Shown piece after piece: positions 1-57,120 of a DNA stretch of 57,120 bases (within the stretch, counting starts at the first letter, position 1; the number at the start of each line of letters is the position of its first letter). The translations under genes and the position numbers were made by a program. The notes beneath the pieces were generated by a model that was given only the letters and a program-made list of their open reading frames with translations, was not told the DNA's origin and ran no database searches. The DNA comes from Acidobacteriota bacterium (lineage in GTDB: Bacteria; Acidobacteriota; CAIWXX01). The stretch is from assembly GCA_016191015.1 (NCBI GenBank), contig JACPPM010000118.1, forward strand, positions 1 through 57,120. Direction: 5' to 3'.

Positions 1-422
1 ACGATCTTGTTGCTCAGCTTGTCACACTCGTTGTCGATCTGGCCGTTCGAAAGAATGTAGTTCCAGCGGCCCCATGGGTTGGTAACTGAATTAACTGCAC
101 TGGATATACCCTTCATCTGAACGCTCAAAATGGGCACGCCCGCAGTTGCGGCCAGAGCGCGCTGGGCTGTCGTATTGATGGGCCGGTCGAAAGGATCCTT
201 GCTCGGCAACGGCGGGACGAGCTCGGTGTACCTCTCTCCATCGATGATCAGGACCCGCGCCGGTGACGAATGAGCTCGTGAGTCCGGCGCCGACTGATTC
301 TGCGCGGTGCCTTTTCGGACGGCGCGATTGACATCCTCATCATTCTTCGCGTTCGCCGCCGCGCAGAGCAAGGCCGTACCGACCAAGCTCGCCAACGATG
401 CACCGAAGAGTCGCCGAAGCAT
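1..422 (-). CDS. Secreted protein of an unnamed family, 3' part outside window
   Basis: Open without stop from an ATG at 422 down to base 1, so the protein is cut by the window edge after about 140 residues. A good ribosome site (AGGAGGGG) lies about 6 bases before the start. The N-terminus (MLRRLFGASLASLVGTALLCAAANA) is a Sec signal peptide. Around residues 60-80 it reads IDGERYTELVPPLPSKDPF, followed by RPI. The 151-residue protein at 38113 has the same layout: signal peptide, then IDREKYTRVVPPIPRTDPF, then RPL, then an AGV..GISS stretch. The two are therefore paralogues. I recognise no known domain and assign no function. It is divergent from the glycoside-hydrolase-like gene at 1004 across a 581-base gap that holds palindromic sites. 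Confidence 0.8.
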   Translation of the reverse strand, partial: MLRRLFGASLASLVGTALLCAAANAKNDEDVNRAVRKGTAQNQSAPDSRAHSSPARVLIIDGERYTELVPPLPSKDPFDRPINTTAQRALAATAGVPILSVQMKGISSAVNSVTNPWGRWNYILSNGQIDNECDKLSNKI

Positions 423-1003
423 TTCTTTCCCCTCCTCTGTGAATGTTGATGTGTGACCGCCCCTTCGGTCGTGGCCAACTGGGGCCGGTCCTCGGAACCC
501 GACGTTTGCTGAAGAGAGGAGGAGCAAGCCCTGTGCCAAGTGAAACCATGTACGGCCGGCGTGGGCTACGTTCGTACACTATCGAGAGTCTCGTCAGGGG
601 CATACGGAAACGGTATCAGACATACGGAATCCGTATGTCGTCCATGAATCAGACCGCGCCCGTTTCAGCTCATGTACGCAAGAACATCTCATCTCCCGCG
701 AGGAGCCGCTGGCATGCGTCTGGCAGGAGCCGGTACAAACGTCCTGACAACACATAGGGCTCCGGTGCGGGGAGGTCGAGTTGGCGGTTCAGGTATGCGA
801 ACGTGCCGAAGAGCGCTGCAGCACACGTGCGCCGCTCGGGGCTGGCAACGGGCCCCGCTTCCGGCGAATCCGCCGAGCAATCCAGGCAGGACACCGAGGG
901 TACGGCGCGGAGGGCCCACCGCGCGGGATGCCCTCACTTCCTCCGTCAGGTGTAGCGACGGATCAGACGCACAATCGACCGCATAGCGAAAAGAGGTGAC
1001 CAG
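423..1003. other. Divergent intergenic region without a convincing gene
   Basis: 581 bases between two divergent genes for secreted proteins. Open frames here are short, overlap one another on both strands and lack ribosome sites, so I call no gene. The stretch holds the paired palindromic sites at 602-639, which lie about 180 bases before the leftward gene and 365 bases before the rightward gene. A ribosome site (AAGAGGTG) precedes the ATG at 1004. Confidence 0.6.
602..639. promoter_or_regulatory. Paired palindromic operator-like sites
   Basis: 619-639 is a perfect inverted repeat with 10-base arms (GACATACGGA and TCCGTATGTC) around one central base. Immediately upstream, 602-616 reads ATACGGAAACGGTAT, a related 15-mer. 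The core ATACG-N5-CGTAT recurs at 7037-7051 and 7257-7271 in the gap before the biosynthetic cluster. Spacing and symmetry fit a dimeric repressor site of the TetR or similar type. The regulator is not identified. Confidence 0.55.
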
Positions 1004-2638
1004 ATGCTCAAGACCAGTAGATGTTCGGCCGGTTGGCCTATCCGTCGATGGGCACTGGCCCTGATCTTTCTTCTGGTGGCCTTGCCTGAGCTTTGTTTCA
1101 CCGCCCCGCCCAACATCATGCGGGGCTTCTCTTCGAGAGACTTCGACAATCTCTATTATTGGGACACGGGCTCGAACCCGATTCAAAAGGCGAAGCGGGC
1201 AATCGACGATGTGAAGAGGGCCGGTGGCCGCTGGTGGCGCCCGCACATCGTGTGGGGCAAGGTCGAGCCCAGTCTGCTGTACCCGAGGCTCACCCGCTCG
1301 CAGGTCACCAGCAGCCTTGTCAACACGTACATCTCGAGGACTGATTGGACGTTCTATGACCAGTTGGTTTCCTACGCGAACAGCCAGGGAGTCGGGCTCA
1401 TCTTCGTCCTCTGCCCCGGATACATCGCGCCATTCAACCAAATGCCGATGTACGGCGGCCGGCCGGTGACGCCACGCAGCGATGTCAGCATCGGACCCGA
1501 TGCATACACGGCCAACTGCTACCTTCACGCGCGCGCCTGCGTCCGCCGATACAAGAGCTCCGTGCACTGGTGGCAGTGCGAGAACGAGATCAACATGGCC
1601 GGATGGCAAACTCAATACCCCATCGGCGCGGGCTACACGTGGAGGGATGGGGCCGAGTGGTGGAGTGGCAGCTTTTGTGAAGGGGTCCTCAGAGCCATAA
1701 AAGACGCTGTGAAGATCGAGGACGGCACAGCCACGACGACACTCAACTTCCATCAGCTCAACAAAGACGCGATCAATGCGTGGGCGCCTCTGCTGGACGT
1801 CGTCGGGTACGACTACTATCCCTCGAACATCTCCACAGACGATCTGTATGAGGAGTTGGTCGACGTACAGGCGCGGGCTGGAGCCGGAAAGCCCGTTCTG
1901 CTGTGCGAGACGGGCTACGACCCCGGGGCCGGATCGATCACCGCGGACAAGCAGCGGGATTTCGAGGATTGGATCGTGCGATCCTACGACAGCACCGTCC
2001 GGACAAAAGTGAAAGGCGTCGTGAACCTGAAGGGATACCTTTTCTTCACACTGTGCACTGCCGAAATCGATCAAGACGGCGAGCACATGGGGCTCATCCA
2101 GAAACCTAACGTCTACAAGTGGGGCTATGACGTGATCCAGGATCTCTTCGGGTCACCATACACACATGAAACGCAGAAGTTTAACGATTTCGAGGCCCAG
2201 ACCGGGTTCAGCGCCGGCAGCTCAGCCACAGCTCAGATCGAGGGGTCGGCCACAGCCTACGATGGTTACTACTGTGTCAAGCTGGTGACCAATTGGGCGG
2301 GCTCCCCCGGCACCAACAGCCGGTGTGTGATTGTCAGGAGGCCGGATGGGTCCTCGACCGATATCAGACGAAGCGACAGGATCGGATTCACCGTATACGA
2401 TGTCGGAGGAAGCAACACAGTCAGAATCACACTCGTCGATCAAAACAATGCGGTGTTCAGCACATGGTCGGATTCTGCCAATAGCCGGAATACGAGAACG
2501 GTGCAGGGCCGTTGGACTCTGGTCACCTATCCAGTCTCCGCAGTGACGGGGATCGACAAGACGAGGGTCAAGGAGATCAGAATCGGGTTCTATTGGGCGG
2601 GGACCTACTACATCGACCACGTGACGAGGATCAAGTGA
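1004..2638 (+). CDS. Secreted glycoside-hydrolase-like protein (clan GH-A fold) with C-terminal carbohydrate-binding-like domain
   Basis: 544 residues. A Sec signal peptide covers about residues 1-34 (WALALIFLLVALPELCFTA). Residues 40-380 look like a TIM-barrel hydrolase of clan GH-A (GH5/GH42-like). WWQCENEIN places an Asn-Glu pair with candidate acid/base Glu195, and LLCETGYD gives candidate nucleophile Glu302 at the expected later strand. From about residue 390 the sequence changes to a beta-rich Ser/Thr/Gly segment ending in GFYWAGTYYIDHV, like a jelly-roll carbohydrate-binding module. It probably acts outside the cytoplasm on a glycan; the substrate cannot be read from sequence. The ATG at 1004 has AAGAGGTG just upstream. 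The catalytic assignment rests on motif spacing only. A non-catalytic barrel remains possible. Confidence 0.75.
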   Translation: MLKTSRCSAGWPIRRWALALIFLLVALPELCFTAPPNIMRGFSSRDFDNLYYWDTGSNPIQKAKRAIDDVKRAGGRWWRPHIVWGKVEPSLLYPRLTRSQVTSSLVNTYISRTDWTFYDQLVSYANSQGVGLIFVLCPGYIAPFNQMPMYGGRPVTPRSDVSIGPDAYTANCYLHARACVRRYKSSVHWWQCENEINMAGWQTQYPIGAGYTWRDGAEWWSGSFCEGVLRAIKDAVKIEDGTATTTLNFHQLNKDAINAWAPLLDVVGYDYYPSNISTDDLYEELVDVQARAGAGKPVLLCETGYDPGAGSITADKQRDFEDWIVRSYDSTVRTKVKGVVNLKGYLFFTLCTAEIDQDGEHMGLIQKPNVYKWGYDVIQDLFGSPYTHETQKFNDFEAQTGFSAGSSATAQIEGSATAYDGYYCVKLVTNWAGSPGTNSRCVIVRRPDGSSTDIRRSDRIGFTVYDVGGSNTVRITLVDQNNAVFSTWSDSANSRNTRTVQGRWTLVTYPVSAVTGIDKTRVKEIRIGFYWAGTYYIDHVTRIK

Positions 2639-2747
2639 TGTGTGCTGGCAGACACCGCAGGGTGAGTGCGGGTGAGTGTCCATGGCGGGGCAGGAGGCGC
2701 GAATCCTGCCCCCACTTTTCAACCATCCGCAGAACACGGAGGTTCGC

Positions 2748-3668
2748 GTGAGACAGACGATTTGCACGATTACGATGATCCTCACCGCCGCAGCTCTCTG
2801 GGGCCAGGAGGCCATGGCCCGCGCCGAAGATGAGGGGAATGGCGCACGGTTGCGTACACTGTTTCGACCGATCGAAACGGCCGCGCGCCGGTACGTGGGT
2901 GCCGAGAATCAGCGCTCCTCGCCCGAGTTGGATATCATTGCCTGGAAGCTGCGGAGGAAGTACGGGGAGAATCTCGACTCCATTCTCCAGACGGTCGTCC
3001 CCGCTGATGGCCGCCCTTTCTCGGAGGAGGCAGGCTCCCGGCTGAAGTACGTGCTGGTCAGAGAGTACCTGCACAACCTCGTTCAGCAACGCCCCGCAGA
3101 GATCGAACCCCGGGGATCGCCAAGCCGTTCAACTGTGAGGCCGCTTCTCGTAGCCATGGGCGTTGAGAGTGGATCTCCCGTCGCGCTATACTATGTGCCC
3201 GCCGCTGCCACCAACCCGTATCCCATCCATTGGTGGGTGCAGATCAGCCCCGACGTCAAGGGCGGCATAGGCACTGACGACGCCTGGTGGCCTTACGCCG
3301 TCAACGGTGGGAATGACTTCTACCGGCTCGATATCGAATACATCCAAAACTACACGAAGTACACCGTCTACCTCCGGGACGAGGACCATCCGGACCCGCT
3401 CACGGATGCGAGCTATGATGCGTGGAGGCTCGCGTACTACGGGAGAATCTACGACAAGGAGAGCTTCACCGTCCAGAACGGCACGATCACGTTCGGCGAC
3501 ATATGGAGCAATGGCAAGACCTACGCCTACCCGCTTGGCGTGCACGGCTCTCAAACCCGCCCGTTCGCAGCCGGGACCGCTATCTACATCAGCAACGTCT
3601 GGAACCACGCCATGGATACGTTGGACACAAATCGAAACATGTCAAAGACGCGGTGGTGGATCAACTGA
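2748..3668 (+). CDS. Exported protein of unknown function
   Basis: I start at the GTG at 2748 (MRQTICTITMILTAAALWG) because GGAGG lies 5 bases upstream and the signal peptide then sits at the very N-terminus. A longer frame begins at 2676 but has no ribosome site. The 306-residue product has a Sec signal peptide, an alpha-helical, charged first third (residues 30-130) and a Trp/Tyr-rich second half (HWWVQISPDVKGG, DDAWWPYAVNGGNDF) that looks beta-rich. No known motif or catalytic set is recognised. It lies 109 bases after the hydrolase-like gene on the same strand, so the two may be co-transcribed. It ends at a strong hairpin shared with the convergent protease gene. Confidence 0.65.
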   Translation: MRQTICTITMILTAAALWGQEAMARAEDEGNGARLRTLFRPIETAARRYVGAENQRSSPELDIIAWKLRRKYGENLDSILQTVVPADGRPFSEEAGSRLKYVLVREYLHNLVQQRPAEIEPRGSPSRSTVRPLLVAMGVESGSPVALYYVPAAATNPYPIHWWVQISPDVKGGIGTDDAWWPYAVNGGNDFYRLDIEYIQNYTKYTVYLRDEDHPDPLTDASYDAWRLAYYGRIYDKESFTVQNGTITFGDIWSNGKTYAYPLGVHGSQTRPFAAGTAIYISNVWNHAMDTLDTNRNMSKTRWWIN

Positions 3669-3679
3669 GAATACGTACG

Positions 3680-3720
3680 CGCGGTGGAGACGCAACCAAA
3701 AAGGCTGCGTCTCCGCCGCG
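3680..3720. terminator. Bidirectional hairpin between convergent genes
   Basis: Arms 3680-3694 (CGCGGTGGAGACGCA) and 3706-3720 (TGCGTCTCCGCCGCG) pair over 15 positions with one G-T wobble around an 11-base loop. It sits in the 63-base gap between the ends of the 2748 and 3732 genes, where a terminator serving both strands is expected. There is no clear T tract, so Rho-independent action is inferred from position and stem strength. Confidence 0.65.
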
Positions 3721-3731
3721 TTAGGGAATCT

Positions 3732-4778
3732 CTAATTCCCCGGCCCGCACGTCCCGAATTCAACAAAGTTGCATAGGTAGCCCGAGTCATTCCAACAGAA
3801 CGAAGTTGTACGGCCCCGACCAGCGTCGGCGTACTCTTCTACGCAGTAGGTGCTGCTGTCACAACTCTGGTAGCCGCAGCCGTATGCGCTGCAATCCTTG
3901 TCGTTGTATTCTCCGCAGCTACCATAGTCCCCGTGACTGGCTCCGAAGACGTGGCCGAGCTCGTGGGCGGTTGCAGCGCTGTCGGGCCAGTTCCAGCTCC
4001 AGGAGCATCCCCCGGTGGGATACAGGTCGACAACAGCCCAGCTTTTGCACGCCCCCCATCCATTTCGAATATGTTCATTCCGCCTGAAGTAGATGTAGTA
4101 AGTCGTGCCGCTGCCCCCGGGCACGCTCGGACTACACCCACTCAGATCGTAGGATCCGTGCCATTCCGTGGTCCATTGGATGCTGTACGCCCCTCCGCTG
4201 TGCGATTCGACGCCCGCCTTGATCCTGCCCATGGCTGCGTTCACCAGATTTGTCAGGTCGGTCTGCGAGGTACCACCGGCGCTCGGATCTCTGTAGATAC
4301 AAATCGAGTAGGACTTGGTAGTTGTAGAGGTCTTGACATCCTTCATGGACTCGACGGCCCGCCTGGCTTCTTCCGCCACGCGGAACTTGTACCCCTTGGA
4401 TTGTTCAAGCCGTGCGGTGAGCTTGTTCGCTCGTTGGAGAAGGGGCAAGAGGTCCACCGGGACCGGGTCCAGAATCTCACCTTCTTCTCCGAACACTGCG
4501 CCCGTCTCGTGCGCCTTCTCGAGGAACGCATCCACCGCCGCTTGGTGCGCTGTCTTCAGTCCGGCGTAGCGAGGGTCGTGCTGGACAGCGAGCCGTTCAA
4601 GCTCCCGTTCCTGAGAGGCTATCGTGGCATAATAGCCGGCGGCCCGCCCGGCTTCCGGGTCCGCTCCTCCTGTGTCTCGACTGGCCGATACCGGCGCCCC
4701 GGTGAAGACCGCACCTGCAGTCAACGCTAAAACGATCAACAAAACGAATGACAGAATGCGAGTGGCCTGATGCATCAT
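3732..4778 (-). CDS. Secreted zinc metalloprotease, metzincin-like
   Basis: 348 residues. The signal peptide is MMHQATRILSFVLLIVLALTAGA; AAGGAGA lies just before the start. Residues about 40-150 are helical and charged and may be a propeptide. Residues 150-348 are the candidate catalytic part. HELGHVFGASH at 272-282 matches the zinc-binding pattern HExxHxxGxxH of metzincins, with Glu273 as the general base. The last 65 residues are Cys-rich (about ten Cys), suggesting disulfides in an exported protein. No Met occurs after the zinc motif, so the usual metzincin Met-turn is absent or replaced. It probably degrades extracellular protein. It lies in a minus-strand set with two other exported proteins. 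Confidence 0.8.
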   Translation of the reverse strand: MMHQATRILSFVLLIVLALTAGAVFTGAPVSASRDTGGADPEAGRAAGYYATIASQERELERLAVQHDPRYAGLKTAHQAAVDAFLEKAHETGAVFGEEGEILDPVPVDLLPLLQRANKLTARLEQSKGYKFRVAEEARRAVESMKDVKTSTTTKSYSICIYRDPSAGGTSQTDLTNLVNAAMGRIKAGVESHSGGAYSIQWTTEWHGSYDLSGCSPSVPGGSGTTYYIYFRRNEHIRNGWGACKSWAVVDLYPTGGCSWSWNWPDSAATAHELGHVFGASHGDYGSCGEYNDKDCSAYGCGYQSCDSSTYCVEEYADAGRGRTTSFCWNDSGYLCNFVEFGTCGPGN

Positions 4779-4885
4779 CAGTCTCTCCTTGACTTACTCA
4801 CGAAAGTTGTCGTCCGCAAATTAGAATGTCTCCGATCGTCTATGATCCGGGTGCGCGCTACGTGGAATTCATGTTGATCACCTCC

Positions 4886-5878
4886 TTACGAGGGTTGAGT
4901 CTGAACTGCGGTCCCAGGCGTCATCTCCCGGAGTTGTTCCGCAACGAAAGCCGCCCACTTATCGACAAACGCCGCTATCTCCTGCGCACGATCCGGGATC
5001 AGCTCCCTGCATGCACTGAGGAGTGCCAATGACAGCGCCGTATCCACGAGGTCGAGGTTCCCCGTGTTCCAGGATCTCTGGAGGAGCGTCTCCGCGAGAC
5101 GTCTGGCAAGGCCAGCTTTTTCATCCTGCGAGACGGTCTCGTCCCTGAGCACGAGCCGGTAAGATTCGAATTCGCATGGAAAGAAGAGGTCGATCTTCCT
5201 GGTCAGGAACTCCCTCCGCAATGCATCCCGCACCGGCGCCAGTTGTGCTTCCGACTCGTCAGGGCGCCACTTGAACGCGAAGGAATAGATGTCGAGGATG
5301 CTTGCCTTGTCGGCCTGCCGGGCGTAGTAATCCTTGAGCCATTGGCGCGCGTGTGCCGCGCCAAGCTCTCTTTCCTCTTGGCCTGCGTTACCGTGATACG
5401 CGTCCAAGACTCCAAGAGCGCGAGATGTGCAAAGAGCGATGCCCAGCCAGCTACCATCGGGCTCCTGCCTGGAGAGAAGCAACTCGATGCCGCGGTGTAC
5501 GATTGCGCTCTCAGGCTGTGTCTCAACAAGATGGGACAGGACGGCCGTCAGCGTTTCGTGGTCCTTCAGATCTGATTGCGGTACCTGCGCATCGTCGTCC
5601 AGACGCCGCGGACCATCAGTCGCCTCCCCTGGCCGGACCGGAATGTTACTCAGGGCTGATTCTAGGGTTGGACTCAGCGATTCAATGATCTCACCAACTT
5701 CCTCTGCTCGGGGTAGTGAGAGTGCCCGCGTGTCTGCCACCAAGTCGTCAAGGGCTCGACAGACTTCTCCGGTGACATAGGGATCAAACTCCGGGTCGCC
5801 TCTCAAGGACGGAGGCGTCCAAAGGACGAGAAGGCAGAGGAGGGTGGCGGTTGCTCCTCCAGGACCGATCATGTGCAT
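4886..5878 (-). CDS. Exported helical-repeat protein of unknown function
   Basis: About 330 residues. ATG at 5878 is preceded in frame by TTG at 5881, and a second ATG follows at 5872. None has a close ribosome site, and AGGAGGAGGG lies about 40 bases upstream, so the start is uncertain. The N-terminus (IGPGGATATLLCLLVLWTPP) is a signal peptide. The rest is Leu/Ala/Glu-rich and predicted helical. Near residues 139-145 it reads QEPDGSW, the QW-type motif seen in alpha/alpha-toroid proteins such as terpene cyclases and prenyltransferase-like repeats. I see no catalytic DxDD or metal-binding set, so a structural or binding role is more likely than cyclisation. It is the middle of three minus-strand genes for exported proteins. 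Confidence 0.6.
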   Translation of the reverse strand: MHMIGPGGATATLLCLLVLWTPPSLRGDPEFDPYVTGEVCRALDDLVADTRALSLPRAEEVGEIIESLSPTLESALSNIPVRPGEATDGPRRLDDDAQVPQSDLKDHETLTAVLSHLVETQPESAIVHRGIELLLSRQEPDGSWLGIALCTSRALGVLDAYHGNAGQEERELGAAHARQWLKDYYARQADKASILDIYSFAFKWRPDESEAQLAPVRDALRREFLTRKIDLFFPCEFESYRLVLRDETVSQDEKAGLARRLAETLLQRSWNTGNLDLVDTALSLALLSACRELIPDRAQEIAAFVDKWAAFVAEQLREMTPGTAVQTQPS

Positions 5879-5941
5879 CAAGGCCGTAGTCCGTTTGATG
5901 TTCTGCTACCCTACCACCCTCCTCCTAGAGCGATCGCCTAT

Positions 5942-6481
5942 CTACCGGCTGTCGCTCGCTGTCTCACAGTAGACACCGAGGCCATTAACGTCGCTGGCAC
6001 CCAGATCGACGTATGTCTTGGTCGAGCTCATGGCATCGACAGTGTGCCAGCTGTCCTTGCAAACCGTGATTGATCCATTGCCGGACGTCGAGTGCAACGA
6101 CGTAGAGTAGCTGTACCTCCCGCCAATGCCGAGGTCCCGTGTGGAGTAGGCGGCATAGCCGGAGACGTAGTTGTCTACATAGTAGTATCCAGTCGTGGCC
6201 TGGCTCCACGAAACCGAGCATAGGTTATAGACCATTTTTGACCAGCCACTGGCGTTCATGCACATTTTCCATTGATTGGTGGAATTCTCATAGTAATACG
6301 TTACTGCCTGCTTCACGTACAGCTCTCCGTATCCACCGGGTACTCCTTGTGAGCAGCTCCCAGCATTATTCTGCGTTCTCTTAACGTTCTGGGCAGTCTT
6401 GTAGCCCTTATAGATCTGGGTTGCTTGCCCAATGACAGCCGTTGTAAACAGGAATGCGAGCGCGAGCGCGATTTTTTTCAA
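5942..6481 (-). CDS. Small secreted protein of unknown function
   Basis: 179 residues starting at a TTG (6481), supported by AAGGAG seven bases upstream. A textbook signal peptide, MKKIALALAFLFTTAVIGQA, follows. The mature protein is rich in Tyr, Ser, Thr and Gly with about five Cys (CSQG, KMCMN, LCSV, ITVCKD, VYCET), like a disulfide-stabilised beta-rich exported protein. No known domain is recognised. Base composition is lower in GC than in neighbouring genes. It is the first gene of the minus-strand exported-protein set and lies next to the long gene-poor stretch before the biosynthetic cluster. Confidence 0.65.
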   Translation of the reverse strand: MKKIALALAFLFTTAVIGQATQIYKGYKTAQNVKRTQNNAGSCSQGVPGGYGELYVKQAVTYYYENSTNQWKMCMNASGWSKMVYNLCSVSWSQATTGYYYVDNYVSGYAAYSTRDLGIGGRYSYSTSLHSTSGNGSITVCKDSWHTVDAMSSTKTYVDLGASDVNGLGVYCETASDSR

Positions 6482-7036
6482 GAAACTACTCCTTGCGTAT
6501 TCGTCTCATTTCGACTCGATAAACTCGGGAATGTTCAGTCCGTCAGTCTCATAGATTTTATGGGTTGATTCCTGCTGCCTCCTCTCTGTCGACAAACGTC
6601 GCGCTTGGTCGGGCGCCCTGTTGATCTGGCTTTACGGATCGGCACAGACCACCCCGCCGCCGTCCATGTCTCTTTCTTCAAGAAGTGCGACTCTCACGCG
6701 ATTCGTACTTCGGGAGCAATCGGGGTGCCACACGCGGTTATTCGCGTCTCCGCACGCGCTTTTATCGCTGCGTCATTTCAAGCAGGGTTGCCTGATATCC
6801 AGCAGTAGAGAATCGAGGCGCGCCAAGTTCTCGTGATCGGAAGTATCACATAATGAAGTCAATGGCACGGGCCAACGACATTATGTTTTCACATTCGCTG
6901 TCCGGCATCTGACGTGCATCATTAACCCTTTCCCCGCCTTCCAGACTGCTGTTGGGATGCTGAATGGTGTCCCACCTTCCGCATTGCGACCCGCAGCAGG
7001 GCGGAATCGGCGCCGATACGGTTTTGGAGCAGTGAC

Positions 7037-7051
7037 ATACGTTTTCCGTAT
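7037..7051. promoter_or_regulatory. Operator-like palindrome
   Basis: ATACGTTTTCCGTAT, whose 5-base arms ATACG and CGTAT are perfectly inverted. A half site ATACGG lies at 7016-7021, so CGATACGG and CCGTATCG also form a wider inverted pair spanning 7015-7053. It has the same core as the sites at 602-639 and 7257-7271. It lies about 550 bases before the first cluster gene. Confidence 0.5.
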
Positions 7052-7255
7052 CGCCTGCCGAACCCGCCGCTGAGAGGAAAAGTCGATCACGGGAGCACTG
7101 TTCGCCGCGCAGCCGAATGATCGACCTCGAATCGAGTGAAGAAGTAATGATCGCGCGGCAGGTAGTTGCCCAGGCTCGGAGACGTGGGTTCATCTTGGAG
7201 TCCGAATGCGGATCGACGTCGGCTCGCCTGCGAGGTGAAGAGGTGCTGGCGTGGC

Positions 7256-7272
7256 CATACGGTTTTCGTATG
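7256..7272. promoter_or_regulatory. Operator-like palindrome
   Basis: CATACGGTTTTCGTATG has perfect 6-base arms (CATACG and CGTATG) around five bases. On the other strand its core reads ATACGAAAACCGTAT, nearly the same as the site at 7037 read in reverse. It lies about 330 bases before the radical SAM gene and is the closest copy to the biosynthetic operon. Confidence 0.5.
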
Positions 7273-7600
7273 CGCAGCCCCGGAGGTTGCTTGGCGACGT
7301 GAGCGGAGCTGGGAGCGCGGCAATATTTATTTTTTGGATGCTACGGTGCTTGAAATCCAGCAGTGTGGGAAACCGATGTGAATCTCTTCAGCGTAGTGCA
7401 GCATTGAAAAGTGGAGTTTTGTACGATCCGAGACCGGTGTAAGCGGCGCAGTGGATGCTGTGCTGGAAATCAAGCAGCGCTGTCGGACATCCACACCGAC
7501 TTCTCATTGAGAGTCTGAGCTTCGATCTGAGGCATCGGCATGATCCCTGCAAGCCCATCTACGCGAGCGTGGTCATGAGAACGTGAACCCTGGAGGTCAT

Positions 7601-9301
7601 ATGCAGAACGATCCCGCCCGTCAGGTCTCCTCATCCTCGTCCGCAAACAGGAGGCTGGGCATGAGGCCCAGAGTCCTCCTCGTGAACCCGCACTACACGG
7701 CCGGATGTCATCTTCCCGCCCACGCGCCAGCGATCGTCGGCAAGTGGCCAGTCGCGAATCTCGTCCTACCGACACTGGCGGCCCTGACGCCGCGGAGCTT
7801 CGATGTCCGGATCGTGGATACCGCCGTCGAGAAGCTCGACTTCAATACGCCATGCGATATCGTAGGCGTCACCGGCTATCACTCGCACCTGAGCACCGCC
7901 CGTCGCATAGTCACCGAGTTTCGGAAGCGAGGCAAGCTTGTCGTCGTCGGCGGGCCAAGCGTAACGACAAGTCCGGAACGCTGGAGGCCGTTTGCAGACG
8001 TGCTGGTCCTGGGCGAGGCGGAGCGCACCTGGCCTCAGTTCCTGAGAGACTTCGAGTCCGGGAGGCATCAGACCGAGTACCGCGAGGCGGGGAAGATTGA
8101 TCTCGCGCTCACGCCACTCCCTCGGTATGATCTCCTCAAGCCTGAGCGATATCTTGCCGCCGTCGTGCAGCCGAGCCGGAGCTGCCCGTTCGAGTGCGAG
8201 TTCTGTGACGTGATCGTCTACCTGGGCAGAGGCATCCGCTACAAGCCCATCGATCACGTGATCGGGGAGCTCCAGCAGGTCTCGGACTTGGGCTGGAGGA
8301 CGTGCATGCTCGCCGATGACAACCTCACGGCCGATCGCCAGAAGGCCTACGAGTTGATGGACGCCATTCGAGTGTGGAACGAACGGCGGGAGCAACCGAT
8401 GATCTTCATAGCCAGCTTTTCGATTGACGCCGCCCGGGATCCGGGAATCTGCAAGCTCGCCGCGGCCGCGGGAATCAACCGAGTCTTCATTGGAATCGAA
8501 TCGCCTAACGAAGAATGCTTGCGTGAGACCAAGAAGCGACAGAACTTGCGGAGTGATATGCGGGCTGATCTCCGTAAGCTTTTTGAATTTGGCATTGTGC
8601 CGATTGGCGGAACTATCGTGGGCTTCGACCACGATGATATCGACGTCTTCAAGAAGACCTATGATTTCTCCCAGGAGTGCGGCATCCCCATCGTCAACAA
8701 TTACATGATGCAGGCATTCGACGGGACGCCTCTCAAGGCGCGAATGCTGCAGGAGGGCCGCTACATCGACTGGGATGACTATGAGGCCGTCCGTGACCGG
8801 GAAGGGCTCAGGCTGGGTCTCTCGTACGCCACCGCGCCGACCATCTATCCCAAAAACATGACGCTCAGGCAGCTCGAGCTCGGGCACACGTGGCTACTGC
8901 AGAGCCTCTACCAACCCGAAGCGTTCCTCGATCGGGTGCGCAGGATGTTCGACATCCTCGATACAGTGCCTTCGAGTGCGGTGCCGGAACATCGCCTGTG
9001 GCGCGTGTCATTCGAAGAAGCCAAAGTCATCTTCCGTCTGCTCGTGTACTTCGCACGAACCAGAGGTGGCGAGCGCAGGCTCTGGAAGAACATCATCAGA
9101 CTGGGCATGAAGAGCTCTTTCTCGCAACGCGGAGCCCTTGTGGCATGGCTGCTGCTGACGTACACATCCATTCGCCACAACCTCATAAAGATCTATCACG
9201 TCGATCCGCTCGACTCGAAAGATGCACCAGTCTATCCTGTCCGACCGCATAGCCAGACCGCTGACGCCACACTCCCCGTGGACTCCGTCGCAGCCTCTTA
9301 G
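7601..9301 (+). CDS. B12-binding-domain radical SAM enzyme, putative cluster tailoring enzyme
   Basis: I start at the ATG at 7601, which has GGAGG four bases upstream; an in-frame GTG at 7583 would add six residues. The 566-residue protein has an N-terminal Rossmann-like cobalamin-binding region (about 20-160; RVLLVNPHY, CDIVGVTGY, KLVVVGGPS, DVLVLGEAE). A radical SAM barrel follows (about 185-400) with the iron-sulfur signature CPFECEFC (CxxxCxxC). The C-terminal helical part resembles the extension (DUF4070-like) of HpnP-type enzymes. No DxHxxG cobalamin ligand is seen, as is common in this class. Such enzymes methylate or rearrange unactivated carbons using SAM and cobalamin. It is the first gene of the cluster and ends 30 bases before the first synthase, so modification of the polyketide is likely; the exact reaction is inference. 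Confidence 0.85.
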   Translation: MQNDPARQVSSSSSANRRLGMRPRVLLVNPHYTAGCHLPAHAPAIVGKWPVANLVLPTLAALTPRSFDVRIVDTAVEKLDFNTPCDIVGVTGYHSHLSTARRIVTEFRKRGKLVVVGGPSVTTSPERWRPFADVLVLGEAERTWPQFLRDFESGRHQTEYREAGKIDLALTPLPRYDLLKPERYLAAVVQPSRSCPFECEFCDVIVYLGRGIRYKPIDHVIGELQQVSDLGWRTCMLADDNLTADRQKAYELMDAIRVWNERREQPMIFIASFSIDAARDPGICKLAAAAGINRVFIGIESPNEECLRETKKRQNLRSDMRADLRKLFEFGIVPIGGTIVGFDHDDIDVFKKTYDFSQECGIPIVNNYMMQAFDGTPLKARMLQEGRYIDWDDYEAVRDREGLRLGLSYATAPTIYPKNMTLRQLELGHTWLLQSLYQPEAFLDRVRRMFDILDTVPSSAVPEHRLWRVSFEEAKVIFRLLVYFARTRGGERRLWKNIIRLGMKSSFSQRGALVAWLLLTYTSIRHNLIKIYHVDPLDSKDAPVYPVRPHSQTADATLPVDSVAAS

Positions 9302-9331
9302 CCGCGTCAAGCGCATGGGCAGCAAGTGACG

Positions 9332-12300
9332 ATGAATAGCGCTACTTCGCCGAAGAGGCCAGCGAGTGCAGCAGACATTCGTGCGTGGCTCGTGGCACAG
9401 CTCTCGGAGCGACTGGGCGTTCCATCCTCTGAGATCGACAATCAGCAGCCTTTCGCCAGCTACGGCTTGTCCTCGACCGAAGCCGTGGTTCTCTCGGGGG
9501 AGCTCGAAGACTGGTTGGGACGTCGACTCCAACCCACACTCGTGTGGGAGTACCCTACCATCGAGGCTCTTGCCGGGTACTTGGCAGAAGGACTTGAGTG
9601 CCCAGACAGAGCGGTGAAGGACGATGTCGGACCACGCATGACCGCGGAGCCGATTGCGGTGATCGGGTTGGGCTGTCGCTTTCCCGGAGGGGAAGACCCG
9701 GAGTCCTTCTGGGAGCTTCTTCGAGACGGAGTCGATGCAATCACGGAGGTCCCGGTTCAACGCTGGAACAGCTCCGACTTCTACGACTCGGATCCGGCTG
9801 CTCGTGGGAAGATGAACACTCGTTACGGAGGGTTCCTGGAAGAGGTGGATCAGTTTGACCCTCACTTCTTCTCCATCTCTCCCCGAGAGGCCGCCCGCAT
9901 GGATCCCCAGCAGCGGCTGCTGCTCGAGGTAGCGTGGGAGGCGCTGGAGAATTCCGGACGGGCACCCACCAAGCTGGGTGGCACGCAGACCGGCGTGTTC
10001 GTTGGAATCTGCAGCAGTGACTACTCGCTGTATCAGCTCTGCGATCCTACGCTTGTCGATGCCTATACCGGGACGGGCAATGCGCACAGCGTTGCGGCCA
10101 ACCGGCTTTCGTACGTCCTGGACCTCCGTGGTCCCAGCATGGCCTTGGACACCGCCTGCTCATCCTCCCTCGTGGCGGTCCACCTCGCCTGCCAGAGCCT
10201 CCGGAGTGGTGAATGCGACATGGCACTGGCGGCTGGGGTGAATGTGATGCTCGCTCCACATCTGACCATCGCTTTCTCCAATGCCCGCATGATGGCCGCC
10301 GATGGTCGCTGCAAGACCTTCGACGCTGGCGCCGATGGCTACGTGCGTGGCGAAGGCTGCGGGGTCGTCGTCCTCAAGCGCCTCTCTGACGCGATCTCAG
10401 ACAGAGACAACGTCGTCGCCGTCATACGCGGTTCGGCGGTCAATCAAGATGGCCTCAGCAATGGGCTGACCGCACCCAACGGCAATGCACAGCAGGCGGT
10501 CATTCGCCGAGCTTTGGAGAATGCCGGGGTCGCTCCAGCACAAATCAGCTATGTGGAGGCTCATGGAACGGGCACTCCACTAGGAGATCCCATCGAGATC
10601 GGGTCTTTGAAAGCAGTCCTCAGCCAAGGTCGAGCGGAAGACCATCTCTGTGCCATAGGATCAGTCAAGACAAACATCGGGCATCTGGAAGCCGGCGCGG
10701 GGATTGCCGGTTTGATCAAGGTCGTTCTCTCTTTGCAGCATGGAGCCATTGCTCCTCATCTGCACTTGAGAAGTCTCAATCCGCATATCGCGTTGGAGGG
10801 TACCCAGTTCTTCGTGCCCACCGAGCTCCAGCCGTGGCCGAGGAGCGCGGAGCGTCGGTTGGCAGGAGTGAGCTCGTTCGGCTTTGGCGGGACCAACGCG
10901 CACGTGATTGTGGAGGAGGCGCCCAAAGACGCCCACGTGGATCGCGATGTGGAGCGCCCCATGAACATACTCGCCCTCTCAGCGCGGAGTGAGAGTGCCT
11001 TGAAGACTCTTGGACGCCGCTACGGGACTTTCTTGCGGACCCACCCCGACGCATCCTTAGCGGATGTCTGCTTCACGGCCAACAGTGCACGGGCACGTTT
11101 TGGCCATCGCATGGCGATAACGGCCGCTTCTTCCGCCCAGTTGTGCGAACAGCTGGACGCATTCGACGCCGTGCAAGATCCACATCGCGCGGGAAACGCC
11201 AAGGCTTCCACCGGCCGACCGCCCAAGGTGGTCTTTCTTTTCACCGGACAGGGGTCACAGTACGTCGGCATGGGACGCGAGCTGTACGAGACACAACCCA
11301 CGTTTCGGGAAGCCATCGACATGTGCGACGATCTGGTCCGCCCCCTCCTTGACCGGCCGTTGCTCTCAGTGCTCTACCCGGAGCCGGGCGATACTTCGCC
11401 CTTGGACGAAACAATCTACACACAACCGGCGCTCTTCGCTCTGGAGATCGCTTTGTCGCAGTTGTGGCGATCTTGGGGGATAGAGCCGTCAGCCGTGATG
11501 GGCCACAGTGTGGGTGAATACGCTGCTGCCTGCGAGGCCGGTGTCTTCAGTGTGGAGGATGGACTGCGGCTGATTGTGGAGCGCGGCCGGCTGATGCAGA
11601 CTCTGCCACCTGTCGGAGAGATGGTGGCGGTCTTTGCTGATGAGGCGCGGGTTGCCTCACTTCTTGCTCCATACGCAGATCGAATCTCGATCGCCGCCGT
11701 CAACGGTCCTTCAGAGATTGTCGTATCGGGGGAGCGCACGGCGGTGGTCGCAGTGGTTGGAGAGCTGAAGGCAGAGGGGATCAAGGCCCGACCATTGACG
11801 GTCTCCCATGCATTTCACTCGCCGCTGCTTGATCCTGTGCTTCCAGGGCTTGAGCAGATAGCAGGGAGAGTCGAGTACTCACATCCGAAGATCGCACTGA
11901 TTTCGAACCTGACCGGTCAACAGGTAGAGGGAGAACTCGTCGCCCAGCGAGGCTATTGGCGACGGCACGCGCGAGAGCCTGTGATGTTCTCCGCCGGCAT
12001 TCAGTTCCTTCACGAACAGGGCTTTCGGCTGTTTGTCGAGATCGGTCCGAGTCCGATTCTACTGGGAATGGGACGTCGGTGTCTGCCGGAGGATGCAGGG
12101 GTCTGGCTACCTTCGTTGAGGAAAGGACAGAGCGATTGGCAGCAGATGCTCAGAAGCCTGGCTGCCCTCTACGCTCACGGGGCGGAGATTGACTGGGATG
12201 GATTCGACCGGGACTATCAGCGTCGCAGGGTAGCCGTCCCCACGTACCCCTTCGAACGGAAACGCTACTGGCTTGAGCCAAACCCAGAGGCGTCCGCGGT

Positions 12301-14341
12301 TCTCACCGAAACCTCCAAGAATGAGATGGTGCACCCCGACTCCGAGATCGGAGCGGACGAGTGGTTCTACCGGATTGAGTGGCAGACAAAGCCGCACAGA
12401 CCTCCGGTGCCAAATACAGAGTCGTGCAGGAACGCCGATGCAGGTCGTTGGTTGATCTTCGCAGACAACGGGGGCGTGGGCTCCGCACTGGCGGAACTGT
12501 TGGCTGAACGTGGCGAGAAGTGTGTGATGGTCTTTCCCGGTGAGGAATACGACGTCCTGGAGAACGGCGACCACAGGGTAAATCCCAAGCATCCCGAGGA
12601 CTTTCACCGGTTGCTCAACGAGACATGTGTGGCCGATCATCTCCCGTGCCGCGGCATGATCCATTTGTGGAGTCTGGAGGCATCAGGCGGGATTGAGCCG
12701 ACACTGAGCTGTCTGGAACAAGCTCAGGAGCTGGGTTGTAGCAGCGCGCTCCTCTTGGCACAGTCAGTGATTTCGGGCGGAACCTCCCCAAAGCCTCATA
12801 TGTGGTTGGTCACCCGATCTTCGCAGGCCGTCGGGCGGGAATCGCATCCACCGGCCGTAGCGCAAGCCCCATTGTGGGGATTGGGGCGAGTGATTGCCCT
12901 GGAGCATCCAGAGGTTTGGGGAGGGTTGGTAGACCTGAGCCCGGATGGATCCGGAGATGAGGTGTCGGCGCTTTTAGGGGAGATCTGGGAGCCTGATGGC
13001 GAGGACCAGGTCGCGTTTCGGAGCGGGCAGCGCTCCGTTTGCCGCTTGGTAGCGAGTCGCCGTGAATCATGCCACGCATGGTCCGCGCGATCCGATGTCA
13101 CCTACATGATCACCGGTGGTTTGGGGGGTTTGGGCTTGCGGGTCGCACGGTGGCTGGTTGAGCGGGGGGCGCGGCATCTGGCTCTCGTCGGGCGAACCGC
13201 CGTGACGGAGCGTTCGGCCTGGGAAAGCCTCCCGCGGGATAGCCGGACCTGGAAACGGATTTCAGAGCTCCAGGCTCTGGAGAATTCCGGCGCCACCATC
13301 AGTGTGTATCAGGGGGACGTCGGCGACTCGGCGCGGATGTCATCTATCTTCGAGGAGATAGATCGGGCGCAGCCGCCGGTGCGGGGAGTCATCCACGCTG
13401 CGGGTATATCGATGCCCATGCCTCTGGGAGACGTATCGGCCGGCACGCTCCGTTCCGTCATGCGCCCCAAGGTCGCAGGTGCCTGGGTTCTTCATCAGCT
13501 CACATGCAACATGAGTCTGGACTTTTTCGTGTGTTTTTCCTCCATAGCATCGGTGCTGGGTTCCAAATATCTTGCACACTACGCAGCCGCGAACCACTTC
13601 CTTGACGTGCTAGCTCATCATCGACAGGCGCTCGGCCTGCCTGCCTTGAGCATCAATTGGGCTCCGTGGGCCGACGTGGGCATGACTTCCACGGAAGAGA
13701 GCCTGTTGATGTCGCGGGTCGGGATGGGTTCCCTGCCTCCGGATCTGGCTGTTGGATACCTGGGCGACCTTTTGGGCACCGATGTCACGCAGGCAGTTGT
13801 AGCTCACGTCGATTGGAGCAGATTCATACCGGTCCATGAAACCAGAGCCCAGCGACCCCTCCTCATGCAGATGCGCTCTCAACTACCGGACATCCGCGAG
13901 CAGGTGCCAGGAGAAAAACCCGCTCTCATGCGCCGGCTACTCGCCGCCTCCGCCGTCCAACGCCAGGATCTGTTGGGTGCCTACCTCCAGGGTGAGGTCG
14001 CGAATGTGCTTGGTCTCGATCCCGCACTACAGGTGGATCCGCGACAAGGGTTTTTTGAGATGGGCTTGGACTCCCTGATGGCGATCGACCTGAAGAAGCG
14101 GCTCGAAGTGTCTCTCGGGCTCTTGCTGCCCAGCACCGTGGCCTTCGAATTCCCTTGCATCGATGCACTCGCCGGGCACCTTGCCAGGGAGATCGGCTCG
14201 GCCTGCTCGGAATCGACGCCCTCCCAGAAACCTTCGAAAGATCGTGACGGCTCGACCACCGCGGTGGCCGAAATCGAGCAACTCCCGGAAGACGCTACCG
14301 AAGCACTCCTCGTCGAAGAATTGGAACGGATGAATTACTAG
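9332..14341 (+). CDS. Type I polyketide synthase, loading ACP plus extension module 1 (ACP-KS-AT-KR-ACP)
   Basis: About 1669 residues from ATG 9332; an in-frame GTG at 9326 is the alternative, and residue numbers here count from it. ACP1 covers 15-92 with phosphopantetheine Ser50 in YGLSS. KS covers 107-530 with Cys278 (DTACSSS) and His413 (EAHGTGT). AT covers about 635-940 with Ser728 (GHSVG) and HAFH at 828-831, the motif typical of malonyl-CoA specificity. KR lies around 1255-1450 with TGGLGGLG and catalytic Ser1406 and Tyr1419, without an LDD motif. ACP2 has Ser1583 (GLDSL). There is no DH or ER, so the module should leave a beta-hydroxyl. An N-terminal ACP without a loading AT fits acceptance of a fatty acyl group from the FAAL at 31556. 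A two-base gap separates it from the next synthase. Confidence 0.93.
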   Translation: MNSATSPKRPASAADIRAWLVAQLSERLGVPSSEIDNQQPFASYGLSSTEAVVLSGELEDWLGRRLQPTLVWEYPTIEALAGYLAEGLECPDRAVKDDVGPRMTAEPIAVIGLGCRFPGGEDPESFWELLRDGVDAITEVPVQRWNSSDFYDSDPAARGKMNTRYGGFLEEVDQFDPHFFSISPREAARMDPQQRLLLEVAWEALENSGRAPTKLGGTQTGVFVGICSSDYSLYQLCDPTLVDAYTGTGNAHSVAANRLSYVLDLRGPSMALDTACSSSLVAVHLACQSLRSGECDMALAAGVNVMLAPHLTIAFSNARMMAADGRCKTFDAGADGYVRGEGCGVVVLKRLSDAISDRDNVVAVIRGSAVNQDGLSNGLTAPNGNAQQAVIRRALENAGVAPAQISYVEAHGTGTPLGDPIEIGSLKAVLSQGRAEDHLCAIGSVKTNIGHLEAGAGIAGLIKVVLSLQHGAIAPHLHLRSLNPHIALEGTQFFVPTELQPWPRSAERRLAGVSSFGFGGTNAHVIVEEAPKDAHVDRDVERPMNILALSARSESALKTLGRRYGTFLRTHPDASLADVCFTANSARARFGHRMAITAASSAQLCEQLDAFDAVQDPHRAGNAKASTGRPPKVVFLFTGQGSQYVGMGRELYETQPTFREAIDMCDDLVRPLLDRPLLSVLYPEPGDTSPLDETIYTQPALFALEIALSQLWRSWGIEPSAVMGHSVGEYAAACEAGVFSVEDGLRLIVERGRLMQTLPPVGEMVAVFADEARVASLLAPYADRISIAAVNGPSEIVVSGERTAVVAVVGELKAEGIKARPLTVSHAFHSPLLDPVLPGLEQIAGRVEYSHPKIALISNLTGQQVEGELVAQRGYWRRHAREPVMFSAGIQFLHEQGFRLFVEIGPSPILLGMGRRCLPEDAGVWLPSLRKGQSDWQQMLRSLAALYAHGAEIDWDGFDRDYQRRRVAVPTYPFERKRYWLEPNPEASAVLTETSKNEMVHPDSEIGADEWFYRIEWQTKPHRPPVPNTESCRNADAGRWLIFADNGGVGSALAELLAERGEKCVMVFPGEEYDVLENGDHRVNPKHPEDFHRLLNETCVADHLPCRGMIHLWSLEASGGIEPTLSCLEQAQELGCSSALLLAQSVISGGTSPKPHMWLVTRSSQAVGRESHPPAVAQAPLWGLGRVIALEHPEVWGGLVDLSPDGSGDEVSALLGEIWEPDGEDQVAFRSGQRSVCRLVASRRESCHAWSARSDVTYMITGGLGGLGLRVARWLVERGARHLALVGRTAVTERSAWESLPRDSRTWKRISELQALENSGATISVYQGDVGDSARMSSIFEEIDRAQPPVRGVIHAAGISMPMPLGDVSAGTLRSVMRPKVAGAWVLHQLTCNMSLDFFVCFSSIASVLGSKYLAHYAAANHFLDVLAHHRQALGLPALSINWAPWADVGMTSTEESLLMSRVGMGSLPPDLAVGYLGDLLGTDVTQAVVAHVDWSRFIPVHETRAQRPLLMQMRSQLPDIREQVPGEKPALMRRLLAASAVQRQDLLGAYLQGEVANVLGLDPALQVDPRQGFFEMGLDSLMAIDLKKRLEVSLGLLLPSTVAFEFPCIDALAGHLAREIGSACSESTPSQKPSKDRDGSTTAVAEIEQLPEDATEALLVEELERMNY

Positions 14342-14343
14342 AG

Positions 14344-17300
14344 ATGGATTGTGAGATGGACAAGAAGACCTCCAAGAAAGGCATAGAGCAGCGGTCGCCC
14401 CTCCACCGAGCGCTCGTTGCGGTGAGGGACCTGCGATCCAAGCTCGAAGCCGTCGAGCGTGCGAGAACTGAGCCGATCGCGATCATCGGGATGGCCTGCC
14501 GGTTTCCGGGAGGGGCTCACAATCCTGAGTCTTTTTGGCGAGAACTTCGCGATGGGGTGCACGCGATCAGAGAGATTCCTCCGGACAGATGGGACGCGGG
14601 AGCATATTACGACCCCGATCCCAATGCGCCCGGGAAGATGTACACGCGCTATGGAGGGTTTCTCGAGGACATTGACAAGTTCGACGCGCAGTTCTTCCGC
14701 ATATCCCCACGTGAAGCGGCAGCTATGGATCCCCAGCAACGGATCCTGATGGAAGTGAGCTGGGATGCGCTGGAGCACGCTGGCCAGGAGATTGACCGGC
14801 TCGCCGGTTGTCAGGCCGGAGTTTTCGTGGCAATCAGCACCAACGATTATGCGCAGAGGATTGCGCTAGCCGGGACTACATACCTCGACGCGTACTATGC
14901 CACTGGCAACTCCCTGAACGCATCGGCCGGTCGCCTCTCCTACTTCTTCGGGTTTCAGGGTCCCTGCATGGCGGTGGATGCAGCGTGCGCCTCATCATTG
15001 GTGGCGGTCCATCTCGCGTGCCAGAGCCTCCGTGCCCGAGAGTGCACGCTGGCACTTGCCGGGGGAGTCAGCGCGATTCTAAACCCCGATAGCTTCATCG
15101 CTCTTTCCAAGGCGCGGGCGATGGCCCCCGATGGCCGCTGCAAGACCTTTGACGCCGGGGCCGATGGATACGTGCGAGGCGAGGGATGCGGAGTCGTCGT
15201 GCTCAAGCGACTCTCCGACGCGATTGCGGATGGCGATCCGCTCCTCGCAGTGATTCGTGGATCTGCGGTCGGTCAGGATGGCCGAAGCAGTGGACTCACG
15301 GTTCCTAACGGGTCCGCCCAGCAGGCCATGATTCGTGCGGCCCTGACAAACGCCGGTGTGGAGCCCGCGCAGGTGAGCTACGTGGAAGCACACGGCACCG
15401 GCACGTCTCTCGGAGACCCCATCGAGGTGCGGGCTCTCGGGGCCGTGATGGGCCAGGGACGCCCGGTTGACAAGCCCCTGCTGCTCGGTTCCGTGAAGAC
15501 CAACATCGGGCATCTGGAAGCCGCGGCCGGTATTGCGGGTGTGATGAAGGTCGTCCTCGCTCTCCGGAACCAAGAAATCCCGCCCCACCTGCACCTGAAG
15601 CAAATCAACCCCGACATCTCGCTCGAGAAGATACCCGCCGTGGTCCCCACAGAGAGGGTGCCGTGGCTTTCAGGAAACGGACCGCGCATAGCGGGCGTGA
15701 GTGCCTTCGGCCTCAGCGGGACCGTAGCTCACGTTGTATTAGAGGAAGCGCCGGAGTCATGTGCGATTCCGGCGGCTGGCGCAGGTAGTACTGATGGAGC
15801 CTATCTGGTACCGATATCGGCGCAGAGTGCGGAGGCGCTTGAAACACTCGCCCGTTCCTACCGGGATTTCCTTTCTGCCGACCCGGCGGGTTTGCCGGCG
15901 TTGGCTGACATCGCCTATACAGCATCGGTCCGGCGCACGCACCTCGAGCATCGCCTTGCGGTTGTTGGCCGTTCTCAGGCCGATGTCGCCGAGCACATAT
16001 CGGCCTATCTGCAAGGAGAAGCGCGTCCTGGGCTCTCTTCCGGACACCGAGAGGTGCAGCGCCGGCGCAAGCTGGTTTTCGTTTTTCCCGGTCAGGGGGG
16101 ACAGTGGGTCGGGATGGCGCGGGATCTGCTCGCGCAGGAGCCGGTTTTTCGATCAGCCTTGGCGCAGTGTGAGCAGGCGCTGCGGCCATACGTAGACTGG
16201 TCGCTGCTTGAAGTCCTCACCACCGATTCTTCGCCCTCTCCGCATGAGCGGATTGACATCATCCAGCCGGCGATTTTCGCCATTCAGGTGGCGCTGGCGG
16301 CGCTCTGGCGTGCGTGGGGTATTTCCCCCCACGCGGTGGTTGGGCACAGCATGGGCGAGGTGGCGGCGGCCTGTGTGGCGGGCGCATTGAGCTTGGACGA
16401 TGCGGCGCGAGTGCTAAGCCGCCGCAGCCAGTTGCTGCGGCGCAGGAGCGGGCAGGGGGCCATGGCGGTTGTTGAGCTGTCGCTGGAAGAGGCCCGAAGA
16501 GAGCTGACGGGGTACACGGATCTCCTGGCGGTTGCCGCGAGCAACAGCCCGAAAGCAACCGTGCTCTCGGGCGAGCCAAAGGCGCTGGAGGCACTTCTGG
16601 AGACGCTGCTGCAGCGCGGGGTTTTCTGCCGGCCGGTGAAGGTGGACGTGGCCTCCCACAGCCCGCAAATGGACATCCTGCGGGAGGACTTGCTGCAAGC
16701 CCTGGACGGGCTGCAGCCTCGGCCAGGTGCAGTGCCGATCTACTCGACCGTGACGGGCCGGGTCAGCGACGGCGGGGGATTCGACGCGGGATACTGGGTG
16801 AGAAACCTGCGCGAGCCCGTGCTCTTTGCCCCGGCCATCGACCGACTCGCGGCCGACGGTCACGATATTTTCTTGGAGCTCAGTCCGCACCCGACACTGT
16901 CGGTGGCCATCCAGGAAGGGCTGACTCACCGAGGGAGCGAGGGCACGGTGTTGTCATCTCTGCGCCGGGAGGAGCCGGCTCGATCCGTGCTCCTCGGAAC
17001 ACTCGGGGCCTTGTACACATCGGGCTACCCAATCGACTGGGGACGGCTCTATCCAACACGCGGTCGCTGCGTCGGCCTGCCTTCCTATCCCTGGCAGCGC
17101 GAACGTTTCTGGATTGAGAGCGCGGAGAACAGCGGGCAACGCAGGGGCATGCTCGCTTCACGACCGAGGGGGGGAGCGGGATCAGCACCCTTTCCGGGTG
17201 AACGATTGCGGGCGCCTGCGATCAAGGAGATTCTGTTCGAGTCACAATTCAGCAGCGCGCTCCTACCGCTCCTCGATGACCACCGGATCGAAGGGGAGAT

Positions 17301-20300
17301 CGTCGTGCCTGGTGCCTGCCATCTGTCGATGGCTCTGTCGGCCGCGGCAGAAGTCTTTCCGCCTGGGGTGAGCCTGCTGGAGAATGTGACTTTTCCACAG
17401 GCCCTGATCCTCCCCAAAGACGAGGTCAGGACCGTTCAGCTTGTCCTGGCTCCTGATGGGTCTTTTCAGATCCTCAGTGTCACGGCCGGAAATGAAAAAG
17501 AGGATTCCTCCTGGACATTGCATGCGACCGGAAGACTTCGTGTGGACCAGAGGGATGCCAATTCGGCCGGCGGGGAGCGTGTTTCGCTCGAATCGATACA
17601 GGCAAGGTGTCTCGACGAGAAATCCGGGCCGGTGTTCTACGAGGAGATGCGGAGGGCCGGTTATCACCTCGGTCCCGCTTTCCAATGGATCGAGAGAATC
17701 TGGCATCGGGATGGTGAGGCCCTGTGCCGGATGCGCTCTCCGCGTACGCCGGAGGAGACCGAGGGATATCAACTCTACCCAGGTCTCCTCGATTCATGTT
17801 TCCAGCTCATTGCCATCGCCTCACAAACCGACGGGGTCGCTCACTTAGCGCACAGTGAAGCCATCTACGTCCCGATCGGCGTCACTCATCTCAAGCTTTT
17901 CGGTCGACCCAACGGCACACTGTACTGCCATGTTGTTCCGCACTCTGCGGAAGAGCCCGCTAAGGGCGAGGTCCGATCGGACGTCCGCCTTCTGGATGAA
18001 GCCGGAAACGTCGTCGCAGACGTGGGCTTCCGGGGCAAGCTGGTGTCGCGCGAAGTATTCCTGCGCGGTCTCCAGCCGCGCGCGATTGATTGGTTCTATG
18101 AGTTGGTGTGGCAGCCTACGCCGGTCATGCCGTGCAAAGAGGTCCTGTGCCCCGACGCCACCAATCAAAAAGGCCGTTGGCTTATCTTCGCGGATACCCA
18201 GGGCATCGCAGACCAGCTTCGCTCTCTGCTGGAAGCCCGCGGTGAGACGTGTCTCATCGTGAATCCCGGGCAATCCTATCGCGTGACAAAACCGGCACAC
18301 TATGAAGTCAACCCCGCTCACCCTGCAGAGTTCCTCGAGTTGCTCAAAGATTCATTCGGAAGCCAGCAGTCTCCCTGCCGGGGCGTTGTGCATCTCTGGA
18401 GTTTGGATGCTGTGCCGCCAGAGAGCACCACCGTCGCATCGCTGACGCGTGCGCAGCGCATGGGATCTCACAGTGTCTTGCACCTGGTTCAAGCGCTGGC
18501 TCAGGCCGGTTGGAGGGACGCGCCACGTCTCTGGCTTGTCACGGCCGGGGTCCAGGCCATCGCAACCACCGCCGGCTCTGTCTCGATTGCGCAGGCGCCT
18601 CTGTGGGGTCTTGCGAGGGTGATCGTCCATGAGCATCCGGAGCTGCGATGCACGAGAATCGATCTCAGCCCCGTTCCAACATCTCAGGAGATCCAGTTTC
18701 TTGTCGATGAGATGCTCTCAGATGGCCCCGAAGATCAGGTTGCCCTCCGCGGCGGGACGCGCTACGTCGCCCGATTGTTGCCACGCTCACCTGAGGCTCT
18801 CGGACAAGTGCTGGATTCCTATTCAGGACGTGAGAGCTTCACGCCGGCCGGTGACCGAGCCTATCGCTTGGAGATCTCTGAGCCCGGCGTGCTCGATAAC
18901 CTGATCCTCCGCGTGACCCCGCGTCAGACGCCGGGTCCTGCCGAGGTCGAGATCCAAGTATGTGCCGCCGGGCTCAACTTTCGCGATGTCCTCTCGGCCA
19001 TGGGGGCCTATCCCGATCTGCCCAAAGAAGGGATAAAGCTCGGCGGCGAATGCTCGGGGAGGATCACAGCAGTCGGGCCGGGCATTGAGGACATTCACAT
19101 CGGCGACGAAGTGATCGCCATCGCGCCTCACTCCTTCAGCAGGTTTGTCACCGTCTCCCGAACATTTGTCGTGCCAAAACCAGCGCGTCTCACCTTCGAG
19201 GAAGCCGCGACGATTCCGATAGCCTTCATGACCGCCCACTATGCACTGCACCACCTGGGCCGGCTTGTCAGGGACGAACGTGTTCTGATTCACGCAGCCT
19301 CTGGTGGTGTTGGACTCGCCGCTGTCCAGGCCGCGCAGCGAGCCGGCGCCGAGATCTTCGCCACAGCCGGAAGCCTGGAAAAGCGGGAGTTTTTGCAAAA
19401 GCTCGGGATTCGCCACGTCATGGATTCACGATCACTCGCATTCGCAGATGAGGTCATGGCGCGCACAGACGGGCAGGGTGTCGATGTCGTCCTGAACTGT
19501 CTGACGGGAGACGCGATGCAGAAGAGCGTCTCGATTCTCGGTACGTACGGGCGCTTTCTGGAAATCGGCAAGCGCGACATTTACGAAAACAGCCCGTTGG
19601 GGCTCTGGCCCTTCAACAAGGGTCTGTCGTACTTCGCCATAGATGTCGTGAACATGTTCCACGTCCGTCCTGCTCGGTGCGCTTCCCTCCTGCGTGAAGT
19701 GGTGCGGCTCGTCGATGAGGGCACGCTGCGTCCTCTCCCGTTGCAGACGTTCCCGATCTCGGAGTCCTCGACCGCCTTTCGCACCATGGCCCAGGCCAAG
19801 CACATCGGCAAGATCGTGCTCTCGATGGACACCGAGAACGTGCTGACCGCGCCCGCTGTTGAGCCAACCGCGACATTCCGCTCTGACGCCACCTACCTCA
19901 TTACCGGCGGGCTCGGCGGACTCGGCTTGCATGTCGCGCGCTGGATGGTCGATCAAGGAGTCCGCTCCTTGGCGCTGGTAGGAAGAAGCGCCCCATCAGA
20001 CGCGGCAAACGAAATCGTGAACGATTTGGAGCACGCGGGTGCGCATGTGAGGGTCTTCCGAGCCGATGTCTCGCGAGCCGACCACGTGGCCAACCTGCTC
20101 TCGGAGATCGATCAGGCCATGCCTCCATTGCGAGGTATCATCCACGCCGCCGGAATCCTCGATGACGGCATCTTGCTTCAAATGACCGCAGAGCGATTCC
20201 AGGCCGTGATGGCGCCCAAAGTCGATGGCGCATGGAATCTGCATTCGCTCACTCGGGACAAGTTTTTAGACTTTTTCGTTCTCTTCTCCTCGGCAGCCGC

Positions 20301-21102
20301 GCTGATTGGATCGCCGGGCCAGGGAAACTACGCGGCAGCCAACGCATTTCTGGACGCGCTGGCGCACCACCGCCATGCGGTTGGGCGGCCTGCCCTGAGC
20401 ATCAATTGGGGGCCATGGTCCGGAGTAGGTCTGGCTGCGCGCCCCGGCCGCGCCGGCCGTCTCGCGCTTCGCGGCATCGCGAGCATCACGCCAGCGCAAG
20501 GGGTTGAAACACTGGCGCGGTTGCTGCGGCAGCGTGTGGCGCAAATTGGAGTGATGCCGCTCAACGTGCGGCATTGCTTCCAGTCCTACCCTGGGCTGGC
20601 AGAGGCACCGTTGTTCTCCGAGTTGGCTCGAGAGCATGATCGCGCGCATCTGTCTGCCAAACAAGAAAGTCCAACGCGAAGGGCGCTCCTGAGCGCAGAG
20701 CCGGCACAAAGGCTTCCATTGCTGGAGTCGCACCTGCGGGAACAAGCAGCGCAAGTGCTGGGCCTTTCTCCTTCACGCATCGATCCCCAAAGACCCCTCG
20801 GCAGCCTCGGCTTCGATTCCCTCATGACTCTCGAGCTGCGAAACCGGCTCGAAGCGAGCCTGGGACTCAAGCTGTCCGCCACGCTGGTCTGGAATCATCC
20901 AACGGTCTCCGCGCTTGCCGTTCACCTCGCCCGTACACTGGATATTTCCGCTCTGTCCAACGACGCACCAGACGCCACTCCATCACGCGACCTTGCCACG
21001 GAGACCGAGCTGGCCGCCGTGATCGACGGACTCTCAGAAGAAGCAGCAGAAGCGATCCTCGCGGAGAAACTTGGAATCCTGGAGGAGGGGATGTCGAGAT
21101 GA
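14344..21102 (+). CDS. Type I polyketide synthase, fully reducing module 2 (KS-AT-DH-ER-KR-ACP)
   Basis: 2252 residues. A short N-terminal helix (LHRALVAVRDLRSKLEAVE) looks like a docking coiled coil. KS (about 40-460) has Cys215 in DAACASS. AT (about 575-890) has Ser669 (GHSMGE) and VASH at 769-772, a motif usually linked to methylmalonyl-CoA rather than malonyl-CoA. DH (about 955-1235) has His980 in HRIEGEIVVP (HxxxGxxxxP) and Asp1150 in LLDSCFQ. ER (about 1515-1830) has the nucleotide site HAASGGVGLAAVQAA from 1650. KR (about 1850-2030) has LDD at 1939-1941, predicting a B-type (D) hydroxyl intermediate, and Tyr1996. ACP has Ser2159 (GFDSL). All reductive domains look intact, so a saturated, probably alpha-methyl, unit is expected. 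The gene overlaps the next by ATGA. Confidence 0.95.
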   Translation: MDCEMDKKTSKKGIEQRSPLHRALVAVRDLRSKLEAVERARTEPIAIIGMACRFPGGAHNPESFWRELRDGVHAIREIPPDRWDAGAYYDPDPNAPGKMYTRYGGFLEDIDKFDAQFFRISPREAAAMDPQQRILMEVSWDALEHAGQEIDRLAGCQAGVFVAISTNDYAQRIALAGTTYLDAYYATGNSLNASAGRLSYFFGFQGPCMAVDAACASSLVAVHLACQSLRARECTLALAGGVSAILNPDSFIALSKARAMAPDGRCKTFDAGADGYVRGEGCGVVVLKRLSDAIADGDPLLAVIRGSAVGQDGRSSGLTVPNGSAQQAMIRAALTNAGVEPAQVSYVEAHGTGTSLGDPIEVRALGAVMGQGRPVDKPLLLGSVKTNIGHLEAAAGIAGVMKVVLALRNQEIPPHLHLKQINPDISLEKIPAVVPTERVPWLSGNGPRIAGVSAFGLSGTVAHVVLEEAPESCAIPAAGAGSTDGAYLVPISAQSAEALETLARSYRDFLSADPAGLPALADIAYTASVRRTHLEHRLAVVGRSQADVAEHISAYLQGEARPGLSSGHREVQRRRKLVFVFPGQGGQWVGMARDLLAQEPVFRSALAQCEQALRPYVDWSLLEVLTTDSSPSPHERIDIIQPAIFAIQVALAALWRAWGISPHAVVGHSMGEVAAACVAGALSLDDAARVLSRRSQLLRRRSGQGAMAVVELSLEEARRELTGYTDLLAVAASNSPKATVLSGEPKALEALLETLLQRGVFCRPVKVDVASHSPQMDILREDLLQALDGLQPRPGAVPIYSTVTGRVSDGGGFDAGYWVRNLREPVLFAPAIDRLAADGHDIFLELSPHPTLSVAIQEGLTHRGSEGTVLSSLRREEPARSVLLGTLGALYTSGYPIDWGRLYPTRGRCVGLPSYPWQRERFWIESAENSGQRRGMLASRPRGGAGSAPFPGERLRAPAIKEILFESQFSSALLPLLDDHRIEGEIVVPGACHLSMALSAAAEVFPPGVSLLENVTFPQALILPKDEVRTVQLVLAPDGSFQILSVTAGNEKEDSSWTLHATGRLRVDQRDANSAGGERVSLESIQARCLDEKSGPVFYEEMRRAGYHLGPAFQWIERIWHRDGEALCRMRSPRTPEETEGYQLYPGLLDSCFQLIAIASQTDGVAHLAHSEAIYVPIGVTHLKLFGRPNGTLYCHVVPHSAEEPAKGEVRSDVRLLDEAGNVVADVGFRGKLVSREVFLRGLQPRAIDWFYELVWQPTPVMPCKEVLCPDATNQKGRWLIFADTQGIADQLRSLLEARGETCLIVNPGQSYRVTKPAHYEVNPAHPAEFLELLKDSFGSQQSPCRGVVHLWSLDAVPPESTTVASLTRAQRMGSHSVLHLVQALAQAGWRDAPRLWLVTAGVQAIATTAGSVSIAQAPLWGLARVIVHEHPELRCTRIDLSPVPTSQEIQFLVDEMLSDGPEDQVALRGGTRYVARLLPRSPEALGQVLDSYSGRESFTPAGDRAYRLEISEPGVLDNLILRVTPRQTPGPAEVEIQVCAAGLNFRDVLSAMGAYPDLPKEGIKLGGECSGRITAVGPGIEDIHIGDEVIAIAPHSFSRFVTVSRTFVVPKPARLTFEEAATIPIAFMTAHYALHHLGRLVRDERVLIHAASGGVGLAAVQAAQRAGAEIFATAGSLEKREFLQKLGIRHVMDSRSLAFADEVMARTDGQGVDVVLNCLTGDAMQKSVSILGTYGRFLEIGKRDIYENSPLGLWPFNKGLSYFAIDVVNMFHVRPARCASLLREVVRLVDEGTLRPLPLQTFPISESSTAFRTMAQAKHIGKIVLSMDTENVLTAPAVEPTATFRSDATYLITGGLGGLGLHVARWMVDQGVRSLALVGRSAPSDAANEIVNDLEHAGAHVRVFRADVSRADHVANLLSEIDQAMPPLRGIIHAAGILDDGILLQMTAERFQAVMAPKVDGAWNLHSLTRDKFLDFFVLFSSAAALIGSPGQGNYAAANAFLDALAHHRHAVGRPALSINWGPWSGVGLAARPGRAGRLALRGIASITPAQGVETLARLLRQRVAQIGVMPLNVRHCFQSYPGLAEAPLFSELAREHDRAHLSAKQESPTRRALLSAEPAQRLPLLESHLREQAAQVLGLSPSRIDPQRPLGSLGFDSLMTLELRNRLEASLGLKLSATLVWNHPTVSALAVHLARTLDISALSNDAPDATPSRDLATETELAAVIDGLSEEAAEAILAEKLGILEEGMSR
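15757..17112 (+). repeat. 1.36-kb internal repeat, copy 1 (AT domain of module 2)
   Basis: From TCATGTGCGATTCC through the linker and AT domain to CCCTGGCAGCGCGAACG, this stretch is nearly identical, and gap-free in length (1356 bases), to 22491-23846 in the next gene. Outside these borders the KS and DH parts diverge clearly. This points to duplication or recent gene conversion of one AT cassette. Confidence 0.85.
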
Positions 21103-24100
21103 GCACACCGTCGGAAGGCGCCAAGCGGATGTCTGTAATCAAGCGCACACTTCTCGCCATGGAGCAGATGCAATCCAAGCTCGACGCGGTCGAGCGCGCG
21201 AGGACAGAGCCGATTGCCATCATCGCCATGGGCTGCCGCTTTCCGGGCGGGGCGAAGAGCCCGGACGCTTATTGGGATCTACTTGAGAGAGGTGTGGACG
21301 CCATCTCTGACGTTCCGCCTGACAGGTGGAACGTCGATGAGTTCTACCACCCGGATCCCGCCACGCCAGGCAAGATGAGCGGCCGCTGGGGCGGGTTTCT
21401 CGATAAAGTGGACGAATTCGATGCGGGGTTCTTTGGAATCTCTCCCCGAGAAGCAGCCCGGATGGATCCACAGCAACGGCTGTTGCTCGAGGTGGCCTGG
21501 GAGGCGCTCGAGGATGCAGGGCAGCCGGCGGAAAGCCTGGCTGGCAGTCCCACGGGGGTGTTCGTTGGGTCATGTGCCACCGACTACAGCTGGCTCCAAT
21601 TTGCCGACCCATCGCAGATCGATGCGTATACTGGGACAGGGACATCCCTGAGTATCCTGGCGGGACGTCTTTCGTATCTGTTGGACTTGCGCGGTCCGAG
21701 CGTGTCGCTGGATACGGCATGCTCTTCTTCACTCGTCGCCGTTCATATGGCCTGCCAGAGCCTTCGAAGCAGGGAGTGCAACATGGCCTTGGCCGGCGGC
21801 GTCAACGTCATCCTTTCACCCTTGAGCACGATCTGCATGTCGCAGATGCGCATGATGGCCGCTGACGGTCGATGCAAGACGTTCGATGCGCGTGCCGACG
21901 GGTTTGTTCGAGGAGAAGGTTGTGGAGTGGTCGTTCTCAAGCGTGTTTCCGATGCGCTCACTGACGGCGATCCGATCGTGGCCCTGATACGAGGCTCCGC
22001 CGTCAACGGAGACGGCCGGAGCGTCGGCCTGACTGCTCCGAACGGCCTCTCCCAGCAGGCTGTCATCACACAAGCCTTGCGAAACGCCGGAGTGAGCCCA
22101 TCGCAGCTCTCCTACGTCGAGACGCACGGAACGGGCACTTCGCTCGGCGACCCCATCGAAATTGAGGCTCTGGCATCCGCGATCGGCCCGCGTGTCTCTG
22201 AGAACCACCGCTGCGCGATCGGTTCAGTCAAGACCAATCTCGGACATCTCGAGGCCGCCGCCGGAATCGCCGGTTTGATCAAGGTTGCGCTCTCCCTCAA
22301 GCACAAGACCATCCCGCCGATCCTCCACTTCAGTAGGCTCAACCCGAACATCTCTCTCGAAGGCACCCCGTTTGTCATCCCCACCGAGCCTATGGCTTGG
22401 CCGAATGGCTCCGAGCGCCGCTTGGCCGGACAGAGTGCTTTTGGCTGGTCCGGAACAAACGCCCACGTGATTCTGGAGGAAGCACCGGTGTCATGTGCGA
22501 TTCCCGCGGATGGCGCGGGTAGTACTGATGGAGCCTATCTGGTACCGATATCGGCGCAGAGTGCGGAGGCGCTTGAAACACTCGCCCATTCCTACCGGCA
22601 TTTCCTTTCTGCCGAGCCGGCGGGTTTGCCGGCGTTGGCTGACATCGCCTTTACAGCATCGGTCAGGCGCACCCACCACGAGTATCGCCTTGCGGTTGTC
22701 GGCAGTTCTCATGCCGCGGTCGCCGAACACATCTCGGCCTATCTGCAGGGAGAGGCGCGTCCTGGGCTCTCCTCCGGACACCGAGAGGTGCAGCGCCGGC
22801 GCAAGCTGGTTTTCGTTTTTCCCGGTCAAGGTGGACAGTGGGTCGGGATGGCGCGGGATCTGCTCGCGCAGGAGCCGGTTTTTCGATCAGCTTTGGAGCA
22901 GTGTGAGCAGGCGTTGCGGCCATACGTAGACTGGTCGCTGCTCGAAGTCCTCACCACCGATTGCTCGCCTTCTCCGCATGAGCGGATCGACGTCATCCAG
23001 CCGGCGATATTCGCCATTCAGGTGGCTCTTGCCGCGCTCTGGCGTGCGTGGGGTTTTTTCCCCGACGCGGTGGTTGGGCACAGCATGGGGGAGGTGGCGG
23101 CCGCGTGTGTAGCGGGCGCACTGAGCGTGGAGGATGCGGCGCGAGTGCTAAGCCGCCGCAGCCAGTTGCTGCGGCGCACGAGCGGGCAGGGAGCCATGGC
23201 GGTTGTTGAGCTGTCGCTGGAGCAGGCCGGGAGAGAGCTGACGGGGTACACGGATCTCCTGGCGATTGCCGCGAGCAACAGCCCGAAAGCAACCGTTCTC
23301 TCGGGCGATCCAACGGCGCTCGATGCATTTCTGGAGACGCTGCAGCAGCGCGGGGTTTTCTGCCGGCCCGTGAAGGTGGACGTGGCCTCCCACAGCCCGC
23401 AAATGGACATCCTGCGGGAGGACTTGCTTCAAGCCCTGGACGGGCTGCAGCCTCGGCCAGGTGCAGTGCCGATCTACTCGACAGTGACAGGCCGGGTCAG
23501 TGACGGCGGGGGATTCGACCCAGGATACTGGGTGAAGAACCTGCGCGAGCCCGTTCTCTTTGCTCCCGCGATCGATCGGCTCGCCGCCGACGGGTACGAT
23601 GTTTTCCTGGAGCTCAGTCCGCACCCGACACTGTCGGTCGCTATCCAGGAAAACCTGACTCACCGAGGGAGCGAGGGCACGGTGTTGCCATCTCTGCGCC
23701 GGGAGGAGCCGGCTCGATCCGTGCTCCTCGGAACACTCGGTGCCTTCTACACATTGGGCTATCCAATCGACTGGCGACGGCTCTATCCAAGACGCGGCCG
23801 CTGCGTCGGCCTGCCGTCTTACCCCTGGCAGCGTGAGCGATTCTGGCACGCGCCGCGAGCGGCCGTTAACGGTTCCGCATCGGCGCTGAGCTGGCAAGGG
23901 CGAGCCGACACCGGGCGTCATCCCCTCATAGGCCGCAAGCTGGCACTCGCCCTCCCGGCAGGACAGCAAGTCTGGGAATCCTACCTGGACATCCAAACCC
24001 TCTCCTATCTCAGCGATCACCGGATTCAGGGTACAGTTGTGCTCCCCGGGACAGGATATGTGGAAATGGCACTGGCTGCCGCAGCGGAGGTGTTCGGGCC

Positions 24101-27100
24101 CGGCCCGCGTGTACTGACGGACATCACGTTTCGGCGATTGCTGTTCCTGCCTGAAGGATGCGCTCGCATAGCCCAAGTAGTCATGAGGTCAGATGCACAA
24201 GGCGCGACCACCTTCGAAGTACACTCGCGGCCTGCCGAGGGTGATTCATCGGAGTGCGCTTGGACGCTGCATGCGACAGGCACGATACAGCAGGATCAGC
24301 TGTCCAGCACTCCCGCCGCCCTGGATCCACTGAAACCGGACGAAGTGCGGGCCCGTTGTCCGCTTGAGATGCCGGGCAAAGACTTCTATCTCCAGTCTGC
24401 CGCACGGGGGAATGAGTGGGGTCCATGCTTCCAGGGGATCACCCGCCTCTGGCGAGGCGAACGAGAGGCCTTGGGAGAGCTGCAGGTGCCCGCGTTACTG
24501 GAGCCCGAGCTCGACCGGTATCAAATCCACCCGGCGCTTCTCGATGCCTACCTTCACACTCTTGGAACCACGGTGCCTGTTGAGACGATCGGGCGTCGTG
24601 GCACGTTCGTGCCCATCCACCTGGACCAGGTGCGGGCTCACAGCCGGCCGTCGACACTCCGGTTGTGGAGCCACGCCGTACTCCGGCCGAGTGCCCAATC
24701 AGGGGTGGCCGTCTTCGATGGCGATATCCGGCTCTACGATGAAACCGGGCAACCTGTTGTGGAGTTTATTGGATTGCGCATCCAGGGGCTGGACCCTGAT
24801 GCCCAGCGCTTCAACGAGGAAAGCCCTGACAACTGGCTCTACGAGATCCAGTGGCAGCCCAAAGTATGTGGGGGAGCGGCTGAGCACCCAACTGACTCCT
24901 CGAGCTTCCGAATCATCTTTGGCGACGACAGTGGGGTTGGAGAGGAGCTGGCGGCCAAAGCGGAGGCGCAGGGTGAGAGGTATGTGCTGGTCACATCAGG
25001 CGATGCGTACGAGCGGATCGACGAGGCGCATGTCCGGGTGCGACAGGGGAATCGCGAAGACCTCCGGCAGCTTCTGCGCGGCATTGCCGATCAGGATCGG
25101 GCCAACTGTCGCGGTATCTTCCACCTCTGGAGCCTTGACGCAGCGGCTCCCGGGCAGACCACCACATCCTCCGTGGTGAAGGCGCAGGAACGTGGTCCCG
25201 GCACCGCAATACTCCTGACCCAGGAGCTGGTGAACGCGAGGTGGCGAGAACTGCCTCGTCTCTGGCTGGTGACTCGCGGGGCGCAGTCGGTGGAGTCGCG
25301 TCTTCGGCCGATGGCACCGGCGCAATCTCCTTTGTGGGGGCTCGGCCGCACGATCGCTCTGGAACAACCGGCTCTTTGGGGAGGTCTCGTGGACCTTGAT
25401 CCGGGGGCACCTGCCACTGAGAATGCCTCTCGGCTGTGGGATGCTGTGGCGCGGTCGGACGGGGAGGACCAGCTCGCGTTTCGCCAGGGACAGCGCTATG
25501 TCGCCCGCCTGGCCCGAAGAGACCGCAAGGACGATCTTGGACGTCGGATCGAGTGGCGCTCCGATGCCAGCTATCTCGTCACGGGAGGGCTCGGCGGCCT
25601 CGGCCTCCTGGTTGCCCGTTGGATGGTCGAGCATGGTGCTCAACACGTGATCCTCATGGGACGCACCGCGCTCCCGCCACGTTTCGAATGGAAAGAGCGA
25701 AGTCCGGAAGGACAATATTCGCGGGTGATATCGGCCGTCCTCGAAATAGAGGCGCTGGGTGCAGAGGTGCACCTCGCATCGGTCGACGTTGCGGATGAGG
25801 CTCAGCTTCACGCCTTCCTGCTGGCTTGGCGCGCGGATGACCGCCCGCCGATTCGCGGCGTGGTGCATGCCGCCGGAGTTGTCGAGCTCAAGGCCTTGCA
25901 GGAGCTGGATCTCGACGGTCTGCAAAGGGTCTTGAGACCCAAGGTCCTTGGTGCCTGGCTGCTCCACAGCCTCCTGGCCGATGTACCTCTCGATTTCTTC
26001 GTCTTGTTCTCCTCGGGAGCTTCGCTGCTCAGCTCCCCGTTCCTTGGAAGCTATGCCGCTGGAAACGCATTCCTGGATGCACTCGCTCACCACCGACGAG
26101 CCGCGGGTCTCGAAGCCATGAGCATCAACTGGGGGTTCTGGTCCGAGGTGGGGCTGGCCGCGCGTTTCCAGCAGCAGGCAGGGCAAACGTCGCCGGCGCC
26201 GGGGATGGGAAGCTTCTCCCCGGCAGAAGGGCTGGAAATGCTCGACCGGCTCCTCAGCGAGAATCCAGTGCAGGTTGGGGTGATGCCGATCAACTGGCGC
26301 GAGTGGCGCCGGCATCATCCGGCCGCAGCCGAATCGCCGCTCCTCTCCGGCTTCCCAGGCGACGCACCCTCCGTTTCGCCTCGGGCTGCTCGACATCAAG
26401 ATGCGAGCGGGCTTGCCGGCGAGGCGATACTCAAGGCGCGTCCGGAGGAGCGTGGGCGTCTGGTATCGGCCTTCCTCGGCAAACATCTGGCGCGAGTCCT
26501 CAAGCTCTCCGAATCCAAGCTGGACCTCAGCCGACCGGTCAACAAGCTGGGACTCGATTCGCTGATGGCGATCGAGCTGAAGAATTTCATCGAGAGCGAG
26601 CTGGGTGTCGTGGTGCCCGTGGTGGCCTTCCTGCAAGGGCCCAGCGTGACTCAGCTCGCGGAAACGGTGCTGGAACACCTCATCGTTCGGGATTTCCCGC
26701 AAACGTCTCTCCCCACCCAGGACAGGACGAAAGAATTGCCGACAATCGTACCTGCCTTTGGGGAGCGTCATGAGCCATTCCCGCTCAACGACATCCAGCA
26801 GGCCTACTGGATCGGCCGGAGCAATTTCTTCGAGCTGGGCAATGTCGCGGCACATATCTACTTGGAGCTTGATAGCACTGGTCTAGACCTTGAGCGGCTC
26901 ACGGGTGCATGGCAACGGATCGTGGAACGTCACCCCATGCTCCGTGTTGTCATTCTGCCCGACGGTCGGCAGCAGATCCAGGAGCACGTCCCTCCGTACC
27001 AGATTCAGTGTTCCGATATGCGGGGTGAGGAGCCCGAGCTCATCTCGGCGCGGCTCGAAACCATCCGGCAAGACTTGTCACACGAGGTCCGTCGGACTGA

Positions 27101-29966
27101 TCGGTGGCCGCTCTTTGAGATCCGGGCTTCTCGCCTGGAAGACCGACGCATTCGCCTGCATCTCAGCTTCGATATCATGATCGCCGACATATGGAGTCTC
27201 CAGATCTTACTGCGGGAGTGGTCCCAGCTCTATCATGACCAGTGCACTCGACTGTCACCACTTGATCTTTCATTCCGCGACTACACCTTGGCTGCATCCG
27301 CATTGGAGAGCTCAGAATCATTTCGCCGTTCTCTCGAGTACTGGCGGAACCGCGTGCCGACACTACCCCCCGCGCCGGATTTGCCACTTGCCAAGAGCCC
27401 CGCCTCGATTGAACGTCCGCGTTTCATCCGCCGCACCGCGAAATTGGAGCCGAATCTCTGGAATCGGCTCAAGGATCGCGCTTCACAGGCCGGGCTAACG
27501 CCGTCGGGCATCCTGCTCGCCGCCTTCGCCGAGATTCTCTCCACCTGGAGCAGGAACCCACGCTTCACTATCAACGTGACGCTTTTCAATCGGCTGCCGA
27601 TCCATCCACAGGTCAATGAGATCGTCGGGGATTTCACATCAGTAAACCTGCTGGCCGTGGACGCAACCGGACCGGACGATTTCGAACGCCGGGCGACAAA
27701 CCTCCAACGACAGCTTTGGGAAGATCTCGAGCACAGCCAAGTCAGCGGAGTGCGGGTCCTGAGGGAGTTGACTCGAACCCAAGGCGGCCTACCAGGCGCG
27801 GTCATGCCGGTCGTCTTCACGAGCACTCTCACGAACCTTTTCGCGCAGAGCGCTGAGACGCTGCCTCTGGATTGGCTAGGGCAGAGGGTGTACGGCATCG
27901 CCCAGACTCCGCAGGTCTGGATAGACCACCAGGTATTCGAACAGAGCGGGGCGCTCGTGTTCAACTGGGACGCCGTTGAGGAGCTCTTTCCACACGGGAT
28001 GCTCGATGACATGTTTGAATCATACTCGCGATTCCTGCGGCGCCTGGCGGAGGAGGAGTCTACCTGGCACGAAACGGAGCGGCACCTCGTGCCACCGGCA
28101 CAGCTCGAACTGCGATCCGTCCTGAACCGCACAGATGCACCGGTCTCCGCTGAGCTGCTCCACCGCCTCTTCGAGCAGAAGGCCGATCAGACCCCCCAGC
28201 ATCTGGCCGTGATTGCTCCCGGCCGGCGCCTGACCTATGAGGAGCTCTCTCGTCGCTCCAGGCAGGTTGGGCGCCTGCTCCGCAAGATGGGGGCGCGTCC
28301 CAACACCCTGGTAGCGGTCGTCATGGAGAAGGGGTGGGAACAGGTGGTGGCCGTGTTAGGGGTTCTGAGCTCGGGGGCAGCATACCTTCCGATCGATCCG
28401 GGGCTTCCCATCGAGCGCGTCCATTATCTGCTCGAGAACGGCGAGGTCGAGCTGGCGGTGACGCAGCCATGGCTTTCTGCGCAGCTGGAGTGGCCTGACC
28501 GCGTCAGCCGCCTGGTTGTCGACGATGTGACCCATGTGGACGTCGCCGAGGCACCTCTAGCCCCGGTGCAGGGCCCCGATGACCTTGCCTACGTCATCTA
28601 CACCTCCGGGTCAACGGGCCGGCCCAAAGGGGTAATGATCGACCACCGTGGAGCGGTCAATACGGTTCTCGACATGAATGAGCGTTTCAGCGTGGGACCC
28701 GACGACCGTGTGCTCGCGATTTCGTCTTTGAACTTCGACCTGTCGGTCTACGACATTTTCGGCCTTCTGGCGGCGGGCGGCACAGTTGTCTTACCTGGAC
28801 CCGCCGCCACGAGGGACCCTGCCCTGTGGTCGGAGATGATGAGGCGCGAGCAAGTGACTATATGGAACTCCGTGCCCGCCTTGATGCAACTGCTGGTTGA
28901 GCACGCCGTTGTCCTCCCCGAAGCACTGCCCCGCTCGTTGCGACTAGTGCTTCTCAGCGGTGACTGGATCCCGCTCGCACTACCGGATCAGATCAAGACC
29001 GTCGCAGAGCGGGTGAGTGTCGTGAGCCTCGGAGGAGCCACAGAGGCGTCGATCTGGTCCATCCTTTACCCGATCGAGCAGTCCGATCCCGATTGGAAGA
29101 GCGTCCCGTATGGCAGGCCGATGAGGAACCAACGATTCCACGTCCTCGATGAGCGGCTCGACCCGTGCCCAGAATGGCTCCCAGGTCAGCTCTACATCGG
29201 AGGTGTAGGATTGGCGAAGGGATACTGGAGAGACCCGGAGAAGACGAGCGCGAGCTTCTTCGTCCACCCACGAACCGGCGAGAGACTCTACCGAACCGGA
29301 GATTTGGGAAGATACCTCCCCGATGGGAATATTGAGTTCCTTGGACGCGAGGACTTCCAGGTCAAGATCCAGGGGTATCGGATCGAGCTCGGCGAGGTCG
29401 AAGCGACTCTCGAACAGCACCCTGCTGTGCGGAGCGCGGTCGTCGCGGCATTCGGCGAGCCCCGTGGGAACAGACGTCTGGTCGGTTACGTCGTTCCCAA
29501 CCCGGACCAGAAATCCACGATCGCCGAACTGCGGCGGTTCCTCCAGAGCAGGCTGCCCGAGTACATGGTGCCCTCCCTTGTTGTGCCCCTTGCGAGTCTG
29601 CCGCTGTCGCCAAACGGCAAAGTGGATCGCAAGGCTCTCCCTGCACCTTCCATGATCACCGCCCCTGCCAAGGAGGGGGCGGCGGCGGAGCGATCGCCGA
29701 TCGCCAACCGGATCGCTGAGTTGATTGCTCGGGTGGTGAAAGCTGATCACATCGACCCGGATGCGAATCTCCTCGACCTCGGGACGAGCTCGGTCGAGAT
29801 GATCCGGATTGCCAGTCTACTCGAGAAGGAACTGGGCTTCCGGCCGAAGATCGACGAATTTTACAGGAATCCTACGATTGAAGGGCTGGTCGAGTCCTAC
29901 GACCAGCAGAGAGCTCTAACGTTGTTCCACGAAGAGGAACGGACTACTGGAGGTTCACAATTGTGA
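21099..29966 (+). CDS. Hybrid PKS-NRPS: module 3 (KS-AT-DH-KR-ACP) and cysteine cyclisation module 4 (Cy-A-PCP)
   Basis: 2955 residues. KS has Cys208 (DTACSSS). AT has Ser662 (GHSMGE) and VASH at 762-765 (methylmalonyl-type). DH has His974 ([10 protein letters not shown]) and Asp1149 (HPALLD). KR has Tyr1652 (SYAAGN); no ER. ACP has Ser1821 (GLDSL). A heterocyclisation domain (about 1890-2330) follows, with [11 protein letters not shown], the DxxxxD pair Asp2025/Asp2030 in [16 protein letters not shown] and [10 protein letters not shown]. The A domain (about 2345-2845) has [11 protein letters not shown] and [10 protein letters not shown]. Aligning its pocket by motif gives D-L-Y-N-L-S-L-I-W-K, the known cysteine code, with Lys2841 last. 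PCP has Ser2898 (LGTSS). No oxidase insert lies between the late A motifs and there is no C-terminal thioesterase. The module should form a thiazoline-4-carboxylate on an unsaturated chain. It overlaps the thioesterase gene by GTGA. Confidence 0.95.
22491..23846 (+). repeat. 1.36-kb internal repeat, copy 2 (AT domain of module 3)
   Basis: Partner of 15757-17112, equal in length. Long runs are identical, for example the DNA around the VASH motif and around GHSMGE; differences are scattered single bases. Homogenised AT cassettes imply that modules 2 and 3 take the same extender unit. Confidence 0.85.
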
Positions 29967-30742
29967 CGACATCGGATTTCGACGCATGGGTGACGTGCCC
30001 AAGGCCCAATCCTCATGCGCGGCTGCGGGTGTTCTGCTTTCCGTACGCGGGCGCCGGGTCCTCAATCTTCCGCCAGTGGCATGCCAGTCTGCCTCGGGAG
30101 GTTGAAGTGTGTCCGATTCAGCTCCCGGGCCGAGAGGGCCGTCTCAGAGAAACCCCGTTTGCCGCCCTTCCACCCCTCATCCCCAAACTGGCGATGGTGC
30201 TTTCTTCCTTTCTGAATCTGCCATTCGTCTTCTTCGGTCACTGCATGGGTGCCTTGATCAGCTTCGAGCTGGCCCGCCATCTCCGTCGCCAGCAGTGTCC
30301 GGGTCCGGTGCACCTGTTCGCTTCCGGCCAACGCGCTCCTCAGCTCCCGTGCGAGCTGCAGTCTATCCATCGTCTACCCGACACCGAGCTGATCGGAGAG
30401 TTGCGGCGGTTGAACGCCGTGCCGGAGGAGGTGCTGGAGGACGCAGAATTCATGCGAATGCTTCTTCCGACGCTGCGGGCGGATTTCGCCATCTGCGCCA
30501 CGTATGCCTACAATCGTCAGGATCCTCTCGACTGCTCCATCTCCGCCCTCGGCGGCGTCGGGGACTTCAAAGTGAGCCGTGACCAACTCGTGGCATGGCG
30601 CGAGCAAACTCACGGGACCTTCACAGAGCGTATGTTTCCCGGCGATCATTTCTTCCTACATACCGCGCAGGCCGATCTCCTGCGCGGGATATCCCAAGAT
30701 CTCACCCAGCTACTCAGCCGTCCTGCGGAATGCCGGTGCTGA
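29963..30742 (+). CDS. Type II-like thioesterase with cysteine nucleophile
   Basis: 259 residues of the alpha/beta-hydrolase thioesterase family found beside PKS/NRPS genes. It starts at GTG 29963 with GGAGG upstream and overlaps the synthase stop (GTGA). The N-terminal motif VFCFPYAGAGSS and QLPGRE are typical of external thioesterases. The nucleophile elbow reads GHCMG, so the usual Ser is Cys94. Asp201 (GVGDFKVS) and His229 (GDHFFL) complete the triad. Family members remove wrong or stalled acyl groups from carrier domains. Because the last synthase has no integrated thioesterase, this protein may also release the final product; that is inference. Confidence 0.9.
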   Translation: MTTSDFDAWVTCPRPNPHARLRVFCFPYAGAGSSIFRQWHASLPREVEVCPIQLPGREGRLRETPFAALPPLIPKLAMVLSSFLNLPFVFFGHCMGALISFELARHLRRQQCPGPVHLFASGQRAPQLPCELQSIHRLPDTELIGELRRLNAVPEEVLEDAEFMRMLLPTLRADFAICATYAYNRQDPLDCSISALGGVGDFKVSRDQLVAWREQTHGTFTERMFPGDHFFLHTAQADLLRGISQDLTQLLSRPAECRC

Positions 30743-31482
30743 TGAAGGCTCCTCGCTGCATGCCAATGCCTCCAGAGAAGGGCTTCTCTCTGTCACCCGA
30801 TGAGGTCCACATCTGGATCTCGCCCCTCGATTACCCTGAACAGCGTCTGTCGGATTTTGCGTCGACGCTAGACGGGAATGAGCACGCCAGAGCACATCGG
30901 TTCTATTTTGAGAGAGACCGCAGGCGTTTTGTCGCCGCGCGAGGTATACTGCGGACCCTGCTCGGGCGCTACCTGGGCGAGTGCCCCGATGGCATCCAGT
31001 TCTCTTACGGAGCACGTGGGAAACCAACCGTTGCCGGCCCGGACCGTCTGCGCAACGTTCGCTTCAATCTCTCCCACTCGAATGGGTACGCTTTGTTCGC
31101 CTTCACTGTCGATCGAGAGATCGGAGTCGACCTGGAGCGTATCCGTCCCCTCCCTGAAGCCTCTGGGATCGTCAGCAGATATTTTTCTCCTCATGAAAGT
31201 GCGCTCTTTCACACGATTCCTATGAACGGAAGGCTCGATGCGTTCTTCAAGTACTGGACGTGCAAAGAGGCCTTCTTGAAGGCGAAAGGAGACGGGTTGT
31301 CGTATCCCTTGGACCAGGTCGAGGTCGAGCTCGCTCCGGGTGGGGGTGCGGGACTACTCAGAATTGACAGAGATCCTCGCGAAGCCAGCCGCTGGTCCCT
31401 CCGGGATTTCGTACCCATACCAGGCTATGCGGGAGCTATAGCCGTCGAGGGACATGATTGGAGCTTGGTGTGGCCAAGTTGA
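30742..31482 (+). CDS. Sfp-type 4'-phosphopantetheinyl transferase
   Basis: 246 residues from the ATG at 30742, which overlaps the thioesterase stop (TGATG); an ATG at 30730 is an alternative. Sfp-family motifs are in order: RRRFVAARGILRTLLG, GKPTVAGP, NLSHSNGYALFAF, GVDLERI (metal-binding Asp and Glu) and KYWTCKEAFLKAKGDGL. It transfers phosphopantetheine from CoA to the conserved Ser of the four ACPs and one PCP of the neighbouring synthases, so the cluster carries its own activation enzyme. Length fits the family. Confidence 0.92.
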   Translation: MKAPRCMPMPPEKGFSLSPDEVHIWISPLDYPEQRLSDFASTLDGNEHARAHRFYFERDRRRFVAARGILRTLLGRYLGECPDGIQFSYGARGKPTVAGPDRLRNVRFNLSHSNGYALFAFTVDREIGVDLERIRPLPEASGIVSRYFSPHESALFHTIPMNGRLDAFFKYWTCKEAFLKAKGDGLSYPLDQVEVELAPGGGAGLLRIDRDPREASRWSLRDFVPIPGYAGAIAVEGHDWSLVWPS

Positions 31483-31555
31483 CGGCGCAGCGGCATAGAC
31501 ACTCCATCGATGCGCAGGCCTGGAGACCCTGCGATGGCCCGCCGGAGATGCAGCG

Positions 31556-33418
31556 ATGAGCGAATGCTCGTGCGATCCAGCCTGCGACTGTCCCACTCTC
31601 GTCGAGCTCCTCCGTCGAAGGGCACATCAGCAGCCAGATCGTCGCGCCATAACTTTCTTGCTCGACGGTGAAGCGCACGAGATCGGCCTGAGCTATGGCG
31701 AGCTGGACCGACGGGCTCGCACAATCGGCGCATGGCTCCAGGGGCTGGGAGCAGCGGGAGAGCGTGTATTGCTCCTCTATCCACCCGGTCTGGATTACCT
31801 CACCGCCTTCTTCGGGTGTTTGTACGCTGGAGCCACCGCTGTGCCGGTCTACCCGCCTCGACCCAATCGGCCAGACCCGCGTCTCCAGGCCGTGGCGATG
31901 AGCGCCCAGGCCACATTTGCACTCGGCACCCGAGCCCTGCTGTCGGGATTAGAGGCGAGACTTGCATACGCCGAAGAGTTGCGCGCAATTCGCTGGATGG
32001 ACATCGACAACATCGACAGCGCACTCGCCGACTGTTGGCGTGATCCCGTTATCGACTGCGACACGCTGGCTTTTCTTCAATACACCTCCGGCTCCACCAG
32101 CACACCGAAGGGCGTGATGCTTACCCATGGCAACCTGCTCCACAACCTGTCTCTCATGCATCGGTGTTTCGACACCACGCCCTCCGACCATGCCGTGATC
32201 TGGCTGCCGCCGTATCATGACATGGGGTTGATAGGTGGGATCCTCGAACCGCTCTTTGGTGGATGGCCTGTCACTCTGATGTCTCCACTGGACTTCTTGC
32301 AACGTCCTCTGCGATGGTTGAGAGCAATCTCCCGCGTGAGAGGCACAATCAGCGGCGGGCCGAATTTTGCTTACGACCTCTGTGTTCGCAAGATCACCGC
32401 CGAGCAGCGGATGGCACTAGACCTCAGCTGTTGGAGGGTAGCCTTCAATGGTGCTGAGCCGATCCGTGCCGAGACATTGGAGAGGTTCGCGGAGGCCTTC
32501 GAGCGGTGTGGCTTCCGGCGAGATGCCTTCAGACCCTGCTATGGTCTCGCGGAAGCGACTCTCATTGTTTCAGGTCGTGTGAGCACCTCAGCCATGACGG
32601 CCTCGCCCATATCGCGCCGGCGCGCGGCACAGAGACTCTCCGAGGCGAGTGCCGGAAGCACCGGGAGAATGCCTGCCCGAGTGATCGTCAGCTGCGGTCA
32701 GATCCTGGGCGGGCAGGAAGTCGCTATCGTCGACCCCGATGCCGCCCGCCGGTGTCCCGCCGGGGAGTCAGGGGAGATCTGGGTATCCGGGCCAAGCACC
32801 GCCACGGGCTATTGGAACAGGCCCGAGGAGACGATGCACACGTTTCAGGCATATATGTCCGACACGGGTGAAGGGCCGTTTCTCCGTACGGGAGACTTGG
32901 GCTATGTCGAGGACGGCGAGCTCTTCGTCACGGGCCGCCTCAAGGATCTGATCATCATTGACGGTCGCAATCACTACCCCGAAGACATCGAGCTCACCAT
33001 CGAGAAGATTCATCCTGCAATCCGGTCCGGTTGCTGCGCTGCTTTCTCTGTCACTCACCAGGGCCAAGAATGCCTGGCAGTCGTCGCCGAGGTGGATCGC
33101 TGTTGTGGGCCGCAGAAGCATGCGTCACAGACAGAGACAAGCATGGAGCGAGAAAACAACCGGGCACTGGATGCCGAGGAAATCGTCAAGGCTATCCGAA
33201 AGGCCGTGGCGGAACATCACGATCTGAGACTGCACGCAGCGATATTGATCAGACGTGGAACAATTCCGAAGACTTCCAGCGGAAAAGTCCGTCGCCATGC
33301 CTGCCGGGCTGCGTTCGCCGCCGGGGCTCTGACTCTGTGGGAGGCGGCTGCAGAGGGACTCTCCCAGCCCAGCCCGGATGCCGCGCCGGACGCAAGAGGC
33401 GGGTTGCGCCAGGGGTGA
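31556..33418 (+). CDS. Fatty acyl-AMP ligase (FAAL), starter-unit activator
   Basis: 620 residues of the adenylate-forming superfamily, FAAL branch. Motifs: LSYGELDRRARTIGAWL, the P-loop-like YTSGSTSTPKGVMLTHGN, WLPPYHDMGLIGG, GGPNFAYDLCVRKI, FNGAEPIR, CYGLAEATL, LRTGDLGYV and the hinge/C-terminal region GRLKDLIIIDGRNHYPEDIE. The pattern PPYHDMGL and the phrase NHYPEDIE are characteristic of FAALs rather than acyl-CoA ligases. It should form acyl-AMP from a free fatty acid and pass it to the N-terminal ACP of the synthase at 9332. It follows the transferase by 73 bases and is the last gene of the cluster. Confidence 0.92.
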   Translation: MSECSCDPACDCPTLVELLRRRAHQQPDRRAITFLLDGEAHEIGLSYGELDRRARTIGAWLQGLGAAGERVLLLYPPGLDYLTAFFGCLYAGATAVPVYPPRPNRPDPRLQAVAMSAQATFALGTRALLSGLEARLAYAEELRAIRWMDIDNIDSALADCWRDPVIDCDTLAFLQYTSGSTSTPKGVMLTHGNLLHNLSLMHRCFDTTPSDHAVIWLPPYHDMGLIGGILEPLFGGWPVTLMSPLDFLQRPLRWLRAISRVRGTISGGPNFAYDLCVRKITAEQRMALDLSCWRVAFNGAEPIRAETLERFAEAFERCGFRRDAFRPCYGLAEATLIVSGRVSTSAMTASPISRRRAAQRLSEASAGSTGRMPARVIVSCGQILGGQEVAIVDPDAARRCPAGESGEIWVSGPSTATGYWNRPEETMHTFQAYMSDTGEGPFLRTGDLGYVEDGELFVTGRLKDLIIIDGRNHYPEDIELTIEKIHPAIRSGCCAAFSVTHQGQECLAVVAEVDRCCGPQKHASQTETSMERENNRALDAEEIVKAIRKAVAEHHDLRLHAAILIRRGTIPKTSSGKVRRHACRAAFAAGALTLWEAAAEGLSQPSPDAAPDARGGLRQG

Positions 33419-33817
33419 TGCTCAGTGATCTTGGGGTACGGACATCGTGGCCGTAAACGTAGACGAGGCATCTGATGATGTCCTCAGGGGCTGTGCCGCT
33501 GAGCATGCACGATCCGCACTCGAGCTCCTCCGGTCGCTCGGTCACGTCCCGCATCCCTGATGAGATGTGGAACAGGAACCCTCATGGAAAGATTGGAATT
33601 GCTCCGGCAACACTACATTGCCACGACTTGTGCGAGGATTCCGGCCCGAGTTGGATATTCCGGTAGGATCGAAGGAATGAGGGGAGGATCTGGCGCTGAG
33701 GTCCCGCCCGCAGGGGGTCGCGGCGTGATCGTGCCGCGCTGTCCGGGGCGCACGGGGAGCAGGGACTCTATATGCTTCTAGATCCGCCAGCCGACACTTA
33801 TGGGCGCGGGCAGCTCC
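33419..33817. other. Intergenic region after the cluster
   Basis: About 400 bases between the FAAL and the response regulator. Short open frames on both strands lack ribosome sites and similarity to anything I recognise. I see no clear promoter or terminator hairpin. Confidence 0.5.
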
Positions 33818-34450
33818 ATGAGTGACCCAACCTGCATCAAGCTGCTTGTCGTAGATGACCATCCTGTCGTGAGGGCGGGACTGAAGGCACTTCTCATCCG
33901 GGAGCCCGATCTGGTGGTGGTCGGTGAAGCGGGCAGCGCGAGCGAGGCAGTCCAGGTCTTCCGCGCGGTCGTTCCCGACGTAACGCTGCTGGACCTGCAC
34001 CTGCCCGATGCTGACGGAGTTGATGTGATCCGGGTCATCCGGAAGCAGCGTCCCGGTGCGTGCGTTATTATCCTCAGCAGTTACGCGGGGGACTCGGATA
34101 TCCGGGCCAGTCTCGAGGCGGGAGCCGTGGGCTACATCCTCAAGGATTCGCCAAGCCATGAAATCTGCGCGGCCGTCCGCGCCGTTGCGAGCGGCAAGAC
34201 TTACGTTTCGAGGCAGGTCGCTGGGCGGTTAGTCGAGAGCGTTCGGATGGTCCGGCCGACGGTACGTGAGCAGGAGGTCTTGGAGCTCATGGTGGAGGGC
34301 AGAGCAAACGATCAGATCGCGGCGCTGCTGGGCGTCTCTATAGGAACCGTGAAGACCCACGTGCACGTCATCCTGCAGAAACTCGGCGTGGCAGACCGCA
34401 CGGAAGCCGTCGCGGAAGCCATGCGGCTCGGACTCGTCCGTTCCAAATAG
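33818..34450 (+). CDS. NarL/FixJ-family response regulator (REC plus LuxR-type HTH)
   Basis: 210 residues from ATG 33818; an ATG at 33800 would add six residues, and neither has a strong ribosome site. The receiver domain begins KLLVVDDHPVVRAGL, with phospho-acceptor Asp in LLDLHLPDADG (residue 59), the switch residue in ILSSYAG and Lys in GYILKDSP. The C-terminal LuxR-type helix-turn-helix reads PTVREQEVLELMVEGRAN, followed by VSIGTVKTHVHVILQKLGV. It binds DNA as a dimer when phosphorylated. No sensor kinase is adjacent on the same strand. Its position just after the cluster makes it a candidate cluster regulator, but that is position only. Confidence 0.9.
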   Translation: MSDPTCIKLLVVDDHPVVRAGLKALLIREPDLVVVGEAGSASEAVQVFRAVVPDVTLLDLHLPDADGVDVIRVIRKQRPGACVIILSSYAGDSDIRASLEAGAVGYILKDSPSHEICAAVRAVASGKTYVSRQVAGRLVESVRMVRPTVREQEVLELMVEGRANDQIAALLGVSIGTVKTHVHVILQKLGVADRTEAVAEAMRLGLVRSK

Positions 34451-34525
34451 TCTCCACCTGCACTCGCGAGCCTCTCTTCCCCTGCCTTCGCCGCGTCACA
34501 TCCGTGTGCGCAAGGCGGGTCCGTC

Positions 34526-34545
34526 CCTCTATCTCGCGATAGAGG
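34526..34545. terminator. Hairpin after response regulator
   Basis: CCTCTATC and GATAGAGG form a perfect 8-base stem with a TCGC loop, about 75 bases after the response-regulator stop and upstream of the next promoter. The following bases (ACTTTCTCC) are only weakly T-rich. The position fits a terminator. Confidence 0.45.
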
Positions 34546-34566
34546 ACTTTCTCCATCCGCAGATAG

Positions 34567-34594
34567 TTGGCAAACTGCGAGTACGTCCTATATT
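34567..34594 (+). promoter_or_regulatory. Sigma-70-type promoter for the metallophosphoesterase gene
   Basis: TTGGCA at 34567-34572 and TATATT at 34589-34594 are separated by 16 bases. This is close to the consensus and stands out in GC-rich DNA. It would give a leader of about 240 bases before the ATG at 34845. Confidence 0.5.
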
Positions 34595-34844
34595 CGATGC
34601 AACCAACCTGAGGGGCATGACATTCGGGGGTGGTTGCGGACACGATGCCACGAAGACCGACGCAGGGAGGCAAACGTAAACGGGCCTTACGGGCACGGCA
34701 AGTGCGCAGCGCAGCCTCGATTGTCGTGAGCTCCGCAGCATCGGCAGTAAGAGGAATGCGATCTCTACATATTCACTCTCGCGATCCCGGAAGGACCAAG
34801 CTACGGACAACCAGATTGATCAATGAAAATCACGGAGGGAATTC

Positions 34845-37800
34845 ATGAAACGATTCGGATTCGCGTCCTTGATGTTGGCCGGCATACAGTCCCACATGAA
34901 CGTTTTCATCTCGAGAGCCTTGATCGGACTTTGCCTGTGCGCCGCGCAGAGCGCGTGGGCCGCTGGATCGGGGACCATCATCACCACAAACTCATCTACG
35001 ACGAGCCTGTACACATTCACCGCCCCGTCAGGGCAGTACATCTCCGCCGTGGAGGGCTATGCGAGCGGGAGCACCTTCTATGTGAAAGCCTATGCTAGTG
35101 GCGGCACTTCAGGCGTCATTATCGCGAGCACCGATGCCTGCTTCGCCTATTCTTCCGGAAAAATGACCGTGCCCTCGGGGCGGTATCTCAAGGAGCTCCG
35201 CACCGACTACGTAGATACGTCAAACATCTGCCCCGGCAGCTCGTGCTACACGTTGGACATGTACCTGGACAATGGCACAAGGTGGGGTACATTTCCGGCA
35301 GATTATTCCAAAATCTACCATAGCTGTAACACGTGTCCTTCCTCATGGACATTCAGCGACTTCAATGCCCCCGCGGGCGAGGTGATCACCGGCTTCACCG
35401 CAGGGTCCGGCACTTTGGCCGCGGTGTCCTCGACCCTCGATCCCTCCTTCTCCTTCATCCATCTTACCGACACGCATGTTGGGGACTCGAAATGGGCCGC
35501 CATCGTCCGAACCGATTACGACGTGGACGGAGTGGCCTTCGGCCAGATGGCCAGCTTCATATGTGGCATGGCCAACAAACCCGCCTTCGTCGTCGACAGT
35601 GGTGACGTCGTGGACTGGGGAGCCTGTTTCAACCGAGACCTCAACCCAAACTTTCAAAAGCTCCTTAGTTTCCTGTCCCCGTGGGATGCGACCAAGAAGC
35701 GATACTACATTGACAAGACCGCCAAAACGATACCGATTTACTTCTCTCTGGGCAACCATGACACGAGAGACCGTTTACAAGTCGATACCGGCGATCCATA
35801 TGATTTCCACTGGTGGATTTTTGGTGACGATCCGAAATACATCGAACACGATGACATCGCGGACTATCACTTGGTTCAAAGCAACGCGCTGATCATTGTC
35901 ATGGACTCCGGCAGAGATACGCTCCGCTTCAATTGGGAGAACCCGTTGGAGAACCCGGAGGGCAACGGGTTCACGGCGTCGCAGATGACGTGGCTGAAGG
36001 ACACTATCAAGAACAACTCTTCCCTTAGACCCAAGATTCTCGTCATGCATCACCCTGCGGCGAACGGACTAGGGAAACTTTGCAATACGAGCGCCTACTG
36101 TGGCCCGGTTCTGGACGGGGGAGACGGCTCTTTCGTCGACGAGAGGGCCGACTTCTTCAACGTAATGGCCGGTACTATCGGTGGGATTAGTGATGCGTCT
36201 TGGAAAGTAGACGTCGTTCTCACGGGTCATGTGCATCAGAGCTTGATTGCGGACGCAACCGGCACACCCTTCGCATTTACGGGTGGGACGCACACTCCAA
36301 CCGACCCCACCTGGTACGTGCAGACGGGGGCCGCATACACGGGTTTGTATCGGATCATCACGGTAGACGGTTCGAACGTCACGGTGGGCGAACCGACACG
36401 GGCCGCCGGAGTCGGAAGTTGTTCGGCGAGCCCCAGGTACGCTATTGCCGGTCGAATCAAGATTGACGGAACGACGGCGGGCCTGGCGGACGTGACCGTG
36501 ACCTTGAACACGGGTGCATCGACGACGACGGACAGCGATGGATTCTTCAGCATCAATGGGCTCGCACAGGGGACCTATACGGTCACGCCCGCCCTGGCAG
36601 GCTACACCTTCTCGCCGCCCGCCCCGCAGGGCGAGATCTGCAACATGGATGTGGCGGCCAACTTTGCGGCCACGTGCGTTTCCCTCGCTACCCCTGAAAC
36701 GCCCACCTTCCCGACGATTGGGACAACGACTCTGACTCTCAGTTGGCCGGCCGTGACGGGGGCCACGAGCTACGATGTCTACAGGACCCTGGAGGGATCG
36801 CCCATTTGCGCACTGGCGCTCAAAGTCGGCACGGTGAACGGCGGCGTCACGACCTACGACGACTCGGGGCTTACGTCCGGGACCCAGTATCTGTACTCGA
36901 TCGTCGCCAAGAGCGCATGCGGCTCTTCCCTGCCCGGCCCCTGCGGGTCGGTTAAGACCGTCTCCGAATCTCCCAGTATTACCACTCAACCGTCGAACCA
37001 AACGGTGACGCCCGGCGCTGCGGCGACCTTCAACGTAGTGGCCTCGGGAACTCCCCCCCTCAGCTACCAATGGTACAGAGGCGGCGCGTCCATCTCCGGC
37101 GCCAATGCGGCCACGTACACCATCGCTGCCACCACGACGGCCGACAATGGCGCCAACTTCACCGCGACGATCAGCAACACCACAGGAACGGCCACGTCCA
37201 ACGCGGCGGTCCTCACAGTTGCGGCTGCAGCGCTCTCAATCGCCTGGAGCTCCGGTGGGAGCATCACGTTATCGTGGAGCGGGGACGCGGCTTCGTATGA
37301 TGTGTATTCTACGACCGATTATGCTGGCGGGTTCGGCGGTAATCCTATCGCTGTGGTTACTACCACAACATGGACCGATTCCGATGCGTCCGCCTATCCT
37401 CAGCGCTACTACCGGGTCGCAGCGCACGGAGGCAGCGCCTTTAGCCGGGTCGTCGGGAAGTTCGATTTGACACTTCAGAACGGGATGAACCTTGTTTCAA
37501 TGCCGCTTATCCCGGATGACAACAGCATAGTAAGCGTCATGCATCAGGACGCATCTTACTACCCAGTTCTGGAGGTATGGGTGCGCAAACCTGATGGCCT
37601 GTACATGAAGGCAACGTTCAATCCGCAGGATCCCGCCAACTATTGGGATTCCGGTTCCGATCCATTCACGACGCTCAGCGTGGATAAGGGATACTGGTTC
37701 AAGACAGCCGCCGCGGCCGTATTCACCTTGCTGGGCGCCGTTCCCACGGCGTCAAGAACAATCACTCTAGGCGAGGGGATGCATATAGTAGGTTGGGCCT

Positions 37801-38030
37801 CGGTCAACAGCAAAAGGTTTCTGGATGCCATTCCGCAGACACCGACGGACTACCATGTAACTGAGCTGTTTGAGCGACAAGTTTCTGGGCAATACAGCCT
37901 TGCTTACTATCTCTATGACTATCCCCCGGATTACTGGTGGAGCGCCGACAGCAACTTCCAAGGCATGACCCCCGGCAAAGGATACTGGTTCAAGGTCAGT
38001 GGAAGCTACACCTGGACGTACGATCCATAG
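34845..38030 (+). CDS. Secreted multidomain calcineurin-like metallophosphoesterase
   Basis: 1061 residues; GGAGG lies seven bases before the ATG. A hydrophobic signal segment (ALIGLCLCAAQSAWA) ends near residue 39. Residues 40-200 are a beta-rich Ser/Thr/Tyr region. Residues about 205-480 are a metallophosphoesterase: HLTDTHVGD, VVDSGDVVDWG, SLGNHDTRD, VMHHPA and LTGHVHQS supply the usual Asp, Asn and His metal ligands. After that come a carboxypeptidase-regulatory-like domain (about 525-590), an FN3-like domain (about 605-700) and an Ig-like domain (about 705-790; SYQWYRGGASISGANAAT). The last 195 residues hold two repeats of about 97 residues, each from GMNLVS or GMHIVG to KGYWFK. It probably hydrolyses extracellular phosphate esters; the substrate is unknown. 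Confidence 0.85.
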   Translation: MKRFGFASLMLAGIQSHMNVFISRALIGLCLCAAQSAWAAGSGTIITTNSSTTSLYTFTAPSGQYISAVEGYASGSTFYVKAYASGGTSGVIIASTDACFAYSSGKMTVPSGRYLKELRTDYVDTSNICPGSSCYTLDMYLDNGTRWGTFPADYSKIYHSCNTCPSSWTFSDFNAPAGEVITGFTAGSGTLAAVSSTLDPSFSFIHLTDTHVGDSKWAAIVRTDYDVDGVAFGQMASFICGMANKPAFVVDSGDVVDWGACFNRDLNPNFQKLLSFLSPWDATKKRYYIDKTAKTIPIYFSLGNHDTRDRLQVDTGDPYDFHWWIFGDDPKYIEHDDIADYHLVQSNALIIVMDSGRDTLRFNWENPLENPEGNGFTASQMTWLKDTIKNNSSLRPKILVMHHPAANGLGKLCNTSAYCGPVLDGGDGSFVDERADFFNVMAGTIGGISDASWKVDVVLTGHVHQSLIADATGTPFAFTGGTHTPTDPTWYVQTGAAYTGLYRIITVDGSNVTVGEPTRAAGVGSCSASPRYAIAGRIKIDGTTAGLADVTVTLNTGASTTTDSDGFFSINGLAQGTYTVTPALAGYTFSPPAPQGEICNMDVAANFAATCVSLATPETPTFPTIGTTTLTLSWPAVTGATSYDVYRTLEGSPICALALKVGTVNGGVTTYDDSGLTSGTQYLYSIVAKSACGSSLPGPCGSVKTVSESPSITTQPSNQTVTPGAAATFNVVASGTPPLSYQWYRGGASISGANAATYTIAATTTADNGANFTATISNTTGTATSNAAVLTVAAAALSIAWSSGGSITLSWSGDAASYDVYSTTDYAGGFGGNPIAVVTTTTWTDSDASAYPQRYYRVAAHGGSAFSRVVGKFDLTLQNGMNLVSMPLIPDDNSIVSVMHQDASYYPVLEVWVRKPDGLYMKATFNPQDPANYWDSGSDPFTTLSVDKGYWFKTAAAAVFTLLGAVPTASRTITLGEGMHIVGWASVNSKRFLDAIPQTPTDYHVTELFERQVSGQYSLAYYLYDYPPDYWWSADSNFQGMTPGKGYWFKVSGSYTWTYDP

Positions 38031-38046
38031 AAGCCGCCCGGTGTGC

Positions 38047-38077
38047 GCCCGGTTGTGGTCTTCAAGCGCAACCGGGC
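38047..38077. terminator. Hairpin after metallophosphoesterase gene
   Basis: GCCCGGTTG (38047-38055) and CAACCGGGC (38069-38077) make a perfect 9-base stem with a 13-base loop, 17 bases after the stop codon. There is no T tract. Confidence 0.5.
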
Positions 38078-38112
38078 AAGTGGCCCGTAACAATATCGGA
38101 GAGGGGTAGAGA

Positions 38113-38568
38113 ATGATCGGACGCCTGTTCAAGCGATCGGTCGCGTCCCTGGCCGTGATGGCCCTGGGCTGGGCGGCAGCCGGCGCAAAGGAGGATGTGG
38201 ACCGCACCCCCGGCGCGCGACCGGAGAAGGTGCAAAAGACCGCGACACCGCTCGGCCGCGCACGGGTGTCGCGGGACCAGGTTCTCACCATCGACCGTGA
38301 GAAGTACACTCGCGTGGTCCCGCCGATCCCTCGGACGGATCCATTCGGCAGGCCCCTTCACAGTGTGCCGAGACCAAGTCTCGGGACCAACGCAGCAAGC
38401 GCGGGAGTGTCGATGTCGAGCCTGGACGCCTATGGCATTTCCAGCACCCTGAACGGGTGGAACCGGGCCAGGGGCGCTGGTGCGCTGGCGTCAATCGCCG
38501 ATGACTATCATGCCCCGTCGCGCTCGCGCCGAAAGGTCTCAATCTGGGGCTTCACGACTCTCTCATAG
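38113..38568 (+). CDS. Secreted protein of unnamed family, paralogue of the gene at position 1
   Basis: 151 residues with a signal peptide (FKRSVASLAVMALGWAAAGA). It shares with the protein at 1-422 the segment IDREKYTRVVPPIPRTDPF followed by RPL and then AGV..GISS. After about residue 130 the similarity cannot be followed, and the last 20 codons overlap the end of the convergent response regulator by 61 bases. The C-terminus may therefore be truncated relative to the paralogue, whose own end lies outside the window. The start has GAGAGGGG about 8 bases upstream. No function can be assigned. Confidence 0.7.
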   Translation: MIGRLFKRSVASLAVMALGWAAAGAKEDVDRTPGARPEKVQKTATPLGRARVSRDQVLTIDREKYTRVVPPIPRTDPFGRPLHSVPRPSLGTNAASAGVSMSSLDAYGISSTLNGWNRARGAGALASIADDYHAPSRSRRKVSIWGFTTLS

Positions 38569-39131
38569 CACTGGGGGCAGACGCCGTGCGTGAAGGTGAG
38601 GGTAGAGTGTTCGCTAATATGCACGTCGACCTGGTGCCAGTAGGCCTTGTCGTCGCGAATCCTCTTGCAGTAGGAGCAGATGGGGAGCAAACCTTGTAGC
38701 CTGGTGACATGTGCTTGGGCCTGCTCGAGCTCCTTGACCCGCCTCTCGAGATCTATCTGGAGCTGCAAAATGCGCGCACCGGCCTGCACACCTGCGGCGA
38801 GCTCGGCCGGATGGAACGGTTTGGCCACGTAGTCGTTCGCGCCCGCTTCGAGGGCCTCAGCCACCTCCCGAACGCCGGCCCTCGCCGTAAGGACAAGGAC
38901 CCATGTGCCCTGCGTCTCCGGTTTGGCGCGGAGCCGCCGACACACATCGAGACCGTCGAGGCCGGGCATCATCCAGTCGACGACGACAAGTCGCGGTGCA
39001 CCCGGCTGCTGAAGAAGCTCCCACGCCTCGTTACCGTCAGGGGCCGTCACCACCTCGAAGCCGAGGCCTGTGAGGGTGGACTCCGTGAGCGTTCGCGACA
39101 CCGGGTCATCGTCCGCCAGCAAGATCTTCAT
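38508..39131 (-). CDS. Response regulator with C-terminal Cys-rich output domain
   Basis: 207 residues. The receiver domain (1-120) begins [15 protein letters not shown], with phospho-acceptor Asp in [11 protein letters not shown], Thr in VLTARAG and Lys in YVAKPFHP. A coiled-coil linker follows ([19 protein letters not shown]). The short output region has [11 protein letters not shown] and [10 protein letters not shown], two CxxC pairs suggesting a metal site; this arrangement is common in response regulators partnered with hybrid kinases. It overlaps the kinase gene by ATGA and is surely co-transcribed with it. Confidence 0.9.
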
Positions 39132-42100
39132 GCTTCGCTACCTCGCACCAACGCGCGCAGCACATCGCTCAACGCATCGATCTCGCGTTCGAGCTCGGGC
39201 CACGCCACGTCGGCGTCCTGAAGCGCCCCGCCGTCGCGACCGATCTCCTCGAGGCGTCGTGCGGCACGGCAGACTCGCTCGGCCGCCACGCACCCCGCCG
39301 AGCCACACAGCGTGTGCGCGCCTCGCGCGAGCGCAACCCCATCTCCGCCGCCGATCGCTGCACGGATCGCCGACGACAGCATCGGGAGCTGATCCAGGAG
39401 GAGCTGAGCAACCCTGGCAAGAAGCCGCCGATCGCCGCCCGCTCTCACGAGCGCTTCCTCCTCGTCGACAACCGACATCGGGCGATCTCGGGCAGCCGGG
39501 GCGCCGCCGGAGGATCCGCGAAGAGCGGCCAGCAGATCCTCAGGCCGAATGGGCTTCGGCAAGTAGCCGTCCATTCCCGCCTCCACGCAGCGTTCCCGGT
39601 CAGCCTGCATCGCATAGGCTGTCATAGCGACCAGCCTGGGCCGCCGACCCTTCTCCCACTCGCTATGGATGCGGCGAGCCGCTTCGAGGCCGTCCATCTC
39701 GGGCATCTGGAGATCCATCAGGACCAGGTCATAGGTCTTCCTGCGAAGCGCATCGATTGCTTCGCGGCCGCTACGGACCACGTCAGCGCTGTAACCGAAA
39801 CGCTCGAGCATGCGAAGGGCGACGGCCTGATTCACCGGGTTATCCTCGGCGAGCAGGATTCGCAACGGAAGCTTCTCCGCGACGTGTGCGTCGAGCTCGG
39901 CGGACGCTGTCTGCTTGCCGCCGGCGGAGTCCCCGGCGAGCGCTCGGTTGAGCGCCTCGTAGAGGTGTGCCGGTTTGATCGGCTTGCTCAACACGGCGGC
40001 AAAATCCACGCCGGCGGCGCGTCCCGCCGACGCGTGCCTCCCAGGCGATGAGAGCATCACCAGCGGCAGCGCTGCCGTCGCTCTCAGCTTACGGATCTCA
40101 GCCGCGAGGCTTACGCCGTCCATCCCCGGCATCTGCATGTCGAGGACCGCTAGGTCGAATCCGTCGCCGGCGCCGAGCAAGTCGAGCGCCTCACGGCCGG
40201 AGGCGACCGCGACTGGAGACATTGCCCAGAGACGAGTCTGCAGAGTCAGCACCCGCCGGTTCGTTTCGTTGTCGTCGACGATGAGCACACGCCTCCCGGC
40301 GAGCTGGGGTTGATCGGCGCTCTCGTGCAGACGCAGATCGATCATGGCCGGGGCGGCCTGGATTGTGAAATGAAACGTGGAACCGACGCCTTCCTCGCTC
40401 TCCGCCCAGATCTTACCCCCCATGAGCTCGACCAGCCTCCTGCTGATTGCGAGCCCGAGCCCGGTGCCGCCGTACGTCCTGGTCGTCGACGTGTCGAGCT
40501 GGCTGAAGGGGATGAACAGCCGGTCCAAGCGGCTCGCGGCCATGCCGATGCCCGTGTCACGGACACTGAAATGCAGCTCGCATCGCCCGTCATCCAGTGC
40601 GCGTCCCGCTACGGATGCGACGACCTCGCCGCCGCGTGTAAACTTCACTGCGTTGCCAAGGAGGTTCAGGAGGACCTGTCGCAGGCGGGTGGCGTCACCC
40701 GCGATGCCGTGCGGCGTGCTACTGTCGATGATGTAGGCGAGCTCCATACCCTTCTCGGCGGCAAGTACCGAGATCGTGTCCGTTGCCTCCTCCATGCAGT
40801 CGGCGATCACAAATGGATGACTGTCGAGCTCGAGCTTGCCTGACTCGATCTTCGAGATGTCCAGGATATCGTCGATGATTGTGAGGAGCTGGTCGCCCGA
40901 GGTCCGGATGACGTCGACCATCTCTGACTGCTCGGGGGTCAGATCCGTGTCGAGCAGCATGGAGCTCATCCCGATGACTCCGTTCATCGGCGTGCGGATT
41001 TCGTGGCTCATGTTTGCAAGGAACTCGGCCTTTGCGCGGTCCGCGCGCTCGGCCGCCTCGCGGGCCTGTCGAGCCTCCGCCTCGGCACGCAACAAGTCCC
41101 GCGTCCGGTCCTCGACGCGGCGAGTCAGCTCGCGCTCTCGTTCCCGTAGTCGCGCCACCCGGACTCGGTAGGCCGACAGGATGACTCCGCCGAGGAGCAG
41201 TCCACAGAGGGCGACGAACCAGCGAGTCTGCCAGATATGCGGCAGGAGAGTGAAATCGAGCATGCCGCCCTGCTCGTTCCACAGGCCGTCGTTGTTACAC
41301 GCGATGACACGAAACTTGTAACGGCCCGGCGGCATATTCGTGTAGTAAGCCACCCGGCGCGAACCAGTCTCCACCCAGCCCTTGTCGAACCCTTCGAGCT
41401 TGTATTTGAAACGCACCCTCTCCGGCGAGAGGAAACTGAGGGCCGTGTAGTGGATCTCGAGGTTCTTGACGCCCGGGACTACACGCGCATCTGACATCTC
41501 TCTGACAGGCTGACCATCCGCGAGGAATTGTTCGACGATCACCGGCGGGCGAAGTCGGTTGGTCTTCATGTGGTCGGGATCGACTACCACGAGGCCCTTG
41601 AGCGTTGGAAACCAGAGCCTACGATCTCTGCTCCTCCAGCCGGCGGGGTGGACGCCTCCGTTGCATTCGGTGCTTCTCATCCCATCTGCCCGGCCGTACA
41701 CTTTCGAGGAGATCGAGCCGATCTTCCCATCAGCGAATAGATCGAGCTCCCGCTTGCTGACGCTGAAGATCCCCTTGTTGCAGCTCATCCAGAGATTTCC
41801 GAGATCGTCATCGAGGATCCCGAATTGGGTGTCATCGTAGAGCCCGTCCCGCCTTGCGCAGCGAGTGACCCTTCCGTTTTTGAGGCGGTTCAGACCGCCA
41901 CCCAACGTGCCGATCCAGAGTGTCCCCTCCTTGTCAGCGTAGAGCGCCCTCACCGTGTCACTCGAGAGGCCGTTCTTCGTTGTGAACGAAGTGATCTCGC
42001 CTTTCTTGATCCGGGTAACCCCGGAGATCCATCCGCCCACCCACAGCGAGCCATCCGGATCTTCGCACAACGACGTAACGTGCTCAGTGTCGAGGCGTCC

Positions 42101-43660
42101 TTTGGTAGTGTAGGGCGAGATCTTACCATCAACGAATCTGCTCAGACCTCCGCCCCCGGTCCCGATCCAGAGCGTGCCTTCCCGGTCTTCGAGAAGTGAA
42201 CTTACCCAGTTGTTCGACAACCCGTCCTTCGTCGTGTATGAGGTGATTCGTCCGTCCTTTAGACAGCTGAGTCCATTGGTAGTGCCAGCCCAGACGCAGC
42301 CATTACGCCCTTCACACACCGACCACACCACGTCTTCCCTGAGGCCGTCCTTGGTCGTGTAGGCAGAGAATACGCCATCCTTGAACCGGTTCAGCCCACC
42401 GCCGTTTGTGCCGATCCAGAGGCTCCCGTCCCGACCCTCACAGACGGACCAAACGGCGTCGTTAGACAAGCCCTCCCTCTTCGAGTAGCTCACGAAGCTG
42501 CTGTCCTTCAGACGATTCAGTCCTCCCGCGATGGTGCCTATCCATAGGCTCCCCTCTCGGTCCTCACACATGGACTGGATCTCATCGCTCGAGAGCCCAT
42601 CTTTGGCCGCAAAAGTCTCGATCCTACCATTGTTATATCGGATGAGTCCGCCCCCCAAAGTACCAACCCAGATGTTACCGTCCGCATCCTGATAGATCGA
42701 AGTTATGTTGTCGTTGGGAAGGCCGTCCTTGGAGCTGAAGACACGGAATGTGCCATCCTTGAACCTATTGAGGCCGCTTCCCGTTGTGCCGATCCAGAGC
42801 GTACCTTCACGGTCCTCACAGATCGGGCCGATGCTGTTGCTTGACATGCCCTGCTCGGTTGTAAGAACGGTGAACGTACCCTCGCGCAGCTTGTTCAAGC
42901 CACCGCGCGTGCCCACCCAGAGGGTTCCTGCGCGGTCCTGGATGATCGTCCTTACGAACTCATCCGAGAGCCCTTCCTTGGCACCGTAGTTCGTGAAGCG
43001 CCCGTCCTTCAGACAACTTATCCCACTGGGCGTCCCGATCCAAAGGCTGCCGCTACGGTCTTCGCACAGGGACCTCGCATTGTCACTCGGCAGGCCATCC
43101 TTGGTGGTGAAGGCGGCAAAGGTCCCGTCTTTGAACCGGACCAACCCACCTCCGTGCGTGCCAATCCAGAGGACACCTTCCCGGTCCTCGTGGAGCGCGT
43201 GGATGTAGTTGCGCGTGATGGCGTTTGTGTTCTTGGTATCAAAGACAGTGAAGCTCACGCCGTCAAAGCGGACAAGCCCTTCCTCCGTGCCGAACCAGAG
43301 ATAGCCGTCGCGCGTTTGGAGGGCCGCGGTCACTGAAGCCGATGGGAGACCGTCCTCAGGCCCCCACACATCATGAACGTGCTCCGTGATCGCCTTCCGT
43401 GGGTCGAGGGCGAGCAGGCCGGAGGAGAGTGCGAGTACCAATGCGGCGGGCAGCAGCGCGCTCATCGCTATGACTGCGCTCATTGGCGTGCGGATTTCGT
43501 GGCTGATGGTCGCGAGGAGCACGGCCTTTGCGCGGTCCGCGCTTTCGGCCGCCTCCAGGGCCGGACGAGCTTCCGCCTTGGCACGCAACAAGTCCTGCGC
43601 GCGGCACTCGCCCTGTCCTGCGTCCCACAGATCGCGGAAGCATCGCCATTCGGTCCGCAA
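39128..43660 (-). CDS. Hybrid sensor histidine kinase: beta-propeller sensor, HisKA, HATPase, two receivers and HPt
   Basis: Up to 1510 residues from a TTG at 43660; a more usual start is ATG 43465 ([19 protein letters not shown]), which puts a signal segment first. The sensor (about 90-740) has around a dozen repeats of the LWIGT..GGL type (two-component propeller). A Y_Y_Y-like domain and a membrane segment ([17 protein letters not shown]) follow near 840. HisKA has His886 (SHEIRTPMN). The ATPase domain has N, G1 and G2 boxes ([22 protein letters not shown]). REC1 has [10 protein letters not shown] and REC2 has [10 protein letters not shown]. The HPt domain has His in [10 protein letters not shown]. 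The layout supports a full phosphorelay ending in the regulator at 38508. The first 65 codons carry a degenerate second copy of the H-box region. Confidence 0.92.
40970..41101 (-). repeat. H-box region, functional copy (partner of 43466-43597)
   Basis: Encodes [19 protein letters not shown] through the H-box SHEIRTPMN with His886. The DNA is clearly alike to 43466-43597, including identical runs such as CGGCCTTTGCGCGGTCCGCG. Confidence 0.8.
43466..43597 (-). repeat. H-box region, degenerate duplicate at the 5' end of the kinase gene
   Basis: Encodes [19 protein letters not shown] through SHEIRTPMS with His54, in frame with and directly upstream of the signal peptide. It aligns without gaps to residues 854-897 of the same protein, an offset of 832 codons. 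Whether it is translated depends on the TTG start at 43660. Confidence 0.8.
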
Positions 43661-43925
43661 ATCATGCTGGGCTTCATTATAGCACGGGGGTGTGCTCGGC
43701 CGGTCTCCAGGGCATGCCCCCTCGGGATCCTCTACACACGTAGAGGATCGAACGGACCAACTGGGTTTGATTGACGCGCTGGCCGCTTGGTGCTACGCTG
43801 CGTCAAGTTTTCCACGTTCTGCAATCCCGGGGAGTATTGGCGGTGCATCGAATGAACACGACACTAGGCGTAGAAGTCAGGGCGGTCGCCAACGTACCAT
43901 GCTGCCTGTTAAGGAGGAGAGCCCG

Positions 43926-45050
43926 ATGATGAGACTCGGTTGGCCGGTCATTCCCCTCGCGTTGCTTCTGGCGGCAGCGCCGGTTGGGGGACAGCAGACG
44001 GAGCGGATGCAAATCCACGGGTTCGGAACCTGGGCCTACGGCAACACGGATGGAAATGAGTATGCGGTTGGTGAGGCGGACGGACGCTATGCCAACGCCC
44101 AGTTCGCGTTGAACCTGGCGGCCCAGCCATCCGACACCATCGTGCTGCGGGCCCAGGCAGCGTGGCACCGTGTTGAGAACGGGGCTGAAGCGGAGTTTTC
44201 CTACGCGTATGGAGAGTGGAGATTCTCGGATGCGCTGAGGCTACGAGCCGGGCTGATTCAGCAACCGGCGGGGCTCTACGCGGAGATCCTTCATGTCGGG
44301 ACCCTCCAGCCGTTTGCGTTCCCTCCACAATCCATCTACGGGCCGGCGGGCATGGTCGCTGAAGGGTATCAGGGTCTCGGGATCACCGGATCTCGTTACT
44401 TACAGGGCGGCTGGGGCCTCATGTACGACCTGTACAGCGGGGAGGTGCATATCCAGGAGATGGATCCCTTCGATTTCATGGATGAGGTGGATCCCGGAAT
44501 AGGACCGCCTACCATGCAGGAGGAGAACGTCAAGGATGCTGTCGGGGGACGGGTTCGAGCCATGACACCTATCGACGGGCTGCGTTTCGGGTTCGACCTC
44601 TACACCGGAAAAATAGGACGTCCGGACGGGGAAACCACGAGGGACGCGTCATACGGTGCTTCTGCCGAGTACCTCGCGGGCCGCTGGACCCTGCGAAGCG
44701 AGTACCGGCACAAAGTCGAGAGGGACGTGCTGGCGGCCGATGCGTTTTACGCAGAGCTTGCCCGCAAGCTAACCGATCACTGGCAGACGGCCGTGCGATT
44801 CGACTGGTCCGATACGAGTCCCACGGGCACGAACATGTCTCTGGACCGCTCACTGCTCCGGCACAAGGAGCTCGGGATCGGTGTGAACTACTGGTTTGGC
44901 ACCAGCATGGTGATGAAGCTCTCCTACCATTACGTCCGCGGGAACAGGTTCGCACTGCCAGCTTCAGGGGATTCTACGAGCGGGACCGACACGGCTCCGA
45001 TGAAGAAGGTCAGCAACCTCTTTGTCCTCGGTACGGCGTTCAGTTTCTAA
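43926..45050 (+). CDS. Outer-membrane porin-like beta-barrel protein
   Basis: 374 residues from ATG 43926, chosen because AAGGAGGA lies 7 bases upstream and a signal peptide (LGWPVIPLALLLAAAPVGG) follows; the frame extends upstream without support. The mature part has alternating hydrophobic and polar residues typical of transmembrane beta strands (LRFGFDLYTGKIG, WTLRSEYRHKVE, MVMKLSYHYVRGN) and ends in Phe (GTAFSF), the usual outer-membrane sorting signal. It is followed after 19 bases by a small phosphate-binding-like protein and is divergent from the hybrid kinase. Uptake of an anion or nutrient sensed by the kinase is a reasonable inference. Confidence 0.82.
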   Translation: MMRLGWPVIPLALLLAAAPVGGQQTERMQIHGFGTWAYGNTDGNEYAVGEADGRYANAQFALNLAAQPSDTIVLRAQAAWHRVENGAEAEFSYAYGEWRFSDALRLRAGLIQQPAGLYAEILHVGTLQPFAFPPQSIYGPAGMVAEGYQGLGITGSRYLQGGWGLMYDLYSGEVHIQEMDPFDFMDEVDPGIGPPTMQEENVKDAVGGRVRAMTPIDGLRFGFDLYTGKIGRPDGETTRDASYGASAEYLAGRWTLRSEYRHKVERDVLAADAFYAELARKLTDHWQTAVRFDWSDTSPTGTNMSLDRSLLRHKELGIGVNYWFGTSMVMKLSYHYVRGNRFALPASGDSTSGTDTAPMKKVSNLFVLGTAFSF

Positions 45051-45069
45051 ACACGAGGAGGGGATCACA

Positions 45070-45507
45070 ATGGCAAGCATCCTTCGACTCGCAGCCCTGG
45101 TGACCATGCTGCTCCTTGGCCGATTCTCTTTGGCGGAGGAGGTGCCGGGATTCAAGGTGATCGTGAACGCAGCCAACCCCGTGGCATCGCTCAGCAAGGA
45201 CAAGGTCTCCAAGCTCTTTCTCAAGAAGGTGACCAAGTGGGAGAACGGTCACACCGTCATGCCCGTCGACCTCATCCCATCGTCTCCGGCGCGAGGGGCG
45301 TTTTCGAAGGCCGTTCACGGGAAAGACCTTCACGAGATCGAAGCGTATTGGCAGGAGTTGATCTTCTCCGGCCGAGAGGTTCCGCCACCAGTCAAAGCCT
45401 ACGAAAGCTACGTCGTCGAGTACGTGAAAACAAACCCCGACGCCATCGGCTACGTTTCCATGGCGATAGCCGTGAGCGAGGTCAAGGTGGTCAAGCTCGA
45501 CGAATAG
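45070..45507 (+). CDS. Small PstS-like periplasmic substrate-binding protein
   Basis: 145 residues from ATG 45070, with GAGGAGGGG about 6 bases upstream. The signal peptide is MASILRLAALVTMLLLGRFSLA. The mature 122 residues resemble one lobe of the phosphate-binding protein family: VIVNAANPVASLSKDKVSKLF, then FLKKVTKWENG, SPARGAFSKAVHG and TNPDAIGYVSM. Such short proteins are often annotated as phosphate ABC transporter substrate-binding and frequently sit beside a porin and a two-component system. No permease or ATPase gene is nearby, so it may be a sensor accessory rather than a transporter part. Confidence 0.8.
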   Translation: MASILRLAALVTMLLLGRFSLAEEVPGFKVIVNAANPVASLSKDKVSKLFLKKVTKWENGHTVMPVDLIPSSPARGAFSKAVHGKDLHEIEAYWQELIFSGREVPPPVKAYESYVVEYVKTNPDAIGYVSMAIAVSEVKVVKLDE

Positions 45508-45886
45508 AGGCCGGCGTGGTGGAGCCGCAACCAGGGAGGTTGCTTCGCTACCGCGGGTGGGAGCGTCCGGCTCGCAGCGCCGGCTAGGCGCGCGGTGTGA
45601 GCACCTTGGCCGGGCTTCGGCCGTCCGGGACGGGGCTGAAACCTCGGTCCGAAGTGAAGCGTGCTGCGATTCCTGATCCGTGCCGGCACCGATTTCGCCG
45701 AAGCGGGACGATTACCGGCGGAGATCGTGATCATTGATCCGCGCGTTGAACTTTGAACTTGGAACGTTGAGCTCAAAAATGGTTTGACCCGATCCGCAAC
45801 TTGTGTATAATTAGAAGGTTGTCTCGCATGGGCGGGGCTGGTGAGTACAGCGCGCCCGGGAGCGAGTGAGTGTTTCAGGAGGAGAT
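45508..45886. other. Intergenic region upstream of the str operon
   Basis: 379 bases holding the end of the transport locus and the promoter of the ribosomal operon. A small GC-rich hairpin (GGCCG, loop, CGGCC near 45608) may end the upstream transcript. No gene is supported. Confidence 0.5.
45784..45811 (+). promoter_or_regulatory. Sigma-70-type promoter of the ribosomal operon
   Basis: TTGACC at 45784 and a perfect TATAAT at 45806-45811 are separated by 16 bases in a locally AT-rich stretch. This is the best consensus promoter in the window. It gives a leader of roughly 70 bases before rpsL. Confidence 0.75.
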
Positions 45887-46291
45887 GTGCCGACAATCAA
45901 CCAGTTGATCCGGCGGGGCCGGACGTTGCAGAGGTCGAAGACGAAGAGCCCTGCGCTGATCGCCTGCCCGCAGAAGCGAGGGGTGTGCACTCGTGTGTAC
46001 ACGACGACGCCCAAGAAGCCCAATTCCGCGTTGCGCAAGGTCGCTCGTGTGCGGTTGACCAACGGGATCGAGGTCACGACCTACATACCGGGCATCGGTC
46101 ATAACCTGCAAGAACACTCGATCGTGCTGATCCGCGGCGGCAGGGTCAAGGACCTGCCCGGCGTGAGATACCACGTCATCCGGGGGACGCTCGACTGCGC
46201 CGGCGTCGAGGCCCAGGCGACGGCGGCCAACGCGCGCCGGATGCGGAGTCGTTCCAAGTACGGAAGCAAGCGGCCGAAGGCCCAGGCGTAG
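45887..46291 (+). CDS. rpsL: 30S ribosomal protein S12
   Basis: 134 residues from the GTG at 45887 ([12 protein letters not shown]), the usual S12 N-terminus, with AGGAGGAG just before it. The decoding-site segments [12 protein letters not shown] and [13 protein letters not shown] are intact. The streptomycin-site lysines are present as the normal, sensitive-type residues. First gene of the str-S10-spc run. Confidence 0.98.
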
Positions 46292-46306
46292 AGGGAGTTT
46301 CGACAT

Positions 46307-46777
46307 ATGCCTCGACGGAGAGAAATCAAGAAACGAGAGATCTCGCCCGATCCGATTTACAACAGCATCTTGCTCAACCAGTTCATCAACTGCGTGATGA
46401 AGGGCGGGAAGAAGAGCACGGCTGAAGGGATCGTGTACCGGGCGCTCGACCAGGTGAAGCGCAAGGCCAACGATGACCCCCTCAAGGTCTTCAAGAAGGC
46501 GGTTGACAACGTGAAGCCGTCCCTGGAAGTCAAGAGCCGGCGCGTCGGCGGATCGACGTATCAGGTGCCGGTTGAGGTGAACCCGAACCGCCGCGTTTCG
46601 CTGGCCCTTCGCTGGCTTTTGGCCTATGGCGCTTCGCGCCCGGAGCGAGCTCTCGAGGACAAGATGGCCGGTGAGATTCTAGATGCCGCCAACAACAAGG
46701 GCGGAGCAATCAAGAAGAGAGAAGATACCCACAAGATGGCCGAAGCCAACAAGGCTTTCGCGCACTACAGATGGTAA
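46307..46777 (+). CDS. rpsG: 30S ribosomal protein S7
   Basis: 156 residues ([20 protein letters not shown]), normal length. S7 organises the 3' domain of 16S rRNA near the E and P sites. It lies 15 bases after rpsL. The conserved [20 protein letters not shown] and the C-terminal [15 protein letters not shown] are present. Confidence 0.98.
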
Positions 46778-46833
46778 GAAGGAACCGACCTGCGAACAGG
46801 TGTCCATATGGACAGGCTAAGTTGCGATGTACG

Positions 46834-46856
46834 ACGAGCTGTGACACACAGCTCGT
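46834..46856. promoter_or_regulatory. Strong hairpin in the rpsG-fusA spacer
   Basis: ACGAGCTGTG and CACAGCTCGT form a perfect 10-base stem with a 3-base loop. A 14-base perfect palindrome (TGTCCATATGGACA) lies just before it at 46801-46814. The spacer is 169 bases, unusually long for this operon. It may act in attenuation, RNA processing or translational control between rpsG and fusA. Confidence 0.55.
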
Positions 46857-46946
46857 ACCTTGCCCGACGCCGCCGCCGCCGCCGTCCGCTCCCGACCCCT
46901 TCCCGCTCCGCTAGCCTTTTCGTTTTTCCTCTGAGGTAACCAAGCT

Positions 46947-49034
<2,088 letters not shown>

Positions 49035-49103
49035 TTATGTGGGGCGCGAGAAATGAGCCGCGAGCGCCAGCCAGCGGTCCCGCCACGGCCCACGCAATAG
49101 TGT

Positions 49104-49131
49104 TTGTGGCGATGAAGTTCTGTGGTATAGT
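49104..49131 (+). promoter_or_regulatory. Promoter upstream of the S10 gene block
   Basis: TTGTGG (49104-49109) and TATAGT (49126-49131) are 16 bases apart in the 247-base fusA-rpsJ gap. The gap length and the promoter suggest that the S10 block has its own transcription start. Confidence 0.5.
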
Positions 49132-49170
49132 CCGCGTTTCGGCCTAGGGCCGGAGATGAGACAGGAGACC

Positions 49171-49227
49171 ATGCATATGGAAACGAGTGGACGAGGCCCG
49201 CGGTCGGGTCCCCGGCCGCTCGACTAA
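49171..49227 (+). CDS. Possible 18-residue leader peptide before rpsJ
   Basis: An ATG with AGGAG six bases upstream opens an 18-codon frame, MHMETSGRGPRSGPRPLD, ending in TAA 54 bases before rpsJ. It is rich in Gly, Pro and Arg, and its 3' half overlaps a GC-rich inverted sequence (CGGTCGGG and CCCGGCCG). It could be a regulatory leader in the S10 transcript, or chance. Confidence 0.3.
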   Translation: MHMETSGRGPRSGPRPLD

Positions 49228-49281
49228 ATCAAATTGGAGTCATCCAATATAGCTCTTTAACAACAGAAGGACCGGCGAACG

Positions 49282-49608
49282 ATGCAAGCAGAAAAAATCA
49301 GAATCAGGTTGAAGGCCTACGATTCACGGGTCCTCGACAACTCGACGATCGAGATTGTGAGGCGAGCCCGGAGCAGCGGGGCTAGGGTCATGGGCCCGAT
49401 TCCGCTCCCGACCGACATCAGCCGCTACACCGTCCTGCGCTCACCGCACGTGGACAAGAAGAGCCGCGAGCAGTTCGAGATGCGGACGCACAAGCGCCTG
49501 ATTGACATCCTGGATCCGACACAGAAGACGGTCGATGAGCTGACGAAGCTCGAACTGCCGAGCGGGGTCGATGTCGAGATCAAGGCCTTCCCGCGGATGA
49601 CGAAGTAG
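49282..49608 (+). CDS. rpsJ: 30S ribosomal protein S10
   Basis: 108 residues, a few more than usual because of a short C-terminal tail ([12 protein letters not shown]). The core motifs [21 protein letters not shown] and [16 protein letters not shown] are typical. AAGGA precedes the ATG. It opens the S10 block. Confidence 0.98.
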
Positions 49609-49619
49609 CGGAGGCTGTC

Positions 49620-50252
49620 ATGGTTGAAGGACTCATCGGACAGAAAGTGGCGATGACACAGGTCTTCAATGACGATGGCTCCGTCACACCGGCCACCGTG
49701 ATCAAGGCGGGGCCGTGCGTCGTCGTGCAGAGAAAGACGAAGGAGAAGGACGGTTACTCCGCGGCGCAGATGGCGCTGGTCGAGGCGAAACCGCATCGCA
49801 AGGCCAACAAGCCCACCGCCGGTCACTTCAAGCGGGCGAGTCTCCCGCCGGCACGCATGCTGCGCGAGTTCCCCGTGGCGGATGACGACGCCGTGAAAGA
49901 GGGGGATTCGATCCTCGCGACGATTTTCTCCAAGGACGACAAAGTCAGCGTCACCGGAATCAGCAAGGGCAAGGGGTTCGCAGGTGTCGTGAAGCGCCAC
50001 CACTTCCGCGGTGGCGCCGCCGCGCACGGATCGATGTTCCACCGCGCGCCCGGCTCGATCGGCTCGTCGGCCTTCCCATCTCGCGTTCTGAAGGGCATGC
50101 GGGCGGCCGGCCACATGGGCGACCGGCGTGTCACCGTGCGAAACCTCAGGATCCTGCATGTCGACCCGGACAACCACGTCATCGTGGTCAAGGGTGCCGT
50201 CCCAGGCCGCGACGGCGCCTACGTGCTTATCCGCCGCGGGCGGGGGAAGTGA
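49620..50252 (+). CDS. rplC: 50S ribosomal protein L3
   Basis: 210 residues, beginning [17 protein letters not shown], with the conserved loop [20 protein letters not shown] that reaches the peptidyl transferase centre. GCGGAG precedes the ATG. Its end is very close to the rplD start. Confidence 0.98.
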
Positions 50253-50266
50253 GAGGGACGCTACCC

Positions 50267-50887
50267 ATGTACCTCGAAGTCAAGAACATCAACAACGAAA
50301 AGGTCGGCGAGATCGACGTCCCCAGCGAGCTGCTGGATGCGGCGGCGATCAACGTGCCGCTGATGCAACAGGCCGTGAAGACATACCTCGCCAACCAGCG
50401 ACAGGGAACGGTTTCGACCAAGACACGCGCTGAGGTTTCCGGCAGCGGCCGGAAGCTCTGGAAGCAGAAGCACACCGGACGAGCCCGCGTCGGGTCGATC
50501 CGGACGCCGCTCTGGCGGCACGGCGGCACGACATTTGGCCCCAGGCCTCGCGACTACCGGATGGCTTTCCCGAAAGCGATGCGCCGCGCCGCGCTCCGAT
50601 CGGCTCTCGCTTCCAAGTACCAGGACGGCAAGCTCCTCATCCTGGACCAGATCGAGATCGAAGCTGCCAAGACCAAGCTCGCCGCCACGATCTTCAAGCG
50701 GCTCGGCGTGAAATCCGCTCTTGTCCTCGATGCGGCCGAGAATACACGGCTTCGCCGCTCGATCGACAACCTCCATAAGTTCAGTTTTCTGGGCGACAGC
50801 TCTGTCAACGTCCACGACATTCTGGTTCACGACCAGCTCGTCGTCACCATGCGGGCCCTGCCCCCGCTCCTCGAGGCATTGCAATGA
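50267..50887 (+). CDS. rplD: 50S ribosomal protein L4
   Basis: 206 residues from ATG 50267, with GAGAGGGA upstream; an in-frame GTG at 50249 would add six residues and overlap rplC. It contains the exit-tunnel loop [19 protein letters not shown]. In some bacteria L4 represses its own S10 operon; no S10-leader match was checked here. Confidence 0.97.
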
Positions 50888-51174
50888 TCGAACTGCATGA
50901 CGTCATCATCCGGCCGTTGCTCACCGAGAAGAACACCCTGATCAAGGAGAAGACGAACACCGTCTGTTTCAGGGTTCATCCACAGGCCACCAAGATCCAG
51001 ATCCGCATGGCGATCGAAAAGCTGTTCAACACCAAGGTGGCTGCCGTCCGAGTTGCCACGATTTCGGGGAAGATGAAGCGGCGGGGAAGGATCACGCAGC
51101 GGACGCCCGACTGGAAGAAGGCCTTCATCCAGATCCGCAAGGGCGAGAAGATGATCGAGTTCTTCGAGACATAG
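50884..51174 (+). CDS. rplW: 50S ribosomal protein L23
   Basis: 96 residues, overlapping rplD by ATGA. Typical L23 motifs: [11 protein letters not shown] at the start, then [12 protein letters not shown] and [20 protein letters not shown]23 forms part of the tunnel exit, where chaperones and SRP dock. Confidence 0.97.
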
Positions 51175-51184
51175 GAAATCAATC

Positions 51185-52006
51185 ATGCCAGTGAAGAGTT
51201 ACAAACCGATCACTCCCGGGCAGCGTGGCAAGACAACGCTCCGCTACGACCATCTGACCACCGACCACCCTCACAAACCTCTGACAGAAATTCGCAAACG
51301 CCACGGCGGGCGCGACAACCTCGGACGGATCTCCGTCAGGCACAAAGGTGGCGGCCACAAGCGGCTCTACCGGATCATCGATTTCCGCCGCGACAAGCGC
51401 AAGATCGCGGCAAAGGTCCTTTCGGTCGAGTACGATCCGAATCGGTCGGCCAATATCGCGCTCGTCTGCTACGCGGACGGCGAGAAGAGGTACATCCTGC
51501 ACGCGCAAGGGTTGCAGGTGGGTCAGAGCATCGTGGCGGATCCCGAGGCCGACATTCTGACCGGAAATGCTCTGCCGCTCCGCAACATGCCGCTCGGCAC
51601 GGTCGTTCACAACATCGAGATGCGTCCGGGCAAAGGCGGGCAGCTCTGCCGTGGCGCGGGCACGAGCGCCCAGCTCCTGGCCAAAGAAAACGGGTACGCT
51701 CAGTTGCGCATGCCGTCGGGTGAGGTCCGCGAGGTCCTGCTCGAGTGCTACGCCACAGTCGGCCAGGTCGGCAACCTGGACTGGGAAAACGTCTCGATCG
51801 GGAAGGCGGGCCGGACGCGCTGGCGCGGCATCCGCCCGACCGTGCGCGGGGTCGCGATGAACCCGGTCGACCACCCGCTCGGCGGCGGGGAAGGCAAGAC
51901 CTCGGGTGGCCGGAATCCCGTGACTCCATGGGGCCAGCCGACCCGCGGCTACAAGACGCGCCGCGTCAAGCGGACCAACACGTTCATCATCAAGCGGAGA
52001 AAGTAG
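51185..52006 (+). CDS. rplB: 50S ribosomal protein L2
   Basis: 273 residues, normal. [19 protein letters not shown] at the start. The conserved [20 protein letters not shown] near the end contains the His needed in the peptidyl transferase centre. It is followed one base later by rpsS. Confidence 0.98.
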
Positions 52007-52007
52007 T

Positions 52008-52313
52008 ATGGGCAGGTCTCTGAAGAAAGGTCCCTTCGTGGATGCGCCTCTTCTGAAGAAGGTCGAGAGACTGAATCAGATCAACAAGCGCGAGGTCATC
52101 AAGACCTGGTCGAGGCGGTCGACGATCATCCCCGAAATGGTCAGCCACACGCTGGCCGTCCATAACGGGAAGAAGTTCATCCCCGTCTTCATCACGGAGA
52201 ACATGGTCGGCCACAGGCTCGGCGAGTTCTCCCCGACGCGGCAGTTCAAGGGCCATTCCTCGAAGGCCGAGAAGGCAGCCGCCGCGGCACCGGCCGCACC
52301 GGCTAAGGCGTAG
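52008..52313 (+). CDS. rpsS: 30S ribosomal protein S19
   Basis: 101 residues. Core motifs [31 protein letters not shown] and [18 protein letters not shown] are intact. The last ~15 residues ([16 protein letters not shown]) form an Ala/Pro tail longer than in most S19 proteins. Confidence 0.97.
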
Positions 52314-52332
52314 AGAGAGGGGAGGCGGGAAG

Positions 52333-52677
52333 ATGGATGTGAAGGCTCGAGCGAGGTTCGTGAGGCTGTCGCCTCAAAAGGCGCGACTCGTCGCGGACCT
52401 GATCCGGGGCAAGCAGGTCCAGCAGGCGATCTCGATCCTCCGCTTCACCAAGAAGCGGGCATCGAAACCGATCGAGAAAGTGTTGCACTCGGCGATCGCG
52501 AATGCTCAGCAGAAGTTCCCGACGACCGACGTGGACAATCTATTCGTGAAGAAAGTATGCATCGACCAGGGTCCGACCTTGAAGCGGGTGCGTCCGGCGC
52601 CCATGGGGAGGGCCTACCGTGTGCTTCACCACTTGGCTCACATTACGGTCGAGCTCGATGAGCGGGGCAACGCATGA
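52333..52677 (+). CDS. rplV: 50S ribosomal protein L22
   Basis: 114 residues, with the hairpin loop region (RVRPAPMGRAYRVLHHLAHIT) that lines the exit tunnel. GGGGAGGCGG lies before the start. It is followed by a 60-base gap with a tandem duplication before rpsC. Confidence 0.97.
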   Translation: MDVKARARFVRLSPQKARLVADLIRGKQVQQAISILRFTKKRASKPIEKVLHSAIANAQQKFPTTDVDNLFVKKVCIDQGPTLKRVRPAPMGRAYRVLHHLAHITVELDERGNA

Positions 52678-52707
52678 GCAGCGCGGCTGCACGCAGCGCG
52701 GCTGCAC
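52678..52707. repeat. Two tandem copies of a 15-base unit
   Basis: GCAGCGCGGCTGCAC occurs twice in direct tandem in the rplV-rpsC spacer, starting at the rplV stop codon; each unit can also form a small GCAG/CTGC stem. It looks like a recent slippage duplication. Confidence 0.8.
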
Positions 52708-52737
52708 GGGGCGCGTCAAGGATGAGAGGGTAGGATC

Positions 52738-53394
52738 ATGGGCCAGAAAGTACATCCGTTCGGCTTCAGACTCGGATACAACAAGACATGGCGGAGCCGC
52801 TGGTTCGCGAAGAAAGAGTACGCGAACCTGCTGCATGAGGACATCCGGATCCGGCGCCAGATCAAGCAGCGATTTCAGCACGCCGGCGTGTCGGATGTGG
52901 AGATCGAGCGAGGCGGCAACAACAAGGTTCGCGTCATCATCCACACGGCGCGGCCAGGGATTGTGATTGGGAAGAAGGGGCAGGAGCTTGAGCGGCTTCG
53001 GGCGGACCTGCAGAAGGACTGGAAGCGCGAGTTTGCCGTCGGGATCCACGAAGTGGACAAGCCGGAGCTCACGGCGCAGCTCATCGCCGAAAACATCGCC
53101 CTGCAGCTCAAGATGCGAGTTGCCTTCCGCCGTGCGATGCGCAAGTCGGTTGAGACGGCGCACAAGTTCGGCGCTCGGGGGATCAAGGTGCGCTGTTCGG
53201 GGCGGCTCAACGGCGCCGAGATCGCGCGGGCCGAGTGGTATCTCCAGGGGCGGCTGCCGCTCCACACGCTCAAGGCCGATATCGACTACGGCTTCGACGA
53301 GGCGTTCACCACCTACGGGCAGATCGGCGTGAAGGTGTGGGTGTACCGGACCGATGTGATGAAGAAGCCGTTCAAGGCCGCGGCCGAAGCGTAG
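52738..53394 (+). CDS. rpsC: 30S ribosomal protein S3
   Basis: 218 residues. [18 protein letters not shown] at the start, KH motif [16 protein letters not shown] and C-terminal [14 protein letters not shown]3 lies at the mRNA entry of the 30S subunit. Confidence 0.98.
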
Positions 53395-53417
53395 TTGGGT
53401 AGAGAGAGGGCGACGTC

Positions 53418-53843
53418 ATGTTGATGCCGAGCAAGGTCAAGTACAGGAAACAGCAGAAGGGCAAGATGCGCGGGAAGGCGTGGCGCGGGTCGCAGATCTC
53501 CTTCGGCGACTACGGTCTTCAGGCGATCGAGTGCGGATGGATGACCGACCGCCAGATCGAAGCAAGCCGCATCGCGATGACCCGGTTCATCAAGCGCGGT
53601 GGGAAGATCTGGATCAGGGTATTCCCCGACAAGCCGATCACGAAGAAGCCTGCCGAAACGCGCATGGGCAAGGGCAAGGGAGCGCCCGAGGGCTGGGTGG
53701 CGGTCATTCGGCCCGGCAAGGTGCTGTTCGAGATGGAGGGCGTCACCGAAGACACGGCCCTTGAAGCGATGCGCCTCGCCGGTCACAAGATCGGGATCAG
53801 AACGAAGTTCGTCAGGCGCTTCGAGAAGGAGACGCAGGGATGA
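53418..53843 (+). CDS. rplP: 50S ribosomal protein L16
   Basis: 141 residues beginning [19 protein letters not shown], with the conserved [17 protein letters not shown]. It organises the A-site region of 23S rRNA. It overlaps rpmC by ATGA. Confidence 0.98.
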
Positions 53844-54037
53844 AGATCGAGAAGGTGCGGGAGCTTCAAGGCGAAGAGCTGACACGCAAGGTCGAGGAGA
53901 TCCACGACCAGCTTTTCAAGCTGCGCATCCAGCAGGCGATTGGCCAGCCGGCCGCGCCGATCAAGGTGCGCGGCCTGCGCAAGGACATTGCCCGGTTGAG
54001 GACGGTCGAGACCGAACGGGCGCGGAAACAGGGATAG
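53840..54037 (+). CDS. rpmC: 50S ribosomal protein L29
   Basis: 65 residues, mostly helical: [20 protein letters not shown] and the signature [19 protein letters not shown]. It lies next to L23 at the tunnel exit. Confidence 0.96.
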
Positions 54038-54049
54038 GAGCGGCCGACT

Positions 54050-54298
54050 ATGGGAATCACAGCTCAGAAGATTGGGACGGTCGTCTCGGACAAGATGACC
54101 AAGACGGTGGCAGTGGCCGTCGAGCGCAAGGTGCGCCATCCACGGTACGACAAGGTCATCCGGAAGACAAAGAAATTTCTGGCGCACGACGAGGCGGACA
54201 CGGCCAAGATGGGCGATGTAGTGCTCATCGAGGAGACCCGGCCGCTGAGCAAGACAAAACGCTGGCGGGTGCGCCAGGTCCTGGTGCAATCGAAGTAA
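54050..54298 (+). CDS. rpsQ: 30S ribosomal protein S17
   Basis: 82 residues with [39 protein letters not shown] and the terminal [19 protein letters not shown] precedes the ATG. Normal bacterial length. Confidence 0.97.
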
Positions 54299-54336
54299 AG
54301 CGAAGGGGCCTCACAGAGCGGGAGGTTTGACTAATC

Positions 54337-54705
54337 ATGATTCAGATGAGAACGATCCTGGAGGTTGCCGATAACTCCGGCGCCAAGAAGATTAGCTGCA
54401 TCCTGCCGATTGGCGGGAGCGTCGGGCTGATCGCGAGTCTCGGCGACATCATCACCGCCAATGTCAAGGAGGCGGCTCCGGACAGCGAGATCAAGAAGGG
54501 GAAGGTCGTGAAGGCGGTGATCGTGCGGACTCGCAAGGAAGTGCGGCGCCGTGACGGTTCCTACATCCGTTTCGACCAGAACGCCGCCGTGCTCATCAAC
54601 GAACAGAAGGAACCGATTGGAAACCGTGTGTTCGGACCGGTGGCGAGGGAGCTCAGAGAGCGCAAGTTCATGAAGATCATCTCGCTGGCTCCGGAAGTCC
54701 TGTAG
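54337..54705 (+). CDS. rplN: 50S ribosomal protein L14
   Basis: 122 residues beginning [19 protein letters not shown], with [19 protein letters not shown] and the C-terminal [24 protein letters not shown] precedes the ATG. First gene of the spc block. Confidence 0.98.
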
Positions 54706-54719
54706 GTGCGGAGGTGAAT

Positions 54720-55055
54720 GTGGCCGTGGGTGCGACGTCTCATATCAAGAAGAACGACCAGGTCCAGGTGATGGCCGGCAAGGAAAACGGCAAGCGTGGA
54801 AAGGTGCTGCGGATTCTCACCAAGAGAGGGCGGGCCGTGGTCGAGGGGCTCAACATGGTGAAGAAGGCCCAGCGCGCGAATCCGGGCAAGAACATCAAGG
54901 GTGGGATCCTCGAAAAAGAATCGCCGATCCACATCAGCAACCTCTTGCCGATCTGCCCCGAGTGCCAGAAACCCGTGCGCATCGGTCACAGGGTGCTCGA
55001 CGATGGTTCGAGCGTCAGGATTTGCCGCAAGTGCCACGCGTCGATGGAGAAGTAA
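54720..55055 (+). CDS. rplX: 50S ribosomal protein L24
   Basis: About 111 residues from a GTG at 54720, chosen because GGAGG lies 5 bases before it; GTG 54714 or 54726 are possible. It has the KOW motif [20 protein letters not shown]. The C-terminal half has CPEC and CRKC pairs, as in zinc-binding L24 proteins. Confidence 0.96.
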
Positions 55056-55056
55056 G

Positions 55057-55602
55057 ATGGCAGTGCCGAGGCTGAAAGAAAGATACGTGAAGGAGATCCG
55101 CCCCGCTCTGATGAGCGAGCTGGGCATCACAAACACGCTCGCCGCACCGCGTCTCGAAAAGATCGTCCTCAACATGGGCGTCGGCGAGGCGACGGCGAAC
55201 ATCAAGATCATGGACGCGGCCAGCGATGAGCTCGGCCGAATCACCGGCCAGAAAGCCGTGATCCGGAGAGCGAAGAAGTCGATCGCCGCCTTCAAGCTGC
55301 GCGCTGGAATGCCCGTCGGCTGCTCCGTCACCTTGCGCGGCGATCGCATGTATGAGTTCTACGACAGGCTTGTCAGCATCGCGCTGCCGCGTGTGCGCGA
55401 CTTCAAGGGTGTTCCGACCAACAGCTTCGACGGGAGCGGCAATTACACCCTCGGCCTGAAGGACCAGCTCATCTTCCCCGAGGTCGACTACAACAAGGTC
55501 GACAAGATGCGGGGCATGAACGTCACGATCTGCACCAACGCCGGCAGCAAGGAACGGGCCCAGGCTCTGCTTCGTGCCCTCGGCATGCCGTTCAGGAAGT
55601 AA
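55057..55602 (+). CDS. rplE: 50S ribosomal protein L5
   Basis: 181 residues from ATG 55057, one base after the rplX stop; GGAG lies upstream inside rplX. Typical segments are [32 protein letters not shown] and [16 protein letters not shown]5 contacts 5S rRNA and the P-site tRNA. Confidence 0.98.
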
Positions 55603-55617
55603 TCAAGGAGACTGAGA

Positions 55618-55803
55618 GTGGCTAGACTAGCGATGATCGCCAAGGCGAACAGGGAGCCGAAATATGCCGTGCGCAAACACCACCGCTGCCGCATCTGCGG
55701 CCGCTCGCGCGGCTTTCTCCGGAAATTCGAAATGTGCCGGATCTGCTTCCGCAAGTTGTCGCTGGTGGGACAGGTCCCGGGCGTGATCAAAGCGAGCTGG
55801 TGA
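55618..55803 (+). CDS. rpsN: 30S ribosomal protein S14, zinc-binding type
   Basis: 61 residues from GTG 55618, with AAGGAG seven bases upstream. The short form, with two CRIC pairs ([11 protein letters not shown] and [10 protein letters not shown]), binds zinc, unlike the longer Cys-free form. The only rpsN seen in the window. Confidence 0.97.
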
Positions 55804-55840
55804 CCAGGAGGACCCGAGGGTTCCCGTTTGGAGGATTGCT

Positions 55841-56239
55841 GTGAAAGTAACTGACCCGATCGCCGACATGCTCACCCGGATTCGTAACGGCCTGCGCGCA
55901 AAGAAGCAGGCCGTGGAGATCCCGTGCTCGAGGCTCAAGCTGCAGCTCGCGCGGATCCTGAAGGATGAGGGCTACATACAGAACTTCGTGGTGAACGAGA
56001 CCGGTCCCCAGGGGACGCTCAAGGTCACGCTGAAGTACACCAGTGAGAGTGAACCCGTGATCCAGGGGATCATCCGCTACTCGAAGCCCGGGCGCCGGCG
56101 CTACTCCGGGAAAGCCGGGATTCCGCGTGTGATGGGCGGCCTGGGCACCTCCATCGTCTCGACCTCCAAGGGCGTGATGACGGGCGAGCAGGCCAAGGAA
56201 GCTGGTGTCGGCGGCGAGGTTCTTTGCGCGATCTGGTGA
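55841..56239 (+). CDS. rpsH: 30S ribosomal protein S8
   Basis: 132 residues from GTG 55841, with GGAGG upstream. MKVTDPIADMLTRIRNGLRA at the start and the C-terminal signature GVMTGEQAKEAGVGGEVLCAIW. In other bacteria S8 can repress the spc operon by binding its mRNA. Confidence 0.98.
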   Translation: MKVTDPIADMLTRIRNGLRAKKQAVEIPCSRLKLQLARILKDEGYIQNFVVNETGPQGTLKVTLKYTSESEPVIQGIIRYSKPGRRRYSGKAGIPRVMGGLGTSIVSTSKGVMTGEQAKEAGVGGEVLCAIW

Positions 56240-56261
56240 GGATCGGGGGGAGAGTCAGGCG

Positions 56262-56804
56262 ATGAGCAGAATAGGACGGCAGCCAATCAAGATTCCGAGC
56301 GGCGTCAAAGTGCAGCTCGGCGAAGCAAGCCTTCAGGTGCAGGGTCCAAAGGGGACCGTGAGCTGCCTGGTACCGCCGGGGATCGCCTTCGACATGAAGG
56401 GGCAGATTCTGACGGCGAAGCCGAAGGATGAGGCCGTGCCGCTTTCGGCGATGCACGGGCTTGCCCGAAGCCTCGCGGCGGGCGCGGTCAAGGGCGTGGT
56501 CGATGGCTACAAGAAGGACCTCGAGATCTACGGCGTCGGCTTCAAGGCCCAGAAGAAGGGCAATGCCGTCGTTTTCAACCTCGGCTATTCGCACCCGATC
56601 GAGTTCCCGATCCCCGAGGGGATCACGGTGACGGTCGACGAGAAGTCGACGAAGCTGTCGGTGGCCGGAGCGGACAAGCAGCTCGTCGGGCAGATCGCGG
56701 CGAACATGCGCCGCCTGCGCTCACCGGATCCTTACAAGAATAAAGGCGTCCGCTACGCGGGCGAGGTCCTGAAGAAGAAGGCCGGCAAGACCGGCGCGAA
56801 GTAA
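56262..56804 (+). CDS. rplF: 50S ribosomal protein L6
   Basis: 180 residues from ATG 56262 (MSRIGRQPIKIPSGVKVQ), with GGGGGGAG upstream. The L6 signature PDPYKNKGVRYAGE-like stretch (SPDPYKNKGVRYAGEVLKKK) is complete at the C-terminus. The next genes normally expected (rplR, rpsE, rpmD, rplO) do not follow; the sequence turns into an insertion-sequence end. Confidence 0.98.
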   Translation: MSRIGRQPIKIPSGVKVQLGEASLQVQGPKGTVSCLVPPGIAFDMKGQILTAKPKDEAVPLSAMHGLARSLAAGAVKGVVDGYKKDLEIYGVGFKAQKKGNAVVFNLGYSHPIEFPIPEGITVTVDEKSTKLSVAGADKQLVGQIAANMRRLRSPDPYKNKGVRYAGEVLKKKAGKTGAK

Positions 56805-56953
56805 GCCCACTCGCACTTCGGGGCGCGCGCGACACCGGGATCGCGCGGACGTGCGATCATATCCGTCGGTTGGCGATCGACGGGACGTGGCCGGCCAAGC
56901 CGAGTCGTCAGCGCTGCACGGGAGTCCCTGCTTGTCCCACTCAAAAACCCGCA

Positions 56954-57120
56954 TGTAAAACTGCCCCCCTATGCTGCATCAAGAATTGACCCCCTGTACC
57001 CTTGACATCGTGGCCATGGGGGCCACGATATAGGTAACTCGACCAGCTTCCTGGGAGCGCCGAACACCCCCAGCGCTTTGAGTGCCCGGGGGGGACTTGC
57101 GCCCCGGGGAGCCGGGCCGT
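56954..57120. mobile_element. Probable terminus of an IS21-family insertion sequence
   Basis: The sequence starting TGTAAAACTGCCCCCCTA, followed 16 bases later by GAATTGACCCCCTGTACCC, matches the repeated AAATTGACCCCC-type pattern of IS21-family ends, which also begin with TGT. Inside the element an 8-base inverted repeat (TCGTGGCC and GGCCACGA) lies around 57008-57028. The rest runs out of the window, so no istA or istB can be seen. Family assignment is from memory of the terminal pattern. Confidence 0.5.

Follow-up and report, generated by a model that had tools for sequence, protein, structure and literature searches.

A FAAL-PKS-NRPS gene cluster from an Acidobacteriota bacterium predicted to assemble an acyl-polyketide thiazoline

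The interval 7601-33418 of contig JACPPM010000118.1, from an Acidobacteriota bacterium, raises the question of what kind of molecule a fatty acyl-primed PKS-NRPS hybrid would make, and whether such a pathway has been seen before. Within the window (the whole stretch of 57,120 nucleotides that was analyzed), an initial annotation had placed seven same-strand genes here, and all of them were found, in that order and at those coordinates, on the + strand: a radical SAM gene, PKS1, PKS2, a PKS-NRPS gene, and genes for a thioesterase (TE), a phosphopantetheinyl transferase (PPTase) and a fatty acyl-AMP ligase (FAAL). The intergenic gaps are, in gene order, 24, 2, -4, -4, -13 and 73 bp, and since they range only from -13 to +73 bp, the seven genes most likely form one operon. 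Pfam matches lie far above the curated cut-offs (e.g. KS at 332–355 bits versus 20.8), so that chance matches are not an issue, and no other very long frame of the 6.43 Mb genome carries a KS domain. KS-AT-ACP modules are followed by an A-PCP module with catalytic residues intact, as in a modular type I PKS-NRPS hybrid; a dedicated exporter or oxidase was found neither in the cluster nor in its flanks. The proposal presupposed active key domains, and the catalytic motifs checked were present and intact in the KS, AT, KR, DH, ER, carrier, Cy and radical SAM domains, but not in the TE, whose nucleophile is the one substitution among all of them. We consider it fairly probable that the genes encode a colinear FAAL-PKS-NRPS assembly line, including release by the TE and methylation by the radical SAM protein.

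Assembly would begin with a fatty acid, activated by the stand-alone FAAL (31556-33418) and loaded onto ACP0 of PKS1 (9362-9565, amino acids 13-80). The best PDB matches of the ligase are 7r7e-g (589 bits, aligned over residues 14-593), FadD32, FadD23 and FadD28, every one of the 15 matches with E <= 1e-60 is a FAAL or a close acyl-AMP ligase, and the enzyme is accordingly placed, by sequence, with the FAALs rather than the CoA ligases. The first PKS thus has a dedicated acceptor ACP at its start, and the eight best matches of ACP0 all directly follow a FAAL, the next, non-FAAL match scoring 17 bits below them. The carriers are predicted to be activated by the Sfp/HetI-type 4'-phosphopantetheinyl transferase (30730-31482; Pfam ACPS, 59 bits; NCBIfam HetI, 227 bits, under its cut-off), the start of which is approximate, with 30730 or 30742 being likelier than 30595.

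Domain order, observed directly from Pfam matches and motifs, is ACP-KS-AT-KR-ACP in PKS1 (9326-14341), KS-AT-DH-ER-KR-ACP in PKS2 (14344-21102) and KS-AT-DH-KR-ACP-Cy-A-PCP in the PKS-NRPS (21099-29966). Because PKS2 and the PKS-NRPS start with docking-like segments, PKS1 starts directly with ACP0, and the PKS-NRPS ends with a PCP, the order of the synthases is fixed. Module 1, comprising KS1 (9647-10768), a malonyl-type AT1 with the motif HAFH (11231-12166), KR1 (13100-13675) and ACP1 (13982-14182), would add malonyl and reduce it to the beta-hydroxyl. Module 2, with KS2 (14470-15597), a methylmalonyl-type AT2 with the motif VASH (16075-17016), DH2 (17197-18024), ER2 (18934-19821), KR2 (19888-20421) and ACP2 (20734-20925), would add methylmalonyl and reduce it fully, and module 3, placed by Pfam as KS3 (21207-22331), a methylmalonyl-type AT3 (22809-23714), DH3 (23919-24803), KR3 (25566-26147) and ACP3 (26481-26681), would add methylmalonyl again and halt at a 2-methyl alkene. 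The top PDB matches of AT2 are modular PKS ATs, including those of erythromycin, tylactone and pikromycin modules. AT2 and AT3 share 92.1% protein identity (AT1, 37%), and a stretch covering the KS C-terminus, linker and AT is duplicated, with one copy in PKS2 (15120-17112) and the other in the PKS-NRPS (21854-23846), at 84.8% identity over 2008 columns (blastn). VASH-type ATs predict methylmalonyl without proving it; KR1 and KR3 are without a clear A- or B-type fingerprint, the relatives of KS1 are uninformative, being matched by KS2 and KS3 as well, and the extender and stereochemical calls are predictions.

In the last module, Cy (26778-28061), A (28170-29621) and PCP (29709-29894) would add L-Cys and close a thiazoline. 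The A-domain code, taken from core motifs at amino acids 2546-2653 of the PKS-NRPS, is DLYNLSLIWK, which we take to be the classical Cys code. The Cy core motif DxxxxDxxS, a criterion for Cy domains also in PMC5518548, is present as DIMIADIWS at amino acid 2025. A predicted Cys specificity for the A domain, and a cyclisation function for the C domain, are thereby supported. Much of what the initial annotation had read from the letters therefore held: the FAAL-loaded start agrees with the FAAL-adjacent relatives of ACP0 and the FAAL structures matched by the ligase, the malonyl (module 1) versus methylmalonyl-type (modules 2 and 3) extenders agree at the level of AT motifs, with methylmalonyl-CoA mutase genes in the genome, the KR-only, KR-DH-ER and KR-DH reduction levels agree with domain content and intact motifs, and Cys with heterocyclisation stands as a prediction. 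Given the motifs, AT types, Cys code, Cy domain and FAAL-like ACP0, the colinear backbone is well supported as a prediction, and the product would be R-CH(OH)-CH2-CH2-CH(Me)-CH=C(Me)-thiazoline-4-carboxylate or a cyclised form thereof.

No cis TE or reductase (R) domain was found at the C-terminal end of the PKS-NRPS, where the terminal module stops at the PCP, and the chain would most likely be released by the stand-alone alpha/beta TE (29963-30742; Pfam Thioesterase, 156 bits). This TE, the probable release enzyme, is present as annotated, but as the only release candidate it is type-II-like, not cis, and has a Cys nucleophile: its motif is GHCMG (Cys94, codon TGC at 30242-30244) in place of GHSxG, with Cys94 replacing the Ser of the GxSxG motif of type II TEs. 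Candidate Asp and His residues are visible in the sequence, and homologues in the fetched loci carry GHS or GYS (15/15), leaving the Cys unique among 16 sequences. In the PDB it comes nearest to thioesterases such as RifR, and its closest kin are stand-alone type II hydrolases. Because of this type II ancestry, and with no cis release domain present, the TE may be an editing enzyme that merely acts on stalled carriers, the chain being released through an enzyme encoded elsewhere or through another attacking nucleophile; we judge this unlikely, since the genes for the TE and the terminal synthase share 4 bp and a second release enzyme was not found among the annotated genes of the contig. The singular GHCMG motif would also suit a TE that forms a lactone, e.g. 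by joining the thiazoline carboxyl to the hydroxyl set by module 1, giving a cyclic product with the same backbone, as Cys also serves as nucleophile in the ObiF1 TE, which forms a beta-lactone, and in the SulM TE, which forms a monobactam (PMC6668435, PMC11298585). The kinship with type II hydrolases, the strain expected of an 11-membered ring that contains an E-alkene, and the single sequenced allele, in which a one-base change or error at the Cys codon is possible, make lactone formation quite unlikely. A thiotetronate-type pathway, in which the cysteine of Cy-A(Cys)-PCP would give its sulfur to the polyketide and the thiazoline would not be kept, has a precedent in thiolactomycin clusters, which likewise contain a PKS that uses methylmalonyl and ends in Cy-A(Cys)-PCP, and where TlmB joins KS, AT, DH, KR and ACP with Cy, A, PCP and TE (PMC5518548). 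Those clusters, however, have a KSQ starter, iterative use, a P450 and sulfur-transfer enzymes, none of which is in the cluster at 7601-33418. The window contains no KSQ loading protein, P450, cysteine desulfurase, thiouridylase or KASI/II self-resistance gene; a P450 is likewise missing among the cluster genes and flanking genes scanned, and in place of a KSQ-AT loading protein there is a FAAL/ACP0 start followed by KSs that all retain the catalytic Cys (3/3). With the P450, KSQ and sulfur-transfer genes all missing, the thiotetronate-type pathway was rejected as highly improbable.

The acyl-polyketide thiazoline assembly line that we prefer would also have to accommodate the first gene of the cluster, which ends 24 bp before PKS1 and encodes a B12-binding-domain radical SAM protein (7601-9301, starting at ATG, with a GTG at 7583 possible). 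The protein combines a B12-binding domain with a CxxxCxxC core at amino acids 201-208 (Pfam Radical_SAM, 51 bits; B12-binding, 38.6; DUF4070, 30.2), matches no curated NCBIfam equivalog at its cut-off, and its AlphaFold model (pLDDT 83) is nearest in fold to AprD4, MgmA, CysS, TsrM, OxsB and TokK. CysS and TokK were solved with pantetheinyl or pantetheinylated substrates. CysS is the cobalamin radical SAM methylase of another assembly-line pathway, cystobactamid biosynthesis, and matches over the full length (Z 24.0), but at approximately 14% identity, and it acts on a benzoate ether rather than on an acyl chain or thiazoline. The protein is therefore a probable C-methyltransferase of the assembly line, which would most likely methylate an unactivated carbon, either in the product or in an intermediate still bound to a carrier. 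The best PDB match in both fold and sequence is AprD4, a diol dehydratase and not a methylase, which argues for another kind of radical enzyme, such as a dehydratase or one that rearranges its substrate, working on the hydroxylated chain; this is somewhat unlikely, because most other full-length B12-type matches (MgmA, CysS, TsrM, TokK) are methylases, and Pfam sees a B12-binding domain. Homologues, the best at 39% identity, occur in mixed contexts (a Nif11/NHLP RiPP locus in Shinella, a gene adjoining a FAAL in Acaryochloris, and a gene adjoining a reducing PKS in a further locus, L143), and mostly without a PKS nearby, so that context does not fix the substrate, and a viral-contig scan with the protein gave no matches. 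Since it folds like cobalamin enzymes that are mostly methylases, two of them with pantetheinyl substrates, the final molecule is probably modified beyond the backbone. The predicted backbone of the initial annotation is thus retained, but a product that stops at the thiazoline acid is less certain: the formula omitted the radical SAM step, and release would depend on an unusual Cys-type TE. An acyl-polyketide thiazoline carrying a radical SAM C-methylation at an unactivated carbon, in the carrier-bound chain or ring, and released by the Cys-type TE as a lactone is the most novel of these combinations and quite unlikely; if true, its scaffold would be new and would combine two tailoring steps that are uncommon.

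Searches for the same architecture gave no such cluster by the Cy domain among 396 genomes of the phylum (8 matched, including its own, and five neighborhoods were mapped, at least in part), none by the FAAL in the same 396 genomes (23 matched, with three further loci mapped), none in the class (two genomes), none in the plasmid records examined, and none among the best 78 GTDB loci, where absence is not proof. A literature search returned no paper on a FAAL-PKS-Cys-thiazoline cluster of this kind, and the main text of a 2025 FAAL review (PMC11837247) has no word starting with thiazol-, heterocycl- or radical SAM. That the cluster is undescribed, as first suggested, is consistent with these genome, locus and literature searches, MIBiG lying outside the comparison. 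It is a real orphan cluster, whose exact combination of genes and domains was not seen elsewhere within the scope searched, and, since its individual steps are all familiar chemistry, it is best seen as a plausible new pathway to a natural product and not as a system of a new kind. If the prediction is true, it would supply an acyl-polyketide thiazoline scaffold of amphiphilic character from a bacterial class that has been poorly sampled. The operon is complete and compact and brings its own enzymes for carrier activation and starter loading, so that it lends itself to heterologous expression. Two of its features are of specialist interest: a cobalamin radical SAM protein paired with a fatty-acyl PKS, and the Cys nucleophile of a stand-alone TE.

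Several other systems share parts of this layout. The mycobacterial phthiocerol pathway (FadD26 FAAL, PpsA-E, TesA) has a stand-alone FAAL, a first synthase of the ACP-KS-AT-KR-ACP type, malonyl and methylmalonyl extensions and a stand-alone type II TE, a likeness that we draw from general knowledge, and TesA and Pps chains are among the PDB matches of the cluster proteins. It is, however, without a radical SAM gene, makes a wax diol, and forms no thiazoline because it has no Cy-A-PCP. In lyngbyapeptin B and barbamide biosynthesis, a terminal Cy-A(Cys)-PCP-TE module likewise makes thiazoline-4-carboxylic acid on-line (PMC10127204), but on a peptide chain and with a cis TE, and the LynB7/BarH decarboxylase that gives the thiazole is missing from our cluster. 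Loci in Tumebacillus lacus and Stenomitos frigidus hold FAAL-ACP-KS-AT-(MT)-ACP-Cy-A-PCP-R clusters with a FAAL start and Cy-A of the same family (Cy 54–56%, A 55–62% and KS 65% identity, the last to KS1), and differ in having one PKS module instead of three, a reductive release domain, no radical SAM gene and no KR-DH-ER module. A Streptomyces plasmid cluster (L150, L151) likewise has three synthases, ACP first, methylmalonyl-type ATs and a last synthase of KS-AT-DH-ACP-Cy-A-PCP, but no FAAL directly beside it, a cis TE, an LLM flavin oxidoreductase and other reduction domains. In a relative from the same phylum (G257), a FAAL, an LLM oxidoreductase and an ACP-KS start were observed at the point where the contig ends.

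The cluster at 7601-33418 (forward strand) is real, intact and coherent, and its novelty lies in the combination rather than in the kind of its parts, with each catalytic step having precedent. All seven genes (radical SAM, PKS1, PKS2, PKS-NRPS, thioesterase (TE), phosphopantetheinyl transferase and fatty acyl-AMP ligase (FAAL)) were found where the initial annotation had placed them, and with intergenic distances of 24, 2, -4, -4, -13 and 73 bp they form one tight operon. The backbone proposed there, R-CH(OH)-CH2-CH2-CH(Me)-CH=C(Me)-thiazoline-COOH, is still the best prediction, and further interest comes from two points, a Cys-type TE and a cobalamin radical SAM partner.

Pfam matches gave the synthase domain orders ACP-KS-AT-KR-ACP, KS-AT-DH-ER-KR-ACP and KS-AT-DH-KR-ACP-Cy-A-PCP, with catalytic residues in place (KS Cys and both His, AT Ser, KR Ser and Tyr, DH His and Asp, carrier Ser) and the ER nucleotide loop also kept. 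AT1 carries the motif HAFH, whereas AT2 and AT3 carry VASH, the malonyl and methylmalonyl-type specificity motifs, respectively; in the PDB, AT2 matched ATs from modular PKSs of the erythromycin, tylactone and pikromycin type. AT2 and AT3 are 92% identical, compared with 37% for either against AT1, and approximately 2.0 kb spanning the KS end, linker and AT (15120-17112 in PKS2, 21854-23846 in PKS-NRPS) are 85% identical in DNA, while outside this repeat the two modules have diverged. Judged from these identities, the AT is common to both modules through gene conversion or a recent duplication within the cluster, which would give them the same extender choice. Methylmalonyl extender can be made, since the genome encodes two methylmalonyl-CoA mutases at other sites.

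The last gene of the cluster had as its best PDB match the FAAL structure 7r7e-g (589 bits), followed by FadD32, FadD23 and FadD28. Across the fetched loci, the eight best relatives of ACP0 directly follow a FAAL, and the first non-FAAL match scored 17 bits lower, which links the 3'-terminal FAAL to ACP0 at the 5' end, a layout resembling mycobacterial FadD26/PpsA. KS1 is 61-65% identical to several KSs located after FAAL-ACP, and because KS2 and KS3 match these nearly as well, the KS adds little to the starter argument.

At the other end of the assembly line, the A-domain code DLYNLSLIWK (read from FDLSVY, IWNSVP, LVLLSGD and one 11-letter stretch) corresponds to the classical Cys code. Relatives of the Cy and A domains (approximately 45-67% identical) are frequent in cyanobacterial and other NRPSs, so the terminal module itself is ordinary. 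Its condensation-like domain has the DxxxxDxxS motif, used for recognising Cy domains (PMC5518548).

PKS-NRPS terminates in the PCP, with no TE or reductase domain detected by Pfam, and is adjoined, with a 4-bp overlap, by the stand-alone TE gene, whose relatives are type II enzymes such as RifR. The nucleophile motif of this TE is GHCMG (Cys codon TGC, 30242-30244), a feature unmentioned in the initial annotation; the position is Ser in 15 of 15 relatives compared from fetched loci. Cys nucleophiles are known in the release domains of ObiF1 (beta-lactone) and SulM (monobactam) (PMC6668435, PMC11298585), precedents which argue that a Cys TE is functional chemistry, and its outcome here could be either hydrolysis or cyclisation.

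The radical SAM gene was listed in the initial annotation but had been given no role in the predicted structure. Its product matches B12-binding, radical SAM and DUF4070 domains, and its structure model (pLDDT 83, from 17 sequences) aligned over most of its length with AprD4 (Z 28.4), MgmA (24.4), CysS (24.0), TsrM (22.8) and OxsB (22.3). CysS performs iterative methylations during cystobactamid assembly (PMC7966384), and since it is a methylase and the PDB entries of CysS and TokK contain pantetheinylated substrates, the modelled protein would most likely methylate a carrier-bound intermediate. We only infer this role, because AprD4 is a dehydratase and homologues (up to 39% identical) are found in unrelated contexts. 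One homologue, a B12 radical SAM gene (32%) on a plasmid of Acaryochloris marina, has a divergently oriented FAAL gene as its neighbour (the pair at locus L034, 6736-10617) and no PKS, a hint that FAAL and radical SAM genes may be linked more widely.

Searching 396 genomes of the phylum for the Cy domain gave hits in 8, its own genome counted, and none of the neighbourhoods that were mapped had the same architecture. The class is represented by two genomes, the other of which lacks the Cy domain yet has its own FAAL-led NRPS-PKS. In a same-phylum genome (locus L170, 1805-5522), a FAAL and an LLM flavin oxidoreductase accompany an ACP-KS start like that of PKS1 (ACP 50%, KS 60%), where the contig stops within the KS. 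When a Cy-A alignment was used to scan GTDB genomes, at least 78 loci matched. Among the matches listed, the architecture appears rare, and the nearest in logic were Tumebacillus and Stenomitos FAAL-ACP-KS-AT-(MT)-ACP-Cy-A-PCP-reductase clusters, which share the FAAL start and Cy-A-PCP end but, unlike the present cluster, finish with a reductase. A Streptomyces plasmid cluster also has three synthases, the last being KS-AT-DH-ACP-Cy-A-PCP-TE, but no FAAL directly beside them.

The window is a complete contig of a 6.43 Mb draft genome, in which the top three of 11 KS matches all lie inside the cluster, whose three synthases are the only very long frames with a KS. Directly 3' of the cluster, and probably unrelated to it, 34845-38030 encodes a calcineurin-like metallophosphatase of 1061 aa that also carries fn3, immunoglobulin and carboxypeptidase-regulatory-like domains. 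A ribosomal operon (S7, EF-G, S10, L3, L4, L2, S19, S3, L16, L5; 46307-55602) starts approximately 13 kb downstream of the cluster. Between this operon and the cluster lies the gene of a hybrid two-component sensor (39128-43660, reverse strand; 1510 aa) that combines propeller, HisKA, two receiver and Hpt domains and could be a regulator.
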